Positions 1-64,000 of a stretch of 64,000 nucleotides of DNA are shown here, piece after piece. The DNA is from Hamadaea tsunoensis DSM 44101 (lineage in GTDB: Bacteria > Actinomycetota > Actinomycetes > Mycobacteriales > Micromonosporaceae), in NCBI RefSeq assembly GCF_000428945.1, contig NZ_AUAX01000025.1, positions 1-64,000 on the forward strand. The letters are read 5' to 3'. The notes beneath the pieces were generated by a model, which saw nothing but the letters and a program-made list of their open reading frames with translations, had not been told where the DNA came from and made no database searches. The stretch's first letter is position 1, and each line of letters opens with the position of its first letter. A program made the position numbers and the translations under genes.

Positions 1-584
1 CCTGCATCCCGACCGTTGTGGATCTTGGAGATGGGGTGCGTTTTGACATCTCAGCCGCTGTGGATCACGTCCACGCCGTCCTGTCCCCGGCCGTTGCCCG
101 TGATGCGGGAACGATCTTCCGTCAGATGGGCGCAGTGCGCTGATTCCTTGATCGTTTACGGCCGAGGTGTAAATCCGGCCCGATCTGCATGATCAATGAC
201 GCGTCAGGTGTAACAGAACCCGGTCAGCGCGCTCCAGAACCGTAAACGATCATGCATCGGGTGGCCGTTTCCACACCACAGCCGTAAACGATCACCCCAC
301 CGACCGCCGCCCCAGCACCCATATCGGACAGTCGCGACAAAGCCAGGACCAGCCAGGTCGGACGGCGGCCCCGATCCTGACGATCGTCGACCGCGACGGA
401 CGCAAGTCGGACAGTCGGGACAAAGGCCGGGTGGGGGTTGGGGGTGAACGGTGACCGGGCGACGGTGGATGATGCGTCGCCCCGGAAACCTGGCAGTGGA
501 GGCCCCGGAGCGGAGCGATAGGGGCGGAACGGTCTCCCGCGGGAGGAGCGGAAGTGAGATCGACGAACCCGGGACAAGAATGAT
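1..584. other. Gene-free stretch with short repeats
   Basis: I see no convincing gene here; the open frames present lack the codon pattern of the neighbours. The stretch holds the word GATCGTTTACGG at 150-161 and its reverse complement at 240-251 and 282-293. It also holds two related direct repeats starting TCGGACAGTCG at 324 and 407 (24 bases, a few mismatches). These could be protein-binding sites or remnants of a larger repeat. No function is assigned. Confidence 0.4.
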
Positions 585-2990
585 CTAGAGGGAGACCGCC
601 ACCAGGCAAGCCTCGTCGGTACGCTCCGATGTCGGCAGCTCGAAGACCGACTCCGGCTCCCCGGCCCGGACCAGCCGCCCCAGCCGGTTGCCCAGGTTCT
701 TGACGGGATCGGCGGCTCGCCGGTCCAGCACGCCGTCGGTGTAGAAGACGACCATGTCGCCCGGTTCCAGCTGTGCCGAACCGCTGGTGAACAGCGCCTC
801 CGGGATGAGCCCGAGGACCGGGCCGCCGGGCGCCTTGAGCGGTGTGGCGACTCCCTTGCGGACCAGGATGGGCGGCAGGTGTCCCGCGAGGGCCCAGGTC
901 ATCATGCGGGTGGTGTGATCGATCCGGGCCAGTCCGACGCTGGCGAGCGGTGGTTCCGGCGTGCGGTGGAGTTCCGCGTTGAGGATGGTGAGGATCTCCT
1001 CGGGCGGCAGGCCGGCGATGCCGAGCGGGGGTAGTGCCGGCAGCAGGCGGGCGACGCCGGCGGCCGCCGTCATGCCCGAGCCGAACATGTCGCCGATCGC
1101 CACGAGCAGGTCGTCGCCGGGCAGGACGTGCACGTCGCAGAAGTCGCCGCGCAGCGGCCCGGCCGTGTCGGCGGCGTAGTGCCGGCCGACCACCTTCAGG
1201 CCGGGCACGCTCTGCGCGAACGACCGCGCCGGGTAGACCAGGTCCATCAGCTCGCGGGTCAGCTCGTGTTCGGCGGCCAGGCGTACGCGCTGGGCGGAGG
1301 CCTGGGCCTGGGAACGCCGGAGCTGGTCGTCGAGGAGCCGCAGGTCGGAGATGTCCTGGGCGACCAGCCGGACGGGAGCGCGATCGCCGTCCTCGACCGC
1401 CGACGTGTCGGGCGCGGCGAGGATGCGCAGCCGGGTCAGGGAGCCGTTGCTGCGGCGTACGTCGACGTCCACGGTGCTCTGCCCGCCGTGGGCGGCCCGG
1501 CGCAGCGCGTCGGCGAGGGCGGGCCGGTACTCCGGTTCGGCCACCTCGACCAGGGCGGTACGCGACAGCGGCCCCTTCTTCGGATCGCGGCCGAGCAGTT
1601 CGTAGAGGCCGGGGGACCACCACATGCGCTTGGTGGCGGAGTCCCACTCGCACCAGCCGAAGCGGCCGAGCTGCTCCATGCCGACGACCTGCTGTTCGAG
1701 CCGGGAGTACTCGTCGAGGCGCTGCCAGGAGCAGATGAGCGCGCCGCCGATCGGGGTGGCCCGCCGGGTCTTCACCACCCGCTGCCAGACCCCGGCGATC
1801 TCCACCTGCTCGGGCTGGCCGCCGCGCTCCCAGGGCTGCCCGGACGCGAGCGCCTGCGCGTACGCCTCGAAGACGCCGTTGGTCACGAGGCTGGGGTACA
1901 CGTCGAGCAGGCGCCGGCCGAGGGCGTGGGGGTGGTCGACGAGCGCGGCCGGGCTCATGGCGCCGATGGTGAAGTCGACGACCGTGCCGCTGGCGTCGCG
2001 GATCGGGACGAGCAGCTGGGTCATGCCGAAGGTGCCCTCGATGACGCGGCTGACCCAGGACAGGTCGCCGGTGAGGGCGGCGGGGGAGCCGGCCACGGCG
2101 ATCGTCCACACGCGACTGAGCACGCGCCCTGCGGCCTTCGCCAGCCGATCGAGGTAGTCGCGGTCCAGCGGGCCGAATTCGCGCGGGTCCGGCCAGCTGA
2201 ACAGCAGTACGCCGACCACCCGCGACCCGGTGACGATCGGGTACGCGGCCACGGCCGACCCCGGACCGAGGATGGTGAGATCGTGCTCGGCGAGCCCGTC
2301 GAGCAGTACCGGATGGGCGCTGCGGGCGACCTCGCTCATCGGGGTGGCGATCAGCGACGGGATGCGCCGCGCGTCGGCCGTCTGCTGGGTGGACCAGCCC
2401 GCCGCGCCCAGCAGCCGCAGCGTGCCGTTCGGCTCGGTCGCGAAGAGGGCGGCGCCGCTCGCGGACGGAGTGTCCTCGACGGCGGACAGCCCGCCGAGCA
2501 GGGCGGCGGCGAGCGCGGGCACGTCGTCGGCCGCGTTCATGGCCGCGATGCCCCGCCGGAGCAGCCGCGTACGCGGCAACGGCCAGCTGACCTTGCCGCG
2601 CTGGGCCAGGCCGGTGAGCACCGCCAGCGGCCGCTGCCGCTCGTCGGCCAGGGACTCGGGCGACTCGACCGGGGCCGGTGCGGCCGGGGCCGGGGCGAGC
2701 GGGATCGGCCCGTCCACGGGCGAGATCGTGTTGATGATGTCGGCGGCCACGTCGACCAGCGGCGTGTTGGTGTTCTGGGAACGCTCGGAGAGCTGCGCGA
2801 ACGCCTTCTCGGGGTCGACGTGCAGGCGCTCGGCCAGGATCCCCTTGGCCTGTTCGATGAGGCCGCGCGTACGCATGGCCCGGCGCATGCCGACGACTTC
2901 CTGCTCCAACCGGTGCACCCGGGCGGCCCAGTCCTCGGCCGTACTCTCCGTCACCTGCGCTCCGTCACGTGTGCCTGAACCGCCCTTCAC
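585..2990 (-). CDS. ANTAR/GAF/PAS-domain SpoIIE-type PP2C phosphatase
   Basis: An 801-residue cytoplasmic signalling protein. An ANTAR-like RNA-binding helical domain lies near residues 25-90 (AKGILAERLHVDPEKAF), a GAF-like region follows around 150-290, a PAS-like region around 430-550, and a C-terminal SpoIIE/PP2C phosphatase domain around 590-800 with the metal-binding stretches GDFCDV and IGDMFGSGM. Such proteins in actinobacteria usually dephosphorylate anti-anti-sigma factors in partner-switching pathways; no such partner is encoded nearby, so the target is unknown. The start is GTG at 2990 behind GGGGGAAC; an in-frame GTG at residue 13 is an alternative. It is transcribed away from the xylose transporter and stands alone. 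Having ANTAR at the N terminus rather than the C terminus is less usual. Confidence 0.85.
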   Translation of the reverse strand: MKGGSGTRDGAQVTESTAEDWAARVHRLEQEVVGMRRAMRTRGLIEQAKGILAERLHVDPEKAFAQLSERSQNTNTPLVDVAADIINTISPVDGPIPLAPAPAAPAPVESPESLADERQRPLAVLTGLAQRGKVSWPLPRTRLLRRGIAAMNAADDVPALAAALLGGLSAVEDTPSASGAALFATEPNGTLRLLGAAGWSTQQTADARRIPSLIATPMSEVARSAHPVLLDGLAEHDLTILGPGSAVAAYPIVTGSRVVGVLLFSWPDPREFGPLDRDYLDRLAKAAGRVLSRVWTIAVAGSPAALTGDLSWVSRVIEGTFGMTQLLVPIRDASGTVVDFTIGAMSPAALVDHPHALGRRLLDVYPSLVTNGVFEAYAQALASGQPWERGGQPEQVEIAGVWQRVVKTRRATPIGGALICSWQRLDEYSRLEQQVVGMEQLGRFGWCEWDSATKRMWWSPGLYELLGRDPKKGPLSRTALVEVAEPEYRPALADALRRAAHGGQSTVDVDVRRSNGSLTRLRILAAPDTSAVEDGDRAPVRLVAQDISDLRLLDDQLRRSQAQASAQRVRLAAEHELTRELMDLVYPARSFAQSVPGLKVVGRHYAADTAGPLRGDFCDVHVLPGDDLLVAIGDMFGSGMTAAAGVARLLPALPPLGIAGLPPEEILTILNAELHRTPEPPLASVGLARIDHTTRMMTWALAGHLPPILVRKGVATPLKAPGGPVLGLIPEALFTSGSAQLEPGDMVVFYTDGVLDRRAADPVKNLGNRLGRLVRAGEPESVFELPTSERTDEACLVAVSL

Positions 2991-3040
2991 GTTGTTCCCC
3001 CGCGATCATAGGCCGCTTCCCGGGTACGCGCCTTTCGGCG

Positions 3041-3054
3041 GATGAGCGCTCCCA
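3041..3054. promoter_or_regulatory. LacI-type operator-like site upstream of the sugar transporter
   Basis: GATGAGCGCTCCCA has the AGCGCT core and right half of the palindrome TGGGAGCGCTCCCA that is established for CebR-type LacI-family sugar regulators in actinobacteria. It lies about 100 bases before the xylF-like gene. Only the right half matches well, so this is a tentative operator. Confidence 0.35.
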
Positions 3055-3099
3055 CGCGTACGGGTGACGGTGGCTGTGATGAGCGTATGGGCAGGTCGC

Positions 3100-3124
3100 G
3101 CGGCCCGCCGACGGGCCGCTTTTT
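3100..3124 (+). terminator. Terminator-like hairpin in the xylF leader
   Basis: GCGGCCCG (3100-3107) pairs perfectly with CGGGCCGC (3112-3119) across a four-base loop and is followed by five T residues. It points toward xylF and ends only 28 bases before its start, while the upstream gene is on the other strand. It is therefore either a leader attenuator or a guard against read-through. Confidence 0.55.
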
Positions 3125-3151
3125 CCTGAAATCAATCTTTTATCGGACAAA

Positions 3152-4300
3152 ATGCGATTAACTCGCCCTATGATGACCACACACTGGCGACGGCTGCTGG
3201 CCGTGAGCGGCGTGGCGCTCGTGCTGGCCGCCGGCGCATGCAGCAGTTCGAACGACAACAACAACAGCGGTAGCTCATCGGGGACCGGTGGCGGTGAGAG
3301 TACCGACAACGGATTCAAGATCGGTCTGCTTCTGCCCGAGTCGAAGACCGCGCGGTATGAGTCCTTCGACAAGCCGTACATCGAGTCCAAGCTCAAAGAG
3401 CTGTGCCCGAAGTGCGAGGTGCTCTACCAGAACGCCGATCAGGACAGCTCCAAGCAGCAGTCCCAGGCAGAGGCGATGCTGACCCAGGGAGCCAAGGTAC
3501 TCATCCTGGACGCCGTCGACGCCTCCGCCGCGGCGAGCATCGTCAACAACGCCAAGAGCCAGAACGTGCCGGTGGTCGCGTACGACCGGCTCGCCAAGGG
3601 CCCGATCTCCTACTACGTCTCCTTCGACAACATGAAGGTCGGCCAGGTTCAGGGGCAGGCGCTGCTGGACGCGCTGAGCAAGAACGGCGCCGACCCGAAG
3701 CGCGGCGACATTGTCATGATCAACGGCTCGCCGACCGACCCGAACGCCGCCGACTTCAAGGCGGGCGCGCACTCCGTGCTCGACGGCAAGGTCAACATCG
3801 GCAAGGAGTACGACACGCCTGACTGGTCGCCCGACAAGGCCCAGCAGGAAATGGAGCAGGCCATCACGGCCCTCGGCAAGGACAAGATCATCGGCGTGTA
3901 CGCGGCCAACGACGGCACGGCCGGCGGCGCGATCGCGGCCCTGAAGGGCGGCGGCTTCACGGCGCCGTACCCGCCGGTGACCGGTCAGGACGCCGAGCTC
4001 GCCGCGATCCAGCGGATCCTCGTCGGTGAGCAGTACATGACGGTCTACAAGGCGATCAAGCCGCAGGCCGAGACGGCCGCCCAGATGGCGGTCGCCGCCG
4101 CGACCGGCAAGGCCTTCTCCGGCCAGGAGACGGTCAAGAAGAACAACGGCACGGTGGACGTCACGTCCGTCCTGCTGACCCCGGTGGCCGTGATGAAGGA
4201 CAACATCAAGGACACCGTGATCAAGGACGGCTTCTACACCGTCGCGCAGATCTGCACTCCGCAGTTCGCGTCGGCGTGCCAGGCGGCTGGTATCTCATGA
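3152..4300 (+). CDS. xylF: Xylose-type ABC transporter substrate-binding lipoprotein
   Basis: A 382-residue periplasmic-binding-protein family lipoprotein that should capture D-xylose or a related sugar outside the membrane. The signal peptide ends in LAAGAC, with the Cys as the likely lipid anchor, followed by a Ser/Asn/Gly-rich linker. The body matches XylF closely in segments such as AYDRLAKG, YYVSFDNMKVGQ, NDGTAGGAI, TGQDAELAAI and MTVYKAI. It is the first gene of a three-gene operon and its stop overlaps the next start by four bases. The start is uncertain: ATG 3152 has only a weak GGA before it, and ATG 3170 or 3173 would also give a good signal peptide. The hairpin and half-operator upstream suggest sugar-responsive control (inference). 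Confidence 0.88.
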   Translation: MRLTRPMMTTHWRRLLAVSGVALVLAAGACSSSNDNNNSGSSSGTGGGESTDNGFKIGLLLPESKTARYESFDKPYIESKLKELCPKCEVLYQNADQDSSKQQSQAEAMLTQGAKVLILDAVDASAAASIVNNAKSQNVPVVAYDRLAKGPISYYVSFDNMKVGQVQGQALLDALSKNGADPKRGDIVMINGSPTDPNAADFKAGAHSVLDGKVNIGKEYDTPDWSPDKAQQEMEQAITALGKDKIIGVYAANDGTAGGAIAALKGGGFTAPYPPVTGQDAELAAIQRILVGEQYMTVYKAIKPQAETAAQMAVAAATGKAFSGQETVKKNNGTVDVTSVLLTPVAVMKDNIKDTVIKDGFYTVAQICTPQFASACQAAGIS

Positions 4301-5109
4301 CCGCGGACGGCCCGGTGCTCGCTCTGTCGGGCATCTCGAAAAGGTATGGCGCGGTGCAAGCTCTGTCCGACGTCTCCCTGGAGGTGTACCCCGGCGAAGT
4401 GGTCGCGCTCGTCGGCGACAACGGTGCCGGGAAGTCCACACTCATCAAGGTGATCGCCGGTGTCGGTCCTGCCGACGCCGGCGAGATCCGGTGGCAGGGG
4501 CGACCGGTGGGCGTGAGCAAGCCGGCCGACGCGGTCGCCCTCGGCATCGCGACGGTCTACCAGGACCTCGCGCTCTGCGACAACCTCGACGTGGTCGCGA
4601 ATCTCTTCCTCGGCCGCGAGGAGACCACGTCCGGCATCGTGCTCGACGAGATCGCGATGGAGAAGAAGTCCCGCGAGCTGCTCGCCAGCCTGTCCGTACG
4701 CCTGCCGAGCGTGCGCGTACCGGTGGCGGGGCTGTCGGGTGGCCAGCGGCAGTCGGTCGCGATCTCCCGCTCGCTGCTCGGCGAGCCCAAGATCGTGCTG
4801 CTGGACGAGCCGACCGCGGCCCTCGGCGTCGCCCAGACCGCGGAGGTCCTCGACCTCGTCGAGCGGCTCAAGCACCGCGGTCTCGGCGTGATCCTGATCA
4901 GCCACAACCTGGCCGACGTCAAGGCCGTCGCGGACCGGGTCGTGGTGCTGCGCCTCGGGCGCAACGCGGGCCAGTTCGACCCGGACAAGACCAGCCAGGA
5001 GGAGATCGTGCAGGCCATCACCGGCGCGCTCGACAACGCGGTGTCGCGCCGCAAGGCCCGCGCCGAGGGCGCTGCGGACGACGTCGACGAAGCGGAGGGC
5101 GAGGCATGA
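4297..5109 (+). CDS. xylG: Xylose-type ABC transporter ATP-binding protein
   Basis: A 270-residue single-domain sugar-import ATPase. Walker A is GDNGAGKST near residue 45, the ABC signature is LSGGQRQSV, Walker B is IVLLDEPTAAL, and the switch histidine is in LISHNL. Classical XylG/RbsA proteins are about 500 residues with two ATPase domains; this one has only one, so it must work as a homodimer, a variant common in actinobacterial sugar importers. The start ATG at 4297 is chosen because it overlaps the xylF stop as ATGA. The C-terminal tail is charged and rich in Ala, Asp and Glu. It works with xylF and xylH. Confidence 0.9.
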   Translation: MTADGPVLALSGISKRYGAVQALSDVSLEVYPGEVVALVGDNGAGKSTLIKVIAGVGPADAGEIRWQGRPVGVSKPADAVALGIATVYQDLALCDNLDVVANLFLGREETTSGIVLDEIAMEKKSRELLASLSVRLPSVRVPVAGLSGGQRQSVAISRSLLGEPKIVLLDEPTAALGVAQTAEVLDLVERLKHRGLGVILISHNLADVKAVADRVVVLRLGRNAGQFDPDKTSQEEIVQAITGALDNAVSRRKARAEGAADDVDEAEGEA

Positions 5110-6326
5110 CCACCACACCGACGCCGGCCGCCGGCCCGCTCGCGGAAGAGGCCACACATTCGCCGTGGGAGATCATCAAGCGCCGCGTACGCGGTGGCGA
5201 GCTGGGCGCGTGGCCGGTCATCATCGGCCTGGTCATCATCTGGATCGTCTTCCAGTCGTTGAGCGACCGCTTCCTGACCGCCCAGAACCTGTCGAACCTG
5301 GCCCTGCAGATCACGGCCGTCGGCACCATCAGCGTCGGCATCGTGCTCGTGCTGCTGCTCGGCGAGATCGACCTGTCGGTCGGCTCGGTCGCCGGCGTGT
5401 CCGCCGCCACGCTGGCGGTGCTCACCGTCCGGCACGGCTGGTCCGACGTCACCGCGATGATCGCCGCCATCCTGCTCGGCGCGGTCATCGGCTTCATCCA
5501 GGGCACGATCTTCGCGAAGCTCGGCGTACCGGCGTTCGTGGTGACGCTGGCCGGCAACCTCGGCTGGCTCGGCCTCCAGCTCTACCTGCTGGGCACCGAG
5601 GGCACGATCAACATGCCGTCCGGGTTCGTCACGGACCTGATGAACAACAAGCTCACCATGGCGATGGGCTGGATCATCGGGGCGATCGTCGTCCTGCTGT
5701 ACGCCGCGTCGGTGCTGCTCGGCCGCGCCCGCAGGATGTCGGCCGGACTGCCCGCCCAGTCCCTGGTCTCCGACCTGGTACGCATTATCGGCCTCGCCGC
5801 GATCGTCGTCGTCTCGGTCGCGGTCCTGAACGCGTGGCAGGGCGTACCGATCGGCGTGGTCATCCTGGTGGCCCTGGTCGCGGTCCTGGACCTGGTCCTG
5901 CGGCGTACGCGTTACGGCCGCAGCATCTTCGCGGTCGGCGGCAACATCGAGGCCGCCCGCCGGGCCGGTATCAACGTCAGCTGGATCCAGATCTCCGTCT
6001 TCACGCTGTGCTCCGCGTTCGCGGCGTTCGGCGGCGTCCTCCTGGTGGCGCGCGGCTTCTCGGCCACGCAGACCACCGGCGGCAGCGACGTGCTGCTGAT
6101 GGCGATCGCCGGCGCGGTCATCGGCGGCGTGAGCCTCTTCGGCGGCCGGGGCAGTCCCTGGGGCGCGCTGCTCGGTGCGATCGTCCTCGGGTCGATCAAC
6201 TCCGGCATGCTCCTGATCAACCTGGACTCGTCCGTCCGGTACATGATCACGGCGGCGGTCCTGCTGGCAGCGGTCATCCTGGACTCGGTCTCGCGCCGGG
6301 GCCGGCGTGCCAGCGGCCGCGGCTGA
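5106..6326 (+). CDS. xylH: Xylose-type ABC transporter permease
   Basis: A 406-residue integral membrane protein of the branched-chain/ribose/xylose permease family (BPD_transp_2), with about ten or more hydrophobic segments. Conserved permease segments are visible, including GEIDLSVGSV, KLGVPAFVVTLAGN and the C-terminal GGRGSPWGALLGA. The start ATG at 5106 overlaps the xylG stop as ATGA, so the three genes are translationally coupled. It ends 15 bases before a strong hairpin. Length and the extra hydrophobic segments fit XylH better than the shorter RbsC. Confidence 0.9.
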   Translation: MTTTPTPAAGPLAEEATHSPWEIIKRRVRGGELGAWPVIIGLVIIWIVFQSLSDRFLTAQNLSNLALQITAVGTISVGIVLVLLLGEIDLSVGSVAGVSAATLAVLTVRHGWSDVTAMIAAILLGAVIGFIQGTIFAKLGVPAFVVTLAGNLGWLGLQLYLLGTEGTINMPSGFVTDLMNNKLTMAMGWIIGAIVVLLYAASVLLGRARRMSAGLPAQSLVSDLVRIIGLAAIVVVSVAVLNAWQGVPIGVVILVALVAVLDLVLRRTRYGRSIFAVGGNIEAARRAGINVSWIQISVFTLCSAFAAFGGVLLVARGFSATQTTGGSDVLLMAIAGAVIGGVSLFGGRGSPWGALLGAIVLGSINSGMLLINLDSSVRYMITAAVLLAAVILDSVSRRGRRASGRG

Positions 6327-6340
6327 CCTGTCACACCAGC

Positions 6341-6370
6341 GAAGGGGCGTCCCGGCCGGGGCGCCCCTTC
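6341..6370. terminator. Bidirectional hairpin terminator after xylH
   Basis: GAAGGGGCG (6341-6349) pairs with CGCCCCTTC (6362-6370) around a GC-rich loop. It separates the xyl operon from the convergent alkyltransferase gene ending at 6378. Confidence 0.7.
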
Positions 6371-6377
6371 GGCGTTC

Positions 6378-6911
6378 TCAGTCGAACAGCGACGGTGTCA
6401 GTACGCCTTCCAGCACCAGCATCCGGCGTTTCGTCTCGACACCCCCGCCGAAGCCGCCCAGCCCGTCCGACGCGAGCACCCGGTGGCACGGGACGATCAC
6501 CGGAAGCGGATTGCTGCCCATGATCTGCCCGACGAGCCGGGCACCGCCGGGGATGCCGGCCCGGTCGGCGAGATCGCCGTAGCTGACGCTGTCGCCGTAG
6601 GGCACGGTGTCGTGCAGCACCCGCAGCACCGTCCGCTGCACACCCGAGGTCAGCGACCAGTCGAGCGGCACGGTGAACTCCTTGCGGGCGCCGGCGCCCC
6701 ATTCGGTCAACTGCCGGGCCGCCTCGGTGAGCAGCTCGTCGCCGGCCCCGCCGCGCTGGACGGCCGCGTGCTTGCTCAGCTCGCGCAGGGCCGGACCGGG
6801 CCGGCCGAAGGTCACGGCGACGACGCCTTCGTCCGAGGTGGCCAGGGTCAGATCGACGACGGGCGTGGGCACCTCGCACCAGGCGAACCGCCGGGTGGTC
6901 TCACCAGACAT
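6378..6911 (-). CDS. ogt: Methylated-DNA--protein-cysteine methyltransferase
   Basis: A 177-residue suicide DNA-repair protein that moves alkyl groups from O6-alkylguanine (and O4-alkylthymine) in DNA to its own cysteine. The active-site motif PCHRV is present in the C-terminal half, preceded by the helix-turn-helix region [19 protein letters not shown]. The start ATG at 6911 gives the usual family length; a longer upstream frame adds an Arg-rich stretch without family character. It is monocistronic and converges on the xyl operon terminator. No Ada-type regulatory domain is fused. Confidence 0.9.
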
Positions 6912-6960
6912 ACCGCGACCGTACCCCGGGGCACCGACAATGACCGATCCCGTCCGGGGG

Positions 6961-7143
6961 TCACTCGCCCGACCAGGCGCGATCCTCGGCTTCCTTGCGA
7001 TCCTCGCGTTCGCGGATCGTCTGGAGCGCCCGGGTGGCCGAGGCCTCGTCCGGGAACGGGCCGAGGCGGTCCTCACCGGGGCAGACCTTGCCGTGCTCGG
7101 CCCGATTGTGCTTCAGGCAGTAGTACCAAGGCTCGGATTCCAT
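6961..7143 (-). CDS. Small conserved actinobacterial protein (60 aa)
   Basis: A 60-residue acidic/basic soluble protein starting WYYCLKHNR after a few residues and holding two cysteines (YYC and KVC), then [13 protein letters not shown] and a charged C-terminal helix. I recognise the pattern as a widespread small actinobacterial protein of unknown function; two cysteines are too few for a zinc ribbon on their own. The start ATG at 7143 is preferred because the longer frame would run into the palindromic repeat at 7195-7277. It is transcribed in the same direction as ogt, 49 bases upstream of it. Confidence 0.7.
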
Positions 7144-7194
7144 GCCCTCATGCTCGCACGGGTCCTTCGAGTTCGCCCGCCAACGGACGCACGG

Positions 7195-7277
7195 CCAAGA
7201 TCCCGTTTGGATCAGGGAAATCACCCGAATCATGGCCCAAGATTCGGGTGAAAACCGTGATCCAAACCAGATCTTGG
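7195..7277. repeat. Interspersed palindromic repeat, copy 1
   Basis: An 83-bp nested palindrome. The outer arm beginning CCAAGATC (7195-7214) pairs with the arm ending AGATCTTGG (7258-7277) with two mismatches. An inner arm CACCCGAATC pairs with GATTCGGGTG around ATGGCCCAA. It lies in the intergenic region between the divergent small gene and the TerC-like gene, 24 bases before the latter. Four relatives occur at 16.1, 19.2, 26.1 and 32.0 kb. Confidence 0.9.
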
Positions 7278-7301
7278 CGGATCAAAAGGTACATTCTCGA
7301 C

Positions 7302-8051
7302 ATGGAGCTGATCATCGGTTTTCTGGGGCTCCTCGCCCTGGAGATCGTGCTCGGCATCGACAACATCGTCTTCATCTCGGTGCTCTCCGCGAAGCTGCCC
7401 CTCGACCAGCGCGACCGCGCCCGCAAGCTCGGCATCGGACTGGCGCTGATCTCGAGGCTGGCCCTGCTGGGCGCGATCTCCTGGGTCGTACGCCTCACCG
7501 AGCCGCTGTTCGCCGTGGCGGGACGCGAGTTCTCCGGACAGGATCTCGTGCTCATCTTCGGCGGCCTGTTCCTGCTGGCCAAGAGCACCTACGAGATCCA
7601 CGACAGCCTGGAGGGCGAGGAGGGCCACGCCAACGGGCGTACCGGCGTCACGTTCGGCGGCGTCCTCGTGCAGATCATGCTGCTCGACGTCGTCTTCTCG
7701 CTGGACTCGATCATCACGGCCGTCGGCATGGTCTCCGAGGTCTGGGTGATGGCGGCGGCGATCGTCGTCTCGGTGATCATCATGCTGGTCGCGTCCGGGC
7801 CGATCTCGGCGTTCGTGCACCGCCATCCGAGCATCAAGATGCTCGCGCTGTCGTTCCTGCTGCTCATCGGCCTGACACTGCTGCTCGACGGGTTCCACCT
7901 GAAGATCCCGAAGGGCTACATCTACTTCGCGATGGGCTTCTCGCTGCTGGTCGAGATCCTCAACCTGCGCGTACGCGCGAAACGCCGGGCAAAGCCGGTC
8001 GAACTGCATGAACGGGTCACGGGGGAGAGCCCCGAAGGGCAGGATGACTGA
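7302..8051 (+). CDS. TerC family integral membrane protein
   Basis: A 249-residue TerC/YoaE-type membrane protein with about seven hydrophobic segments. The family's acidic membrane motifs are visible: EIVLGIDNIVFI near residue 12 and DVVFSLDSIITA near residue 128. Members are linked to metal-ion efflux, manganese handling or metalation of exported proteins; the precise substrate here cannot be read from sequence. There is no clear ribosome-binding site before ATG 7302, which stands just after the palindromic repeat. The following small gene overlaps its end, so the two are probably co-transcribed. Confidence 0.85.
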   Translation: MELIIGFLGLLALEIVLGIDNIVFISVLSAKLPLDQRDRARKLGIGLALISRLALLGAISWVVRLTEPLFAVAGREFSGQDLVLIFGGLFLLAKSTYEIHDSLEGEEGHANGRTGVTFGGVLVQIMLLDVVFSLDSIITAVGMVSEVWVMAAAIVVSVIIMLVASGPISAFVHRHPSIKMLALSFLLLIGLTLLLDGFHLKIPKGYIYFAMGFSLLVEILNLRVRAKRRAKPVELHERVTGESPEGQDD

Positions 8052-8457
8052 TGTGACCGATTACACCGACGAGGAACGCAAGACGCTGCGCGACGCCGCC
8101 TTCGGCGCGATGATGCTCGTCTCGGCGTCCGATCCCGGGTTCTTCGCGATGTTCAAGGAGAGCATGGCCGGCGCCAAGGCGCTCGCGGCCGCGCCGCCCG
8201 ACCTGCAGGGCCTGTTCAAGGGCGGCGGCATGCCCGGTATGCCGAAGGGCTCGATGCAGGAGGTCGAGGCGAACGTGCTCGGCCAGGTCGGGCAGGCGAT
8301 CGGCATCCTGCAGGCCAAGGCGCCGCAGGACGTGGACGCGTACCGGTCGGTGCTGGCGGCCGCCTGCGACCAGGTCGCGAGCGCCTCCGAAGGGGTCAAG
8401 GACACGGAGGCGGCGGCCATCGCCAAGGTCAAGACCGCGGCCGGCATCGTGTCGTAG
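8044..8457 (+). CDS. Small conserved protein of unknown function
   Basis: A 137-residue soluble protein, helix-rich, with a Gly/Met-rich loop (GGGMPGMPKG) in its middle and the segment ASDPGFFAMFKESM near the start. I recognise similar small proteins in other actinobacteria but no function. The start could be ATG 8044, overlapping the TerC gene by eight bases, or GTG 8053 just after its stop; either implies translational coupling to TerC, suggesting a partner role (inference). Confidence 0.65.
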   Translation: MTDVTDYTDEERKTLRDAAFGAMMLVSASDPGFFAMFKESMAGAKALAAAPPDLQGLFKGGGMPGMPKGSMQEVEANVLGQVGQAIGILQAKAPQDVDAYRSVLAAACDQVASASEGVKDTEAAAIAKVKTAAGIVS

Positions 8458-8477
8458 GAACGCCCTAATGTGAGCGC

Positions 8478-9677
8478 GTGACCGAGACGACCACCGCGCC
8501 GCGGGCCTCCAAGCTGCACGACTGGGAGCCCCTGCGCCGCGCGACCTGGCTGGAACTCTTCTGCGACCTGGTCTTCGTCGTCGCCGTGGCCCGGCTCGGC
8601 GCGCTGCTGCACACCGACCACTCGGTCCGCGGCTTCCTGGCCTTCGCGGGCCTGTTCGTCGCCGTCTGGTGGCTGTGGCTCAGCTTCTCCTACTTCGCCG
8701 ACCTCTTCGACGACGACGGCCCGCTGCAACGCCTGACCCAGCTGGTCGCGGCCCTCGGCGCCGCGATCCTCGCGGTCACCGTCGACGGCGACATCAGGGC
8801 CCACTCCGCGCGGTTCGCCGCCATCTTCGCCGTTCTCCTGCTCCTGCTCACCGTCATGTACGCGTGGACGGGCGCCCGGGAGCCACGGGCAGCCGAACTC
8901 TGCCGGTGGTACACGGCGGGATCCGGGATCGGCGCGGCCCTGTGGGCGATCTCGATCCTCGTCCCGGTCCCGGGCCGGTACGCGGTGTGGGCCGTCGCCC
9001 TGGTGGCCAACGCGACGGTCTCCGGCCCCCTCGCGTACGCGAAGATGCGCGAAGCGCCGCGGCAGGTGTCCCACATGCCGGAGCGATTCGGGTTGTTCGT
9101 GCTGGTGGTGCTGGGTGAAGCGGTCTGGAGCACGGTCACCGGGATCACCGAGGGGTCGTGGAGCCCGGGCGCGGTGACCGTCGCGGTGAGCGGTTTCGTG
9201 ATCGCGGCCTCGATGTGGTGGATCTACTTCCTGGCGTTCGACGAGGAGGCGATCTCGCGGGTGCTCAGCCAGAGCCGCACCGCGCAGGTACGCAGCTTCC
9301 TCTACGGCTACGGACACCTGATCGTCTATGTGGCGATCGTGGCGAGCGGGGTCGGCGTCGAGCTGGCCGCCGAGGCCGCCGCACACGGCCACCGGGTGAC
9401 GCTGCCGCTGTTCGGTGTCGCGCAGGCGCTGCTGATCGCGGGCTTCGTGACGGTCTCGAACGGGGTCGGCCTAGAGCTCGGCGTGCCGCTGCGGACGCAG
9501 CGGATGTTCCTCGCGCTCAAGCTGGTCATCGCGGTCGGCGGCCTGGTCCTGAGCCTGTGGGTGGCGCTACCGGCCCTGGTCGTGGCGGCCACCGCGGTCG
9601 CCTGGGCGGTCCTCACCGCGGTCGAGGTCGGCGCGTTGGAGAGGGTCCGTAAACGTTCTCTCCAGGTGATCGAATAG
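8478..9677 (+). CDS. ltrA: Low temperature requirement protein A family membrane protein
   Basis: A 399-residue polytopic membrane protein of the LtrA family. The family signature ELFCDLVFVVAVARL stands near residues 26-40, and roughly ten hydrophobic helices follow. LtrA was named from Listeria growth at low temperature; its biochemical role is unresolved. The start is GTG 8478, twenty bases after the preceding gene, so it may be part of the same transcript. A strong hairpin at 9706-9743 closes the unit. Confidence 0.85.
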   Translation: MTETTTAPRASKLHDWEPLRRATWLELFCDLVFVVAVARLGALLHTDHSVRGFLAFAGLFVAVWWLWLSFSYFADLFDDDGPLQRLTQLVAALGAAILAVTVDGDIRAHSARFAAIFAVLLLLLTVMYAWTGAREPRAAELCRWYTAGSGIGAALWAISILVPVPGRYAVWAVALVANATVSGPLAYAKMREAPRQVSHMPERFGLFVLVVLGEAVWSTVTGITEGSWSPGAVTVAVSGFVIAASMWWIYFLAFDEEAISRVLSQSRTAQVRSFLYGYGHLIVYVAIVASGVGVELAAEAAAHGHRVTLPLFGVAQALLIAGFVTVSNGVGLELGVPLRTQRMFLALKLVIAVGGLVLSLWVALPALVVAATAVAWAVLTAVEVGALERVRKRSLQVIE

Positions 9678-9705
9678 GATTCTTCACAGGTCCGGCGGGG
9701 CCGGT

Positions 9706-9743
9706 GCGGGGGCCGCGCCTTGCGAACGGCGTACGGCCCCCGC
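9706..9743. terminator. Bidirectional terminator between ltrA and the HAD gene
   Basis: GCGGGGGCCG (9706-9715) pairs perfectly with CGGCCCCCGC (9734-9743) across an 18-base loop, in the gap between two convergent genes. Confidence 0.7.
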
Positions 9744-9765
9744 GCTAAACAGCTCCGCCCTGGAT

Positions 9766-10371
9766 TCAGCTGCCGAGCAGCATCTCCAGATCGGCGATGG
9801 TCCGGGCCGTGTCCACGTGCACGATGCCGTGCCAGCCCAGGTTGCGGGCGGCGGTCACGTGGCCGGGGACGTCGTCGACGAACACCGCCTCCTCCGGGCG
9901 TACGCCGAGGCGGTAGCAGGACAGCTCGAAGATCCCGGGATCGGGCTTGGTCAGGCCGACCTCGTGGGAGTAGACGATGTCGTCGGTCATCTCCGGGAAC
10001 TTGTAGATCTCTTCCTCGCGCTCCCGGGCGCCGACGAAGCTGTTGCTGATGATCCCGGTCTTGTACCGCCCGCGCAGGCCGGCGAAGTACTCGATCAGCT
10101 CGGTGTTCGGCGTGCCGAGGTACTCGGTCCACACGTCGGCCATGAACGCCTCGACCTGCTGCGGTGTCTTGCCGAACGCGTCGGCGATCCCGGCGAGCAC
10201 GTCGTTGTAGGTGATGTCGCCGACCTCGCCGGCCCGCCAGAGGTGGCCGAGGCGCTCGTCGAGCGCCCCGGCGGGCAGACCCCAGGCCTGCTCCCAACGT
10301 GCTGCGGTGCCGAGGGGCGGAGTGATCTCCAGGACGCCCCCGATGTCGAAGACCACGGCGCGAATCGTCAC
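9766..10371 (-). CDS. HAD superfamily hydrolase, YihX-like
   Basis: A 201-residue haloacid-dehalogenase-type phosphatase. Motif I is VVFDIGGVLE near residue 6, with Gly in place of the usual second Asp, a variant seen in the YihX-type (IA-v3) subgroup. Motif II serine is in IISNSF, motif III lysine in LTKPDPGIF, and motif IV is FVDDVPGHV. A helical cap separates motifs I and II. These enzymes hydrolyse small phosphate esters such as sugar phosphates; the substrate is not evident. It starts 24 bases after the small gene at 10396-10704, so the two probably form an operon. Confidence 0.85.
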   Translation of the reverse strand: MTIRAVVFDIGGVLEITPPLGTAARWEQAWGLPAGALDERLGHLWRAGEVGDITYNDVLAGIADAFGKTPQQVEAFMADVWTEYLGTPNTELIEYFAGLRGRYKTGIISNSFVGAREREEEIYKFPEMTDDIVYSHEVGLTKPDPGIFELSCYRLGVRPEEAVFVDDVPGHVTAARNLGWHGIVHVDTARTIADLEMLLGS

Positions 10372-10395
10372 GCGGACACCGTACGCGGCAACGCC

Positions 10396-10704
10396 TCACT
10401 CCGCAGGAGAGCCGTACCCTTCGCCGGCGGCCGGCAGCGGGGTGAGCGGCATCGTGAGGAGGGTGGGCAGCCCGGTCAGCCCGTTCGTCGGCCCCTCGAC
10501 GGGCACGGCGGCGGGCTGGGCGAGCAGCGTACGCAGGGCGGCGACGCGTTCGCTGACCGCGGCGTCGGCGAGTTCGCGCAGCTTGCGGGCTTCCTCGGCG
10601 GTCAGGCCGTAGAGGGTGGCGACCTTCTCGGGCTGCCGGCGGGTGTCGCGGGCGAAGTCCTTGTCGATGGTCATGCGGGCGATGGCGTCGGCGAAGTGGG
10701 ACAT
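10396..10704 (-). CDS. Small hypothetical protein with helical N terminus
   Basis: A 102-residue protein. The N-terminal half is strongly helical and resembles leader-like or LigA-like small domains in which a short helix (FADAIARMTIDKDFARD) is followed by a compact pair of helices (LYGLTAEEARKLREL). The C-terminal half is Pro/Leu-rich and probably disordered. I cannot assign a function. A RiPP precursor role is conceivable from the leader-like N terminus, but no modifying enzyme is nearby, so I do not propose it. ATG 10704 follows GGGAGAGGAGCT-like purines, a good ribosome-binding site. Confidence 0.55.
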   Translation of the reverse strand: MSHFADAIARMTIDKDFARDTRRQPEKVATLYGLTAEEARKLRELADAAVSERVAALRTLLAQPAAVPVEGPTNGLTGLPTLLTMPLTPLPAAGEGYGSPAE

Positions 10705-10857
10705 TCGAGCTCCTCTCCCGGTGGTGTGCCATCACGGTAGGAATTCCGCCGCCTCGTCCACCTCAGTTCCAGTACGGAACTTCACGGGCTCCGTACGCCT
10801 AGGTACCGCCCTCCGTACCGGATCACCCATCTCGACCAGGCGACTTCCCCGCGACCG

Positions 10858-11811
10858 TCAGAGCCAGCCGCGCCGGGCGGCGATGGCGCCGGCCTGGAAC
10901 CGGTTGGCCGCCCCGAGCATCTCGTGCAGCCGGCTCATCCGGCGCCGCATGGTGCGGACGGACCAGCCGAGCTGGCGGGCGATCGCCTCGTCCTTCAGCC
11001 CGCCGACGAGCAGCGCCAGTAACGTCCTGTCCTCTTCGGACAGTTCCTCGGCGGCCGGCGCGTCCAGCGGCAGCGCCTGCTTCCAGCACATCTCCCAGAA
11101 GTCGACCAGCCCGTCGAGGAGCGTCGAGGGGCGGATGACCGCGGCGCGTACGCCGGTCAGGTCCAGCGACAGCGGCATCAGGGCCAGCCGCCGATCCGAG
11201 ATCGCCAGCTTGATCCGCAACCCCGGCAGTACGCGCGCCTGCTCCCCGTGCCGTACCAGTTCCCGGATGTCGCCGAGCACACCGGGCCATTCCAGCGCCT
11301 CGGGCGCGTAGATCGCCCGGTACTGGATACCGCGCGTCATCGCCGTCTGCTCGACCGGATTGGAGGTCGTGAGCGCGTACGGCGGGCGGTCGAGGGTGAT
11401 GATCTCGTGCTCGGCCTCCTGCTGCAGGCGTACGAACCAGCGGCCCAGCGCCTCGCTGCCGGAGACGAGTTCGATCTGGTCCCGGCCGGTGTCGTGGGCC
11501 GACGCGAAGACCGCCGACAGCCGCGCGGCCGCGGCCTGCACCTGATCCAGCTCGGCCGTACGCGTCCGGACCAGCGCCGTCACGGCCGCCTGCGGCTCGA
11601 TGGCCGCGTAGCGACGGCGTACACCGGCGAGGCGCCCGACGAGACCGTGCTCGCGCAGGCGGTCGAGCGAGCGGGCGACGCGGTCGGGGGAGTGGCCGAG
11701 GTCCGCGGCCAGGTCGGCGGGGGCGGCCGAGGGCGTCGTGAGCAGGGCGCGGTAGACCCGCTCGTCGAAGGGATCGACCCCGGCGGCGGTCAGTTCGGGC
11801 TGGTCCGGCAT
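10858..11811 (-). CDS. TrmB/LuxR-type transcriptional regulator
   Basis: A 317-residue DNA-binding protein with a winged helix of TrmB type near residues 15-75 (DLAADLGHSPDRVARSLDRL) and a LuxR-type helix-turn-helix at the C terminus near residues 255-315 (LKDEAIARQLGWSVRTMRRR). The middle resembles the phospholipase-D-like ligand domain of TrmB-family regulators. It is divergent from the large subtilase, with only 92 bases between starts, so it is the likely regulator of that protease (inference from layout). The effector is unknown. Confidence 0.8.
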   Translation of the reverse strand: MPDQPELTAAGVDPFDERVYRALLTTPSAAPADLAADLGHSPDRVARSLDRLREHGLVGRLAGVRRRYAAIEPQAAVTALVRTRTAELDQVQAAAARLSAVFASAHDTGRDQIELVSGSEALGRWFVRLQQEAEHEIITLDRPPYALTTSNPVEQTAMTRGIQYRAIYAPEALEWPGVLGDIRELVRHGEQARVLPGLRIKLAISDRRLALMPLSLDLTGVRAAVIRPSTLLDGLVDFWEMCWKQALPLDAPAAEELSEEDRTLLALLVGGLKDEAIARQLGWSVRTMRRRMSRLHEMLGAANRFQAGAIAARRGWL

Positions 11812-11903
11812 GCCGGAGATCTTGGCCTAGAAGTGCCACCGGCAGCAATGGGCCAGCTGATCTTCTTGCCCGGGACGCCGCGGGACCACTAGACCACTTG
11901 CCT

Positions 11904-14900
11904 ATGAGATCCACCCCTCTGCGATCCCTCTCTCCTTCCGGCAGACCCGCCCGCGCCGCGGCCGCCCTCGTGGTGGTCGCCGCCGTCCTGACCCCCGGTA
12001 CGCCGGCCGCCTCCGCCACCCCGGCCGCCGAGCGCCACGTGATCGTCATGCTGGCCCCGGACGGGACGGCCGCCGCCCCGAACAGCCGCTCGGCCGCCGA
12101 CAGCCTGCGCGGCAACCGCCGGGCTCGCCAGGCGGACGTGCTGGCCGCCGGCCGGAAGAACGGCCTGCACATCGGACACGAGCGCGGGTTCGCCCTGGCC
12201 GTGGACGCGGTGGCGCTGACCGTGCCGGACACCGAGGTCGACCGCCTGCGCGGCCTGCCCGGCGTGGCCGCGGTCTACCCCGACGCGCCGGTACGCGCGG
12301 CGACCGACGTCAGCGTCCCGCTCATCGGCGCGCCCGAGGTCTGGCAGCGGCAGGACGCCGCCGGTGCCCACGTGACCGGCAAGGGCGTGACCGTCGCGGT
12401 CATCGACACCGGTGTGGACTACACGCATCCGGATCTCGGCGCCGGCTTCGGTGCGGGACACAAGGTCGTCGGCGGCTACGACTTCGTCAACGACGACGCC
12501 GATCCGATGGACGACAACGGCCACGGTACGCACGTCGCCGGCATCATCGGCGCAAAAGCGTCTGCGCAGGACGGCATCACCGGCGTCGCGCCGGACGTGT
12601 CGCTGCTCGCGTACAAGGTGATGAACGAGAACGGCGAGGGGGACACCTCGGACATCCTCGCGGCCATCGACGCCGCGATCGACCCGGCGAACCCGCATCG
12701 CGCCGACGTCATCAACATGAGCCTGGGCGGGCCGGGCGACGGGACGGACCCGTTGAGCCAGGCCGCGAACGCCGCCAGCGCGGCCGGTGTCGTGGTGGTC
12801 GCGTCGGCGGGCAACGACGGCCCCGGCACGGGCACCGTCAGCGCGCCGGGAGCGGCCGACGACGTGATCACGGTCGGCGCCTCGACGAGCGGCCGGGTCG
12901 ACCCCGTCGCGTACGCGCGGACGGCCACGGGCAAGCCGATCACGCTGCAGACCTATCGCGGGCAGCTGTCGGCGAACGCCCCGGCCGGCGGCGTCACCGC
13001 GCCGGTGGTGTCGATCGGCTACGGCAGCCCGGAGGAGGTGGCCGCGGCCGGTGACCTGCACGGCAGGATCGCCATGCTGACCGGCTACATCGCGCCCGGC
13101 CTGGACACCCTGTCGCAGAGCGATGTCGACCTCGCCCAGGATCTGGAGAGCCGGGGCGCGGTCGCCCTCCTCGGCGGTGCTCCCGGGGGCGGCGGGCCGG
13201 TCCTGGCCGCCACCGCGAACGGGGAGCGGGCCAGCGCCCGGACCGCGGTGCGATCCGGTGATCTGTACAGAATGGACAGTCTCGTCGTCCTCGGCGTGGA
13301 CGACACCCAGTTCGACGAGCTGACGCGGCTGAGCGCCGACCCGGCGCTGCGCGTACGGATCGAGGGGGTCGACCGCACCGACGACATCGCGTCGTTCTCC
13401 TCGCGCGGGCCGACCGGTCGCTTCACCCTCAAGCCCGACCTGGTCGCGCCCGGCGTCGACATCAAGTCGACCGTGCCGACCAGCCTGTTCGCGCCCGGCC
13501 AGTACCGGCTCTCGGGCACCTCCATGGCCGCGCCGCACGTCGCCGGGGCCGCCGCGCTCCTGCGGCAGCTGCACCCGGGCGAGGCGCCCGCGCTGGTCAA
13601 GTCCGCGCTGGTCGGCACGGCGAAGACGGTCGACGGCTCGCAGACCGATCGCGGTTCGGGCCGGCTCGACGTCGCGGCCGCCGCGCGCGCAGTGGTCACC
13701 GCCGTACCCGCCTCGGTCTCCTTCGGCCTCGCCGATCTCGGCGGGTCGACCGTGGGCGGCACACGCTCGGTCACGCTCACGAACGACTCCGCCCGCGCCG
13801 TCTCCGCCGACCTGCGGGCCGGCGGCGCGGCCACGGTCAAGCCCGGCCACGTGAGCATCCCGGCCCGCGGCTCGGTCCGGGTCACCGTCTCGTTGCGTAC
13901 CAAGACGCCCACCGAGTACGCCGAGATCAGCGGACTGATCACCGTCACGCCCGCCCAGGGTCCGGCCGTCCGGGTGCCCTACCTGCTCGTCGCCAGCCCG
14001 CTCGTGGTGCAGTCGACGCCGAACCCGAGCGACGGGCACACGACGGTGTGGGTGATCGCTCCGACAGCGCTCACGGCCGCCCCGGTCGTCACCGTCAAGC
14101 CGCAGCACGGCCGGCCGTTCACCGTGACCCCGACCGCTCAGGGCGGCACCGCGTACGCGGCGGAGCTGACCGTCGGCGCGGCCGGCTCGTACGCGGTGGA
14201 CGTGCGTGGCCGGACGCCCGCGGGCACGCTGCTGACCGGAGCGGGCCGGTTCGACGTGACCCCGGTCGACGTCCGCAACAACCGCTGGGAGCCCGTCGGT
14301 CCGATCGGGGCCGGCGGCGCGCTCACGACCGGGCCCAGCCAGGCCGGGCAGGGCGTCATGCTGACCGACTACACGGCCGGCCCGTTCGTCACCGCCGACC
14401 AGGGGCGGACGTGGACCCAGCTGAACCGGCTGCCCGTCGCGGCCGCGGCCGGTCTCGGCACGGTCGTCATCGACCACAACGACCCGGCCCGCTGGTGGTA
14501 CGCCGTCAACGACCCGTACACGGGCGGGCGGATCCTGCGTACCGACGACGGCGGCCGGACCTGGCGGCCACTGGACCTGCCGCGGGACTACATCGCGACG
14601 CTGGTGGCCGACACGCGTACCCGGGTGTTGGCGGCGGTGACGTCGGCGGGCCTGGAGGTGAGCACGGACGGCGGCGACACGTGGCGCCTGCGGGCGACCG
14701 GCGTGCCGGACGACGTCTACGGCGCCGCCATCGGCGGTGACGACCTGTACCTGCGCGGCGCGAGCCAGGTCTGGAAGCTGCCCGGGATCGTGACCGGCAC
14801 GCCCGGCGCGCCGCAGGCGGCCTACGACAGCGACGGCCACTTCATCTACGACCTGGTGGCCGACGACGGGGTCGTCGCGGCGCTGGTCGGGCAGGTCGGC

Positions 14901-16043
14901 GTGGTCGGCTCGCACGGCGGCGCGTGGTCGACGCTGAAGGACCTCCCGTTCGGGGCGTCCACCCTGCGGATCAGCGGCGGCACCCTGTTCGTCGGCACCT
15001 ACTCCGGCACCGGGTACGCCGGCGCGAACGAAGGTCGTGAGTGGACGGAGCGCGCCCTGCCCTCGTCGGCCGCGGTCTTCTACGACTACGACCGGTACGC
15101 CGACGGCACCGAGGCCGTCACCATGACCAACGGCGTCTTCGGCGCGGACGGCGTACGCCACGGTGTGCAGGGCCTCACCGCCCACGACCTGGCCGTCTCC
15201 GGCGACTCGCTGCTGGCGGCCACCGGCAGCGGCGTCTACCGGACGCGGGTGCCGGCGGCGTCCCCGGAGTGGGGGGCGGCCGAGGGCGAGGGCTGGATCG
15301 GGCTCGGTGCCCAGTTCCTTTCCGTTGTGGGGCAGCAGACCTGGCGCGTACGCCCGGGAGCGTTCGACGAGTTCTTCGTCGACCGCTCGGACGACGGCGG
15401 CGTGACGTGGAACCAGATCGGCCACAGCGGCGAGAAGGCGACCGCGCTCTTCGTCGATCCACGCGACCCGCGGCACATCGTCGCCGGGTTCGAGCGGCTG
15501 TCCGGCATCGGCTTGGCGACCACCACCGACGGCGGTGCGACCTGGAAGAACCTCTACCAGAACACCGTCTTCACGGCGATCGCGGCCGACCCGCACGACG
15601 CGAAGCGGATGTGGCTGGGCTCGCCCGACGGCCTCTACCGGACCGACGACGGCGGCGTGACCGTCACTTTGGTCCTGTCCGGCCCGGTCAGCGCCCTGTA
15701 CGCCGACAGTGCCCGGATCGTCGCGGGCGGCACCGAGATCCGCTACAGCACCGACGGCGGGCGTACCTTCCGGACCGGTGACTCCGGGGCGGGTCAGGTG
15801 TGGGTCTCGGACGTCATCCGCTCCGGCACCACCCTGTACGCGGCCACGCACGCGTTCGGCGCGTACGGGTTCCCACAGGGCGGACGGGGCGTCCTGCGGA
15901 GCACTGACGGCGGCCGGAGCTGGGAGAACATCTCGGCCGGGCTGCAGAACCCGGACGCCACCTCGCTCGCGGCGAGTCCCGACGGAAAGTGGTTGTTCGT
16001 CGGCACCGAGAACGGCGGTGTCCACCGGACGGCCATCCGGTAG
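11904..16043 (+). CDS. Secreted subtilisin-like serine protease with BNR-type propeller
   Basis: A 1379-residue secreted protease. A signal peptide (after Arg-rich start, ending near ASATPA) is followed by an I9-like propeptide and an S8 domain. The catalytic triad is Asp168 (IDTGVDYTHPD), His207 (GHGTHVAG) and Ser540 (GTSMAAPH). The long gap between His and Ser suggests an inserted protease-associated domain near residues 340-450. An immunoglobulin-like segment follows, then the C-terminal half has repeated Asp-box/BNR-type motifs such as TDDGGRTW, STDGGDTW, TTDGGATW and STDGGRSW, indicating a beta-propeller. The start is ATG 11904; TTG 11898 is possible but less likely. It is divergent from the TrmB/LuxR regulator and ends before palindromic repeat copy 2. 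Confidence 0.9.
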   Translation: MRSTPLRSLSPSGRPARAAAALVVVAAVLTPGTPAASATPAAERHVIVMLAPDGTAAAPNSRSAADSLRGNRRARQADVLAAGRKNGLHIGHERGFALAVDAVALTVPDTEVDRLRGLPGVAAVYPDAPVRAATDVSVPLIGAPEVWQRQDAAGAHVTGKGVTVAVIDTGVDYTHPDLGAGFGAGHKVVGGYDFVNDDADPMDDNGHGTHVAGIIGAKASAQDGITGVAPDVSLLAYKVMNENGEGDTSDILAAIDAAIDPANPHRADVINMSLGGPGDGTDPLSQAANAASAAGVVVVASAGNDGPGTGTVSAPGAADDVITVGASTSGRVDPVAYARTATGKPITLQTYRGQLSANAPAGGVTAPVVSIGYGSPEEVAAAGDLHGRIAMLTGYIAPGLDTLSQSDVDLAQDLESRGAVALLGGAPGGGGPVLAATANGERASARTAVRSGDLYRMDSLVVLGVDDTQFDELTRLSADPALRVRIEGVDRTDDIASFSSRGPTGRFTLKPDLVAPGVDIKSTVPTSLFAPGQYRLSGTSMAAPHVAGAAALLRQLHPGEAPALVKSALVGTAKTVDGSQTDRGSGRLDVAAAARAVVTAVPASVSFGLADLGGSTVGGTRSVTLTNDSARAVSADLRAGGAATVKPGHVSIPARGSVRVTVSLRTKTPTEYAEISGLITVTPAQGPAVRVPYLLVASPLVVQSTPNPSDGHTTVWVIAPTALTAAPVVTVKPQHGRPFTVTPTAQGGTAYAAELTVGAAGSYAVDVRGRTPAGTLLTGAGRFDVTPVDVRNNRWEPVGPIGAGGALTTGPSQAGQGVMLTDYTAGPFVTADQGRTWTQLNRLPVAAAAGLGTVVIDHNDPARWWYAVNDPYTGGRILRTDDGGRTWRPLDLPRDYIATLVADTRTRVLAAVTSAGLEVSTDGGDTWRLRATGVPDDVYGAAIGGDDLYLRGASQVWKLPGIVTGTPGAPQAAYDSDGHFIYDLVADDGVVAALVGQVGVVGSHGGAWSTLKDLPFGASTLRISGGTLFVGTYSGTGYAGANEGREWTERALPSSAAVFYDYDRYADGTEAVTMTNGVFGADGVRHGVQGLTAHDLAVSGDSLLAATGSGVYRTRVPAASPEWGAAEGEGWIGLGAQFLSVVGQQTWRVRPGAFDEFFVDRSDDGGVTWNQIGHSGEKATALFVDPRDPRHIVAGFERLSGIGLATTTDGGATWKNLYQNTVFTAIAADPHDAKRMWLGSPDGLYRTDDGGVTVTLVLSGPVSALYADSARIVAGGTEIRYSTDGGRTFRTGDSGAGQVWVSDVIRSGTTLYAATHAFGAYGFPQGGRGVLRSTDGGRSWENISAGLQNPDATSLAASPDGKWLFVGTENGGVHRTAIR

Positions 16044-16080
16044 CCCGCACTTCTCGGGCCCGGTCCGCGGGCTCGCTCTT

Positions 16081-16155
16081 GATCCCGTTTGGATCAGGGA
16101 TTCGCACGTAATCTTGGACCAAGATTCGGGTGATTTCCCTGATCCAAACGGGATC
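16081..16155. repeat. Interspersed palindromic repeat, copy 2
   Basis: The arm GATCCCGTTTGGATCAGGGA (16081-16100) pairs perfectly over 20 bp with 16136-16155. The core differs from copy 1 (CGTAATCTTGGACCAAGATT). It sits between convergent genes, 37 bases after the subtilase stop, where it could also serve as a terminator. Confidence 0.9.
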
Positions 16156-16181
16156 TTCGCGTTGCGGGATCTTCGCGTTGC
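16150..16181. repeat. Perfect 16-bp tandem duplication
   Basis: GGGATCTTCGCGTTGC occurs twice head to tail at 16150-16165 and 16166-16181. The first unit includes the end of palindromic repeat copy 2, so the duplication arose at the edge of that repeat. Confidence 0.85.
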
Positions 16182-16203
16182 GGGGTTATGGGGCTTCGGG
16201 CTG

Positions 16204-16599
16204 TCAGGCGGGGACGGGGTCGAGGAGTCCCAGGCCCACGAGGAGGCCGTAGTAGTCGGACTCGCCCCAGAACTGGACGATCCTGCCGTCCGCGACCCGG
16301 TACATCTTGCAGGCGCTCTGCACGGTGGTGCGCCCGGACTCGTCGTGGCGGTAGGTGTTGGCAACCTCCACCACCACCCGGTCCCCGGCGGCGAAGATCT
16401 CGATGATCTCCTGCGCCACGACGGTGAAGCCGGGCGAGAGCACGGCCTGCTCCACATAGGAGATTCCCTGTACGCCCTGGCCCGCCCCGTAGATGAGGAC
16501 GTCGTCGGCGACGACCTCGGCGAGTTCGTTGAGATCCTTGGTGATGAACGCGCGCAGGTAGCGATGGACGACGGCGACGTTGCGCTGCTGCTCGGTCAT
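16204..16599 (-). CDS. SnoaL-like/NTF2-fold protein
   Basis: A 131-residue protein with the pattern of the SnoaL-like polyketide-cyclase/NTF2 cone fold: an N-terminal helix (HRYLRAFITKDLNELAEV), then alternating strands ending MYRVADGRIVQFWGESD. Such single-domain proteins often act as small-molecule enzymes or binding proteins of unknown substrate. It starts with ATG 16599, ten bases downstream of the EamA stop at 16610, so it likely forms an operon with that exporter. Confidence 0.75.
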   Translation of the reverse strand: MTEQQRNVAVVHRYLRAFITKDLNELAEVVADDVLIYGAGQGVQGISYVEQAVLSPGFTVVAQEIIEIFAAGDRVVVEVANTYRHDESGRTTVQSACKMYRVADGRIVQFWGESDYYGLLVGLGLLDPVPA

Positions 16600-16609
16600 A
16601 CGGCCGATA

Positions 16610-17572
16610 TTACGTCGCCGATCGGATGATGTGGGGGCGCTCTTCGACGACGGCGTCGACCACGGTGACGTCCGCCGGCGATTCCTCCTTTGTGGACGTA
16701 CGCCGGCGGGGTGCCGCGAGGATGACCACCGCCGCGAGGATCACGGCGCCGCCGACGGCCTGGCCGGGGGTGAGCCGCTCGCCGTAGACGACCGCCGTGG
16801 TGAGCACCGTGACGGCGGGCTCGAAGCAGGACAGGATCGAGGCCGTGGGCGCGCCGACGAGGCGCATGCCGGCGAGCATCAGGGCGATGGGCACGACGGT
16901 CGAGAAGATAGCGAGCAGGGCGATCCAGAGCCAGCCGATCGGCCGCCCGGGCGCCTGGGCGGTGCCGGTGACCAGGGTGGCCGTCTCCATGGTGACGGCC
17001 GCCGAGGTGCAGACGACCGCCGAGAGGGCGAACACGTCCAGGTCGGCCGGGACCGCGGCGGCGACCGTGAGATAGAGCGCGTACGTGACGGCGGCGCCGA
17101 TCGCGAGCAGGACGCCGATCACCGCGACGGGCTTGCCGCCGCCACCGGTGCCGAGGACGAGCAGCAGGCCGGCCGCGGAACTCGCCAGCGCGATCGTCCC
17201 GCGCCGCTGCGGACGCTCCCGGCGCAGCACGATCGCCAGCCCGGTCACCAGGGCGGGGTAGAGGTAGAGCAGCAGGCCGGTCAGCGAGCCGTCGATGAAC
17301 TGCAGCGCGCCGAAGTAGCAGCCGGCCTGGAGGGCGTACCCGATGCCGCCGAGTCCGATGCAGATCAGCAGGGTGCGGCCGCGCGGGAGCCTCGGCCGGC
17401 GTACGGCGACGATCGCCCAGAACAGGGCGGCGGCCATGACGAACCGCAAGGTCAGCATGGCTGGCACGGTGACACCGGCCGCGTACGCCTGCTTGGCGAA
17501 CAGGGCCGAGACGCCGAATCCGGTGGCGGACAGCAGGCACAGTACGGCGCCCGTACGCGAGGTGGTGCTCAC
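16610..17572 (-). CDS. EamA family (DMT) transporter
   Basis: A 320-residue membrane protein of the drug/metabolite transporter superfamily with about ten hydrophobic helices in two EamA repeats. Repeat one begins at LCLLSATGFGVSALFAKQAY, and repeat two includes GAPTASILSCFEPAVT and YGERLTPGQAVGGAVIL, typical of the family. It probably exports a metabolite or amino acid. The start GTG 17572 is inferred from the position of the first helix. It is divergent from a LysR regulator 90 bases away, which probably controls it. Confidence 0.85.
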   Translation of the reverse strand: MSTTSRTGAVLCLLSATGFGVSALFAKQAYAAGVTVPAMLTLRFVMAAALFWAIVAVRRPRLPRGRTLLICIGLGGIGYALQAGCYFGALQFIDGSLTGLLLYLYPALVTGLAIVLRRERPQRRGTIALASSAAGLLLVLGTGGGGKPVAVIGVLLAIGAAVTYALYLTVAAAVPADLDVFALSAVVCTSAAVTMETATLVTGTAQAPGRPIGWLWIALLAIFSTVVPIALMLAGMRLVGAPTASILSCFEPAVTVLTTAVVYGERLTPGQAVGGAVILAAVVILAAPRRRTSTKEESPADVTVVDAVVEERPHIIRSAT

Positions 17573-17662
17573 GCGTCGACGGTAGGCCCCGGGCAATCCA
17601 TCGAGGTAGCCTTTATTTCCTTCGGAACCCCCAGGATATTCCTTGGTCTTTGGGAGGCGGGA

Positions 17663-18601
17663 TTGGTCACGCTGCACCAGCTGCGGTGCTTCCTCGCGAC
17701 GGTCGAGCACGGGTCGTTCACGGCCGCCGCGGCGGACCTCGGTTACGCGCAGCCCTCGATCTCCGAGCAGGTACGCCTGCTCGAACAGGCCCTCGGCGCG
17801 CCCCTGTTCCGCCGGGCCGGCCGGGGTCTCGTGCCGACCGAGGAGGCCCTGACGCTCCAGCCGTACGCGGCCGCGGCACTGGCCACCGTGGACGAAGGAG
17901 CCCGGGCCGTCTCGTCCGTCCGCGACGTGCTCACCGGGACGGTCCGGTTCGGCATCTTCTCGACCTCCCGGTTCTACCTCGGTGCCGATCTGGTCGCCGA
18001 CGTGCTGGGCCGCCACCCCGGCGTACGCGTGGAGTTCGCCGGGCGCAACTCGGCCGAGGTGCTGGAGCATCTGCGCAAGGGCCGGCTGGAGGCGGCCGTG
18101 ATCGCGCTGCCCGTCGACGACGCCGAGATGGCCGTCACCAAGGTGATGCGGGACGAACTCGTCTACGTCAGCGCGGACCCCGAGCGGGTGGCCCGCCGCG
18201 TCACCGCCGCCGACCTCGCCTCCGCCCAGCTGGTCCTGTCCGAGCTGAGCTGGCGGGACGTCGACTCCACCCGGCACATGCTCGTACGCCTTCTCCAGGC
18301 GGCCGGGCACACGCTGCGTACGCGGGTCGAGGTCGAGGACACCGAGACGGCTCTCGACATCGCCGCGCGCGGGCTGGCCGACACCGTGACCTGGCGGGGG
18401 GTCCTGCACAAGCTGGGTGACCGGGCCCCGGCCGGGCTGCACTGGACCTCGCTGCGGCCGCGGCTCTACGAGGAGTTCGCCCTCGTGCACCGGCCGGACG
18501 CCCAGCTCTCGGCGGCCACCCGGGCGGTGGTCGAGATCGCCCTGGAGCGTACGCGCGCCCTCGACGCCGTCCTGCGTGAGCTGATCAGGACGTCACGTTA
18601 G
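17663..18601 (+). CDS. LysR family transcriptional regulator
   Basis: A 312-residue regulator with an N-terminal winged helix (TLHQLRCFLATVEHGSFTAA, then LGYAQPSISEQVRLLEQALG) and a C-terminal substrate-binding domain. TTG 17663 is chosen as start because GGGAGG ends five bases before it and no ATG or GTG is better placed. Divergent orientation to the EamA exporter is a classic LysR layout, implying control of that gene (inference). Its 3' end overlaps the convergent acetyltransferase by nine bases. Confidence 0.85.
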   Translation: MVTLHQLRCFLATVEHGSFTAAAADLGYAQPSISEQVRLLEQALGAPLFRRAGRGLVPTEEALTLQPYAAAALATVDEGARAVSSVRDVLTGTVRFGIFSTSRFYLGADLVADVLGRHPGVRVEFAGRNSAEVLEHLRKGRLEAAVIALPVDDAEMAVTKVMRDELVYVSADPERVARRVTAADLASAQLVLSELSWRDVDSTRHMLVRLLQAAGHTLRTRVEVEDTETALDIAARGLADTVTWRGVLHKLGDRAPAGLHWTSLRPRLYEEFALVHRPDAQLSAATRAVVEIALERTRALDAVLRELIRTSR

Positions 18602-19099
18602 GTCGGCGTACCAGTCGTTGCAGCGCAGCGGATTGCCGGGCGGGAACTCGAAGTCGCACGGCCCGGCCAGGGTGAAGCCGGCCTTGCGGCAGATCGCGTT
18701 CGAGGCCGGATTGTCCAGGCTCGGGTACGCGTGCAACGTGGCGTGCCGGTGCTGGTCGCGGGCACGCCCGATGATCAGCCGGGCGGCGGCGGTGGCGATG
18801 CCATGGCCCTGGTACTCCGGCAGGACCTTCCAGCCGGACTCGTAGACGCGCTCGCCCTGCCAGTCCCGGCTCCAGTAGCCGATGCTGCCGACGGACACCT
18901 CGGCGCCGTCCGGCCCGGTGCCGACGATGCGGAAGAACAGGCCCTCGGCCGGGTCGGTCATCGCCAGGTACTTCGCGTGCCGGTCGGCCAGCTTCGCCGG
19001 GCTCTCCGGGCCGCCGAGGTGTTCGGTCATCGCCGGGGCGTTGGTCCGCAGCAGCAGCGCGGAGTCGTCGTCGGACCAGTGTTCCAGCCGAATCTCCAT
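18593..19099 (-). CDS. GNAT family N-acetyltransferase
   Basis: A 168-residue acetyltransferase of the RimJ/RimL-like GNAT group. The acetyl-CoA loop motif is visible as VLPEYQGHGIATAAARLII near residue 95, followed by the typical LDNPASNAICRKAGF motif. The acceptor is unknown. The start ATG 19099 fits family length. The gene is convergent with and overlaps the LysR gene by nine bases; upstream of it lies palindromic repeat copy 3. Confidence 0.85.
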   Translation of the reverse strand: MEIRLEHWSDDDSALLLRTNAPAMTEHLGGPESPAKLADRHAKYLAMTDPAEGLFFRIVGTGPDGAEVSVGSIGYWSRDWQGERVYESGWKVLPEYQGHGIATAAARLIIGRARDQHRHATLHAYPSLDNPASNAICRKAGFTLAGPCDFEFPPGNPLRCNDWYADLT

Positions 19100-19161
19100 G
19101 CCCTCACCCTGCCACCCGCTCCCGACGTTTCCACCTGCTTTTCCGCCCGCCCGGCCTGCCT

Positions 19162-19236
19162 GATCCCGTTTGGATCAGGGAAATCACCCGAATCATGGCC
19201 CAAGATTCGGGGGAAAACCGTGATCCAAACCGGATC
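19162..19236. repeat. Interspersed palindromic repeat, copy 3
   Basis: The arm GATCCCGTTTGGATCA (19162-19177) pairs with 19221-19236 with one mismatch. The core (CACCCGAATCATGGCCCAAG) is identical to copy 1. It lies in the divergent gap between the acetyltransferase and the beta-helix protein. Confidence 0.9.
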
Positions 19237-19255
19237 TTGGGGGCGGCGCGCGGGG

Positions 19256-19499
19256 TGCAGAGAGCGCTTCACCGGGGAAACGGGCGTATCGACGGGGGAT
19301 CATGGGAGAGCGCTTGCCCAAGATCGGATAACATTTATTTCCGTCAGCCGCCGCGATGAATGGTGTCTCGAACAACAAATACGCTGGCCAGCGTACATGG
19401 AAAAGTCCGGCCATGATGGACGGATCGAAACGGCGGCGAAACATGGCCTTGACACGCGCGGAACGCGCGACGACTCTCTTCTGAGAGAGCGCTCCCTGG
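19256..19499. promoter_or_regulatory. Three LacI-type operator-like sites
   Basis: GAGAGCGCT recurs at 19256-19273, 19303-19320 and 19482-19499. The middle copy, TGGGAGAGCGCTTGCCCA, is almost palindromic and close to the CebR-type site TGGGAGCGCTCCCA. The cluster precedes the discoidin/beta-helix enzyme and suggests repression by a LacI-family sugar regulator; no such gene is inside the window. Confidence 0.55.
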
Positions 19500-19505
19500 C
19501 ACTAC

Positions 19506-19535
19506 CTCCGGGACCCGCCGGCGCGGGTCCCGGAG
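19506..19535 (+). promoter_or_regulatory. Strong leader hairpin
   Basis: CTCCGGGACCCGC (19506-19518) pairs perfectly with 19523-19535 across a CGGC loop. It sits between the operator cluster and the start at 19618, so it would be in the mRNA leader; there is no T-run after it, which argues against a simple terminator. Confidence 0.45.
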
Positions 19536-19617
19536 CCGCTCATCCCCCCGCGCGGGTGCCGCCGACCGTCCTTCGGCGGTGATCCCGCGTGCCCGGTCCC
19601 CCAACCAGGGAGATGTC

Positions 19618-22269
19618 ATGATCCCAACCCCCGCGCGCCCCGGTCGGGGCGTCAGACCCCGGCACGCGCTCGTCACGGCCTTCGCGGCCATGGCGCTCGC
19701 GGCCGTTTCGGCGATCGTCGTGACCACGATGCCGGCGCACGCCGCCGACACCCTTCTGTCCCAAGGCAAGACCGCGACCGCGTCGTCCACGGAGAACGCC
19801 GGCTCGGCGGCCGCCAACGCGGTCGACGGCAACACCGGCACGCGCTGGTCGAGCGCGTTCAGCGACCCGCAGTGGCTGCAGGTCGACCTCGGCCAGTCGG
19901 CGACCATCAGCTCGGTGGTCCTCAACTGGGAGGCCGCGTACGCGACCGCGTACCAGATCCAGGTGTCGGACAACGGCACGAGCTGGACGAACATCTACAG
20001 CACGACCACGAGCACGGGCGGCGTGCAGACGCTGACCGTGACCGGTTCGGGCCGCTACGTCCGGATGAACGGCACCGCCCGCGCGACCGGCTACGGGTAC
20101 TCGCTGTGGGAGTTCCAGGTCTACGGCTCGATCGGCGGCGGCACCGGCGGGTGCGGCACGGCCAACGCCTCGCTGGGCAAGACCGCGACGGCCTCGTCGA
20201 CCGAGAACGCCGGTACGCCGGCGTCCAGCGCGATCGACGGCAACACCGGCACCCGCTGGTCGAGCGCGTACAGCGACCCGCAGTGGATCCAGGTCGACCT
20301 CGGTTCGACCCAGTCCGTCTGCCAGGTGCTGCTGAACTGGGAGACGGCGTACGCGATGGCCTTCCAGATCCAGGTGTCCGACAACGCGTCGACGTGGACC
20401 TCGATCTACTCGACCACGACGAGCACCGGCGGCAACCAGACCCTGAACGTGACCGGCACCGGCCGCTACGTACGCGTGTACGGCACGGCCCGCTCGACCG
20501 GCTACGGCTACTCGCTCTGGGAGTTCGGCATCCACACGGGAACCTCGCCGACCTCCTCGCCCTCGACGCCGGTGTCCCCGTCGGCGTCGCCGAGTGCCGG
20601 ACCGAGCTCCTCCCCGCTGCCCGGCGGCGGACCGCTCGGCCCGAACGTGATCGTCTTCGAACCCGGCACCTCGGGCGCGACGATCCAGGCGAAGGTGGAC
20701 CAGATCTTCGCCCAGCAGGAGGCCAACCAGTTCGGCACGCAGCGCTACGAGATCCTGTTCAAGCCCGGCACCTACTCCGGATTCAACGCGCAGATCGGCT
20801 TCTACACGTCGATCGCCGGCCTCGGCCAGAACCCGGACCAGGTGCAGATCAACGGCGACGTGACCGTCGACGCGGGCTGGTTCCAGGGCAACGCGACGCA
20901 GAACTTCTGGCGTTCCGCGGAGAACTTCTCCATCACGCCGTCGGCCGGGTTCACCCGGTGGGCGGTCGCGCAGGCCGCACCGTTCCGGCGTATCGACGTC
21001 CACGGTGACCTCAACCTGGCGCCGAACGGCTACGGCTGGGCGTCCGGCGGCTACATCGCCGACAGCCGCGTCAGCGGAACCGTCGGCCCGTACTCGCAGC
21101 AGCAGTGGTACACCCGCGACAGCCAGATCGGCGGCTGGACCAACGGCGTGTGGAACATGGTGTTCTCCGGCGTACAGGGAGCTCCTGCCCAGGGCTTCCC
21201 GAACCCGGTCTACACCACGCTCGCCACCACTCCGGTCGTCCGGGAGAAGCCCTACCTGTACGTCGACTCGTCCGGCGCGTACCGGGTGTGGGTTCCGTCC
21301 CTGAAGACGAACAGCTCCGGCACGACCTGGGCGGGCGGCAACACGCCCGGCGGTTCGCTCCCGCTGTCGCAGTTCTACGTCGCGCAGCCGACCGACTCCG
21401 CGGCACGGATCAACCAGGCGCTCGCGCAGGGCCTCAACCTGCTCTTCACGCCCGGCATCTACCACGTCAACCAGACGCTGAACGTGACGCGCCCCGACAC
21501 CGTCGTCCTCGGACTCGGGTACGCCACGATCATCCCCGACAACGGCGTGAACGCGATGAGCGTCGCCGACGTGGACGGCGTCAAGATCGCGGGCCTGCTC
21601 TTCGACGCCGGTACGGTCAACTCGCCGTACCTGCTGCAGATCGGCGGGACCGGTTCGTCCGCGAGCCACGCGACCGACCCGACGACGATCCAGGACGTCT
21701 TCTTCCGGATCGGCGGCGCCGGCCCCGGCTCGGCCACGACCAGCCTGATCGTGAACAGCAACAACACGATCATCGACCACATCTGGGCGTGGCGCGCCGA
21801 CCATGGCGCGGGCGTCGGCTGGACCGCCAACCCGGCGGCCAACGGCCTCATCGTCAACGGCAACAACGTGACCGCGCTGGGCCTCTTCGTGGAGCACTAC
21901 CAGAACTACGAAGTGCTCTGGAACGGCCAGGGTGGCAAGACCATCTTCTTCCAGAACGAGATGCCCTACGACCCGCCGTCCCAGGCCGCCTGGCGGACCG
22001 GGGCCAACGGGTACGCCGCGTACAAGGTCGCCGACTCGGTGACCAGCCACGAGGCGTGGGGTCTGGGCAGCTACTGCAACTTCACCGCGGACCCGACCAT
22101 CGTCGCCGAGCACGGCTTCGAGGTGCCCAACAACGCCAACGTGAAGTTCCACGACATCCTCACCGTCTCGCTCGGTGGCAAGGGCTCGATCGCCCACGTC
22201 ATCAACAGCACCGGCGGCCCCGCCCAGGGCACCGCGACGGTACCGGTGAACGTGGTCAACTACCCGTGA
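19618..22269 (+). CDS. Secreted discoidin-domain beta-helix protein (putative glycan-active enzyme)
   Basis: An 883-residue secreted protein. A signal peptide ends near MPAHAAD. Two tandem F5/8 type C (discoidin, CBM32-like) modules follow at about residues 40-165 and 180-305, each with ASSTENAG, DGNTGTRWSSA and GYGYSLWEF. A Ser/Pro-rich linker leads to a domain of about 500 residues that reads as a right-handed parallel beta-helix (PGTYSGFNAQIGFYTSIAGL, PGIYHVNQTLNVTRPDTVVL). Proteins like this are often labelled adenylyl cyclase in databases; nothing cyclase-like is visible. I infer a polysaccharide-active enzyme or binder, perhaps GH55- or pectate-lyase-like. ATG 19618 follows AGGGAG. The operator cluster upstream supports sugar control. 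Confidence 0.75.
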   Translation: MIPTPARPGRGVRPRHALVTAFAAMALAAVSAIVVTTMPAHAADTLLSQGKTATASSTENAGSAAANAVDGNTGTRWSSAFSDPQWLQVDLGQSATISSVVLNWEAAYATAYQIQVSDNGTSWTNIYSTTTSTGGVQTLTVTGSGRYVRMNGTARATGYGYSLWEFQVYGSIGGGTGGCGTANASLGKTATASSTENAGTPASSAIDGNTGTRWSSAYSDPQWIQVDLGSTQSVCQVLLNWETAYAMAFQIQVSDNASTWTSIYSTTTSTGGNQTLNVTGTGRYVRVYGTARSTGYGYSLWEFGIHTGTSPTSSPSTPVSPSASPSAGPSSSPLPGGGPLGPNVIVFEPGTSGATIQAKVDQIFAQQEANQFGTQRYEILFKPGTYSGFNAQIGFYTSIAGLGQNPDQVQINGDVTVDAGWFQGNATQNFWRSAENFSITPSAGFTRWAVAQAAPFRRIDVHGDLNLAPNGYGWASGGYIADSRVSGTVGPYSQQQWYTRDSQIGGWTNGVWNMVFSGVQGAPAQGFPNPVYTTLATTPVVREKPYLYVDSSGAYRVWVPSLKTNSSGTTWAGGNTPGGSLPLSQFYVAQPTDSAARINQALAQGLNLLFTPGIYHVNQTLNVTRPDTVVLGLGYATIIPDNGVNAMSVADVDGVKIAGLLFDAGTVNSPYLLQIGGTGSSASHATDPTTIQDVFFRIGGAGPGSATTSLIVNSNNTIIDHIWAWRADHGAGVGWTANPAANGLIVNGNNVTALGLFVEHYQNYEVLWNGQGGKTIFFQNEMPYDPPSQAAWRTGANGYAAYKVADSVTSHEAWGLGSYCNFTADPTIVAEHGFEVPNNANVKFHDILTVSLGGKGSIAHVINSTGGPAQGTATVPVNVVNYP

Positions 22270-22306
22270 ACCGGTAGATCCGTACCACCCGCTCCCACGA
22301 AACAAG

Positions 22307-22337
22307 AGGGGCGGCCGCCTCCCACGCGGCCGCCCCT
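22307..22337 (+). terminator. Hairpin terminator after the beta-helix gene
   Basis: AGGGGCGGCCGC (22307-22318) pairs perfectly with GCGGCCGCCCCT (22326-22337), 38 bases after the stop codon. Confidence 0.75.
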
Positions 22338-22437
22338 TCGCCATCCTCGCCGACGCTCTGTGCGACATGGTCGTCGCGGATCGTCTGATGATCGACGGAG
22401 GTGGGACAGCATCTCGGCCACGCGCTAGGTTCCCTTC

Positions 22438-23643
22438 GTGGTGAGGCGTGTGGCGACCGTGGTTCTGGCCCTGCTGTGGGCCGGCTCCGTCGCGGCCCTC
22501 GCCACCGGCACCGTCGCCCGCCGGCCCGCCCTGCTCGCTCTGGCCGGCACGTCGCTGCTGCTCGTCGTGCTGGGCATGGTCGCCGTCCGGCGCCGTCGCG
22601 TACCACCGCCGCCGCCCGCCGTCGTGCGCGCCGGCGATCGGGTGGTCGGCCTCCCGCCGCGCGATCCGCACTTCGCCGGCCGCGAAGACCTGCTCGCCGC
22701 GCCGCCCAAGGTGATCACCGGGCCGCCGGGCAGCGGCACGTCCTCACTTGCCTTCGAGTACGCGTACCGGAGCGCTCACGAGTTCCAGTTCGTCGGTGTG
22801 CTGCACGCGTCCCGCCCGGAACTGCTCCCCGACCAGTACGCGAAACTGGCCGTGGCGCTCGGCGTACCGGCCGACGGTGTCGTGGCGGCGCTGGCGGACC
22901 ATCGACCGTGGCTGCTGATCTTCGACGACGCGGGCGGCCCGGCCGACATCGAGCACCTGCTACCGCCCGGCGGCCGGATCATCGTGACGTCGTCCGCGCC
23001 GGGCTGGAACGCGTACACCCTGGGTGGCTTGGAAGAACCGGCGGACTTCCTGCGCAGGCGCGCGGACCTCAGCCGCAAGGAAGCCGGGGCGCTGGCCGAG
23101 ACGGTGGGTGACCTGCCGCTGGCGCTGGAGCTCGCGGGCGCGTATCTCGCCGAGACCCGCGCGGACCCGCACGCCTACCTGGTACGCCTGCAGACGCTGC
23201 TCGTACGCGTTCCCGGCAACATCATGCTCGCGCTGTGGAGCCTGTCGGCGCAGCACCTGCGGGCGACGGCGCCGGACGCCTACCGGGCCCTGGAGATGTG
23301 GTCCTTCCTCGGCCCCGAACCGATCCCGCTGGCGGTGTTCGGCGACCTGGACCCGGACCCGGCCGTACGCCTCGGCCTGGCCCGCACCGACGGCGTGACC
23401 GTGACCGTCCACCCGCTCATCCAGTCCCTGGTACGCACCGCCCCCGACGTCCGCCGCCGCGAAAGCGCGACCTCGGCGGCGACGGCGTTGCGGGCCCACC
23501 TCACGGACGCCGCGGACGAGGTGTGGCGATCGGTGCTGCCGCACGTGCTGGCGGTTGTCGGAAGACCGGAGGTGGCGGGGGACCGCACGGTGTCGTGGCT
23601 CCTGCACCACGTCGAATTCCTGCGCGGCGACTCCGTGAGCTGA
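22438..23643 (+). CDS. Membrane-anchored NB-ARC-like protein with degenerate P-loop
   Basis: A 401-residue protein with two hydrophobic helices in residues 5-50, then an NB-ARC-like STAND nucleotide-binding region. The introductory motif is FAGREDLL. Walker A reads GPPGSGTSS, so the lysine that normally binds phosphate is a threonine. Walker B reads PWLLIFDDAGG, and a later GDLPLALELAGAYLAE matches the GxP motif. The usual C-terminal repeat sensor (TPR or WD40) is missing, and the protein ends soon after the winged-helix-like region. It may be inactive in ATP hydrolysis or a regulatory relic. The start is GTG 22438 or 22441. No obvious partner gene adjoins it. Confidence 0.65.
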   Translation: MVRRVATVVLALLWAGSVAALATGTVARRPALLALAGTSLLLVVLGMVAVRRRRVPPPPPAVVRAGDRVVGLPPRDPHFAGREDLLAAPPKVITGPPGSGTSSLAFEYAYRSAHEFQFVGVLHASRPELLPDQYAKLAVALGVPADGVVAALADHRPWLLIFDDAGGPADIEHLLPPGGRIIVTSSAPGWNAYTLGGLEEPADFLRRRADLSRKEAGALAETVGDLPLALELAGAYLAETRADPHAYLVRLQTLLVRVPGNIMLALWSLSAQHLRATAPDAYRALEMWSFLGPEPIPLAVFGDLDPDPAVRLGLARTDGVTVTVHPLIQSLVRTAPDVRRRESATSAATALRAHLTDAADEVWRSVLPHVLAVVGRPEVAGDRTVSWLLHHVEFLRGDSVS

Positions 23644-23644
23644 C

Positions 23645-23674
23645 CGGGCGGGAGGACGGCCGTCTCCCCGCCCG
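23645..23674. terminator. Hairpin between convergent genes
   Basis: CGGGCGGGAGGACGG (23645-23659) pairs with 23660-23674 with two mismatches. It lies between the NB-ARC-like gene and the convergent GH16 gene and can serve both. Confidence 0.55.
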
Positions 23675-23686
23675 ATCAACGCATCA

Positions 23687-24943
23687 TCAGGCCGGCAGGC
23701 TCCACTTCTGGTTGGCGCTGCCCGCGCACGCCCAGATCTGCAGCTGCGTACCGTCCGCCGAACTGGGGCCCGCGGCGTCGAGGCACTTGGCCGACTGCGG
23801 GTTGTAGTACTCGTTGATGCTCGTGTGCTGCCACACTTGCGCGCCGCTGCCGTTACAGTCCCACAGCTGCACCTTCGTCCCGTTCGCCGTGCCACCCGAG
23901 GCCACGTCCAGGCACTTCCCGAGTACGCGCAGGTTGCCGCCGCTGAACGTGAAGCTCTGAGCGGCGGTGCCGTTGCAGGTCCACAGCTGCGCCTTGGCTC
24001 CGTTGGCGGTGCTGGCCCCCGAGATGTCGACGCACTTGCCGCCGTACCCGGTGATCGCGTGGCCGCCCGTGCCGCCGCCGGTGTCCCAGCCGTACACGTG
24101 GACGTAGTCGACGGTCATCGTCTGCGGGAACGTCGTCGACCCGTTGGGCGAACCGGGCCAGTTACCGCCGACCGCCACGTTGAGCAGCATGAAGAACGGG
24201 TGGTCGAACACCCACTGGTTGCCGTTCGCGTCCGCGGGCGTACGCCGGCCGTACTGGATGCCGTCGATGTAGAACGTGATCGAGTCCGGCGCCCAGTCGA
24301 CGGCGTACGTGTGGAACCCGTCCGCCAGGGCCGCCCCGTTCGGCAGCGTGTACGCCTGCCCCAGCCCACAGCAGCCCGAGTAGCCGGGCCCGTGCAGGGT
24401 GCCGTGGACGGTGCCCGGCTCGTTGCCGACGTTCTCCATGATGTCGACCTCGCCGGACTGCGGCCAGCCGACGCTGCCGATGTTGTCGCCGAGCATCCAG
24501 AAGGCCGGCCACAGCCCCTGCCCGCGCGGAATCTTGATACGCGACTCGAACCGGCCGTACGTCTGCGTGAACTTGCCCTGCGTCTTCAACCGGGCCGACG
24601 TGTACTGACACGACCCGTACCAGCACGAATAGCCGCTGGGGTTGCCCGCGCGGGCGGTGATGACCAGATTGCCGCTGCCGTCGAGCGCGGCGTTGCTCGT
24701 GCTGGTGGTGTAGTACTCCAGCTCGTTGTTGCCCCAGCCGCCGCCACCGGTCTCGTACGCCCACTTCGACCCGTCGGGCGCCGAACCGGCCGCCCCGTTG
24801 AAGTCGTCGGACCAGGTCAGCCCGCCGACCGCGGCGAAGGCCGGCGTACTCGTGGGGGTGGTGAGGAGGGTCGCCACGAGCAAGGGCGCGGCGGCGAGGA
24901 AGAGTGCCTTGCGGCGCAGGGTTTTCAGCTCTTTCAGGGGCAT
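23687..24943 (-). CDS. Secreted GH16 endo-beta-glucanase with ricin-type lectin domain
   Basis: A 418-residue secreted enzyme. The signal peptide ends near TPAFAAVG. The GH16 catalytic domain spans about residues 40-285; its nucleophile and acid/base glutamates are in GEVDIMENVG, followed by WPAFWMLG upstream and HPFFMLLNVAVGGNWPG downstream. This motif with the extra Met is typical of laminarinase-type endo-1,3-beta-glucanases. A C-terminal beta-trefoil (CBM13/ricin-type) has three QxW-like repeats: AQLWTC, VQLWDC and LQIWAC. The likely substrate is beta-1,3-glucan of fungi or plants. ATG 24943 follows GGGAG. A good promoter lies at 25012-25041. Confidence 0.92.
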   Translation of the reverse strand: MPLKELKTLRRKALFLAAAPLLVATLLTTPTSTPAFAAVGGLTWSDDFNGAAGSAPDGSKWAYETGGGGWGNNELEYYTTSTSNAALDGSGNLVITARAGNPSGYSCWYGSCQYTSARLKTQGKFTQTYGRFESRIKIPRGQGLWPAFWMLGDNIGSVGWPQSGEVDIMENVGNEPGTVHGTLHGPGYSGCCGLGQAYTLPNGAALADGFHTYAVDWAPDSITFYIDGIQYGRRTPADANGNQWVFDHPFFMLLNVAVGGNWPGSPNGSTTFPQTMTVDYVHVYGWDTGGGTGGHAITGYGGKCVDISGASTANGAKAQLWTCNGTAAQSFTFSGGNLRVLGKCLDVASGGTANGTKVQLWDCNGSGAQVWQHTSINEYYNPQSAKCLDAAGPSSADGTQLQIWACAGSANQKWSLPA

Positions 24944-25011
24944 GGGCGGAAGCTCCCTTCGTGATGATCGCGGCCCGGGGGTCATGAGGGCGGGTGGGCC
25001 GGATCGATCGA

Positions 25012-25041
25012 AGGTTATGCCTCTGTAAATACTGTTGTCAA
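25012..25041 (-). promoter_or_regulatory. Sigma-70-type promoter of the GH16 gene
   Basis: On the minus strand TTGACA (25041-25036) is followed after 18 bases by TAACCT (25017-25012), about 70 bases before the GH16 start. The -35 box is a perfect consensus match and the -10 is fair. Confidence 0.55.
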
Positions 25042-25097
25042 TTCAAGCCGTGAAGTAAGGAGATGCCGCTGGGGGCATGCTCCGGCACAATGCCTTC

Positions 25098-25638
25098 ATG
25101 ATCCGCTACGGCATCCAGGACTACGAACCACGCTGGCTCAACGGCGTCGATGCCGTCAGACAGGAGCACGGCGAGCGACTGGCGGCCCTCGTCACACGGA
25201 CGCTCCGCCACGTCTGGGCGGTGTGGGATCTGGCGGACGACTCCTGGTTCGTGGACGCGCCGGTGCTGATGGACTTCGGATCCGAGCAGGTCGAGATCGA
25301 CCACCAGAAGTTGGACGACCTCTCCATCACCTGGAACACGATCGACCCCGCCCGCGCTATGGAGGATTCGTGGGACAACCTGACCTGGCGGCCCGCGCCC
25401 TTCCCTGAAGTCGAGGACCTGTGCGGTCGCCCGCTTCGTGCGGTCGAGCTGCTGGAATGGGTGGCTGATCGGCGCGATTTCGCGTACGGCAGCGTCGCTG
25501 TGGGATTCGACTTAGCGGCCGCGCTGGCTGACGATCTACAACGCCCTCGACGAGAACGGCTTCCAGTATCACGTGCCCGGCCCGGAATACCGTCGTCACC
25601 CCGTCGAGGCGGGTGGGGCACCTCGGCGCACTTCCTGA
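25098..25638 (+). pseudogene. Frameshifted hypothetical gene
   Basis: The reading frame from ATG 25098 (MIRYGIQDYEPRWLNG) has good codon usage until about 25515-25523, where coding character moves to the +1 frame. In that frame the text continues as RWLTIYNALDENGFQYHVPG and stops at TGA 25638, giving a protein of about 180 residues. The break falls in a GCGGCCGCG run, so a one-base insertion (or sequencing error) is likely. Reading on in the first frame would run through the rnpB gene, which is not plausible. The intact product is an acidic soluble protein of unknown function, possibly of the SMI1/immunity-like kind, but I cannot show that. Confidence 0.65.
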
Positions 25639-25652
25639 AAACCGTGGGGCGG

Positions 25653-26038
<386 letters not shown>

Positions 26039-26113
26039 CGCAGGTCAAGCTTAGCAGTCCATGATCAATTATGACGCGGGCCACCCCGCCGCCGGCGCCC
26101 GCCGGTGGGACCG

Positions 26114-26194
26114 CAAGATCCCGCTTGGATCAGGGAAAACCACGTAATCATGGCCCAAGATTCGGGTGATATCCCTGATCCAAGCGGGATCTTG
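26114..26194. repeat. Interspersed palindromic repeat, copy 4
   Basis: The 23-bp arm beginning CAAGATCCCGCTTGG (26114-26136) pairs perfectly with 26172-26194. Relative to copies 1-3 both arms carry the same compensated change (GTTTGG to GCTTGG with CCAAAC to CCAAGC). An extra fragment of the right arm, CCAAGCGGGATCTTGGG, follows at 26207-26223. It lies between rnpB and a divergent membrane-protein gene. Confidence 0.9.
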
Positions 26195-26262
26195 GGCGGG
26201 CCGCCGCCAAGCGGGATCTTGGGGGCGCCCGGCGGGGGAGATATACGGGTTACGATATGGGC

Positions 26263-27306
26263 ATGTCTACAGTGGTCAAGGACCGCGACCACGTCGCCGT
26301 CGCCGCTCTCAGCCTGATCACCGTCGGCGGCGTCTACCTCGACGGCTGGGCGCACGTGAACGTACGCGGGCTGGAGACCTTCTTCACCCCCTGGCATGCC
26401 GTGTTGTACTCCGGTTTCGTCGTGACCGCGGCGTACCTGGTGGTGTTGGGGGTTCGGCTCGGCGGCCGGGCGGGCGGGCCGCAGGCCTGGTGGCACGCGT
26501 TGCCGAAGGCGTACAAGGTGGGGTTGGCGGGGGTCGCGACGTTCGCCGTCGGGGGCGCCGGGGACATGTTGTGGCATACCCTCTTCGGTGTCGAGAAGGG
26601 CGTCGACGCGCTGCTCAGCCCCACGCATCTGGTGCTGCTCGTGGGCGGGATGCTGCTGTTCTCGTCGGCCGGTGTCGCGGCCGCGCGGGTGAACGGGTCG
26701 CGGGTCGCGATCGCGCTGTCGGCCGCCGCCGTGGGTGCCGCGGCCGCGTTCTTCATGAGCTACCTCGACGTCTTCCGGCAGCCGTGGGCACGCCTGCCGT
26801 TCGTGCCCAACACCGACGACACGTACGTCATCTTCGGGGTGGGCGGTTACCTGCTCGACACCGCCGCGATCCTCGTTCCCATCCTGCTCATGCGCCGCCA
26901 TCTGCCCCGGCCGCCGCGCGGCGCATTGTCCGTCGTCGTCTTCGCGGTCGCCGTCGGCGGTGGAGCCAACAGCGAGTACGCGTACCCGGCGCCCATCGTC
27001 GGTGCGGTCGTCGGTGCCGTGGTGGCCGACGTTCTGCTCGGGATCGTGCCGTGGCGGCGGGACCCGTGGCTGCTGTTCGGCTTCGCGGCACCCGTGTTCG
27101 TCTGGTCCGGGCAACTGCTGGGGACCGCGTACGCGAATGGCATGGGTTGGACCAGGGAATTGTGGGCCGGTGTGGTGGTGCTCTGCGCGCTGGGCGGATG
27201 GGCGCTCGCGGCCGTGAGCCGGCCGGCCGAGCCTCCGGTGGCGCGTGACGGCGGCGAACCGCGGGGCGGTGCCGAGCAGCGGGAGAGCGCCACAATGGCG
27301 GGGTGA
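26263..27306 (+). CDS. Polytopic membrane protein of unknown function
   Basis: A 347-residue protein with about eight to nine hydrophobic segments, several of them rich in Gly, Ala and Val. Histidines and acidic residues occur near membrane segments (DGWAHVN, TPWHAVLYS, GDMLWHTLFG), a pattern that hints at metal or haem binding but is not diagnostic. I do not recognise the family. ATG 26263 is seven bases after a -10-like TACGAT (26251-26256), so the mRNA may be leaderless; ATG 26257 is the alternative. Its stop overlaps the GTG of the sigma-factor gene by four bases, so the two are coupled, although functional linkage is unclear. Confidence 0.7.
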   Translation: MSTVVKDRDHVAVAALSLITVGGVYLDGWAHVNVRGLETFFTPWHAVLYSGFVVTAAYLVVLGVRLGGRAGGPQAWWHALPKAYKVGLAGVATFAVGGAGDMLWHTLFGVEKGVDALLSPTHLVLLVGGMLLFSSAGVAAARVNGSRVAIALSAAAVGAAAAFFMSYLDVFRQPWARLPFVPNTDDTYVIFGVGGYLLDTAAILVPILLMRRHLPRPPRGALSVVVFAVAVGGGANSEYAYPAPIVGAVVGAVVADVLLGIVPWRRDPWLLFGFAAPVFVWSGQLLGTAYANGMGWTRELWAGVVVLCALGGWALAAVSRPAEPPVARDGGEPRGGAEQRESATMAG

Positions 27307-28499
27307 GAGAGCTGGCGGAAGCGTGGCGGCGCGACGCGGCGGGGCTGCGGGCGACGCTCGCGCGGCGGCTCGGTGACCTGGACCTGGCCGAGGAGGCGCT
27401 GGCGGACGTGGCGGCGAAGGCCGCGGCGACGTGGCCGCACGACGGTGTGCCGGACAATCCGGCGGGCTGGCTGATGACCGCGGCATGGCACCGCGCGCTG
27501 GACATCCTGCGGCGGGAACGGACGGGGCGGGAGAAACTGGCGCGGCTCGCGCAGGAGCCCGCGCCGTCGGCGACGGTGCCGGACGACCGGCTGGCGCTCG
27601 TGTTCGCGTGCTGCCATCCGGCGCTGGCCGAGCCGCTGCAGGTCGCGTTGACGCTGAACGCGGTGGCGGACCTGACCGCCGAGGAGATCGGCGCGGCGTT
27701 CCTGGTGCCCACCGCGACCATGGCCCAGCGGCTCGTCCGCGCGAAGCACCGCCTGCGGCGCGAAGGCGTACGGTTCGCGGCGCCGGAGCCGGAGGAGTTG
27801 CCGCAGCGGCTGAACGCGGTCCTCGCCGTCGTGTACGCCGTCTTCAACGAGGGCTACCTGACGACCTCCACGGACCGTCCGCAGCGCCGGGAACTGGCCG
27901 GCGAGGCGCGTGATCTGGCCGCCGAACTCGCCGAGCTGATGCCGGGCGAGGCCGAGGTGGTCGGGCTGTCGGTGCTCATCGAGGTGCACGAGGCGCGCAG
28001 TGCGCAGCGCTTCGATCGCGCGGGTCGCCTCGTGCTATTGGAAGAGCAGGATCGGCGCGGCTGGGACCACGGGCGCATCCGCGAGGCGGAGCGGCGGCTG
28101 GAACGCGTACTGCGCAAGGGAACGCCGGGGCCGTATCAGACCCAGGCCGCGATCGCCGTGCTGCACGCGACCGCGGCCGACGTCGAGACGACGGACTGGC
28201 CGCAGATCCGGGCGTTGCACGACATCTGGTACGCGCAGACCGGAAATCCGGTGGTGTTGCTGAACAGAGCGGTCGCGACGTGGCGCGCGAACTCGGCCAC
28301 CGTGGCGCTCGAAGAGGTGGACGCCCTGGCCGATCGGCTGGGCGCGTACCGGCTGTTCCATGCGACGCGGGGTGAACTGCTACGAGCCGTGGGCCGTGAC
28401 GAGGAATCCCGGGCGGCGGTCGGCCGGGCGCTCGCGCTCGCGACCAACAGCGCCGAACGGGAACTCCTCGCTCGCAGGCTCGCCGGGACCGGCGCCTGA
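27303..28499 (+). CDS. ECF42-type RNA polymerase sigma factor
   Basis: A 398-residue extracytoplasmic-function sigma factor. Sigma region 2 spans about residues 10-80 (LAEEALADVAAKAAATWP, GWLMTAAWHRALDILRR) and region 4 about 105-160 (LTAEEIGAAFLVPTATMAQR). A long C-terminal extension with TPR-like helices (NRAVATWRANSATVALEEVD) is characteristic of the ECF42 group. In that group the gene is typically next to a YCII/DGPF-domain protein, and one is present here at 28532-28882, although convergent. No anti-sigma factor is adjacent, as expected for ECF42. The start is GTG 27303, overlapping the preceding stop. Confidence 0.9.
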   Translation: MRELAEAWRRDAAGLRATLARRLGDLDLAEEALADVAAKAAATWPHDGVPDNPAGWLMTAAWHRALDILRRERTGREKLARLAQEPAPSATVPDDRLALVFACCHPALAEPLQVALTLNAVADLTAEEIGAAFLVPTATMAQRLVRAKHRLRREGVRFAAPEPEELPQRLNAVLAVVYAVFNEGYLTTSTDRPQRRELAGEARDLAAELAELMPGEAEVVGLSVLIEVHEARSAQRFDRAGRLVLLEEQDRRGWDHGRIREAERRLERVLRKGTPGPYQTQAAIAVLHATAADVETTDWPQIRALHDIWYAQTGNPVVLLNRAVATWRANSATVALEEVDALADRLGAYRLFHATRGELLRAVGRDEESRAAVGRALALATNSAERELLARRLAGTGA

Positions 28500-28531
28500 A
28501 ACACCGGGCCCGGCAGGAAAGAAAGCCGTGG

Positions 28532-28882
28532 TCAGTGCGGGATGACCGGGCGTACCTCGACCGACTCGCCGTACTTGATGCCCGGCCATTCCGACGCCAC
28601 CGCCACCGCCTCGTCGATGTCGTCCGCCTCGAGGATGAGGAAGCCGGCGAGGAACTCCTTCAGCTCCATGTAGGGGCCGTCCACCACGGTGACGCCGTTG
28701 TCGGTGCGGCGTACCGTCTTCGCCGTGCCCGGCAGGTCGAGTTCGGCCCCGCCGTCCACGACCTTCCCGGCCTTCTCCCATTTGGCGAGGTACGCCCAGA
28801 TCTCGTCGTACCCCTCCTTCTGCGCTTCCGGGGTCGTGCCGTGCCAGGCACCCTGCCAGCAGATCAGCATCACGTACTTCAC
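28532..28882 (-). CDS. YCII/DGPF-domain protein, ECF42 partner
   Basis: A 116-residue YCII-related protein of the DGPF type. The core KYVMLICWQGAWHG opens the domain, and the signature DGPYMELKEFLAGF is near residue 70, followed by ADDIDEAVAVASEWP. Such proteins accompany ECF42 sigma factors and may sense or process a small molecule for them; the chemistry is unknown. GTG 28882 is chosen as the start because AAGGGAGA lies just upstream and the domain begins at once. It converges with the sigma factor gene with a 32-base gap. Confidence 0.85.
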   Translation of the reverse strand: MKYVMLICWQGAWHGTTPEAQKEGYDEIWAYLAKWEKAGKVVDGGAELDLPGTAKTVRRTDNGVTVVDGPYMELKEFLAGFLILEADDIDEAVAVASEWPGIKYGESVEVRPVIPH

Positions 28883-29145
28883 AACTGTCTCCCTTGTCGA
28901 CGTTCCGGCCCGCGATCGCCGCCGGCTCAAGCGCTTTTCCAGAGTGACGATTGGCGCGTACGTCGAATCGACAGTCCGTCCACGATGACCGCTCGAAGAA
29001 TTTATGACTTCAATTTCTCGCGAAATGCGCGCACATGGGTAATTTGCGATGCATAGTGACGTTGAGCAACATCGGTCCGATACCGAAGTTGCGCGACGTC
29101 CGCATCGGGCGAGGGCCTGTCGGACACATCCGTGAGGAGGAGACG
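28883..29145. other. Intergenic region before the histone-like gene
   Basis: About 260 bases without a supported gene. The middle is AT-richer than its surroundings (near 29000-29050), as expected for divergent promoters of the YCII gene and the histone-like gene. A strong ribosome-binding site, GAGGAGGAGA, ends at 29143. I see no riboswitch-like structure. Confidence 0.5.
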
Positions 29146-29832
29146 ATGGCCGAAGGTACCAAGGCCACCCGACCGGCGGCGAAGAAGACCACCGCTGCCC
29201 GGAAGACGGCGGCGAAGAAGGCTCCGGCGGGCCGCACGATGACCGCGGCCAAGAAGACGGCTGCCAAGAAGGCCGCCGCGAAGAAGACGACGGCGAAGAA
29301 GGCGACCGCCAAGAAGACCACCGCCAAGAAGACGGTGGCGGCGAAGAAGACCACGGCCGCGGCGAAGACGACGGCTCGGAAGGTCACGACGGCCAAGGCG
29401 ACCCCCGCTCGCAAGACCGCGGCGAAGAAGGCCACGACGCGTACGGCGGCCAAGAAGACGGCGCCGGCGAAGAAGACGACGGCCAAGAAGGCCCCCGCCA
29501 CCAGGACGGCGGCGAAGAAGACGACCGCCAAGAAGGCGGCCGCCAAGAAGACCACGGCGGCGAAGAAGACGACCGCCAAGAAGACCACCGCCAAGAAGAC
29601 GGTGGCGGCCAAGAAGACCACGGCGCGCAAGGTCACCACCGCCAAGGCGACGCCGGCGAAGAAGACGGCGGCGAAGAAGACCGCCGCCAAGAAGGTCGGC
29701 GCGACGAAGGCCACCGCCGCGAAGAAGGCGGTCGCCAAGAAGGCCCCGGCAGCGCGCAAGACCGCGGCGAAGAAGGCGCCGGCCCGCAAGACGGCCACGC
29801 GCACGATGGCCAAGGCCACCTCGCGGATGTAG
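29146..29832 (+). CDS. Histone H1-like Lys/Ala-rich protein
   Basis: A 228-residue protein made almost entirely of Lys, Ala, Thr and Arg in repeats such as AAKKTTAKK and KKTAAKKA. It resembles eukaryotic linker-histone tails and the C-terminal tail of mycobacterial-type HupB, but it has no HU fold in front; the repeats begin within the first ten residues. It should bind DNA or RNA by charge and act in nucleoid compaction or ribosome-related binding (inference). ATG 29146 has a very good ribosome-binding site, GAGGAGGAGA. Internal repetition (29300-29420 resembles 29570-29680) suggests growth by duplication and possible length variation between strains. Confidence 0.85.
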   Translation: MAEGTKATRPAAKKTTAARKTAAKKAPAGRTMTAAKKTAAKKAAAKKTTAKKATAKKTTAKKTVAAKKTTAAAKTTARKVTTAKATPARKTAAKKATTRTAAKKTAPAKKTTAKKAPATRTAAKKTTAKKAAAKKTTAAKKTTAKKTTAKKTVAAKKTTARKVTTAKATPAKKTAAKKTAAKKVGATKATAAKKAVAKKAPAARKTAAKKAPARKTATRTMAKATSRM

Positions 29833-29898
29833 ACCCGCTACAGCAATCCGACAGCGTGTGCGGACGCGTCGGGTGCCCGGCACTGGTAGGAATGTGCC

Positions 29899-31284
29899 GT
29901 GGTCACCCGACGCGTTTTCGCATCCGCCCTGGACTTCTCCGCGCTGCGCGCGGAACTGCATCTGCCCGCCGACTTCCCGGCCGACGCGCAGGCGCAGGCC
30001 GAGGCGAGCGCCCGTAACCCGGTGCTGCCCGATCTCGACCGCACCGACATACCCTTCGTCACCATCGACCCGCCCGGCTCCAAGGACCTCGACCAGGCCG
30101 TCTGCCTGGAACGCCGGGACGGCGGCTACCGCGTCTACTACGCCATCGCCGACGTCTACGCGGCCGTCCCGGCGGACGGCCCGCTGGAGGCCGAGACGTG
30201 GCGCCGCGGCCAGACCGTCTACCTGCCCGACGGCAACGTCCCGCTGCACCCGGTCGAGCTCAGTGAAGGCGCCGCGAGCCTGCTGCCCGACCAGGTCCGC
30301 GCGGCGGTCCTGTGGACGATCGACGTCACCCCGCAAGGCGACACCCAGGCTGTACGCGTCGAGCGCGCCCGGGTACGCAGCCGGGCGCAGCTGGCTTATC
30401 CCGGCGTACAGGCGGATTGTGATCGAGGCGCGCTGCCGGACGCCATCGCGTTGCTGCCGGAGATCGGGCGCCTGCTCGTGGAGCGCGGCCTGGACCGGGG
30501 CGCGATCAACCTGCCCATGCCGGAGCAGGACGTGGAGGAGACGGCGGACGGCTGGGAGCTGACGCTGCGCGCGCCGCTGCCGGTGGAGGAGTGGAACGCG
30601 CAGATCTCGCTGCTGACCGGCGTGGCCGCGGCGAAGATCATGCTGGCCGGGGGAGTGGGGCTGCTGCGCACGATGCCCGCGCCCTCGCTGGAGGCGATCG
30701 AGAAGCTGAAGGTGGCCGCGGCGGGTCTGGGCATCGAGTGGCCGGCGGGCAAGAGCGTGGGCCGCGTGATCGCGGGCCTGGACCCGCAGAATCCGCGGGC
30801 CGCCGCGTTCATCGACCACACCGCGGACACGCTGCGCGGCGCCGGGTACACGGCGTTCGACGGCACGCCGCCCGAGCAGTCGGAGCACGGCGGCGTCGCG
30901 GCCACGTACGCGCACGTCACGGCCCCGCTGCGCCGCCTGGCCGACCGGTACGCGACCGAGGCGGCCCTCGCCCTGTTCGCCGGGCGGCCCGTTCCCGCGC
31001 ACGTCCGCGAGTCGCTGCCCAAGCTGCCCGAAGTGATGGCGGAGACCGGCCGGGTGGCGAACGCCGCCGACCGGGGCGCGATCGACCTGGCCGAGGCCGT
31101 GCTGCTGGAGAAGCGGATCGGCGAGGTCTTCCCGGCCGCCGTGATCGACGAATCGCAGATCGCCCTGGATTCCCCGCCCGTACGCGCGAAGTGCGCGGGC
31201 GACCTGAAGCCCGGCGACCGGATCCAGGCGAAGCTGACCGAGGCCGATCCCGTCAAGCGGCGTGTGAGGTTCGCCCTGGCCTGA
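29899..31284 (+). CDS. RNB-domain ribonuclease (RNase II/R family)
   Basis: A 461-residue 3'-5' exoribonuclease of the RNase II/R family. The RNB catalytic block starts with DRTDIPFVTIDPPGSKDLDQ near residue 45, which contains the metal-binding aspartates, and continues with YYAIADVYAAV. There are few flanking domains: no N-terminal cold-shock domains are visible and only a short S1-like tail is possible, so it is a compact version compared with E. coli RNase R (about 810 residues). It would degrade structured or unstructured RNA. The start is GTG 29899. The gene lies 35 bases before npdG and may be co-transcribed. Confidence 0.85.
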   Translation: MVTRRVFASALDFSALRAELHLPADFPADAQAQAEASARNPVLPDLDRTDIPFVTIDPPGSKDLDQAVCLERRDGGYRVYYAIADVYAAVPADGPLEAETWRRGQTVYLPDGNVPLHPVELSEGAASLLPDQVRAAVLWTIDVTPQGDTQAVRVERARVRSRAQLAYPGVQADCDRGALPDAIALLPEIGRLLVERGLDRGAINLPMPEQDVEETADGWELTLRAPLPVEEWNAQISLLTGVAAAKIMLAGGVGLLRTMPAPSLEAIEKLKVAAAGLGIEWPAGKSVGRVIAGLDPQNPRAAAFIDHTADTLRGAGYTAFDGTPPEQSEHGGVAATYAHVTAPLRRLADRYATEAALALFAGRPVPAHVRESLPKLPEVMAETGRVANAADRGAIDLAEAVLLEKRIGEVFPAAVIDESQIALDSPPVRAKCAGDLKPGDRIQAKLTEADPVKRRVRFALA

Positions 31285-31319
31285 TCAACCACGGGCGACT
31301 CGTCGGTAGGGTTCGAGGC

Positions 31320-31994
31320 ATGGCACTCGACCTCACCAGTCTTCCCGACGTGTCCGGTCTGACCGTCGGCATCCTCGGCGGCACCGGCGACCAGGGGCGG
31401 GGGCTGGCGTACCGGCTGGCCCGCGGCGGCCAGCGGGTCCTCGTCGGCTCCCGGTCGGCCGAGCGCGCGGTCGCGGCCGCCGCCGAGATCGGCCCGTCCG
31501 TCGCCGGCGCGGCCAACGAGGAGGTCGCGGCGGCCAGCGACATCGTGATCGTCGCCGTGCCGTGGGAGGGCCACGGGACGTTGCTGGCATCGCTGCGCGA
31601 CCAGCTCCGGGGCAAGATCGTGGTCGACTGCGTCAACCCGCTCGGCTTCGACAAGCAGGGCCCGTACGCGCTCCCGGTCGAGGAGGGCAGCGCGGCCCAG
31701 CAGGCGGCGGCGGTCCTGCCCGAGTCCCGGGTGTGCGCCGCGTTCCACCACGTCAGCGCGGCGCTGCTGGCGGACCCCGCGGTCGACCGGATCGACCTGG
31801 ACGTCCTGGTGCTCGGCGAGGACCGGGAGGCGGTCGAGGCGGTCCAGGCGCTGGCCGGCCGGATCGACGGCATGCGCGGCGTGTACGCCGGCCGGCTGCG
31901 CAACGCGCACCAGATCGAGGCGTTCACCGCCAATCTGATCGCGATGAACAAGCGCTACAAGGCCCACGCGGGAATCCGCATCACCGACGTGTAG
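31320..31994 (+). CDS. npdG: F420H2:NADP oxidoreductase
   Basis: A 224-residue cytosolic enzyme that transfers hydride between coenzyme F420 and NADP. The N-terminal Rossmann motif is TVGILGGTGDQGRGLAYRLA and is followed by the NADP-selective VGSRSAERA. VAVPWEGH and AFHHVSAALL match the F420-binding side of the family. Presence of this gene implies the host makes F420, as actinobacteria commonly do. ATG 31320 is selected by the position of the Rossmann motif. It follows the RNB nuclease by 35 bases and precedes palindromic repeat copy 5. Confidence 0.88.
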   Translation: MALDLTSLPDVSGLTVGILGGTGDQGRGLAYRLARGGQRVLVGSRSAERAVAAAAEIGPSVAGAANEEVAAASDIVIVAVPWEGHGTLLASLRDQLRGKIVVDCVNPLGFDKQGPYALPVEEGSAAQQAAAVLPESRVCAAFHHVSAALLADPAVDRIDLDVLVLGEDREAVEAVQALAGRIDGMRGVYAGRLRNAHQIEAFTANLIAMNKRYKAHAGIRITDV

Positions 31995-32014
31995 CCGGGC
32001 CCGCCGGCGGCATG

Positions 32015-32095
32015 CATGATCCCGCTTGGATCAGGTTTTCGCACGTAATCATGGCCCATGATTCGGGTGATTTCCCTGATCCAAGCGGGATCATG
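32015..32095. repeat. Interspersed palindromic repeat, copy 5
   Basis: The 21-bp arm beginning CATGATCCCGCTTGG (32015-32035) pairs perfectly with 32075-32095. Compared with copy 4 both arms show CAAG/CTTG changed to CATG/CATG, which keeps pairing. It fills the gap between the convergent npdG and panB genes. Confidence 0.9.
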
Positions 32096-32105
32096 AAAGC
32101 GGCGG

Positions 32106-32939
32106 TCAGAAGGTGTTCTCTGCTGTGGGGAACTGGCCGGTGCGGACTTCGTCGGCGTACTGGCGGACGGCGTCGGTCAGCACGGTGTGCAGGTCGGCGT
32201 ACTTCTTGACGAAGCGGGGCAGCGGACCGGTCCGCAGTCCGGCCATGTCCTGCCACACGAGCACCTGCGCGTCCGTCTCCGGGCCCGCGCCGATGCCGAT
32301 CGTCGGGATGGCCAGCTCGTGCGTGATGTTCTTGGCCACGTCGCCCGGCACCATCTCCAGGACGACCGAGAACGCGCCCGCGTCGGCGACCGCCCGGGCG
32401 TCGGCCAGGACCCGCTCGGCCGCGTCGCCCCGGCCCTGTACGCGGTACCCCCCGAGCTGGTGCTCGCTCTGCGGGGTGAAGCCGATGTGGGCCATCACGG
32501 GGATCCCGGCCGACGTGATCGCCTCGATGGCGGCGGCACTGCGTACGCCGCCTTCGAGCTTGACGGCGTGACAGCCGCCTTCCTTCATGAACCGCACGGC
32601 CGTGCGCAGGGCCTGGGTCGGGCCCTCCTCGTACGAGCCGAACGGCAGGTCGCCGACGACGAGCGTGCGCTTGGTGGCGCGGACCACGGCCCGGACGAGG
32701 GGGAGCAGTTCGTCGGCCGTGACGGGGATGGTGGTCTCGTAGCCGAAGACGTTGTTGGCCGCCGAGTCGCCGACGAGCAGGGCCGGGATGCCGGCCTGGT
32801 CGAAGAGCGCCGCCGTGTACTGGTCGTACGCCGTGAGCATCGCCCACTTCTCGCCGCGCTCCTTGGCCTGTACCAGGTCGCGGGTGCGTACGCGTTTCAC
32901 TCCGTCGGCGAGGCCGCCGTAAAGGGACGGTTGGGACAT
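32106..32939 (-). CDS. panB: 3-methyl-2-oxobutanoate hydroxymethyltransferase
   Basis: A 277-residue cytosolic enzyme of pantothenate synthesis that adds a hydroxymethyl group from methylene-tetrahydrofolate to alpha-ketoisovalerate, making ketopantoate. Conserved segments are clear: [53 protein letters not shown] and [14 protein letters not shown]. The start ATG 32939 follows GGAGACAGCG; an upstream in-frame ATG at 32951 is less likely. It is monocistronic and divergent from ettA. No other pan gene is in the window. Confidence 0.95.
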
Positions 32940-33143
32940 CGCTGTCTCCATTCCTGCATCTCTCGAGTCCGCGCTGATGCGGTACCCGGATGGGTCGATC
33001 GTCCCACTTTGCGCATGGGGACGGTCAGTGATCGTGCAACATTTCACAGGCTGGTGAGCCTGGATACCCGGGCGACGCGTATCGCGGCCAGCGTGGAAAG
33101 ATTGGCGGGGAATTCATCCATTACTCAGGGGGTTGGCCCGACC

Positions 33144-34812
<1,669 letters not shown>

Positions 34813-34820
<8 letters not shown>

Positions 34821-35247
34821 CCTCGCGGCCACGGGCAGGCCCAAGCGGTTCGTGTACCACTGCGGCCTGCGCTGGTCGGACCTGGACGCCTACGGGCACG
34901 TCAACAACGCGCGCTTTCTCACCCTCTACGAGGAGGCGCGCGTGGCGATGATGTTCGTGGGCGCCCGGGCCGCCGGGCTGACGACGTTCGAGGAGGGGAT
35001 CGTCGTGTCGCGGCACGAGGTGGACTACCTCCGGCCGATCGACTACGGCGATCCCGTCCGCATCGAGCTGTGGGTCGAGGAGCTGCGCACCTCCCGCTTC
35101 ACGGTCTGCTACGAACTGTTCGACGGCGACGTGCTCGCCAGCCGCGCGCGTACCATCCTCGTGCCGTTCGACCTGCGCAACGGGCGGCCCCGCCGGCTCA
35201 CCGACAGCGAGCAGGAGTTCCTGCGGCCATGGGCGACGACTTCCTGA
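34813..35247 (+). CDS. Acyl-CoA thioesterase, 4HBT hotdog family
   Basis: A 144-residue hotdog-fold thioesterase. The active-site segment WSDLDAYGHVNNARFLTLYE near residue 20 is diagnostic of the 4-hydroxybenzoyl-CoA-thioesterase group, with the catalytic Asp in the first part. It hydrolyses an acyl-CoA of unknown chain. GTG 34813 overlaps the ettA stop by eight bases, indicating coupled translation. The ettA-thioesterase pairing is, to my knowledge, common in actinobacteria including mycobacteria. Confidence 0.87.
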
Positions 35248-35828
35248 CCCGGCTGCTGCGGCTCGACCCCGCCAGCCTCGTCCGTACGCGTCCCGCCGGC
35301 CCCGACGCGGTGGCCTGGTGGTCGATGCTGCCGTGGGGCGTGCTGGCCACGCGTACCGTGGCGGGTTCGGTGTCGGCCGACCGGACTGTGAGCGCCGCGG
35401 ACCTGGCCGGGGGTACGGCCCGCCCGGCGAACCGGGACGGCGACTGGCGCTGGGCGCTCCCGCCGGCCACCTCCGACGCCGTCGAGGTGCTCCCCGCCGC
35501 GGTGGTGCGGGACATCGCCGCCGCGGCCGCGCGTACGCTGCGCGAAGCGATGGAGTCCGGTGTGGACGGTCGACCCGTCGGATCCCGGGCCCTGCGCGAC
35601 GCCCTGCTCGACCACGTCGCCGTGACCGTCCAGGTCGACCGGCCCGGTCCGCACGAGGGCCGGAACGTGCCCGTCTCCCTGCGGCTCGTACAGGCGTTGA
35701 CGCGTACGGGATTGCTCGAAGGCGCCGAGTCCGTCGAGGTACGCGTAGCCGGCCCCTGGACGGGCCTCGCGACGGGCGAGGGAGCGGTGTGGTATCGCGC
35801 TTCCGCTCCGACCTTGCGCCCGCTCTGA
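35229..35828 (+). CDS. Hypothetical protein coupled to the thioesterase
   Basis: A 199-residue soluble protein without membrane segments or recognised domain. It opens with DDFLTRLLRLDPASLVRTRP and contains mixed helices and strands. The start ATG 35229 lies 19 bases inside the thioesterase gene, so translation is probably coupled and the three genes ettA, thioesterase and this one form an operon. I cannot assign a role; a link to translation or lipid metabolism would rest only on position. Confidence 0.6.
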   Translation: MGDDFLTRLLRLDPASLVRTRPAGPDAVAWWSMLPWGVLATRTVAGSVSADRTVSAADLAGGTARPANRDGDWRWALPPATSDAVEVLPAAVVRDIAAAAARTLREAMESGVDGRPVGSRALRDALLDHVAVTVQVDRPGPHEGRNVPVSLRLVQALTRTGLLEGAESVEVRVAGPWTGLATGEGAVWYRASAPTLRPL

Positions 35829-36000
35829 TATCGGGGTTATTCTGCCCATCGCCTGTCTATCGGGTGAACAGCTGATCGTCGCTGAACCGAACGGATCGGG
35901 GATGCGATTGGGGGGCTGCTATAACTCGTACTTCCAGGTAACGTTCAGCCTCGGGATCACACGCAAGGTAACCGTTCGGATCCATAGAGGAGCGCGAGCA

Positions 36001-36582
36001 ATGCCGTGGTGGTCAGTCGGGTCATGGTTTGTGCCGTCTCGTTCACAACGTCATAGCACGGGGGCTTCAGAGAAACCCCAGCCCGACTGCGGCGGGCTGG
36101 ACCGCAACACCTTTGCCGTGCCCGACGACCTGTCGATGCTCGGTATGCCGCCCCAGCAGGGGGCCGTCGCACCCGTCACGCTTGCCCGCGTGGGGGTCGC
36201 GCTCAATCTGCTGGACGTGCGCTACCTGTCCGACGGCTACGGCAATCTCCTCGCCATGTGGGAGAGGCACGCGCTGCTGTACACAATGGAGGGACCCGAG
36301 GACGAGATCCTCGTGATCCGGGCCCGTCCACACGCGACCGTGCCGATGGACTTCGCCGACCGCGCGTACCGCGCGATCAACGAATGGAACCACCTCAACC
36401 GCTTCGCGAAGGCCTACGTCGGCGACCCCACCGACACCGGCCAGCTGCCGATCTACGCCGAGACCCAGGTCCCCCTCGGCGCGGGCGTCCACGACGCGCT
36501 CCTGGTCGAGCTCGTCGAGTGCGGCGCGTCGGTGGCGGTCAGCTTCGTCGACTGGTTGCACTCGGAGGCGGCGCTCATCTAG
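36001..36582 (+). CDS. YbjN domain-containing protein
   Basis: A 193-residue soluble protein with a YbjN-like fold, related to type III secretion chaperone-like proteins (VALNLLDVRYLSDGYGNLLA, then RAYRAINEWNHLNRFAKAYV). The N-terminal 50 residues are less structured and rich in Ser. ATG 36001 is preferred because AGAGGAGCG precedes it; a longer in-frame extension to 35902 would include no recognisable domain. A strong hairpin follows at 36632-36676. Function in actinobacteria is unknown. Confidence 0.75.
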   Translation: MPWWSVGSWFVPSRSQRHSTGASEKPQPDCGGLDRNTFAVPDDLSMLGMPPQQGAVAPVTLARVGVALNLLDVRYLSDGYGNLLAMWERHALLYTMEGPEDEILVIRARPHATVPMDFADRAYRAINEWNHLNRFAKAYVGDPTDTGQLPIYAETQVPLGAGVHDALLVELVECGASVAVSFVDWLHSEAALI

Positions 36583-36631
36583 TCCCTCCGGTGTCCCGCT
36601 CCACGCACCGTCCCCGTCCCGCTTGTTTCAG

Positions 36632-36676
36632 GCCTCACCCGTGGCGATCCCCGCGCCCACGTGCCACGGGTGAGGC
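36632..36676 (+). terminator. Hairpin terminator after the YbjN gene
   Basis: GCCTCACCCGTGGC (36632-36645) pairs perfectly over 14 bp with GCCACGGGTGAGGC (36663-36676). Confidence 0.75.
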
Positions 36677-36833
36677 ACTTTCCGTCCCCGGATCACGATC
36701 TTAAATTCAAGATCATTTATAGGATACGCGTATCCCATCCGACGGTTCGTTCAGTGCTCTGACGCCGGGGTGGGGCCCCGCGCGCCGCGTCCTGCCCCGG
36801 CTCGCCGTGACTCATTTCCTCTGTGATCGGCCA

Positions 36834-36873
36834 TTGACATCTGTTTAATGGTTAGACAAACTGTCTAACCATT
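36834..36873 (+). promoter_or_regulatory. Promoter overlapped by a perfect operator dyad
   Basis: AATGGTTAGACA (36847-36858) and TGTCTAACCATT (36862-36873) form a perfect 12-bp inverted repeat with a three-base centre. A consensus -35 TTGACA (36834-36839) stands just upstream, and a weak -10 CAAACT (36857-36862) falls inside the dyad. A repressor bound there would block the GH8 gene starting at 36929. The regulator family is unknown. Confidence 0.6.
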
Positions 36874-36928
36874 GGATCGGTGCCGGACGCCGCGCCTCGT
36901 TCCGGCGCCCCGTAGGGATGGGGTCAGC

Positions 36929-39268
36929 ATGAGATACCGATGGGGCGTCGCGGCCGCTGTTCTGAGCCTGATCGGTGCGGTTCTGCCCGCATCGGCCGGC
37001 TCGGCGGCAAGCCGGGGAGCGCTTGCGCGAGCCGCAGGGAGTTCAGTCAGCACGCGGTACGAGGCCGAGAGCGCCACGATCTCGCAGGGAGTGGTGGAGT
37101 CCAATCACCTGAACTTCTCCGGGACCGGCTTCGTCAACGGCGACAACGTCGTCGGCAGCTATACACAGTGGACCGTCAACGCGGCGAGCGCGGGCACCGC
37201 GACCCTGACGATCCGGTACTCGAACGGGACCACCGTCGACCGGCCGGCCGACGTGACGGTGAACGGGACGGTCGTGGGGGCGGCCGTCTCGTTCCCGTCC
37301 ACGACGAACTGGGACAGCTGGGCGAACAAGACCTTCACCGTGGCCGTGCCCGCCGGAACGAACACCGTACGCGTCACCGCCACCACCGCCAACGGTCCGG
37401 CCAATCTGGATTACCTGGACGTCGACGTGGCCGCTCCGGCGAGCGACTACCAGGCGGAGGACGCGACCCTGTCGCAGGCGGCCGTGGCCACCAACCACAC
37501 CGGCTACACGGGTACGGGCTTCGTGGACTACACGAACATCGCCGGCTCGTACATCCAGTGGTCGGTGAACGCCGCCGCCGCGGGTACGCAGACCCTGACG
37601 TTCCGCTACTCGAACGGCACCGCGGTCGACCGGCCGATGGACATCACGGTCAACGGAACCGTCGTGGCGGCCGGGGTCTCGTTCCCCGCGACGACCGACT
37701 GGGACACCTGGACGACCAAGGCGGTCACCGCGAGCCTGGTCGCCGGGGCGAACACCGTCCGGGCCACGGCCACCACGGCCAACGGCGGCCCGAACGTCGA
37801 CGTGCTCTCCGTGACCGATGGCGGTGGCGGCGGCGACACGCAGGCGCCGAGCGTACCGGGGAGTGTGCACTCGACGGCCGTCACGGCGAGCAGCGTCAGC
37901 CTGGCCTGGACGGCGTCGACCGACAACGTCGGCGTCACCGGATATGACGTGTACAACGGGTCCAGCCTGGCGACGAACGTGTCCGGGACGTCGGCCACCG
38001 TCGGCGGGCTGGCCGCGGGCACGGCGTACACGTTCACGGTGAAGGCCCGGGACGCGGCGGGCAACGTGAGCGCGGCATCCTCGCCGGTGACCGTCACGAC
38101 GAGTGCGAGCAGCGGCGGTCCGGCCGTGCCGTTCGGCAGCCACCAGTTCGCGTACGCGGCGGGGACGCTGAAGCCGTCGGGTTCGCAGTCCTCCCTGGAC
38201 GCGGCCGTGGTGACGCTCTACAACAAGTGGAAGGCGAACTTCGTCAAGCAGAACTGCGGCAACGGCTGGTACGAGACGATCTCGCCGGACGCCGACCACC
38301 CTTACGTCGCGGAGGGCCAGGGCTACGGCATGGTCGTCGTGGCGACGATGGCCGGGGCCGACGCGAACGCGAAGACCATCTTCGACGGCATGGTCAAGTA
38401 CATGCTCGCCCACCCGTCGGTGAACAACGCCGACCTGCTCGCGGCCGAGCAGGACACCTCCTGCAAGAGCGTCAACGGTTCGGACTCCGCGACCGACGGC
38501 GACATGGACGTGGCGTTCGGGCTCCTGCTCGCCGACAAGCAGTGGGGCAGCGCGGGCACCTACAACTACAAGCAGCTCGCCATCAAGCACATCAACGCCA
38601 TCAAGGCGAGCGAGGTCAACTCCACCACCCACCTGCTGCTGCTCGGCGACTGGAGCGACGCGAGCGACTCGCTGCACTACGTCACCCGGCCGTCCGACTT
38701 CATGATCGACCACATGCGGGCGTTCAAGACCGCGACGGGCGACGCCACGTGGGACACCATCCGGTCCGCGCACCAGACGCTCATCACGAACATGCAGTCG
38801 CAGTACGCCGCGAGCACGGGCCTGCTGCCGGACTTCGTGCAGAACACCAACACGACGCCGAAGCCGCCCTCGGGCCAGATCCTGGAGAGCGCCAACGACG
38901 GCAAGTACTACTGGAACTCCTGCCGTACGCCGTGGCGTATCGGGGCCGACGCGGTCACCAGCGGCAACTCGGCCTCGCTGGCGTCGGCCCGCAAGATGAA
39001 CAGCTGGATCAAGTCGAAGGTGTCGGGCAACCCGAACAGCATCGTGGACGGGTACTCGCTGTCCGGGTCGAACCTGGACGCCGGCAACGACGCGTGCTTC
39101 GTGGCGCCGTTCGCGGTGGCGGCGATGACCGACAGCGGCAGCCAGGCGTGGCTCGACGCGCTCTGGTCGCACATGGTCGGCACGTCGTTCGGCTCGTCGG
39201 AGTACTACAACACGAGTGTCCAGCTCCAGGTGATGATCGTCGCCTCCGGGAACTTCTGGGTGCCGTGA
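36929..39268 (+). CDS. Secreted GH8 endoglucanase-type enzyme with two CBMs
   Basis: A 779-residue secreted enzyme. After a signal peptide (ending near ASAGSAA) come two CBM6/35-like beta-sandwich modules, about residues 40-165 and 175-300, each with YEAE/YQAE, GTGFV and YSNGT. A fibronectin type III module follows at about 310-395. The GH8 catalytic domain fills the C terminus: the proton-donor Glu is in AEGQGYGM, and DGDMDVAFGLLLADKQW is the second conserved block. GH8 enzymes cut beta-1,4-glucans, chitosan, xylan or lichenan; specificity cannot be read here. The start ATG 36929 follows GGGG. A perfect operator dyad overlaps the promoter. Confidence 0.9.
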   Translation: MRYRWGVAAAVLSLIGAVLPASAGSAASRGALARAAGSSVSTRYEAESATISQGVVESNHLNFSGTGFVNGDNVVGSYTQWTVNAASAGTATLTIRYSNGTTVDRPADVTVNGTVVGAAVSFPSTTNWDSWANKTFTVAVPAGTNTVRVTATTANGPANLDYLDVDVAAPASDYQAEDATLSQAAVATNHTGYTGTGFVDYTNIAGSYIQWSVNAAAAGTQTLTFRYSNGTAVDRPMDITVNGTVVAAGVSFPATTDWDTWTTKAVTASLVAGANTVRATATTANGGPNVDVLSVTDGGGGGDTQAPSVPGSVHSTAVTASSVSLAWTASTDNVGVTGYDVYNGSSLATNVSGTSATVGGLAAGTAYTFTVKARDAAGNVSAASSPVTVTTSASSGGPAVPFGSHQFAYAAGTLKPSGSQSSLDAAVVTLYNKWKANFVKQNCGNGWYETISPDADHPYVAEGQGYGMVVVATMAGADANAKTIFDGMVKYMLAHPSVNNADLLAAEQDTSCKSVNGSDSATDGDMDVAFGLLLADKQWGSAGTYNYKQLAIKHINAIKASEVNSTTHLLLLGDWSDASDSLHYVTRPSDFMIDHMRAFKTATGDATWDTIRSAHQTLITNMQSQYAASTGLLPDFVQNTNTTPKPPSGQILESANDGKYYWNSCRTPWRIGADAVTSGNSASLASARKMNSWIKSKVSGNPNSIVDGYSLSGSNLDAGNDACFVAPFAVAAMTDSGSQAWLDALWSHMVGTSFGSSEYYNTSVQLQVMIVASGNFWVP

Positions 39269-39288
39269 TCCGACGGATCGGCCTGTTC

Positions 39289-40533
39289 TCAGTGCACGGC
39301 TGGGAACAGGCCGATCCTTCCGTGGTACTCGTGGCCGAGCTGGTCGGTGTCCGAGCCGACCAGCAGGCCCTGCGGGCACACCACGAAGGCGCGCAGGCCC
39401 TCGCCACGCGTACGGGTAGGGTTCCAGGCGGTCGCCTTGCCGGTCACCGGGTCGATCGCGGAGATGCCCGGCCGGGAGACCGCCCCGGAACCAGCCGACT
39501 CGTCGCCGTACGGGTTGTCCAGCCACCGCTGGTGCCCGCCGACGTAGACGGCCGAGCCGGTGACGGCCACGGCGTACAGGGAGTCGCCGCCGGTGTGGTT
39601 GACCCAGGTCGGCCGGTGTACGCCAGGCGAGCTCTCGAACCGCGCGGCCGTGTCGCAGAGCAGGTTGGGCGCGGTCATCCGGCCGGTGGTGACGACGACG
39701 AAGTAGCGGCCGTCCGGGGCGAAGTCGACGGCGCGCATGTAGGTGTCGAACTGCTTGCGGCACCGCGGGTTGTACGCGTTCGTGCGCCAGTCCGCGAGCG
39801 CCACCCGGGGCCGGCTGATGTCGAGCATGACGAGCTGGGCCCGCGGCGCGCCCAGGGCCCGGGTCAGCGCGCCGATGACGACCAGGCGATCCCCGGCCGG
39901 ACTGACCGCGACGTCCTCGACCTTCGTCCGGCCGAGCTCGGGTGCGTCCAGCCGCGCGTCGAAGACCGTGTCCACCGCCCCGGTACGCGCGTCCACCCGC
40001 GCCAGCGCCTTGCGGGCGACCCCGTCGACGTGACTGAACCAGCCACCCACGTACGCCTGGCCACCGTGCACGACGACCGCGCGTACGTCGCCGTCGACCG
40101 AGGCGCGGAAACCCGGCGAGACGCGGCCGGTGGCGACGTCGAGGCGTACCAGGCCCCGCATGGCGACCCCGTTGACGTGCTGGAAGAAGCCGCCGACGAG
40201 GACGCTGCCGTCCGGGCCGGCGGCGAGGGTCCGGACCGGGCCGTCGACGTCCGGGCGGAACGCCTGCACCGCACCGGTGTCGAGGCTGAACGCCATCAGG
40301 TAGTCCCGGTCGAACCGCGTACGCCGATCAGCCGACGCGACCTGGGCGAAGTCCCCGCCGACCACGACCGTACGCCCGACGAGCGCCATGGCCCAGACCT
40401 GCCCGTCGAGGATGTGCGGCGTCCAGTCGACCGGGTCGGCGGAGATCCGGCCCTGGGCCGGGGCGGCCGTCGCGGGCGAGGCGAGGAACAGGGCGGCGAG
40501 GAAGGCGGTCAGGACGAGGATGCTACGGCGCAT
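39289..40533 (-). CDS. Secreted beta-propeller protein
   Basis: A 414-residue exported protein with a signal peptide ending near PATAAPA. The rest repeats a blade-like pattern with VVVGGDFAQV, VLVGGFFQHVNGVA and AYVGGWFSHVDGVA, each followed by DxxTG turns; this fits a WD40/delta-60-type beta-propeller. The GGxF-H-V-G repeats are typical of secreted actinobacterial propellers of unknown ligand. It converges with the GH8 gene with only 20 bases between stops, so any link in glucan use is by position only. ATG 40533 is the start. Confidence 0.75.
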   Translation of the reverse strand: MRRSILVLTAFLAALFLASPATAAPAQGRISADPVDWTPHILDGQVWAMALVGRTVVVGGDFAQVASADRRTRFDRDYLMAFSLDTGAVQAFRPDVDGPVRTLAAGPDGSVLVGGFFQHVNGVAMRGLVRLDVATGRVSPGFRASVDGDVRAVVVHGGQAYVGGWFSHVDGVARKALARVDARTGAVDTVFDARLDAPELGRTKVEDVAVSPAGDRLVVIGALTRALGAPRAQLVMLDISRPRVALADWRTNAYNPRCRKQFDTYMRAVDFAPDGRYFVVVTTGRMTAPNLLCDTAARFESSPGVHRPTWVNHTGGDSLYAVAVTGSAVYVGGHQRWLDNPYGDESAGSGAVSRPGISAIDPVTGKATAWNPTRTRGEGLRAFVVCPQGLLVGSDTDQLGHEYHGRIGLFPAVH

Positions 40534-40552
40534 ACCTGCCTAACGATCATCC

Positions 40553-40939
40553 TCAGGCGACGGAATCTCCCGTATTCACCATGAAGTAGGCAGCCCGCTC
40601 GAGATAGTCCCAGAGAGTCTGGCGCAGTTCGGGGGACAGGTCGAGCGAGTCCACCGCGTCGTGCATGTGCGCGAGCCACGCGTCGCGGGCGGTCGCGTCG
40701 ACCGCGAAGGGCGCGTGCCGTATCCGGAGGCGGGGGTGCCCGCGTTCCTCGGAGTACGTCGTCGGCCCGCCCCAGTACTGCACGAGGAACTTCGTCAGCC
40801 GGTCGCGCGCCGGCCCGAGGTCCTCCTCCGGGTACATCGGGCGCAGCAGCGGATCGTCGGCCACACCGGCGTAGAAGACGTCCACCAGCTTGCGGAAGGT
40901 GGGCTCGCCGCCGAACTGTTCGTAGAGGCTGACCGTCAC
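40553..40939 (-). CDS. glbO: Group II truncated haemoglobin
   Basis: A 128-residue truncated globin of the TrHbO group, which binds oxygen and is linked to respiration and oxidative-stress defence. The opening LYEQFGGEPTFRKLVDVFYAGV, the YPEEDL stretch, the CD-corner YWGGP, and the proximal histidine region LRIRHAPFAV are conserved. TrpG8 is expected in the AWLAHMHDAV helix. The start is GTG or ATG at 40939. It lies 13 bases downstream of nothing but the MFS gap; the surrounding block (glbO, HNH gene, DUF5130, pepN) resembles the mycobacterial glbO region. Confidence 0.93.
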   Translation of the reverse strand: MTVSLYEQFGGEPTFRKLVDVFYAGVADDPLLRPMYPEEDLGPARDRLTKFLVQYWGGPTTYSEERGHPRLRIRHAPFAVDATARDAWLAHMHDAVDSLDLSPELRQTLWDYLERAAYFMVNTGDSVA

Positions 40940-40988
40940 GCCTCCATCTTGCCAGCCGTCGCGGAGATCGACACCGCCGCTCGGGCGG

Positions 40989-42341
40989 TCAGGCGCCCTG
41001 GCTCAGCGCACCGGCCCGAGGGCTGGGCGAGGCGGCGGGCTGCGCGGGCGGCTGGGCGGGCGAGCGGGCGGCCAGCGCCTGGTCGAAGGTCTCCCGGCTC
41101 GGCCAGGCCAGCGCGATGCAGATCATGACGAGCAGACCGAGGACGCTCCACACCCCGACGGCCAGGGGCAGCGCGATCCGGTCGGCCAGCAGTCCGGCCG
41201 CGAAGATCCCGATCCCCTGCGTCAGCTGTACGCCCATCTGCATCACCCCGAACGCGCGCGCCCGGTAACCGTCGGGCAGGACGCGTACGAAAAGGGAATT
41301 GCTGGTGGGGACCATGCCGCTGACGAAGAAGCCGGTGGCGAAGGCCATCAGGCAGACCACCGCGAAGCGCGGTTCCAGCAGCGACGGGATGAGGACCGCG
41401 GGGACGGCGAGGGAGAACGGGATGATCAGCGAGCGGCGCCGGGCGGGCGAGAACAGGCGGGTCAGCAGCAGGGCGCCGACCACCTGGCCGACCGGGTTGG
41501 CCATCATGATGAGGCCCTGCCAGACGCCCTGCGTGGACGCGTTCGCCGGATGCAGCCAGGCCGCCCAGGCGGCGCCGAGCCCCTCGGGCACGGTCGAGAA
41601 CACGGAGGCGCCGAAGACGACGAGCGCGATCGAGCGCAGCGTCGCGGTGCCGAAGACGAGCCGGAACCCGTCGCTGGTCTCCCGCAGCAGGTGGCGCCGG
41701 GTCGACCCGGCCGGCGGACGGCTCTGGACCCAGGTGATCAGCAGCAGCGCGCTCAGCGCGAAGGTGGCGGCGTCGAACGCCAGCGCGCCGCGCGGGTTGA
41801 CCGCCGCCACGAGGCCGCCGATCAGATAGCCGCCGACCTGCGCCGCTTGGCCGGAAGTCAGGTTGAGGGCGAGGCCGACGGTCAGCTGGTCGCCCGGCAG
41901 GATCTGCGGCAGCATCGCGGACTTGGCCGCCTGCGCCGGCGGGCTGGCCAGCGAGGCCAGGAAGAGCAGCGTGAGCATGGCCCACAACGGCATGCCCGGC
42001 ACGGCCACCAGCGCGATCAGCGTCATCCGGACCAGATCACAGGTGATCATGACCGTGCGGTAGCGGTAGCGTTCGGCCAGCGTCGCCAGCAGCGGGCCCG
42101 CGATCAGCCACGGCGCGTAGCTCAGCGCGAACGCGGCGGCCGACAGGGCGGGGGAGCCGGTCTCGGCGAAGACCAGCGCGGTGATCGCGGCTTTGGCGAA
42201 ATAGTCGCCGACCCAGGAGAGAAGGCTCGCACCGAAGATCGTCCGGTATTCGCCGTTCGCCAGCACCTCACGGTACGTGGCCGACCGCTCTTCCGGTCCG
42301 GGTGCACTCTTCGCGCCATCCTCGGGGGTGATCCGGGACAC
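40989..42341 (-). CDS. MFS transporter
   Basis: A 450-residue major-facilitator transporter with about twelve hydrophobic segments. The N-terminal signature is seen as GASLLSWVGDYFAKAAITAL, and the second half begins near the SLIIPFSLAVPAVL helix. It belongs to the enterobactin-exporter/NreB-like subgroup, which moves drugs, siderophores or metabolites outward. GTG 42341 is chosen because GGAGG lies eight bases upstream; the longer frame adds residues without conservation. Substrate unknown. Confidence 0.87.
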   Translation of the reverse strand: MSRITPEDGAKSAPGPEERSATYREVLANGEYRTIFGASLLSWVGDYFAKAAITALVFAETGSPALSAAAFALSYAPWLIAGPLLATLAERYRYRTVMITCDLVRMTLIALVAVPGMPLWAMLTLLFLASLASPPAQAAKSAMLPQILPGDQLTVGLALNLTSGQAAQVGGYLIGGLVAAVNPRGALAFDAATFALSALLLITWVQSRPPAGSTRRHLLRETSDGFRLVFGTATLRSIALVVFGASVFSTVPEGLGAAWAAWLHPANASTQGVWQGLIMMANPVGQVVGALLLTRLFSPARRRSLIIPFSLAVPAVLIPSLLEPRFAVVCLMAFATGFFVSGMVPTSNSLFVRVLPDGYRARAFGVMQMGVQLTQGIGIFAAGLLADRIALPLAVGVWSVLGLLVMICIALAWPSRETFDQALAARSPAQPPAQPAASPSPRAGALSQGA

Positions 42342-42551
42342 CGTGGAGCCTCCATAGTTCGCGACAACGGTGCACGGGTCGGTCACCGCTTCGCAATTCG
42401 GGCGACATGCGACGTTCCTGCCGTCTTGCTTCGTGCCCCGATTCTGCCCGAATAGACGAGGGTTGGCTAGTCCCCACGGGGGAAGTCGATGCGAGTCCGG
42501 GCTTTCTGTGCGGCATTAACGGACAAAGACCGTTAATGCCGACTTCGCGCT
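42342..42551. other. Intergenic region between MFS and MscS genes
   Basis: Holds the MFS promoter region and the mscS terminator at 42511-42541; no gene seen. Confidence 0.5.
42511..42541 (-). terminator. Terminator of the MscS gene
   Basis: CGGCATTAACGG (42511-42522) and CCGTTAATGCCG (42530-42541) form a perfect 12-bp stem with a seven-base loop, ten bases after the mscS stop on the minus strand. Confidence 0.75.
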
Positions 42552-43601
42552 TTATTCTGCGCCCAGTTCCCCGGTCGCGTCCAGGCCCTGCGCGGCCCGG
42601 ACCGCCCGCAGGTTCTGCACCGACACGGCGAGGCCCGAGCGGAACAGCGCCTCGGTCAGGCGGCGGCGCAGCTCGCGGGCCACGCGTACGTTGGCGTCAC
42701 TGGTGGTCTTGGCGGTGACCCGCACGACCACGCCGTCGATGGTGACGTTCTCGACGCCCGCGACCTTGGGCAGGTCCAGGAAGTCGTCGGCGTACTCGGG
42801 GTCGGCGCCGAGCTCGTCGGCCGCCTGCCGCAGGACCGCGACCGCCTCGTCCACCGGCGCGAAGCCGATCGGGATGTCGATGACCGCGACCGAGTTGCCC
42901 TGGCTGTGGTTGCCGACGCGGAGGATCTCGCCGTTGCGCACGTACCAGACGACGCCCTTCATGTCGCGGATCGTGATCGTACGCAGCCCGACCGCCTCCA
43001 CGACGCCGGTCACGTCGCCGACGTCGACCACGTCCCCGACGCCGTACTGGTCCTCGAGCAGCATGAACAGGCCGCCGATGAGGTCCTTGACCAGCGACTG
43101 GGCGCCGAAGCCGAGGGCCGCGCCGACGATGCCGAGGCCGGCGACGAGGGGCGTGAGATCGATGCCCAGCTCGCCGAGGACCATCAGGCCCGCGACGGAG
43201 AAGATGACGACCGTCGCGAAACTGCGCAGGACCGAGCCGATCGCGGCCGCCCGCTGGCGCCGCCGCTCCGGGAACAGGCTGGTCGCCTCGGTGAGCCCGT
43301 TCGGCAGCCGCTCCCGCAGCGGTCGCAGCAGCGTGGGGACCTTGCCCTCGCCGGCCCGGTCGGTCAGCCGGGTGATCGTCCGGTTGATCAGCGCCCGGGC
43401 GATGAGCGCGAGCACGATGATGAGCAGGATGCGGGCCGGTTTGATGACCCAGAGACTGCTCTGCGCGACGCCGGCCGAGCCCGTCGTCTTCTGCAGCCAC
43501 TCGCAGACCGCGTCGTTGTCGCAGACGTTGGTCCTGGACGGTGCCGGAGCTGGGGTCGCGTCGGCGAGAAAGTTCGCGAGGGGCAGGAGCGCGGCGATCA
43601 C
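42552..43601 (-). CDS. Small-conductance mechanosensitive channel (MscS family)
   Basis: A 349-residue membrane channel that opens when membrane tension rises, releasing solutes on hypo-osmotic shock. Three hydrophobic segments are visible, ending in the Gly/Ala-rich pore helix LVAGLGIVGAALGFGAQSLV, followed by the conserved beta-domain entry DLIGGLFMLLEDQYGVGDVV. The N-terminal periplasmic part has a Cys pair (NVCDNDAVCEWL). The start GTG 43601 lacks a strong ribosome-binding site. It is divergent from the HNH nuclease gene. Confidence 0.9.
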   Translation of the reverse strand: MIAALLPLANFLADATPAPAPSRTNVCDNDAVCEWLQKTTGSAGVAQSSLWVIKPARILLIIVLALIARALINRTITRLTDRAGEGKVPTLLRPLRERLPNGLTEATSLFPERRRQRAAAIGSVLRSFATVVIFSVAGLMVLGELGIDLTPLVAGLGIVGAALGFGAQSLVKDLIGGLFMLLEDQYGVGDVVDVGDVTGVVEAVGLRTITIRDMKGVVWYVRNGEILRVGNHSQGNSVAVIDIPIGFAPVDEAVAVLRQAADELGADPEYADDFLDLPKVAGVENVTIDGVVVRVTAKTTSDANVRVARELRRRLTEALFRSGLAVSVQNLRAVRAAQGLDATGELGAE

Positions 43602-43796
43602 GGAGAGCTAGTTAACCTGGCGAATCGCCGCTGCGCCAGTCGGCCAGACTTTTCCGGAATTTCGGGCGCTTTGCACTACACGCTGGTGAATTCTTCGCTT
43701 GATGTCCAAAAAGACCGTGCGTTTACCACATCTGTCGGTCACGATGGTGGTACACCCCCGTTCGGGGAAGGGCTGCACGCGCGAAGGGTGACGGCG

Positions 43797-44315
43797 ATGC
43801 CTGACATACGACGCACAAAGGCCTCCGCCCTGGTTCTCAATGCCACCTACGAGCCCCTGTGCGTCGTCTCGGTACGCCGAGCCGCGATCCTCGTCCTCTC
43901 CGGTAAGGCAGTCTGCGTCGCCGACGGCGAAGGCGTACTGCACAGCACCCGGCGAGCGCTCAACGTGCCCCTGGTCATCCGGCTGCAGCGCTTCGTACGC
44001 GTCCCGTACCGCACTCATGTCGGGCTGTCCCGGCGGGCGATCTTCGCTCGGGACGGCGGCCGCTGCGTCTACTGCGCCGGCCCGGCCGAGACGATCGACC
44101 ACGTGATGCCGAAGTCCAAGGGCGGCGGCCACCACTGGGAGAACGTCGTCGCGGCCTGCGCCCGCTGCAACCACACCAAGGGCGACAAGACGCTGAACGA
44201 GCTCGGTTGGCGCCTGCCGGTGCAGCCCTCGATCCCGAAGGGCGCCGTGTGGCGCGTGCTGGGGCATCGCGTACCGGACCCGCGCTGGGCGGAGTGGCTC
44301 GCACCCGCGCTCTAG
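43797..44315 (+). CDS. HNH endonuclease
   Basis: A 172-residue HNH nuclease. The zinc-binding CVYC is followed by the HNH core TIDHVMPKSKGGGHHWENVV and then ACARCNHTKGDKT. The N-terminal part LVLNATYEPLCVVSVRRA is typical of a broadly conserved actinobacterial HNH protein found in the mycobacterial pepN-glbO region. A housekeeping role is suggested by conservation but unproven. ATG 43797 is the start. Its stop codon TAG lies in the CTAG that marks the left end of the MITE at 44312-44480. Confidence 0.88.
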   Translation: MPDIRRTKASALVLNATYEPLCVVSVRRAAILVLSGKAVCVADGEGVLHSTRRALNVPLVIRLQRFVRVPYRTHVGLSRRAIFARDGGRCVYCAGPAETIDHVMPKSKGGGHHWENVVAACARCNHTKGDKTLNELGWRLPVQPSIPKGAVWRVLGHRVPDPRWAEWLAPAL

Positions 44316-44480
44316 GGCCTGTCTCCCGGATCATTCGCGGCCCGTTGGCGGCCTCAGACGACGATCGGCGGCGCTTGAGTCTTCGCCGACAGGCCACCAG
44401 CCTGACGACGAAGATCAAGCTTGCCGAATCGCCGCCTGAGACTCGCCACCGGACCACGAGATCCGGGAGACAGGCCCTAG
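44312..44480. mobile_element. MITE with CTAG target duplication
   Basis: A non-coding element of 161 bp (44316-44476) with perfect 17-bp terminal inverted repeats beginning GGCCTGTCTCCC, flanked by CTAG on both sides (44312-44315 and 44477-44480). The CTAG duplication and GG-type ends fit MITEs mobilised by IS5-group transposases (established target YTAR). Including the duplication the symmetric arms reach 21 bp. The left CTAG provides the stop of the HNH gene and the right CTAG the stop of the sortase gene. Confidence 0.85.
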
Positions 44481-45109
44481 GCCTTGTGCACCGTGACCAG
44501 CGACGCGAAGACGATCACATTGCTGGCGTAGCCGAGCTCACCGCCGACCCACGTCCCGCCGCAGGTGATCAGCCGCAGCCCCGGGCGGCTGTAGTCGTCG
44601 TACACCCGTTTGACCGGCAGCTGCGCCTTCGAGAAGGTCTCCACCGAGTTCACCTCGAAGATCGCGACCTGCCGGTCCCGCCGCGTGATCTCGATCCGGG
44701 CGCCCGCCTTGAGATCGTCGATGTGCGCGAAGACGGCCGGATGGTCCTTCGTGTCGACGTGCCCGACCAGGATCGCCGGCCCGTACTGGCCCGGCGTCGG
44801 CCCCTCCCGGAACCAGCCGGCCTCGTTGCGCAGGGCCAGCGCCGGCACCGCGATCGAGCCGTCGGTATCCCGGCCGACCCCGTGCACCGGTGCGCGCAGG
44901 CCGATCGAGGGAATGACGATCCGCGTCGGCTGGCTGGGCCCGAGGACCGGAAACCTGCCGGGCGGCGGCTTGCTCCCGGATCCGGAGAACAGGGACGACA
45001 GGTGGATGTTGCCGGTGGCCTGGCCGAGTCCCAGCCCGGCGCAGAAGATGCCACCGACGACGAGGACGGCGGCGAGCGTACCCGGCCACCGCCCGGCCCT
45101 CGGCCGCAC
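44477..45109 (-). CDS. Class F sortase
   Basis: A 210-residue membrane-anchored transpeptidase. One N-terminal hydrophobic segment (LAAVLVVGGIFCAGLGLG) is followed by the sortase barrel. The catalytic His is in ILVGHVDTK, the catalytic Cys in LRLITCGGTW, and a conserved Arg is expected near the end (here possibly RPGLRL). Class F sortases are the actinobacterial group linked to anchoring surface proteins. The start GTG 45109 is seven bases downstream of the stop of a surface protein gene with a sorting-like tail, so the two form an operon. Its stop codon lies in the right-hand CTAG of the MITE. Confidence 0.88.
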   Translation of the reverse strand: MRPRAGRWPGTLAAVLVVGGIFCAGLGLGQATGNIHLSSLFSGSGSKPPPGRFPVLGPSQPTRIVIPSIGLRAPVHGVGRDTDGSIAVPALALRNEAGWFREGPTPGQYGPAILVGHVDTKDHPAVFAHIDDLKAGARIEITRRDRQVAIFEVNSVETFSKAQLPVKRVYDDYSRPGLRLITCGGTWVGGELGYASNVIVFASLVTVHKA

Positions 45110-45115
45110 GCCGGT

Positions 45116-45652
45116 CTACTCCACGGCGCGGCGCCGGCGGGCCGCCCAGACCGCGAGGACGCCGCCCGCGCCGACCGCGGCGAGGCCGCCGGCCAGCATC
45201 GCGGTACCGCCGCCCTTGCCGTGGTCCGCGAAGTAGCCGCCGCCGGTGTTGGGGCCCTTGGTCGGCTTCGACGTGGCGCTGATCACCCACAGTGTGGTGG
45301 TCGCGGTGCCGCCCGTCGCGCAGGTGAGCTTGACCGGGTACCCGTGCGGCGCCGTGTTGGCGGGGATGGTGCCGGTGCCGATGAGGAAGCCGTTCTCCGG
45401 CGTGAGGATCACCGATCCGGCGGCGCTGCCGAAGGCGCTCGACGTCGCCTTCGCCGGGTTGACCGTGGAACCGCAGCTCGCACGCAGGCTGACGGAGAAT
45501 CCAGCGAGGATCGTGGAGGGATTCACTTCGATGAAGACGGTTTCGGCGTGCGCGGGCGCGGGCCCGATCAGCAGCGTCGCGCTCCCCGCGAGCAGGGCGG
45601 CGCCGACGGCGGCGACCCGCGACCAGGCCCTCCGGGACAGAGCAGTCCTCAT
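45116..45652 (-). CDS. Secreted surface protein with sortase-type tail
   Basis: A 178-residue exported protein: signal peptide ending near APAHAE, an Ig-like beta domain with two Cys (RASCGS and KLTCAT) and a C-terminal tail made of GPNTGGG, a hydrophobic helix and RRRR. That tail follows the layout of a sortase sorting signal (PxTG, helix, positive charge), with Gly instead of Leu before Pro. Its gene lies just upstream of the class F sortase, so it is the probable cognate substrate (inference). ATG 45652 follows GAGGAAA. Confidence 0.75.
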   Translation of the reverse strand: MRTALSRRAWSRVAAVGAALLAGSATLLIGPAPAHAETVFIEVNPSTILAGFSVSLRASCGSTVNPAKATSSAFGSAAGSVILTPENGFLIGTGTIPANTAPHGYPVKLTCATGGTATTTLWVISATSKPTKGPNTGGGYFADHGKGGGTAMLAGGLAAVGAGGVLAVWAARRRRAVE

Positions 45653-45754
45653 GGCATTTCCTCTCTTATGTCCGTGTCGTCATCCTCTCAGAGAAACACG
45701 GGCAATGAGGTGATTGCGAAAACTCGGATCGACCCCGCGACCTGTGCGGATCGT

Positions 45755-45772
45755 CGTTAGCGTTAGCGTTAG
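45755..45772. repeat. (CGTTAG)3 microsatellite
   Basis: Three perfect head-to-tail copies of CGTTAG upstream of ctaJ; no function inferred. Confidence 0.8.
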
Positions 45773-45810
45773 CTGGTCCACGTCGGAACGACGCCTTGGG
45801 GGCGTTGATC

Positions 45811-46098
45811 TTGTCTATTCCTGAGACGGTACTTGTTTACGTCGCGGCACCCCTCGCGGTGATCGCGATCATCGCGGGCATTGTCTTCGCGAGCGGTGGC
45901 AAGAGCCGTACCCGGCGCTACCGGCCGGGTCGGCCGTACGACTTCGCCCCGGTCTGGTTCACCGCGTCCGGGGAAACCGCGGGGACCCACGCGGAGGACG
46001 CCCACGGTGCGGCGATCGAGCACCGTTCCCCGCAGGCGGCGCTGCCTGCGGCGGTCTCCGCCCCGGGCGTGACGGGAGGCGCAAGTGACCGCTGGTGA
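45811..46098 (+). CDS. ctaJ: aa3-type cytochrome oxidase subunit CtaJ-like protein
   Basis: A small membrane protein of about 95 residues with one N-terminal hydrophobic helix (TVLVYVAAPLAVIAIIAGIV) and a basic stretch followed by RYRPGRPYDFAPVWFTA. This pattern, helix plus RxRPGxPW-like and PVWFTA motifs, matches the accessory subunit CtaJ of actinobacterial aa3 oxidase supercomplexes. Three in-frame TTG codons (45796, 45805, 45811) could start it; 45811 is best spaced from GGGGG at 45798-45802. It overlaps the DUF5130 gene by 14 bases. Confidence 0.75.
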   Translation: MSIPETVLVYVAAPLAVIAIIAGIVFASGGKSRTRRYRPGRPYDFAPVWFTASGETAGTHAEDAHGAAIEHRSPQAALPAAVSAPGVTGGASDRW

Positions 46099-46477
46099 AG
46101 CGAAGGTGGAGCAGGCCAACGACGGTCCTTTCACGACGCGTCAGCTGCTCCGCCTGGACGAGGCCCTCCGGCTCGCCGACCAGACGACCGGGCTGAACTT
46201 CAGCATCTACTGCGGCGAGCTCACCGAGCCCGCCCGCGAAGCGGCCGAGAAGCTGCACGGCGAGCTGGTCGACCCGGCCAACTCCGTGCTGCTCGCGGCC
46301 TCGCCCGAGCAGCGTCAGCTGGAGATCGTCACCGGTGAGCAGGCCCGCAAGCGCCTGCACGACCGCGACTGCAAGCTCGCCGCCTTCTCGATGGTGGCGG
46401 CCTTCGGCGGCGGCGACCTGGCTGGCGGTTTCATCAGCGGGATCGCCATGCTGGTCAACCTGGCCGGCCGCGCCTGA
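46085..46477 (+). CDS. DUF5130/TPM-like protein
   Basis: A 130-residue protein. FTTRQLLRLDEALRLADQTTGL opens a TPM-like fold, followed by FSIYCGELTEPAREAAEKL and a Gly/Ala hydrophobic C terminus that may touch the membrane (FGGGDLAGGFISGIAMLVN). The family is known in actinobacteria as DUF5130 and sits next to ctaJ and pepN also in mycobacteria. GTG 46085 follows GGAGG and overlaps ctaJ, so the pair is coupled. Confidence 0.8.
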   Translation: MTAGEAKVEQANDGPFTTRQLLRLDEALRLADQTTGLNFSIYCGELTEPAREAAEKLHGELVDPANSVLLAASPEQRQLEIVTGEQARKRLHDRDCKLAAFSMVAAFGGGDLAGGFISGIAMLVNLAGRA

Positions 46478-46502
46478 CCCGCGGGCACCGGACGCAGACG
46501 AC

Positions 46503-46534
46503 GAAGGCCGCCCCGACGGATCGGGGCGGCCTTC
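46503..46534. terminator. Bidirectional terminator
   Basis: GAAGGCCGCCCCGA (46503-46516) pairs perfectly with 46521-46534 around a four-base loop, between the DUF5130 gene and convergent pepN. Confidence 0.8.
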
Positions 46535-46546
46535 TCGTGTACGCGA

Positions 46547-49102
46547 TCAGGCGGCGGCGTCGCAGGCGCGGGCCTTGAGCGCCCGGGCCACGGAGTCCAC
46601 GCCCTCGCCGACGAGCCGGCGCAGCGGGGCCGGGTGGCCGTCCTGCGCGAGCCACGCCTCGGTGGCGGCCACCATCTCGTCACTGACCTGCAGCGCGGGG
46701 TAGCCGAGCACGAGGAACTCCTGCGCCGGCTCGCTGTCCCGCTTGGCCCAGATCTCGGCGGCGACGTCGAGGAACTTCTGCGCGTACGGCTGGGTCAGCT
46801 CGACCTGCGTCGGGTGCTGGAAGCCCAGCAGCAGCGCGCGCGACCGCCAGTTGGCCGGCTCCTCGTCACCGGTGAGCTCCGCCCACGCGGCCGCCTTCGC
46901 CTCGGGATCGGGCAGCAGCGTGACCGCCGTGGCGGCTTCCTTGTCGCCGCTGGCCGTCTGGTCCGCCGCGTGCTCGTCCTCGACCTCGTCCCGGCTCAGT
47001 ACGCCGTTGGCCGCCAGCGCCTGCACGAGCTGCCAGCGCAGTTCGCCCGCGATCGTCAGCCCGGCCGGTACGCCCTTGCCGTCCAGCCAGCCGCGCAGTT
47101 CGGCGAGTTCGTCGGCGCTGCGCGCGGCTCCGATGAACGCCCGGGCCCACAGCAGCTGGAAGCCGCTGCCCGGCTCGGCGGCGATCATCGTCTCGCGGGC
47201 GGTCGACGCGAGCCGGGCCCAGCCGGTCGGCGCCCACTGCGGGTCGGCGTAGAAGGTGAGGGCCGAGCGCAGCTGGTTGAGCGTCGCCGTGACGAGGTTG
47301 ACGTCGTCCTCGGTCGGCAGGCCCGACACCACCTGGGTGAGGTAGTCGCGGGTGGCCAGTTCGGCGTCGCGCACCATGTCCCAGGCCGCGGCCCAGCACA
47401 GTGCCCGGGTCAGCGACGAGGCGAAGCCGCCGATGTGGCGTACGACCGTCGCCATGGAACGGTCGTCGAGACGCAGCTTCAGGTAGGAGTGGTCGCCCTC
47501 GTTGAGCACCAGGGCGTCGGCCGCCTTGACCCCGGCCAGCGCCGTGATCTCGGTCTCCGGACCGGTGACGTCCACCTCGATCACGTCCCGGCGGACCAGC
47601 CGGTCGCCGTCGAGGTCGAACAGGCCGACCCCGATCCGGTGCGTACGCAGCACGGGGTGGCTGTCGGGGGCGGACTGGAGCACCTTGACCGACGCGTACG
47701 CGCCGTCCTCGCCGATCTCGACGACCGGGGTCAGGGTGTTGACCTGGGCCGTCTTCAGCCACTGGTCGGCGAAGTCGGTCAGTTCCCGGCCGGACGCCGC
47801 CTCGAGCTCGGTCAGCAGGTCGGTGAAGGTCGCGTTGCCCCACGCGTGCTTGGCGAAGTAGCTGCGCAGGCCCTGCGTGAACGGTTCGATCCCGACGTAC
47901 GCCACCAGCTGCTTGATGACGGACGCGCCCTTCGCGTACGTGATGCCGTCGAAGTTGACCTCCACGGCCGCGACGTCGGGCATCTCGCTGTAGACGGGGT
48001 GGGTGCTGGACATCTGGTCCTGGCGGTAGCCCCAGTTCTTGCGGATCGACAGGAAGGTCGTCCAGGCGTCGGTGAACCGGGTGCCCTCGGTGTTGGCCCA
48101 GTGCGACGCCCACTCGGCGAACGACTCGTTCAGCCACAGGTCGTCCCACCAGCGCATGGTGACCAGGTCGCCGAACCACATGTGGGCCATCTCGTGCAGG
48201 ATCGTGTTGGCCCGCTGCTCGTACTCGTAGTCGGTGACCGCGGAGCGGAAGATGAACCACTGCTCGGCGTTGGTGATGCAGCCGAAGTTCTCCATCGCGC
48301 CGGCGTTGAACTCGGGCACGATCAGCTGGTCGTACTTGGGCAGCGGGTACCGCACGCCGAACTTCGCGTGGAAGAAGTCGAAGCCCTGCTTGGTGATGAG
48401 GAAGATCTCCTCGGGGTCCAGGTACTGCGCCATGCTCGCCCGGCAGAAGATGCCGAGGTCGATGCCGTCGTGCGAGTCGCGGACCTCGTGGTACGCCCCG
48501 GCGCACAGCGCGGTCACGTACGTGCTCATCGTCGCCGACTCCGCGAAGTGGACGATCTGCGCGCCCGGCTCACCCTGCTCGACCGAGGCGACCGGGGAGT
48601 TCGAGACGACCTTCCAGTGCCGCGGCGCCGTCACGTGCCACGTGTAGGTGGCCTTGAGGTCGGGCTGGTCGAAACAGGCGTAGACCTTCTGGGCGTCCTG
48701 CGTCTCGAACTGGCTGTAGAGGTAGACCTCCTTGTCGACCGGGTCGACCGCGCGGTGCAGGCCCTGGCCGGACGTGGAGTAGTCGTAGTCGGCGTCGACG
48801 ACCAGGACGTTGTGCGCGGCCAGGCCGGTGAGCGGCAGCCCCGTCGTGTCGGCCCAGCCGGAGACGTCGACCGGCGCGCCGTTCAGCGTCGCGCCGCGGA
48901 TCGCGCGGGCGGCGACCTCGATGAAGGTCTGCGCGCCCGGTTCGGAGCAGTCGAAGGTGACTCGCGTGACCGAATGGAAGGTGCCGTCGCCGGGGTTGCC
49001 GGAGCCGTCGGTGAGATCGATGCTGATGTCGTACGAGCCCACCTTCAGCAGGCGGGCCCTCTCGACCGCCTCCGTCTGGGTGAGGTTACGCACTCCTGCC
49101 AC
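46547..49102 (-). CDS. pepN: Aminopeptidase N (M1 family)
   Basis: An 851-residue zinc metallopeptidase that removes N-terminal residues from peptides. The substrate-binding motif GAMEN lies near residue 270 and the zinc site HEMAHMW near 305 with the distal Glu in NESFAEW near 328. The C-terminal ERAP1-like helical domain completes the family length. GTG 49102 is preferred because AAGGAG ends eight bases upstream; GTG 49111 would place the ribosome-binding site too close. The position beside DUF5130, ctaJ and the HNH gene mirrors the mycobacterial locus. Confidence 0.95.
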   Translation of the reverse strand: MAGVRNLTQTEAVERARLLKVGSYDISIDLTDGSGNPGDGTFHSVTRVTFDCSEPGAQTFIEVAARAIRGATLNGAPVDVSGWADTTGLPLTGLAAHNVLVVDADYDYSTSGQGLHRAVDPVDKEVYLYSQFETQDAQKVYACFDQPDLKATYTWHVTAPRHWKVVSNSPVASVEQGEPGAQIVHFAESATMSTYVTALCAGAYHEVRDSHDGIDLGIFCRASMAQYLDPEEIFLITKQGFDFFHAKFGVRYPLPKYDQLIVPEFNAGAMENFGCITNAEQWFIFRSAVTDYEYEQRANTILHEMAHMWFGDLVTMRWWDDLWLNESFAEWASHWANTEGTRFTDAWTTFLSIRKNWGYRQDQMSSTHPVYSEMPDVAAVEVNFDGITYAKGASVIKQLVAYVGIEPFTQGLRSYFAKHAWGNATFTDLLTELEAASGRELTDFADQWLKTAQVNTLTPVVEIGEDGAYASVKVLQSAPDSHPVLRTHRIGVGLFDLDGDRLVRRDVIEVDVTGPETEITALAGVKAADALVLNEGDHSYLKLRLDDRSMATVVRHIGGFASSLTRALCWAAAWDMVRDAELATRDYLTQVVSGLPTEDDVNLVTATLNQLRSALTFYADPQWAPTGWARLASTARETMIAAEPGSGFQLLWARAFIGAARSADELAELRGWLDGKGVPAGLTIAGELRWQLVQALAANGVLSRDEVEDEHAADQTASGDKEAATAVTLLPDPEAKAAAWAELTGDEEPANWRSRALLLGFQHPTQVELTQPYAQKFLDVAAEIWAKRDSEPAQEFLVLGYPALQVSDEMVAATEAWLAQDGHPAPLRRLVGEGVDSVARALKARACDAAA

Positions 49103-49288
49103 GGTGGTCACTCCTTGATATGGCTCAGTTGACTGATGTCGATAATTCCGTAAGGTGCCGGGATGTGACTGGACCTTAGCACCGGGTCACCTGTCTATTA
49201 GTCGGCCATTTCCCCGCGTTCCGCCACTCGTTGCACCCCTCGTATCAACCCTCGCACCCCCGCGGGCCGAGCCGAGGAGGAACCGGAA

Positions 49289-49573
49289 ATGGCCGAGTCG
49301 ACCGCCACGCCCTGGACGCTTGCCAGCCATCCCGACGACGTGGCCGCGTGCAGCGGCGCCGTCGGCGTCGGCGTGACCGCCGGGCAGTGGGCCGATCCCG
49401 AGCTGGCCGCCCTGGTGGCGCCGCCGGTGACCGTGTCGGCGGCCGGCGTACGCGCCCCCGGCCGCCACCGCCTGGCCCTCGCGCCGTTCCCCGTACCGGT
49501 GCCGGCGCCCATCCCCGTGGCCGAGCGTTTGCCCACGTGGCGAGACCTCGCCGGGGCGCTCGCGCCGGCCTGA
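49289..49573 (+). CDS. Small hypothetical protein
   Basis: A 94-residue Ala/Pro/Val-rich protein. A possible pattern of exposed hydrophobic strands (VTVSAAGVRAPGRHRLALAP) is present, and the last third is Pro-rich (PFPVPVPAPIPVAERLP). No known domain. ATG 49289 has an excellent ribosome-binding site (GAGGAGGA), which supports a real gene. It precedes the DUF1015 gene by 23 bases and may be co-transcribed with it. Confidence 0.6.
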   Translation: MAESTATPWTLASHPDDVAACSGAVGVGVTAGQWADPELAALVAPPVTVSAAGVRAPGRHRLALAPFPVPVPAPIPVAERLPTWRDLAGALAPA

Positions 49574-49596
49574 CCCGGCGCCGGTACGTTTCCGTC

Positions 49597-50805
49597 ATGA
49601 CGGTTGTGCACCCGATTCCTCACGCCTGGCTCGCGACGCCCGCCGGCCGCACCGGCGCGCAGAACTACGACGAGTTCGCCGACGACGCGGAGATCACCGC
49701 GATCATCGAGGCCAACCCGGCCAGCGCCCTGTCGATCGAGATGCCGCACCTGGCGCCCGGCTCGGTGGGCACCCCCTTCGCCGACGCGCTCCCCGCCGCC
49801 GCGGAGCGCCTGACCGGCCTGCAGACCGCCGGTGCCCTCGCCTCGGCGCAGGACGTGCTGGTCGCGTACAGGATCACCGGGCCGGACGGGGACACGGCGT
49901 ACGGGCTGTGGTCGATGGTCGACACCGACCAGATCTCCACCAGCGCCGACGAGCCCGGCCTCGTCATCCGCAACGAGGACGTCTTCCTCGCCAAGGTCCG
50001 CGAGCGCGTCGCCCTCTTCCAGGCCATCGGCCACCTGCTCTCCCCGGTCCTGCTGCTGCAGACCGCCCGCGGCGCCGAACTGCACGCGGCCCTCGCCGAC
50101 GCGACCGCCACGCTGGGCGAGGCGTTCGCGAGCGACGTGGACCCGGCTGGGCGTACCCATGAGATCTGGCCGATCAGCGCGACCTCCCCGCTCGCCGCGA
50201 GCCTCGCGGAGCTGGCGGGCGGCGGCGAGCTGGTCGTCGCGGACGGCAACCACCGGTCGCTCGCGGCGCAGGTCGGCGCCCTGCCGCGGTTCCTCGCGGT
50301 CGTGACCACGCCCGCGTCCGTGGCGATCCAGCCCTACAACCGCCTGGTCCACACCCTGCCGATGACCGCCGGCGACCTGGTCGCCGCGCTGGAGAAGACC
50401 GGCGCCGTGGTCACCCCGCTCGACGGCCCGGTCACCGTCCCCGCCACGCGCGGCACCATCCACGTGTACGCGGGCCAGGGCGCTCACTGGCTGGTGAAGC
50501 TCCCGCCGTCCAGCGGAGTCCCGGACGTGGAGAATCTCGACCACGCACTCGTCGAGCGGCTGGTCTTCGGCGAGGCCCTCGCCCTCGAACCGGGCGACAA
50601 GAAGATCACCTACGTCGGCGGCGACTATCCCGCCGAGTGGCTCGCGGGCGAGGTCGACGCCGGCCGCGCCGCCCTGGCGATCCTCATCGCCCCGGTGACC
50701 GTCGACGACTTCGTGGCCGTCAACCTCGGCCGCCAGAAGCTCCCGCGCAAGTCGACCTGGTTCACCCCGAAGGCGCGGGCCGGCCTGGTCGCGGTGCAGC
50801 TCTGA
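49597..50805 (+). CDS. DUF1015 family protein
   Basis: A 402-residue soluble protein of the DUF1015 family. Recognisable segments include QNYDEFADDAEITAIIEANP near the start and the family motif VVADGNHRSLAA in the middle, where homologues have ADGHHR. The late VNLGRQKLPRKSTWFTPKA block is also characteristic. The biochemical role of the family is not firmly known. ATG 49597 fits the family length. It follows the small Pro-rich gene closely. Confidence 0.8.
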   Translation: MTVVHPIPHAWLATPAGRTGAQNYDEFADDAEITAIIEANPASALSIEMPHLAPGSVGTPFADALPAAAERLTGLQTAGALASAQDVLVAYRITGPDGDTAYGLWSMVDTDQISTSADEPGLVIRNEDVFLAKVRERVALFQAIGHLLSPVLLLQTARGAELHAALADATATLGEAFASDVDPAGRTHEIWPISATSPLAASLAELAGGGELVVADGNHRSLAAQVGALPRFLAVVTTPASVAIQPYNRLVHTLPMTAGDLVAALEKTGAVVTPLDGPVTVPATRGTIHVYAGQGAHWLVKLPPSSGVPDVENLDHALVERLVFGEALALEPGDKKITYVGGDYPAEWLAGEVDAGRAALAILIAPVTVDDFVAVNLGRQKLPRKSTWFTPKARAGLVAVQL

Positions 50806-50888
50806 CTTATCCACAAAACTCGGCTGTCCACAGTTCCGGATAGTTGATGACGTGAAGGCGATGCCGGTCGGCTGGGACCCTCTCCCGC

Positions 50889-51704
50889 ATGGCCGGCATT
50901 CCCTTTTCCGACACCGTCTTTCGCAGCCCCGACGCCGTCCGCGCCGGCCTGGTCAGCCGATCCGGCCTGCGCCGGGCCGGCTACCAGCGGCTCTACCGCG
51001 GCATCTGGGCCGGCCCGGACGTCGAGGTGACCTACGGGCTGCGCCTTGCCGCCCTCGACCGCCACATCCTGCCGCCCGGCTGCGTCCTCGCCGGCCGCTC
51101 CGCCGCCTTCCTGCACGGCGTACCGGCCGGGGCGTGGGACGACATCGATCTCGTGGCGGACCGGCGGTTCGGGCCGATCCACGGCGTACACGTCCACCTC
51201 GGGATGCCACCCTCGGACGAGGTGCTCACCAGCGCGGACGGGCTCGCGTACACGGCGATCGGGCGTACCTGCCGGGACCTCGCACTCTGGTTCCCGCTCA
51301 CCGCGTCCGTCCCACTCCTCGACGCGCTGATCCGCACCGGTGTGGTGAGCCTCACGGACATCGAGCGGTACGCGCTGCACCACGAACCCGACCGCGGCTG
51401 GCGCAAACTGCTCACGGCGGCCGAATACTGCGACTCCGCGGCGCGTACGCAGTTCGAATCACGCGTACGCGTCTCGCTCATGACGCACGGCGTACCCCGG
51501 CCCTTCTGCGGCCTGTTCGACGACGTACCCCTGGCGTGGCCGGAGGAGAGCGTAGGCGTCACCCTGGCCGGAGCCGTGCCGGAGTCGGTGGGGGAGCCAT
51601 GGATCCTGCACGAGGTGACCGAAGACCGGCTCCGGTACGACGCGGCGGGGTTCGCCGAGGAGGTTAAGGGTTCGCTCCGAGGGCGGGGGCGTCGTGTAAG
51701 CTAG
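50889..51704 (+). CDS. AbiEi/DUF559-type hypothetical protein
   Basis: A 271-residue protein related to the widespread actinobacterial AbiEi-antitoxin-like/DUF559 proteins: a short N-terminal winged-helix region (GLRRAGYQRLYRGIWAGP) followed by a domain with LAALDRHILPPGCVLAGRSAAFLHG. The Vsr-like nuclease core usually found at the C terminus is not recognisable here, so that end is divergent or degenerate. No AbiEii-type toxin gene is adjacent, so a toxin-antitoxin function is not supported. It ends 30 bases before the tRNA that hosts the integrated element. Confidence 0.65.
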   Translation: MAGIPFSDTVFRSPDAVRAGLVSRSGLRRAGYQRLYRGIWAGPDVEVTYGLRLAALDRHILPPGCVLAGRSAAFLHGVPAGAWDDIDLVADRRFGPIHGVHVHLGMPPSDEVLTSADGLAYTAIGRTCRDLALWFPLTASVPLLDALIRTGVVSLTDIERYALHHEPDRGWRKLLTAAEYCDSAARTQFESRVRVSLMTHGVPRPFCGLFDDVPLAWPEESVGVTLAGAVPESVGEPWILHEVTEDRLRYDAAGFAEEVKGSLRGRGRRVS

Positions 51705-51734
51705 CGCTCACGTGCCCGAGGGTTGGGCGCGTAC

Positions 51735-51808
51735 GCGGGCGTAGCTCAATGGTAGAGCCTCAGTCTTCCAAACTGATTACGTGAGTTCGATTCTCATCGC
51801 CCGCTCCA
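51735..51808 (+). tRNA. tRNA-Gly (anticodon TCC)
   Basis: A complete cloverleaf: acceptor GCGGGCG/CGCCCGC, D arm GCTC/GAGC, anticodon arm TCAGT/ACTGA with loop CTTCCAA (anticodon TCC), T arm GTGAG/CTCAT with loop TTCGATT, discriminator T and encoded CCA. Its 3' half (from 51764) is the attachment site of the integrated element and is duplicated at 61137-61179. Confidence 0.97.
51764..51806. repeat. attL (3' half of tRNA-Gly)
   Basis: This 43-bp stretch, from TCTTCCAAACTG in the anticodon loop to the end of the acceptor stem, is identical to 61137-61179. Homology continues past it for about 290 bp into the int gene. Confidence 0.92.
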
Positions 51809-51817
51809 CGAAGAAAA

Positions 51818-51850
51818 GCCCAGGCCAGCGGCAAGATCGCGAGCCTGGGC
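51818..51850. terminator. Hairpin terminator downstream of tRNA-Gly
   Basis: GCCCAGGC (51818-51825) pairs with GCCTGGGC (51843-51850), followed by CTTTCTCATT. It can end the tRNA transcript and, from the other side, the int operon. The same hairpin recurs at 61191-61223 beyond attR. Confidence 0.7.
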
Positions 51851-51881
51851 CTTTCTCATTCTGATCTTCAAGCGGTCCCGT

Positions 51882-51900
51882 GGGCCATTCGCGGGCCATT
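51882..51900. promoter_or_regulatory. Candidate integrase arm-type sites, left
   Basis: GGGCCATT occurs at 51882-51889 and 51893-51900, eleven bases apart, overlapping the int stop codon. The same pair with the same spacing is found near the right end at 61023-61041. Repeated short sites on both sides of the core are typical of tyrosine-integrase arm sites (inference). Confidence 0.5.
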
Positions 51901-53068
51901 AGCTGGCCTCGGGCTCGTCGTCGTCCTCGGTGGCGTCCTTCCGCCGCTTCCTCTCCTCGGCCTCACGAGCTTTGCGATCCATCTCCTCAGCGATCTCCCG
52001 GTCCCGCTCCGGCGAGCCGTGAAGGTAGATCAACGCCGCCCGGGTCGACGAGTGCCCCATCCGGCGCATCAACTCCCGGAGGTTGGCGCCGGACGCCGAC
52101 GCCATGCCGTTGCCCGTGTGCCGGAGATCGTGGAACGTGAAGTTGGCCGGCAAGCCGAGATCAGCCCGGAGCTTCGCCCACTTCACCGTGCGCAGGAAGT
52201 TGCCGCTCCGCAGATATGCGCCCTTGTCACCGGTGAAGATGATCGCGTCCAGCTCGGCCCCGACGAACTCCGCCATGTGCTCCCGCAACGGTTCCACCGC
52301 GATCGTGGGGATCGTGACGACCCGGTTGCCGGCCTTGGACTTCGGCGGCCCGAACACCGGACCCGTACGCAGAGCGGCGAGCTTGCGCTGAACCCGGAGC
52401 GTGCCGTCCGCCAGGTCCACGTCCCGACGACGGAGCGCCGCCAACTCGCCCCAACGCAGGCTGCTGAACGCCGCCACCAGAACCAGCGCCCGATAGCGCG
52501 ACGGCATCCGCTCGGCCAGCTCCAAGACTTGATCAAGCGTTGCCGGAACACGCTCCGGCGTCTCGTATCGGTCGTATCCGTCGATCTGGCAAGGGTTCTC
52601 GCGCAGGATCTTGTCCGGCTTGATGGCTGTATTGAAGATCGCGCGCAGCAGCACATACGCCTTAACCGCTTGCGGCTCAGGCGTCCCAGCCGCGAGGAGC
52701 TTCTGACGCCACGTCCTGATCGTCGACGGACGTACCCCATCGAGCGTGAGGTGCCCCAGGTGCGGATTGATGTACAGCCGGAACAGATCTTGATAGTTCT
52801 CCCGAGTCCGGGGCGCGAGCTTGCGCTCAGCGATCCACCTCGTCCCGTAGACGGACAAGGTGATCTCGGTCTTCTCAGGCGCCTCCCACGTCTGCTTGAT
52901 GATCTCCGACTCCATGAGGGTCAGCCACTTTCGCGCCTGCGCCTCGGTCGCGAAGGTATGCGGCGCAGAACGCTGAATCCCGTCTGGCCCAACGTATCGA
53001 GCCTGAAACCGGCCGCTCGCACGACGACGGATGCTGCCAAACTGGCGCTTGCCCTTCTTGTTCGCCAT
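51899..53068 (-). CDS. int: Tyrosine recombinase/integrase
   Basis: A 389-residue phage-type integrase that recombines the element with the tRNA-Gly site. The N-terminal arm-binding part (GRFQARYVGPDGIQRS) is followed by a SAM-like core-binding domain near 75-165 and the catalytic domain. The catalytic residues can be placed: Arg in SSLRWGELAALR, His-x-x-Arg in FHDLRHTGNG, His in RRMGHSS and Tyr in RAALIYLHGS. A charged Lys/Glu tail follows. It lies directly next to attL, as in pSAM2-type elements. Its ATG (53068) shares one base with the xis stop. Confidence 0.93.
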   Translation of the reverse strand: MANKKGKRQFGSIRRRASGRFQARYVGPDGIQRSAPHTFATEAQARKWLTLMESEIIKQTWEAPEKTEITLSVYGTRWIAERKLAPRTRENYQDLFRLYINPHLGHLTLDGVRPSTIRTWRQKLLAAGTPEPQAVKAYVLLRAIFNTAIKPDKILRENPCQIDGYDRYETPERVPATLDQVLELAERMPSRYRALVLVAAFSSLRWGELAALRRRDVDLADGTLRVQRKLAALRTGPVFGPPKSKAGNRVVTIPTIAVEPLREHMAEFVGAELDAIIFTGDKGAYLRSGNFLRTVKWAKLRADLGLPANFTFHDLRHTGNGMASASGANLRELMRRMGHSSTRAALIYLHGSPERDREIAEEMDRKAREAEERKRRKDATEDDDEPEAS

Positions 53069-53292
53069 CAGACCAGCCCTTCCAGGATCGCGCGGCGAAG
53101 CTCGGCGCGGCTGGTGGGCTGGACGCGGTTGCGTTCGATGTAGTCGGCGACGGCTTGGCGGGTGAAGCGGACGGCGCGGCCGGACTTCACGTACTCGATC
53201 TTGCGTCCGGCGACGAGGCGGCGGACGAACCGCTCCGTTTGGCGGAGGTAGGTGGCGAGTTCCTTGCTGGTCATGAGGTGGTCGTCGGTCAC
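53068..53292 (-). CDS. xis: Excisionase-type helix-turn-helix protein
   Basis: A 74-residue MerR/excisionase-type DNA-binding protein. MTSKELATYLRQTERFVRRL forms the helix-turn-helix, and VRFTRQAVADYIERN is typical of the family. It would help the integrase excise the element. GTG 53292 overlaps the rep stop by four bases and its stop touches the int start, so rep, xis and int are translationally coupled, as in pSAM2. Confidence 0.88.
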   Translation of the reverse strand: MTDDHLMTSKELATYLRQTERFVRRLVAGRKIEYVKSGRAVRFTRQAVADYIERNRVQPTSRAELRRAILEGLV

Positions 53293-55136
53293 TGGGTTCC
53301 TTTCTCCCCGTTGTTGATCTCGGTTGCCGGAACAGGTCCCGGTGGTCGTAGTGCCTGCTCAAGCTGGTCTTTCCAGGTGTGGCGGAGGTAGATCGATCGC
53401 ATGATCCGGTTTTCCAGGGAGCCGACGTCGCGGTCGGTGGGCCGGGCGATCTCGAACATGTACCGGCCCGCCGTCGCCGGGGTGTCGGGTTGTTCGTCGT
53501 CGGCTAGGGCGCCGGCCAGGACTTCACGGACCCAGGCGCGGTTGTCGGCGCGGAGGTCGGCGAGGGTCTTGCCCGACCACCGGCGGGAGATAAGGACGCG
53601 GCGTCCGGTGAAGCCGAGGGTTTTGCGCTGGTGGACCTTGCCGGAACAGCGTCCGGGGACGAGTCCGGCTTTCGGGTCTTCGGGTTCGACGCCGTAGAGC
53701 AGCCAGTTCGCGCACTTGGGCGAGCACGGGATGAGCGCGAGCTCGGCGTGCAGCCGGTCGAAGTGATCCCGTTGCGGTTCCGACGACGGGGCCGCCTGCT
53801 CGGTCAGGTCCTTCGTCACGTACTTCGTCACGTAGCGGATGGCCTTCTCGGCGTCCTTGGTCCCGTGCTGGATGCCCCGGGCGTCGACGGTCCCGAGCCG
53901 CAGCACGTACGCCGGTTCCGCCCCCTCGTCGTCGAGCGCGTCGACGGCATCGGCCCAGGTCTGGAGCGGTTCGCGGGTGACGGGGTCGACGAACCGGCCG
54001 CTCGCGCTGTCCCAGACGGGTGGCTTGCGCAGGCTGTACACGGCGGTGTCGAACTGCGGCCACCACACCTGGTGGTACGTGGCCGCTGCGACCTGCTTCA
54101 GCAGGGCTCGGGGGATGGTGCCGCGCATGGCGAAGTGGGCATGCGGGGTGAGGCGGCGTTGGAGTTCGACGGCTCCGGCGTACTGGACCGAGTACCCGGC
54201 CGCCCGGCGCAGGTTCTGCCACAGCCGATCCAGCCCGGCCGCGAAGAACACCGCATCAGCAGCCGCCCGCCGGTAGTCATACGAGTTCGGGTCTATCGGC
54301 GTACCGAGGAGTCCGTCCCAGTCGGCGTGCAGCACACCGCACGTGCAGGGGACGGTGTGGCCGCGTCGGGTCCGGGCACCGGTGTGCACCGGCCCGTACG
54401 ACCCGAGCGTGATCGTCAGCAGAGTGGACGGCTGGTAGGTGCGGCCGTCCTTGCCCGTGTACACCTTCCCGGTCGTGCGCGTCGACACCGGCAGCCGCGG
54501 TAGCTCCGGGGCGTCCTCGCGGCGGCGGGTAGAACGCGCCTTCCGCGACTTGCCCTCCTCCGCCGGCCGGGGCAGCTTCCCCCGGACCCGATGGGTGGAC
54601 AGTTCTTCGTCGAGGTCGACGATCCCGGCGTCGAGGTCGGCGACCTGCTTCCAGTCCGAGATCCGCTCGGCCTCGTGGCGCTCGAAGACCAGCGCGCACC
54701 GCAGTTCCAGCAGCGCCCGCACCTCATCGGTTGGGGCCTCTACGGGGGGTTCGGGGTCGTCGGTGAGGTGCCAGCCTTCGCGGATCTGCCGCTGACGCAG
54801 CTTCCGGTTCTTCTCCGCGCACGGCTTGCACTTCGACGAAAGCCGCGCCCCACAAGGGATATCCACGATCTCCGTCAGACCGGTGACCTTGTCGGTCCGG
54901 CGCAGGGCGAGCGGGCGTACACAGACGCCGTAGTGCTCGGCGACGTCCTGCAGCGCCTTACGCGCACGCGGCTGCCGCATCCGGTCCGCCCGTGATCCGG
55001 GCCGGGGCGCGTCGGGAGTGTCAAGGATTCCTTGACGCTGGCCAGGCGTGGGCGGGGTGGGGTCGGTGGGTGGGGTGGTGCCCCCGGCCGGGGCGATGAC
55101 GGCGGCCGGGGGTGTGCGGGTCGCGGTCAGGGTCAC
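53289..55136 (-). CDS. RepSA-type replication initiator
   Basis: A 615-residue rolling-circle replication initiator of the RepSA family found in pSAM2-like elements; it would nick the origin to let the excised element replicate. A Cys-rich region (IPCGARLSSKCKPCAEKN) precedes the core. The HUH-like metal site is LTPHAHFAMRG, and the probable catalytic Tyr lies in AIRYVTKYVTKDL. GTG 55136 overlaps the preceding gene's stop by four bases. The first 90 residues are Pro/Thr-rich and probably disordered; a 17-bp palindrome (55020-55036) lies in this coding part. Confidence 0.88.
   Translation of the reverse strand: MTLTATRTPPAAVIAPAGGTTPPTDPTPPTPGQRQGILDTPDAPRPGSRADRMRQPRARKALQDVAEHYGVCVRPLALRRTDKVTGLTEIVDIPCGARLSSKCKPCAEKNRKLRQRQIREGWHLTDDPEPPVEAPTDEVRALLELRCALVFERHEAERISDWKQVADLDAGIVDLDEELSTHRVRGKLPRPAEEGKSRKARSTRRREDAPELPRLPVSTRTTGKVYTGKDGRTYQPSTLLTITLGSYGPVHTGARTRRGHTVPCTCGVLHADWDGLLGTPIDPNSYDYRRAAADAVFFAAGLDRLWQNLRRAAGYSVQYAGAVELQRRLTPHAHFAMRGTIPRALLKQVAAATYHQVWWPQFDTAVYSLRKPPVWDSASGRFVDPVTREPLQTWADAVDALDDEGAEPAYVLRLGTVDARGIQHGTKDAEKAIRYVTKYVTKDLTEQAAPSSEPQRDHFDRLHAELALIPCSPKCANWLLYGVEPEDPKAGLVPGRCSGKVHQRKTLGFTGRRVLISRRWSGKTLADLRADNRAWVREVLAGALADDEQPDTPATAGRYMFEIARPTDRDVGSLENRIMRSIYLRHTWKDQLEQALRPPGPVPATEINNGEKGTQ
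55020..55036. repeat. 17-bp palindrome, copy in rep
   Basis: GTCAAGGATTCCTTGAC, an eight-base dyad around one base. A second site with the frame GTCAAG-N5-CTTGAC is at 60954-60970 near attR. They may be protein-binding or origin sites of the element. Confidence 0.55.
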
Positions 55137-55390
55137 GCGACCACCCGGGGAGTGGGTCGGCGGTAGAGCTTGAACGTGGCGGTGAGGAGGTCGTCGTAGA
55201 AGGCGGGCAGTTCGGTGCGCTGGTGTTCCCACAGGAACAGCCACACCGCCAGCAGGCCGACCGGGGGCACGATCGTGCCGTGCAGGGTCGCGACGAACTT
55301 CATCCGCAGGGCGAGGTGTTCGAGGTCCCAGCCACGCGCGAGGCGCGCTTGCCGGTAGGTGCACGGGTTGGTCATGACCAGGCGGCTCAT
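55133..55390 (-). CDS. Small HTH-like protein of the rep operon
   Basis: An 85-residue protein. QARLARGWDLEHLALRMK near residue 14 has the look of an incomplete Xre-type helix-turn-helix, followed by a hydrophobic stretch (GLLAVWLFLWEHQ) and DDLLTATFKLYRR. Small proteins in this position occur in pSAM2-like elements. ATG 55390 overlaps the upstream stop by four bases, and its stop overlaps rep by four, so it is tightly coupled. Function unknown. Confidence 0.65.
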   Translation of the reverse strand: MSRLVMTNPCTYRQARLARGWDLEHLALRMKFVATLHGTIVPPVGLLAVWLFLWEHQRTELPAFYDDLLTATFKLYRRPTPRVVA

Positions 55391-55755
55391 GCGGGCACCG
55401 CCTTCGTGCGGCGCAGGGCGACCGCCGTGGAGATGCTCAGCCCGTAGACGACGGCCTCGCGGCAGCGGTCGCGGAGTGGGTTGGGGCCGGTCTGGCCGAA
55501 CCAGCGGCCGCCGGCGAACGCCTCCCGGGCGTCAGCGGCGAGGTACGCGAGGGTTTCCACGCTGTGCCGTTCGATGGTCCGGGCGACGGCGATGATCAGT
55601 TCGTCGAGGGTCATCGTGGGCCAGTCGGCGTTGTCGGTGTCCGAGGCGTACAGGGCCGCCCACCACAGGTCGGGCAGACAGCCCGGCATGTCGTCGCCGT
55701 CCTCCAGGACGTGGGTCAGGTCGGCCGTCACGGTCGGGGTCGGGGTGGTGGTCAT
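55387..55755 (-). CDS. Element protein with WWAALYASD motif (122 aa)
   Basis: A 122-residue protein of unknown function. Its middle, LWWAALYASDTDNADWPTM and then ETLAYLAADAREAFAGGRW, is similar to the C-terminal part of the next upstream gene product (EWWAALYASDSPQSAWAPM and ALQIRDAITNGRW). The two are therefore tandem paralogues. ATG 55755 overlaps the upstream gene by four bases (ATGA). Confidence 0.65.
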   Translation of the reverse strand: MTTTPTPTVTADLTHVLEDGDDMPGCLPDLWWAALYASDTDNADWPTMTLDELIIAVARTIERHSVETLAYLAADAREAFAGGRWFGQTGPNPLRDRCREAVVYGLSISTAVALRRTKAVPA

Positions 55756-56459
55756 GCGGCCACCGCCTGCGCCCACACCAGCGACGCCCGACCGGATGCG
55801 TTGCTGGCCTGGGCGATCAGCCGGGCGATGGTATCGGCGTGGAAGTCGGCGGAGTTGCGGCGCTCACGCGAGGGCATCAGCGCTTCCCATGCCCCCCACC
55901 GGCCGTTGGTGATCGCGTCGCGGATCTGCAGGGCGGTCTGGGAGATCACGTCGTAGCCCAGGCGGGTGATGGTCTGCACCGCCAGGTCCGTCAACGCCTC
56001 CGCCGTCATCGGCGCCCACGCCGACTGCGGACTGTCCGACGCGTACAGCGCCGCCCACCACTCGTCGAACGACACCGACGCCAGATCCAACGGCCCCGAC
56101 GTCGACACCGAAGTGGTGCGGGTCGGCAAGGCGATGACCGGCGCGAGGTCGCCCGGCAGCGGCTCGAACGCCCCGACCGCGCCCGGGGTGGTCGACTTCG
56201 CCTCGGTCATCCCGAAGGTGCAGCACACACCCCACTCACCCAGACCCGTCCCACTGCACTCCCCGCACACCACCCAGAACGACGTGTTGTAGCGCTCGAC
56301 GCACTTCGTCGAGGTACACCACCGGGTGTCGCAGTACGAGCAGAACCCGGCGAAGTTCAACCGGGGCGGAGCGACGACTGTGCCGGCCGCCGGAGTCTGA
56401 TGGGCGATCGACCGCGCAGCAGTGCGACGGGCAGGCTTACGCGTACTCTGAACAGGCAT
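55752..56459 (-). CDS. Element protein with Cys-rich domain and WWAALYASD motif
   Basis: A 235-residue protein and the first gene of the int operon. The N-terminal third is a Cys-rich, probably zinc-binding region (FCSYCDTRWC, then TKC, VVCGECSGTG, GVCC). The C-terminal part has the WWAALYASD block shared with the following gene, and then EALMPSRERRNSADFHADT. ATG 56459 follows GGAAGGAAACG. Upstream lie two operator palindromes (56535-56578). Function unknown; a DNA-binding or replication accessory role is only inferred from position. Confidence 0.65.
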   Translation of the reverse strand: MPVQSTRKPARRTAARSIAHQTPAAGTVVAPPRLNFAGFCSYCDTRWCTSTKCVERYNTSFWVVCGECSGTGLGEWGVCCTFGMTEAKSTTPGAVGAFEPLPGDLAPVIALPTRTTSVSTSGPLDLASVSFDEWWAALYASDSPQSAWAPMTAEALTDLAVQTITRLGYDVISQTALQIRDAITNGRWGAWEALMPSRERRNSADFHADTIARLIAQASNASGRASLVWAQAVAA

Positions 56460-56534
56460 CGTCGTTTCCTTCCAACAGGGTTGCGATGCACCTGGCCTCG
56501 ACGGGTAGCCGCCCGTCGGGGCTTTCTCTGAGCG

Positions 56535-56582
56535 CAACTGGTGCGCACCAGTAGTCTGCAACTGGTGCGCACCAGTTGTCAA
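56535..56582 (-). promoter_or_regulatory. Int-operon promoter with two GntR-type operators
   Basis: CAACTGGTGCGCACCAGTTG at 56559-56578 is a perfect 20-bp palindrome, and a second copy with a perfect 16-bp core is at 56535-56554; centres are 24 bases apart. On the minus strand TTGACA (56582-56577) stands at the edge, so the first palindrome fills the -35/-10 spacer. A similar site overlaps the start of the GntR gene at 58879-58898, indicating a shared repressor. Confidence 0.75.
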
Positions 56583-56731
56583 CACTCGCTAGAGCCGTTG
56601 GCATACAAGCGTTTCTTGAGGCTCGCTTCCTATGTCTCCATTGAAGTACGGTGATCACCTGGCGACGATGAACGCGTGATGCACCCGCGATGCACTCCGC
56701 GTGCGCAGGACGACTTGGGGAGGTCGTGTCC

Positions 56732-58291
56732 GTGGACGTGGTCGAGCTGTGGACCGGGCGACATGCAAACGCGCTACGCCTGGCACTACGCCTCACGAAC
56801 GAGGCGATGGCACGCCAGCTCGGAACCGCCGTCCGCACCGTTGCGAAATGGAACGCCGAACCCGAAGTCGTTCCATCGCCCGAGCTCCAGCGAGCATTGG
56901 ACACGATGCTTTCCCGAGCCACAGACGATGAACGTCGTCGGCTCGGGCTGGTCTTCGCCGCGACCAGAGCGGAACGGGAGATCGACGCGGCCAGTGAGAC
57001 CCGGCTCGCCACTGACGACGCCGCGAATCAAGCCTTGAGCTGGCTGGACGAGGCGGCTAGTTGGACAGACGGCTCGGCACGCAGGTTGGTCGCCAGGCTG
57101 GCGCGCGAAGTCGATCCGCGCCGCGTGCAGGACTTGGCGCGAGCCCGCAGTCGAGTGAGCAGGAACGACATAGCCAAGTTTCTACGGGCGTACTACGACC
57201 TTCCCGCCGCCGGCTACGGAGCCTTTCGCGCGAGTGTCGGCGGGATCATCGCTGAGACGAGCGTCCTCACTCGGCCTGACTGGCTCGATCTCAAGGTGCG
57301 TCTGGGCGACAGCCTCGAACGGTTCGTGCTCGACGACGGCCGCGACGCCCTTCTGACGTCTCTAGATCGCACCGCCGCCGAAGCTGCGGCGCAACGACTT
57401 GCGGTCGGACTTGCAACGGGTGGTCGACTCGTCAACTCGACCCTCTACCGTCTGACTGATCTGGTGATCAGGCGCGGAGGGATCGAAGGCGCGGTAGCGC
57501 TCACCGACTTCGTCACCTACGCCCTGACCATGGACCTGCTTGAGGGCGAGACAATCGACGCCATAGTGGCCAACTTGCCGCCCGAGCCGGACAGCACGCC
57601 TCTTCGAGCGCAGTTCCTGCCCACGGTCGATAGCGTGATCCGCTTTGGCGACAGGCTGTGTGCTGGAGGCCCCCTCGCTCTGTTCGCCGCCGCCCGGCCG
57701 GCCACGCGTACGCGGAGGAAGCCTGACTTCGTCCTGCTGGTCCAGCAGCGATCCGGGCGAGTCCTCAACGCAGCTCATCGGCTGGCCGTGATCCCGAAGG
57801 CATTCCATCAGCCGATGGTGGATCTCCGGGCCGAGGCGGCCATCTCCATGACCCTCAACCGGGAGATGGAGGAGGAGCTGTTCGGACGACCGGAGGTCGA
57901 CTCGACGGGCGACGGCTTCAGGCTGGCAGAGCCGCTTCATCCAAGCCGCCTGACGCCACCGTTCCGGGCGCTGCTCAACGACATGGACAACTGGCGAATG
58001 GAGTGCAGCGGGTTCGGGCTCAACCTGGTCAGCGGCAACTTCGAGTTCGCCAGCGTGATCGTGATCGAAGACGAGGACTGGTGGCATACGCACGGAGGAA
58101 GCATCCAGGCCAACTGGGAGGCGGACGGTCTCCGTCAGTATTCAAGCCTTGACCGTGAACTGATCGCGCACTTGGTGCATGATGCCTCCTGGAGCAACGA
58201 AGGTCTGTTCGCCTTCCTCCAGGGCCTACGCCGCCTCGCGGAAATCGGGGGCGACCGCGTAGACCTCCCGGCGATCGAGTGGGAGTTGTAG
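56732..58291 (+). CDS. XRE-family regulator with Nudix-like C terminus
   Basis: A 519-residue protein. An N-terminal helix-turn-helix (LRLTNEAMARQLGTAVRTVA) is followed by a long helical middle, and the C-terminal 180 residues include FVLLVQQRSGRVLNAAHRL and NREMEEELFG. The latter resembles a Nudix box (REUxEExGU), though the Gly is displaced and spacing is long, so hydrolase activity is doubtful. Nudix-domain proteins (for example Pif of pSAM2) occur in AICEs. GTG 56732 is the start, eight bases after GGGGAGG. Its stop TAG overlaps the next start by one base. Confidence 0.7.
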   Translation: MDVVELWTGRHANALRLALRLTNEAMARQLGTAVRTVAKWNAEPEVVPSPELQRALDTMLSRATDDERRRLGLVFAATRAEREIDAASETRLATDDAANQALSWLDEAASWTDGSARRLVARLAREVDPRRVQDLARARSRVSRNDIAKFLRAYYDLPAAGYGAFRASVGGIIAETSVLTRPDWLDLKVRLGDSLERFVLDDGRDALLTSLDRTAAEAAAQRLAVGLATGGRLVNSTLYRLTDLVIRRGGIEGAVALTDFVTYALTMDLLEGETIDAIVANLPPEPDSTPLRAQFLPTVDSVIRFGDRLCAGGPLALFAAARPATRTRRKPDFVLLVQQRSGRVLNAAHRLAVIPKAFHQPMVDLRAEAAISMTLNREMEEELFGRPEVDSTGDGFRLAEPLHPSRLTPPFRALLNDMDNWRMECSGFGLNLVSGNFEFASVIVIEDEDWWHTHGGSIQANWEADGLRQYSSLDRELIAHLVHDASWSNEGLFAFLQGLRRLAEIGGDRVDLPAIEWEL

Positions 58292-58644
58292 TGGCTGACG
58301 GCTGGTACACCGGCAACGCCAACAATGACGGCGATGTACATCGCGGCTGGCTGCTCGGACATTTCGTCAAGCCCGAGGAATCCATCCGCTCCACCGGTGC
58401 TCTTGAGATCAAGTGGGGAGTTCACCCGGCTGGAGACAAGCGCGCGGGCTGGACCACCGGGGAGGACCGCACGACCATGGTGGTTCTCATCTCGGGCCGC
58501 CACCGCATCGACCTCTCGGTCGGCGAGGTGCTGATGGAACGCCAGGGCGACTATGCAGTGTGGGGACCCGGGATCGAGCACACCTGGGAAGCGCTGGAGG
58601 ACTCGGTGATCCTGACCGTTCGCTGGCCGTCGCTGGAGAACTAG
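58291..58644 (+). CDS. Cupin-like protein
   Basis: A 117-residue single-domain cupin-like protein. The second half shows the barrel pattern MVVLISGRHRIDLSVGEVLM, then GDYAVWGPGIEHTW, where the histidine could bind a metal. The N-terminal segment GNANNDGDVHRGWLLGHF is unusual. GTG 58291 overlaps the XRE/Nudix-like stop by one base, so the two act as a unit. The stop TAG shares CTAG (58641-58644) with the convergent GntR gene. Confidence 0.7.
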   Translation: MADGWYTGNANNDGDVHRGWLLGHFVKPEESIRSTGALEIKWGVHPAGDKRAGWTTGEDRTTMVVLISGRHRIDLSVGEVLMERQGDYAVWGPGIEHTWEALEDSVILTVRWPSLEN

Positions 58645-58892
58645 CGACCGGTGGTGTTCACGACGAAGTAGCCGCGGCCGTGTTGGGCCTCCACCAGGCC
58701 CAACGCCGTCAACTTCGAAAGCACCAGGCGGATCGTGGTTCGGCCGGCGGAGAGGTCGGCGGCGAGCTGGCGTTCGGACGGAAGTTTCTCGCCCGCCTTG
58801 TACTCGCCCCGCTCGATCATGCCTCGGATCGTCGCCTCTACCCGCTCGGTCAGCTCACCCACGGAGTAGAGGGTAGCGCAACTGGGCCGCAC
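58641..58892 (-). CDS. Mini GntR-type repressor (KorSA-like)
   Basis: An 83-residue protein consisting only of a GntR-type winged helix: ELTERVEATIRGMIERGEY, then LPSERQLAADLSAGRTTIRL and ALGLVEAQHGRGYFV. There is no effector domain, as in KorSA of pSAM2, which is a GntR-family repressor of element transfer/replication functions. The start is GTG 58892, just downstream of a -10-like TATCAT (near-leaderless), or GTG 58862, which would give 73 residues. The operator at 58879-58898 overlaps the start, indicating autorepression. Confidence 0.82.
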   Translation of the reverse strand: MRPSCATLYSVGELTERVEATIRGMIERGEYKAGEKLPSERQLAADLSAGRTTIRLVLSKLTALGLVEAQHGRGYFVVNTTGR

Positions 58893-58898
58893 CAGTTA
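58879..58898. promoter_or_regulatory. GntR autoregulatory operator
   Basis: CAACTGGGCCGCACCAGTTA keeps the AACTGG and CCAGTT half-sites of the operators at 56535-56578. It covers the predicted transcription start of the GntR gene. Confidence 0.65.
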
Positions 58899-58981
58899 GC
58901 GATGATGATATAGCCGTCGCCTGCACGATGGGACTACAGTCCTCGAACTGTGCTCGTCATCAGTTCATTCTAGGAACGTAC

Positions 58982-59671
58982 CTAAGCCTTGGCCATCACG
59001 ACTCGTACCCGATCTGCCTCTTTGCAGCCCGTCGGAAGTGAAGAGAAAGTTATATCGCCTACCCGGTTTGCGGGTTTAGACGAGATCTGCTTACTGCAAC
59101 TGCCGTTGGCTTCGACGACAACAATCGGGAACGTCACTCCGATGTCTGATGATCCGCCACCGATTGGCTGGACCAGCAGGCTCCAATGTCCATCCACGAC
59201 AGGGAGCGGGTCACTTACCGAAAGGTAAAAGACGCTCGTGTCGTTTTCATCATCGGCGATGACGAAAACCCAAAGGTCTTTGTCTGAGTCAGTCGAAGTT
59301 CCTTGTACGACGGTCCCATCCTTTCCTGACACCGACGTGTAGTCTGCTGGGCTTGTTATACGAGTACCTTCTGGCATGGAGGGGACGCTCGCTGGCGATG
59401 AGGTAGATCTATGAGCGGCGGTGGCCAGCACTTCCGGCGTACTGCCGCCTTGTAGATTTGGGAGCACATAGGGCATCGCAAACAATGCGGCGCCGACCAG
59501 AAATACGAATAGGCCAACTGGTCCACGCACATGAACCACTCCACCATTGGCGCTTCCTTCACGCTCCGCCATGCGACGCCATACGAGAAGAGCTAGGCCA
59601 GTCACAATCAGTGTGCCGCCCACAATCTGCAATATCATCACTGGCTCCAGTACTCGTCGACTTCCAGGCAT
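58982..59671 (-). CDS. Two-helix membrane protein with extracytoplasmic domain
   Basis: A 229-residue protein with two hydrophobic helices (LQIVGGTLIVTGLALLVW near 14-31 and VGLFVFLVGAALFAMPYV near 52-69), a Ser/Pro-rich linker and then a mostly beta domain (DKDLWVFVIADDENDTSVFY, LPVVDGHWSLLVQPIGGG). No family recognised. Many of its codons are less GC-biased than in host genes, consistent with the mobile element. The start ATG 59671 may instead be the internal ATG at residue 12. A surface or immunity role in the element is possible but unsupported. Confidence 0.6.
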   Translation of the reverse strand: MPGSRRVLEPVMILQIVGGTLIVTGLALLVWRRMAEREGSANGGVVHVRGPVGLFVFLVGAALFAMPYVLPNLQGGSTPEVLATAAHRSTSSPASVPSMPEGTRITSPADYTSVSGKDGTVVQGTSTDSDKDLWVFVIADDENDTSVFYLSVSDPLPVVDGHWSLLVQPIGGGSSDIGVTFPIVVVEANGSCSKQISSKPANRVGDITFSSLPTGCKEADRVRVVMAKA

Positions 59672-60396
59672 TATGAACGTCGCACGTACGCCCCAGTGAG
59701 GTCGACAGCTTTGAGGATAGTGTGGTGAGACAGGGGACTTCTATACTTGCCCGATCATCTCTGAATAGCCATCTGATCAACGCACGTAAGCGTCTGTAGT
59801 GACACCGTGGTTGCATGCCTCGTCAGATTCGGCTATACGATGGGCTGAATACGGGGTGCGGATCAGCCAGATTTGTTGCCGATTTTGTCTCTTAGGGATC
59901 AAGGCGCCGCACAAGCGCGGCGCGCACGCCTGCTCGCTCGGGCACGGATCGCCTTGTGCCTTCGGCAACGGCGACCGGCCCGGCGGCTGGCGTGCACGGT
60001 GCAGCTCGGCGACGATCCCAGAGACTTCGGACCGATCCTCCGCACGATGACCAGACGGCCGGCGGCGACCACGCCCAGGACGACCGAGCCGAAGGGCATG
60101 CCCCTGGCAGGGGCGCTCGGCAACAGGAGGGTGGCGACCGCGGTGCGCTGCCTGGTGGGGATGGTGGTCATGCTCGGTGGGACTGGTCCCGTCACTGACG
60201 TCCCGAGCTGAGCTGAGCAGACTTCTCTTGGGGCGCATAGGTCGTACGTCCGGTAGGGCGCTCCACCTATGCGCCCCAAGAGAAGCCCGCTCCCCGGTGG
60301 GCGGGCCGACAGCGACGGGACAGCCGAGTGGGCCATCCGCACGTTCGGATGTCAAGGTCGTGCTGACTCATCTCGGCCCTCCGTCATGATTCATGT
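59672..60396. other. Gene-poor stretch of the element with a long inverted repeat
   Basis: No open frame here looks coding: those on both strands have uneven composition and overlap each other. A perfect 20-bp inverted repeat beginning CTTCTCTTGGGGCG lies at 60222-60241 and 60266-60285 with a 24-base loop. It has no T-run, so a single-strand origin, transfer (clt/oriT) site or regulatory hairpin is more likely than a terminator (inference). Confidence 0.5.
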
Positions 60397-60903
60397 ATGG
60401 GCTTGTGGGATGTGCGAGATGACGCAGCGAGGGATCAATGGAACTGGGTCCCGCTCGTGAGTGTCGGGCCACTACGTTTTGGTGCGAGCCGCGATGAGGT
60501 AGAGGCGGTCATCGGCAGCGAGCCACGCACGCAGATCTGTAGGGACTACCGGTGGTGGATCCAGGCCGAGTTCCGCAGCGGCGTAACGGTCTACTACCGC
60601 GACGGGCGGCTGGGCATCGTGGCGGTTCATGCCCGCTCCGGGCCGCAGGTGATCTACAACGATCAGGCGCTGGTCGGGCGGGTCCCGTCGGAACTCGAAC
60701 AGTGGGCGGTCGACCAGCATCTTGCTAATGGACATCAGCTGCGCTACAGCACGTACGCCGATCCGGAACTGTACGAGCTCGGCCTCATCATTCGGGTGCA
60801 ACGCGCTGGCGACTTCATGCTCACCCGTCCTGTGATGCTGGCCGAACCAGCCGATGTGTCGTGGGAAGCCGTACCTACGGAGGAGTGGGACCAGTGGTGG
60901 TAA
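60397..60903 (+). CDS. Hypothetical element protein
   Basis: A 168-residue acidic soluble protein, Trp-rich at both ends (LWDVRDDAARDQWNW and EEWDQWW). The middle reads as alternating strands and turns, LRFGASRDEVEAVIGSEPR and VTVYYRDGRLGIVAVH. Architecture and size resemble bacterial immunity-type proteins, but I do not recognise a family. The start could be ATG 60397 or GTG 60457 close to VSVGPLRFG. It is the last gene before attR. Confidence 0.6.
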   Translation: MGLWDVRDDAARDQWNWVPLVSVGPLRFGASRDEVEAVIGSEPRTQICRDYRWWIQAEFRSGVTVYYRDGRLGIVAVHARSGPQVIYNDQALVGRVPSELEQWAVDQHLANGHQLRYSTYADPELYELGLIIRVQRAGDFMLTRPVMLAEPADVSWEAVPTEEWDQWW

Positions 60904-60953
60904 CAGCGCCAGCCACTGGAGCCGTCCTTGAGAACCGCCAGGCGCGTTCTGGT

Positions 60954-60970
60954 GTCAAGGAAAGCTTGAC
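60954..60970. repeat. 17-bp palindrome, copy near attR
   Basis: GTCAAGGAAAGCTTGAC, same half-sites as 55020-55036 with a five-base centre, 165 bases before attR. Confidence 0.5.
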
Positions 60971-61022
60971 GGCGCATGGCGTCGGACGACGAGCCGCGAG
61001 CACGGAACGACGGTCGGAAGCC

Positions 61023-61041
61023 GGGCCATTTGCGGGCCATT
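61023..61041. promoter_or_regulatory. Candidate integrase arm-type sites, right
   Basis: GGGCCATT at 61023-61030 and 61034-61041, with the same eleven-base period as the pair at 51882-51900; about 100 bases inside attR. A single GGGCCATT at 61255-61262 belongs to the remnant beyond attR. Confidence 0.5.
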
Positions 61042-61136
61042 CAACGTGTCCCGTGGGGGTCGCGAGCGGTCACCAACGGCCTCTCGCTCCACGCTCAAAC
61101 CGGGGCAGTTCGGGTCCTTCACCGAGGTTGGTACGT

Positions 61137-61179
61137 TCTTCCAAACTGATTACGTGAGTTCGATTCTCATCGCCCGCTC
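61137..61179. repeat. attR (duplicated tRNA-Gly 3' half)
   Basis: Identical over 43 bp to attL. The 5' half of a tRNA is absent, so this is not a second gene. Beyond it the terminator hairpin and an integrase 3' end follow, as they do after attL. Confidence 0.92.
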
Positions 61180-61260
61180 AACGAAGAAAAGCCCAGGCCA
61201 GCGGCAAGATCGCGAGCCTGGGCCTTTCTCACTCTGATCTTCAAACGGTCCCGTGGGCCA

Positions 61261-61465
61261 TTAGCCGTCCTCGGGCTCATCGCCGTCCTCGGGGGCGTCC
61301 TTCCGCCGCTTCTTCTCCTCGGCCTCACGGGCTTTGCGATCCATCTCCGCAGCGATCTCCCGGTCCCGCTCCGGCGAGCCGTGAAGGTAGATCAGCGCGG
61401 CCCGGGTGGAGGAGTGCCCCATGCGGCGCATCAGCTCGCGGAGGTTGGCGCCCGACGTCGACGAC
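61261..61465 (-). pseudogene. Truncated integrase remnant
   Basis: The last about 66 residues of an integrase closely related to the int gene at 51899-53068, including SGANLRELMRRMGHSS, the active-site segment RAALIYLHGS and the charged tail (AEEKKRRKDAPEDGDEPEDG instead of the intact copy's). Homology to int ends near 61465, where unrelated sequence and then the ars operon begin. Arg and the other catalytic domain parts are missing, so it is inactive. It is the left end of a second element of the same family, broken by deletion. Confidence 0.88.
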
Positions 61466-61514
61466 CGGCCCACGTCCAGCGCGCTGCGCCGGGAGAACGC
61501 GGGGCGGCGCGAGC

Positions 61515-61928
61515 CTACGCCGCCGTGGTGAGGTCGGCGACGAGCGCCTCGACGCGGGAGCGGATGTCGTCGCGGATGGGGCGCACCGCCTCGATACCTT
61601 GCCCGGCCGGGTCGTCGAGTTCCCAGTCGAGGTGGGTCTGTCCGGGGAAGTAAGGGCAGACGTCGCCGCAGCCCATGGTGATGACCACGGTGGACGCTTC
61701 GGAGTCCTCGACGGTGAGGATTTTCGGGGTCTGGTCGGTGATGTCGATGCCGACCTCCTGCATCGCCTGGACCGCGACGGGGTTGATCTGGTCGGCGGGC
61801 TGTGATCCGGCGGAGCGGACCTCGACGCGGTCACCGGCGAGCGCGCGGAGGAATCCGGCCGCCATCTGGGAACGGCCGGCGTTGTGGACGCAGACGAACA
61901 GCACGCTCGGCTTGGTCGGGGTGGTCAT
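61515..61928 (-). CDS. arsC: Arsenate reductase, low-molecular-weight phosphatase type
   Basis: A 137-residue enzyme that reduces arsenate to arsenite. The catalytic Cys loop is VCVHNAGRSQMAAGF near residue 12 and the Asp motif is DWELDDPAG near the C terminus. Cysteines in MGCGDVCP fit a thiol-relay (thioredoxin/mycoredoxin-type) arsenate reductase. ATG 61928 overlaps the aquaporin stop by four bases. It is the last gene of a three-gene arsenic operon. Confidence 0.92.
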   Translation of the reverse strand: MTTPTKPSVLFVCVHNAGRSQMAAGFLRALAGDRVEVRSAGSQPADQINPVAVQAMQEVGIDITDQTPKILTVEDSEASTVVITMGCGDVCPYFPGQTHLDWELDDPAGQGIEAVRPIRDDIRSRVEALVADLTTAA

Positions 61929-62704
61929 CGGGTCGGCTCCTGGGTGAGTTCGGTGAGCAGGGCGGGTACGCGATTCCCAGCCGGCTCGATGACAGCGGTG
62001 TCGCCGGCGACGGTCCGCGTACGCGGATACAGCACAACGGCGAGGCCGAGTCCGAGCGCGGCGCCGACGATCTGGAAGGCGACGAACCCGGGCACCGAGG
62101 CCGGGCTGATCCCGGCGAACGTATCGGTGAACGCGCGGGCGATCGTGACCGCCGGGTTCGCGAACGAAGTGGAGCTGGTGAACCAGTAGGCGGCGCCGAT
62201 ATACGCGCCCACGGCGGCCGGCGCGTACTGAGTCCGGCCGGTGCGGACGAGGGCGAAGATGAGCAGGATCAGCCCGGCGGTCGCGACGGTCTCGCCGATC
62301 CACAGATGCGGCGCCGTACGGGTTGTCGTAGCCCAGGTGACGGCGGGCAGGCCGAACATCAGGTTCGCGACGATCGTGCCGCTGATCGCGCCGATCACTT
62401 GTGCGCCAACGTATCCACCGAGTTCGGCGACGCCGGTGTGGTCGGGATCGCGGCGGTGCAGCCACCAGTCGGCGGCGGTGACGACCGGGTTGAAGTGAGC
62501 GCCGGACACGGGTCCGAGGACGAGGATCAGCACGGCCAAGGCGAGCATCGTGGCGATCGAGTTTTCCAGCAGTTGTACGCCGACGTCGCCCGGGGAGAGC
62601 TTGGCGGCCATGATGCCGGAGCCGACCACGGCGACGACCAGCAGCAGGCTGCCGAGGTATTCGGCGAGCAGTCGCCGGGGCTGAAGGGTGCGGCCGGGGT
62701 TCAC
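61925..62704 (-). CDS. Aquaglyceroporin-like channel of an arsenic operon
   Basis: A 259-residue MIP-family channel with six hydrophobic segments. The two half-helix motifs are degenerate NPA boxes: SGAHFNPVVT and SFANPAVTIAR. In ars operons such channels (as AqpS of Sinorhizobium meliloti) let arsenite formed by ArsC leave the cell, replacing an ArsB/Acr3 pump. GTG 62704 overlaps the upstream stop (GTGA), and its own stop overlaps arsC (ATGA). The order regulator-aquaporin-arsC matches S. meliloti. Confidence 0.9.
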   Translation of the reverse strand: MNPGRTLQPRRLLAEYLGSLLLVVAVVGSGIMAAKLSPGDVGVQLLENSIATMLALAVLILVLGPVSGAHFNPVVTAADWWLHRRDPDHTGVAELGGYVGAQVIGAISGTIVANLMFGLPAVTWATTTRTAPHLWIGETVATAGLILLIFALVRTGRTQYAPAAVGAYIGAAYWFTSSTSFANPAVTIARAFTDTFAGISPASVPGFVAFQIVGAALGLGLAVVLYPRTRTVAGDTAVIEPAGNRVPALLTELTQEPTR

Positions 62705-63381
62705 GGGTGCTGCTCCTCGATGGTCGGGGCGAGCCGGTGGATGCGGTCGGCGAGGTCGGCGTACGCGGTCTCGAACGCCTCGTCGGTGTCGACCGGGACG
62801 GGGTCGGGGATCGACCAGTGCAGCCGGGCGGTGTCGACCGGGAGGATTTCGTGGACGTGGTCGCACACGGCGATCACGAGGTCCCCGTCGTCGGCGACGT
62901 CGTCGAGCCGACGCGTACCGGTCGGATCGAGGCGTAGTCCGTGGCGTCGGGCGATGCGTACGGCCCGGGGGTTGACTCGTGTGGCGGGCTCGGTGCCGGC
63001 CGACGCGACCGCGATCGGGCTGGCTTGCGTCCACAGGGCGGCGGCCAGCTGGGAGCGGGCGGAGTTGCGGGTGCACACGAACACCACCCGCCGCGGTGCC
63101 GACAGGCGGGGCGGGTGCAGCGCGGCGAGCGCGGCCGGGCGTAGCTGGAGGTAGGAGCGGCGGCGGTCGTGCTCGGACCGGCGGCGGTCGATCACCCCGG
63201 CGTCGGCCAGGACGCCGAGGTGGTGGGCGACGAGGTTGGTCGGCATCCCGAGGTGGGCGCCGATCTCGCCGGGTGAGGCGTCCCCGGTGGCGAGGATGTC
63301 GGCGATCGCCAGCCGGGCGGGGTCGCCGAGGGCGGCGTGGATCCGCGCCCGCAGCTCGACCGACGAAAGCTCAACGCTCAT
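62701..63381 (-). CDS. ArsR-ArsC fusion: arsenic repressor plus phosphatase-type domain
   Basis: A 226-residue fusion. Residues about 5-80 are an ArsR-type winged helix (HAALGDPARLAIADIL, then HLGMPTNLVAHHLGVL), and residues about 95-220 a low-molecular-weight phosphatase domain with loop VCTRNSARSQLAAAL and CDHVHEILP. No classical CxC arsenite site of ArsR is visible. Such fusions are known in actinobacterial arsenic loci. ATG 63381 is the start; an operator-like dyad CTCAA-N6-TTGAG is at 63385-63400. Confidence 0.88.
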   Translation of the reverse strand: MSVELSSVELRARIHAALGDPARLAIADILATGDASPGEIGAHLGMPTNLVAHHLGVLADAGVIDRRRSEHDRRRSYLQLRPAALAALHPPRLSAPRRVVFVCTRNSARSQLAAALWTQASPIAVASAGTEPATRVNPRAVRIARRHGLRLDPTGTRRLDDVADDGDLVIAVCDHVHEILPVDTARLHWSIPDPVPVDTDEAFETAYADLADRIHRLAPTIEEQHP

Positions 63382-63384
63382 TGC

Positions 63385-63400
63385 CTCAAAATACATTGAG
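63385..63400 (-). promoter_or_regulatory. ArsR-type operator
   Basis: CTCAA (63385-63389) and TTGAG (63396-63400) form a dyad with a six-base AT-rich centre just before the ArsR-ArsC start, in the only AT-rich stretch of the region. It is the likely autorepression site. Confidence 0.5.
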
Positions 63401-63460
63401 TAAATTTGGTCGCGCAAGCCAGTGCCGGAGATCGGCTGGCGGCGACGGCTACCCGCCCAC

Positions 63461-64000
63461 CTACAGGTGTCCGGTGTCGTTGAAGGCGACCAAGGTCGGC
63501 GGCCGGGCGTCGTCCCACTGCACGATGGTGATGGCGCAGTTGGCCTGGTTCAGCCCGATCCACCGCCACGTGGGCGCGTCCAACACGTGCCGGACGAACC
63601 AGCCGATCACGAAGTTGTGCGTGATCAGCAGCTCGTTGCGGTCCTGCTCCCCGGCGACGCCGAAATGGTCGACGGCGCCCTGCAACGCGACAGCGTCCAC
63701 ATCGCGCTCGTCTTCCGGTACGCCCTCCAGCCACGCATGCCACCGCTCCGGGTAACCGTCACGCTGCCCCGGCGACGGCACCGGCGTCCGGTCCGCCACG
63801 TAGTCGCAGGCGTGGCTCGGCACGTGGGGAAGATGGCCGGCCACGATGCCGGCGGTCTGCTCCGCCCGGGCCAGCGGGCTGTGATGGATGGCTGCGAACG
63901 GGACGGCTGCGAGCCGCCGGCCGAGCCGATCCGCTTGTTCGCGACCGAGTCGCGACAGGCCGCCGTCCGGAGCGTGATCCGAGGACGGGTCCTGTTCGCC
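63461..64000 (-). CDS. Histidine phosphatase family protein (5' end outside window)
   Basis: The C-terminal 179 residues of a phosphoglycerate-mutase-like histidine phosphatase; the gene continues beyond the window end. GEQDPSSDHAPDGGLSRLG follows directly on the expected catalytic RHG motif, which lies outside. IHHSPLARAEQTA holds a conserved Arg, and LLITHNFVIGWFVRHVL the second His. It ends at TGA near 63461. Substrate unknown; it is not obviously part of the ars operon. Confidence 0.82.
   Translation of the reverse strand, partial: GEQDPSSDHAPDGGLSRLGREQADRLGRRLAAVPFAAIHHSPLARAEQTAGIVAGHLPHVPSHACDYVADRTPVPSPGQRDGYPERWHAWLEGVPEDERDVDAVALQGAVDHFGVAGEQDRNELLITHNFVIGWFVRHVLDAPTWRWIGLNQANCAITIVQWDDARPPTLVAFNDTGHL

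Follow-up and report, generated by a model that had tools for sequence, protein, structure and literature searches.

The spread of REPINs is attributed to RAYTs, and Neisserial and Pasteurellaceae DNA uptake sequences, short inverted motifs at gene ends that come in lineage dialects, pair as terminators. The hairpin family of Hamadaea tsunoensis DSM 44101 resembles the uptake sequences in being an inverted motif at gene ends with dialects, although its motif is part of a longer nested hairpin. With the GI REPINs of P. fluorescens and the BIMEs of E. coli, as described in PMC3116915, PMC3733652 and PMC8266576, it shares a pair of inverted conserved units around a less conserved middle that form one irregular hairpin, hundreds of extragenic copies with compensatory changes, insertion sequences inside copies, and a position near 3' ends, chiefly between convergent or unidirectional genes. 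REPs are reported targets of insertion sequences (PMC3116915), and at six loci we found another repeat inserted exactly at the centre of a copy. REPINs have a GTAG/CGTC tag and a RAYT, neither of which was found for the Hamadaea family, and the host here is an actinomycete; the main texts of PMC3733652 and PMC8266576 never use the word Actinobacteria. Neither GTAG nor CGTC was present at the palindrome foot of the aligned copies, whose ends are mostly CCAWGATC...GATCWTGG.

The window, a 64-kb stretch at the start of contig NZ_AUAX01000025.1, contains five copies, all present where an earlier note had placed them; a profile search of the window recovered them at the spans listed in Table 1 (7196–7276 for copy 1) and found none beyond these five, leaving 33 to 64 kb free of copies, as the note had it.

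Table 1 Copies of the hairpin family in the window, with their orientation and surroundings
Feature	Coordinates	Strand	Structure	Setting
Copy 1	7195..7277	+	Nested palindrome, A1-type end left	Divergent gap: O6-methylguanine methyltransferase gene (-) / terC gene (+, called start 7302)
Copy 2	16079..16157	-	Nested palindrome, A1-type end right	Convergent gap: subtilase gene (+, ends 16043) / SnoaL-like gene (-, 16204-16599)
Copy 3	19161..19239	+	Nested palindrome, A1-type end left	Divergent gap: GNAT gene (-) / F5/8 type C gene (+)
Copy 4	26114..26194	-	Nested palindrome, A1-type end right	RNase P RNA 5' end (25653-26033, -) / gene without Pfam match (+, from 26272)
Copy 5	32015..32095	-	Nested palindrome, A1-type end right	Convergent gap: F420-type oxidoreductase gene (+, ends 31994) / ketopantoate hydroxymethyltransferase (panB-like) gene (-, 32106-32951)

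Some details of the surroundings were recorded separately. A weak small ORF call (6961–7143) lies between copy 1 and the O6-methylguanine methyltransferase gene, the right end of copy 2 carries a direct repetition of CGGGATCTTCGCGTTG, and copy 4 is followed at 26207–26222 by a further, partial right end, CCAAGCGGGATCTTGG.

The search for further copies that the earlier note had proposed yielded about 270 family members in the organism's own genome (G000, 9.48 Mb), so the objection that the five might stand alone fails. Arm sites numbered 277 and 270, against 0 and 0 for a reversed control, and a 1.6-Mb sample held 79 full copies of the roughly 81-base hairpin. The note also knew of no described family with this sequence, and we likewise matched no named element in Rfam, viral contigs, phages, plasmids or the papers searched. 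At the gathering threshold, Rfam matched none of the copies anywhere in the window, and with E up to 5 the copy 2 region gave only a microRNA match (E = 0.3) lying beside the copy. Viral contigs, phages and plasmids gave no match to the repeat family.

Placement relative to genes follows the REP pattern more closely in the genome than in the window. The earlier description of all copies as intergenic, in convergent and divergent gaps, is true of the window (two convergent, three divergent), but 78 of the 79 full copies in the sample lie in 38 convergent, 34 tandem and 6 divergent gaps, with one in a called gene, whereas the called gaps there number 269, 858 and 267, respectively. The window is thus atypical in having three of five copies between divergent genes, and the family as a whole sits at gene 3' ends with depletion between divergent genes, as REPs do. 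Distances to the neighbouring stop codon had a median of 30.5 bp (110 distances), and copies occupied 38 of 155 convergent gaps longer than 40 bp. Similar distributions were seen for 16 copies in tiles of the genus-mate G001 (nine convergent, five tandem, one divergent and one genic) and for 17 loci from six genomes of five other genera (10, 4, 1 and 2), with longer stop-codon distances in G012 (median, 190 bp; seven loci).

Every copy is a nested hairpin, bearing out the earlier account of outer arms around a core with a second dyad. The two units, roughly 40 nt each and inverted relative to one another, begin with CCAWGAT, end with ATCWTGG, are joined at the palindromic centre ATCWTGGNCCAWGAT and fold as one long hairpin comprising an outer stem, an internal loop and an inner stem; like REPs, this is a high-copy, dispersed, extragenic palindromic unit with two inverted conserved units and a less conserved spacer in a single hairpin. 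RNA fold z-scores for copies 1 to 5 were -9.8, -9.6, -5.4, -10.5 and -9.4 relative to dinucleotide shuffles (0 of 200 as good for each), and DNA folding parameters agreed.

Covariation between the arms was more qualified. The coupled changes that had been pointed out (GTTTGG/CCAAAC versus GCTTGG/CCAAGC, and CAAG/CTTG versus CATG/CATG) are present, but joint change of the two arms holds as a general rule only in part. Among the 74 copies that measure 75 bp from GATC to GATC, arms differed at a mean of 2.4 of 22 positions versus 2.7 when arms were re-dealt among copies (14 of 2,000 shuffles as low); the same count gave 2.9 mismatches over 78 copies, a set that takes in four whose ends are not anchored at that usual distance. 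At the Y position, C occurred on both sides in 9 of the 74 copies and the sides were unlike in 13, and the innermost three polymorphic arm positions showed 0 symmetric changes versus 1.0, 1.5 and 7.3 expected (78 copies, including the four unanchored). Across the full structure (45 rows), 13 of 32 pairs were altered on both sides, a number that none of 500 shuffles reached (mean, 8.6), and when the partner was moved by 1–3 columns 1–6 such pairs remained.

Related genomes carry the same fold in other sequences. In the genus-mates G001–G003 the exact own-genome arm is nearly absent and each genome has more than 100 copies of its own dialect, GCGCTGGATCAGGG..GTCGAATCTTG..CAAGATTCGAC..CCCTGATCCAGCGC, in which the stem is unlike the own-genome stem on both sides while pairing is kept. 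Covariation within this dialect was weak: 12 pairs had both-side changes, shuffles gave 7.5, and 3 of 500 shuffles did as well. Its percentage of paired positions was equalled in 37 of 500 shuffles. Palindromes with GATCAGGG...CCCTGATC arms are numerous in four further genera of the same family. G012 keeps the nested fold without these arms, with 0 matches to the GATCAGGG pattern though at least 41 to R1, counted on both strands. All R1 match counts are lower bounds over both strands and not copy numbers, and zeros may be misses, as the search scored 15 candidates per genome in 300 genomes and 56 in 81 genomes. R1 has 45 rows, only one of them from Hamadaea (L122), a match itself found with a profile made of own-genome copies, and its success in G001–G003 is not independent of that row.

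Orthologous sites were both occupied and unoccupied. Six own-genome sites could be aligned to G001 tiles; five had no profile-detected copy there, one of these 'empty' sites having another GATCAGGG-armed hairpin, and the sixth had a copy in the G001 dialect. All four G002 or G003 copies alignable to G001 tiles likewise lacked a copy there. Few sites were strictly alignable (6 of 88 own-genome matches and 1 of 16 G001 copies). Even at about 90% identity of flanking genes, spacers turn over too fast for exact insertion ends to be read. At three orthologous gaps, one placed by both flanks and two by one, G000 and G001 both have a copy, in their respective dialects. We considered whether copies stay at fixed orthologous sites and evolve there in concert; these gaps do not demonstrate it, since independent occupancy would also yield a few shared sites. 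Next to a secreted-peptidase gene, G001 and G003 have a single palindrome that was considered as an ancestral copy; it is not proven to be one, the own genome having a different hairpin there.

Taken as a whole, the explanation we favour, and judge fairly probable, is a REPIN-like family of two inverted units folding as one hairpin. It would be mobile but non-autonomous, multiplying within the genome through recognition of its hairpin. Insertions would survive chiefly just past stop codons, where the hairpin may be harmless or useful, and could serve as bidirectional transcription terminators or 3'-end stabilisers; Hamadaea lineages and several other genera of the family would each have amplified their own dialects, keeping the nested hairpin and, outside G012, the GATCAGGG/CCCTGATC arms. 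An action at 3' ends, including the terminator role that the earlier note suggested for a structural hairpin, fits the positions of the copies and is probable, but selection against other insertions can produce stop-codon-proximal placement by itself. We infer that mobility caused the spread and that it depended on an enzyme other than those our searches covered. Against this explanation, no enzyme was found, the RAYT candidate among them, and movement was not observed; the lack of a target-site duplication and of a T tract, the long stop-codon distances in G012, the weak covariation of the G001–G003 dialect and the GATCAGGG-armed hairpin at one 'empty' site also count against it. A search for the Y1 transposase (RAYT/TnpA-REP, PF01797), whose positive controls matched in 5 of 14 genomes, gave 0 matches in G000, G001, G002 (87% complete), G003, G012, G034, G111, G040 and G097, and two partial matches near contig starts in G011. 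The REP/MITE-like reading of the earlier note is well founded on its REP side in anatomy, copy number and position, fails in tag and transposase, and is weaker on its MITE side.

Outside the orienting stretch the two halves of the 74 copies are unequally conserved (16 versus 39 changes, p = 0.003), as expected if one half is recognised. The same asymmetry, together with a density of 4.7–7.8 full copies per 100 kb in all sampled tiles except C2, would also suit protein-binding or chromosome-organising sites (for example, for a nucleoid protein or gyrase) kept by selection. We consider such sites highly improbable: full copies are absent over one 140-kb segment of contig C2, orientation toward the upstream gene is random (17 versus 15), sites differ between species, and the dialects, GATCAGGG arms excepted, are too unlike for one conserved binding site.

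Like MITEs, the Hamadaea family is short and non-coding, with terminal inverted repeats and many copies; unlike them, it has a conserved nested fold, and neither a target-site duplication nor, in the 1.6 Mb sampled, a partner transposon was found. The possibility that the copies are internal-deletion derivatives of a DDE-type DNA transposon, with the arms as its terminal inverted repeats, gains from their size (about 80 bp), from hundreds of dispersed copies and from two long forms, of 471 and 634 bp, that share the family's ends, yet remains improbable to us. No end definition that we tried gave a target-site duplication, direct repeats being not clearly above shuffles (best score about 2.6 in 729 tests, 40 shuffles each; 78 copies, four not anchored at the usual span). 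The long forms are disfavoured as a parental transposon because their insert belongs to a separate repeat family, 25 of whose 30 fetched loci have no adjoining piece of the hairpin element. Beyond these two, the 1.6 of 9.48 Mb sampled contained no unpaired arm pair at transposon distance and no autonomous transposon with the same ends.

Actinomycete terminators often have no T run. Stable hairpins lie downstream of stop codons here, and the family resembles bidirectional intrinsic terminators in placing them tens of base pairs past the stop codon and frequently between convergent genes, differing in being a repeated family with lineage dialects and no T tract. The hairpins could accordingly be primarily bidirectional intrinsic terminators kept by the cell, their common sequence arising by gene conversion between loci and not by mobility of their own. 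Very stable folding and convergent-gap enrichment agree with this, as do the GC-rich hairpins of different sequence at the copy 5 site in two Hamadaea relatives, the unlike hairpin that G001 has at one orthologous gap and the three gaps occupied in both G000 and G001 in separate dialects. Other hairpins were also weaker in convergent gaps holding a copy (-20.4 kcal/mol with flanks joined and -15.4 apart, versus -22.9 in 105 copy-free gaps), a difference that speaks for the REPIN-like reading too. We nevertheless hold it unlikely, as the relative is without a copy at most comparable orthologous gaps (five of six and four of four) and a few jointly occupied gaps are expected by chance given the occupancy of convergent gaps. 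No T run follows the stem in the copies, a simple terminator scan of 14500–33500 did not flag copies 2–5, and the copies before terC and beside the RNase P RNA 5' end are not at a 3' end.

If the family is REPIN-like as we favour, a population of hundreds of copies at species-differing sites, with no RAYT found, would mean either that some other enzyme can fill this role or that long-lived copies have outlasted a lost RAYT. A more tentative reading, possible but somewhat less likely than not, is that a superfamily of GATCAGGG-armed nested hairpins was amplified separately in five or more genera of a single actinomycete family (six with G012), each with its own dialects, by a non-RAYT mobiliser that recognises hairpins; REPIN-like populations would then last and diverge with no need of a Y1 transposase, and would provide portable gene-end terminators. 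Several amplified lineages with differing dialects and a common arm motif form a natural experiment for finding the enzyme through gene presence and absence, and the same lineages allow asking whether the hairpins act as ready-made actinomycete gene ends.

We also considered whether copies insert into the loops of terminator hairpins that predate them, which is not supported as a general rule. In the 78 copies, including the four unanchored, flank complementarity at the base immediately next to GATC was higher than in re-paired flanks (z = 3.9), but over positions 5–16 it was matched in 84 of 500 shuffles, and joined matched flanks folded no better than mismatched ones (-22.1 versus -22.2 kcal/mol). 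As a separate observation on the same copies, left flanks are rich in C and right flanks in G, whatever the gene context.

The five palindromic copies described in the earlier note were all present in the window, and a profile built from them gave 87 merged matches (79 full and 8 partial) across 1.6 Mb of the H. tsunoensis genome. This sample comprised contig C1 entire, pieces of C2, C3, C4 and C8 (those of C3 chosen for containing copies) and the window; one additional copy, outside the tally, lay in a 70-kb stretch of C30. Genome-wide, the arm with up to three mismatches occurred at 277 forward and 270 reverse sites versus 0 for the reversed control, so the search beyond the window puts the genome at ~270 elements. 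One 140-kb stretch of C2, perhaps part of a chromosome arm or acquired DNA, held zero full copies, with other sampled tiles at 4.7-7.8 per 100 kb.

Coordinates of the element copies and of other features (window positions unless a contig is named; G001-G003 are Hamadaea genus-mates)
Feature	Position	Remark
Copy 1	7195-7277	
Copy 2	16079-16157	followed by a variant extra arm end
Copy 3	19161-19239	
Copy 4	26114-26194	followed by an extra partial arm end
Copy 5	32015-32095	adjoins panB-like gene
Divergent window copies		ahead of terC; GNAT gene/F5/8 type C gene; RNase P RNA/next gene
Copy with private paired change	C8:36594	GTTCGG/CCGAAC
Copy with private paired change	C8:114728	GTTGGG/CCCAAC
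Stretch holding no full copy	C2:140001-280000	
Second repeat, junction at palindrome centre	C1:202050-202683	also loci L102, L105, L098
Second repeat, solo halves, same junction	C3:493432; C1:264420	
Second repeat, other junctions	C2:207487-207957; C1:527560	
Shorter hairpin	G003:C12:80691-80743; G001:C1:708723-708775	
Gene with Lys/Ala repeat tail	29146-29832	15- and 18-bp periods
tRNA-Gly	51735-51808	
Direct repeat of tRNA-Gly 3' half	51764-52108; 61137-61473	

Aligned and oriented, the copies yield an 83-column consensus (CCAAGATCCCGTTTGGATCAGGGAAATCACCCGAATCTTGGGCCAAGATTACGTG, a variable stretch of ~5, then CCCTGATCCAAACGGGATCTTGG) that is symmetric around its centre: the outer stem of 20 bp leads through an internal loop to an inner stem and the palindromic centre ATCWTGGNCCAWGAT. 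Each half opens with CCAWGAT and closes with ATCWTGG, and the element is therefore an inverted pair of ~40-nt units. As consensus RNA, both units together fold at -53 kcal/mol and singly at about -10 and -13; fold z of the five window copies ranged from -5.4 to -10.5. Of 75 copies, 71 have one end that fits AGGGAAATCACCCGAATC exactly or with a single change, and the opposite end is variable. Within the outer arm, a stretch not used for orienting copies, 39 changes fell on the variable side versus 16 on the constant (A1) side (74 copies, Y position excluded, P = 0.003). The element thus joins a constant half to a variable half, which is more than a purely structural role would require.

A second repeat of several hundred bp (ends like GGCTCTCCGG/CCGGAGAGCC), rich in TTGATCA palindromes, is inserted within copies of the 81-bp element, and at six loci one of its junctions falls exactly on the palindrome centre (between WTGG and GCTC or between GAGC and CCAA). 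A mosaic repeat family of motifs such as TTGATCAAGTACCGCTATTACGGCA occupies ~40 places in the same genome; around 25 of the 30 loci fetched (L089-L118), the 81-bp element was not present as an interrupted piece.

The suggestion that both arms change together holds in part. Among 45 rows (44 own-genome copies picked for diversity plus one Hamadaea copy), 84.7% of cells were paired and 13 of 32 pairs had changed on both sides, compared with 8.6 in shuffles (0/500 as high) and 1-6 when the partner was slid out of register. Some copies carry private paired changes, those at C8:36594 and C8:114728 being examples. However, the arms often mismatch: just 7 of 74 copies have arms free of mismatches across 22 nt, and the average of 2.4 mismatches (74 copies) is little lower than the 2.7 of re-dealt arms. 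The paired-change excess is weak in the dialect of G001-G003, that is, their lineage-own version of the hairpin. The strongest case for structure is the difference between lineages with pairing kept: the stem is GTTTGGATCAGGG/CCCTGATCCAAAC in the own genome and CGCTGGATCAGGG/CCCTGATCCAGCG in the genus-mates, unlike on both sides, and each still pairs.

Genes were called with a simple purpose-made codon-usage caller, which placed the 79 full copies in 38 convergent, 34 tandem and 6 divergent gaps and one called gene; called gaps number 269, 858 and 267, respectively. Occurrence in divergent as well as convergent gaps, as the earlier note had it, describes the window, where three of five copies are divergent, but not the own-genome sample, which is mostly convergent or tandem. 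Median distance was 30.5 bp to the neighbouring stop codon (n = 110) and 107.5 bp to the start (n = 46), and orientation toward the upstream gene in tandem gaps was even (17 versus 15). Other hairpins were weaker in 34 copy-holding convergent gaps (flanks joined, -20.4; apart, -15.4 kcal/mol) than in 105 copy-free ones (-22.9), partly because the flank is split. Placement was similar in G001 (n = 16), at 9 convergent, 5 tandem, 1 divergent and 1 genic, and in six genomes of five other genera (17 loci) 10, 4, 1 and 2, with a median stop distance of 22.5 bp; in G012, from another genus, five of seven loci were convergent, at longer stop distances (median, 190 bp).

In every gene context the 20-bp flanks are C-rich on the left (~10 C : 5.5 G) and G-rich on the right (~9 G : 6 C), and no specific pairing was found between left and right flanks of own-genome copies. 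In 12 of 78 copies, additional partial arm ends (CGGGATCWTG or its complement) occur at most 60 bp outside the element (14 found versus 0.26 expected), and in 11 of the 12 they are on the right in contig orientation.

The exact arm is almost missing from the three genus-mates. A covariance-model search of related genomes, proposed earlier and run with a model from the 45 rows (R1), found matches in all three (at least 143, 150 and 150 listed in G001, G002 and G003, from at most 150 candidates each with both strands counted) and in G012 (41 among those listed). Among matches listed for 81 genomes, nine genomes reached E 0.001, the weak ones among these being G011 (2 matches), G019 (8), G040 (2) and G223 (1); across 300 family genomes (E 1e-5, 15 candidates scored per genome), the matches among the scored candidates came from the four genomes of the genus, from G012 and, in a single case, from G124. 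An arm-only pattern, GATCAGGGN{16,46}CCCTGATC, searched in 354 genomes, matched 118, 128, 187 and 185 times in the four genomes of the own genus, 23-99 times in all six genomes of genus g32, 93 in G040 (g38), 28 in G011 (g9), 10 and 20 in two of five g7 genomes, 9 in one of four g23 genomes and 0-4 in the remainder, some being ordinary hairpins (reversed control, at most 1 per genome). Inner sequences are unlike between genera (G097, G011 and G111 rows), and own-genome CAAGATC ends are kept at L229 and L235 (left end only) of G011 and L230 of G040. R1 matches L232, L234, L238 and L241 of G019 (g17) have a further dialect in common, GCAGTTTCGGGGAAA...GAATCWTGG...TTTCCCCGAAACTGC, whose arms differ but whose AATCWTGG centre is retained.

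Occupied sites differ between relatives. Of six own-genome matches alignable to G001 tiles, one has the G001 dialect and five have no profile-detected copy there, one of these sites carrying a different, GATCAGGG-armed hairpin; likewise, 4/4 alignable G002/G003 copies have none in G001. Three locus pairs among G001-G003, drawn from best-scoring lists, share a site. A diverged copy adjoins the panB-like gene in Hamadaea Bin2.24 (profile, E 1e-8), and at the copy-5 site the hairpins of two Hamadaea relatives differ in sequence. Spacers were too diverged for exact insertion ends to be read.

The data are best read as a REPIN-like sequence population. They establish the family, its fold, its dialects, its placement and the differences in site occupancy, whereas mobility and termination are what we infer: a non-autonomous element would be recognised as a folded strand, would have multiplied within each lineage and would be tolerated directly after stop codons, where it could act as a gene end. 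REPINs are described as two REPs in inverted orientation whose ends are conserved and whose middle varies, which form a hairpin and in which compensatory changes are common (PMC3116915). REPs lie mostly between unidirectional and convergent genes, those of convergent gaps mostly near a 3' end in the two species diagrammed, and form two superfamilies tagged GTAG or CGTC (PMC3733652), the tag and a stem bulge being recognition features (PMC8266576). The present family agrees with REPINs in anatomy and placement, but both the tag and the transposase are missing, and we therefore file it as REPIN-like rather than as a REPIN. A search for the Y1 transposase domain PF01797 came up empty for the own genome and for eight of nine other genomes tested; the ninth, G011, gave only two partial matches near contig starts. 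Searches of open-licence papers turned up no description of the family.

In both G003 and G001, a gene resembling secreted peptidases is directly followed by a shorter hairpin of GATCCGCTTGGATCARGGA type that lacks the nested core; one arm of it lies at the end of G002:C66, and the orthologous own-genome gene end has an unrelated GC-rich hairpin. For one window protein, the nearest sequences came from two Hamadaea metagenome genomes (76 and 75% identity; own-genome records possibly left out), which marks the host as Hamadaea-like within its family. The product of the window gene with the long Lys/Ala tail presumably resembles an H1-like or HU-tail protein. The direct repeat of the tRNA-Gly 3' half, ~9.4 kb away, extends into the 3' end of the adjoining leftward ORF, and 51.8-61.3 kb looks like an integrated element with attL/attR.
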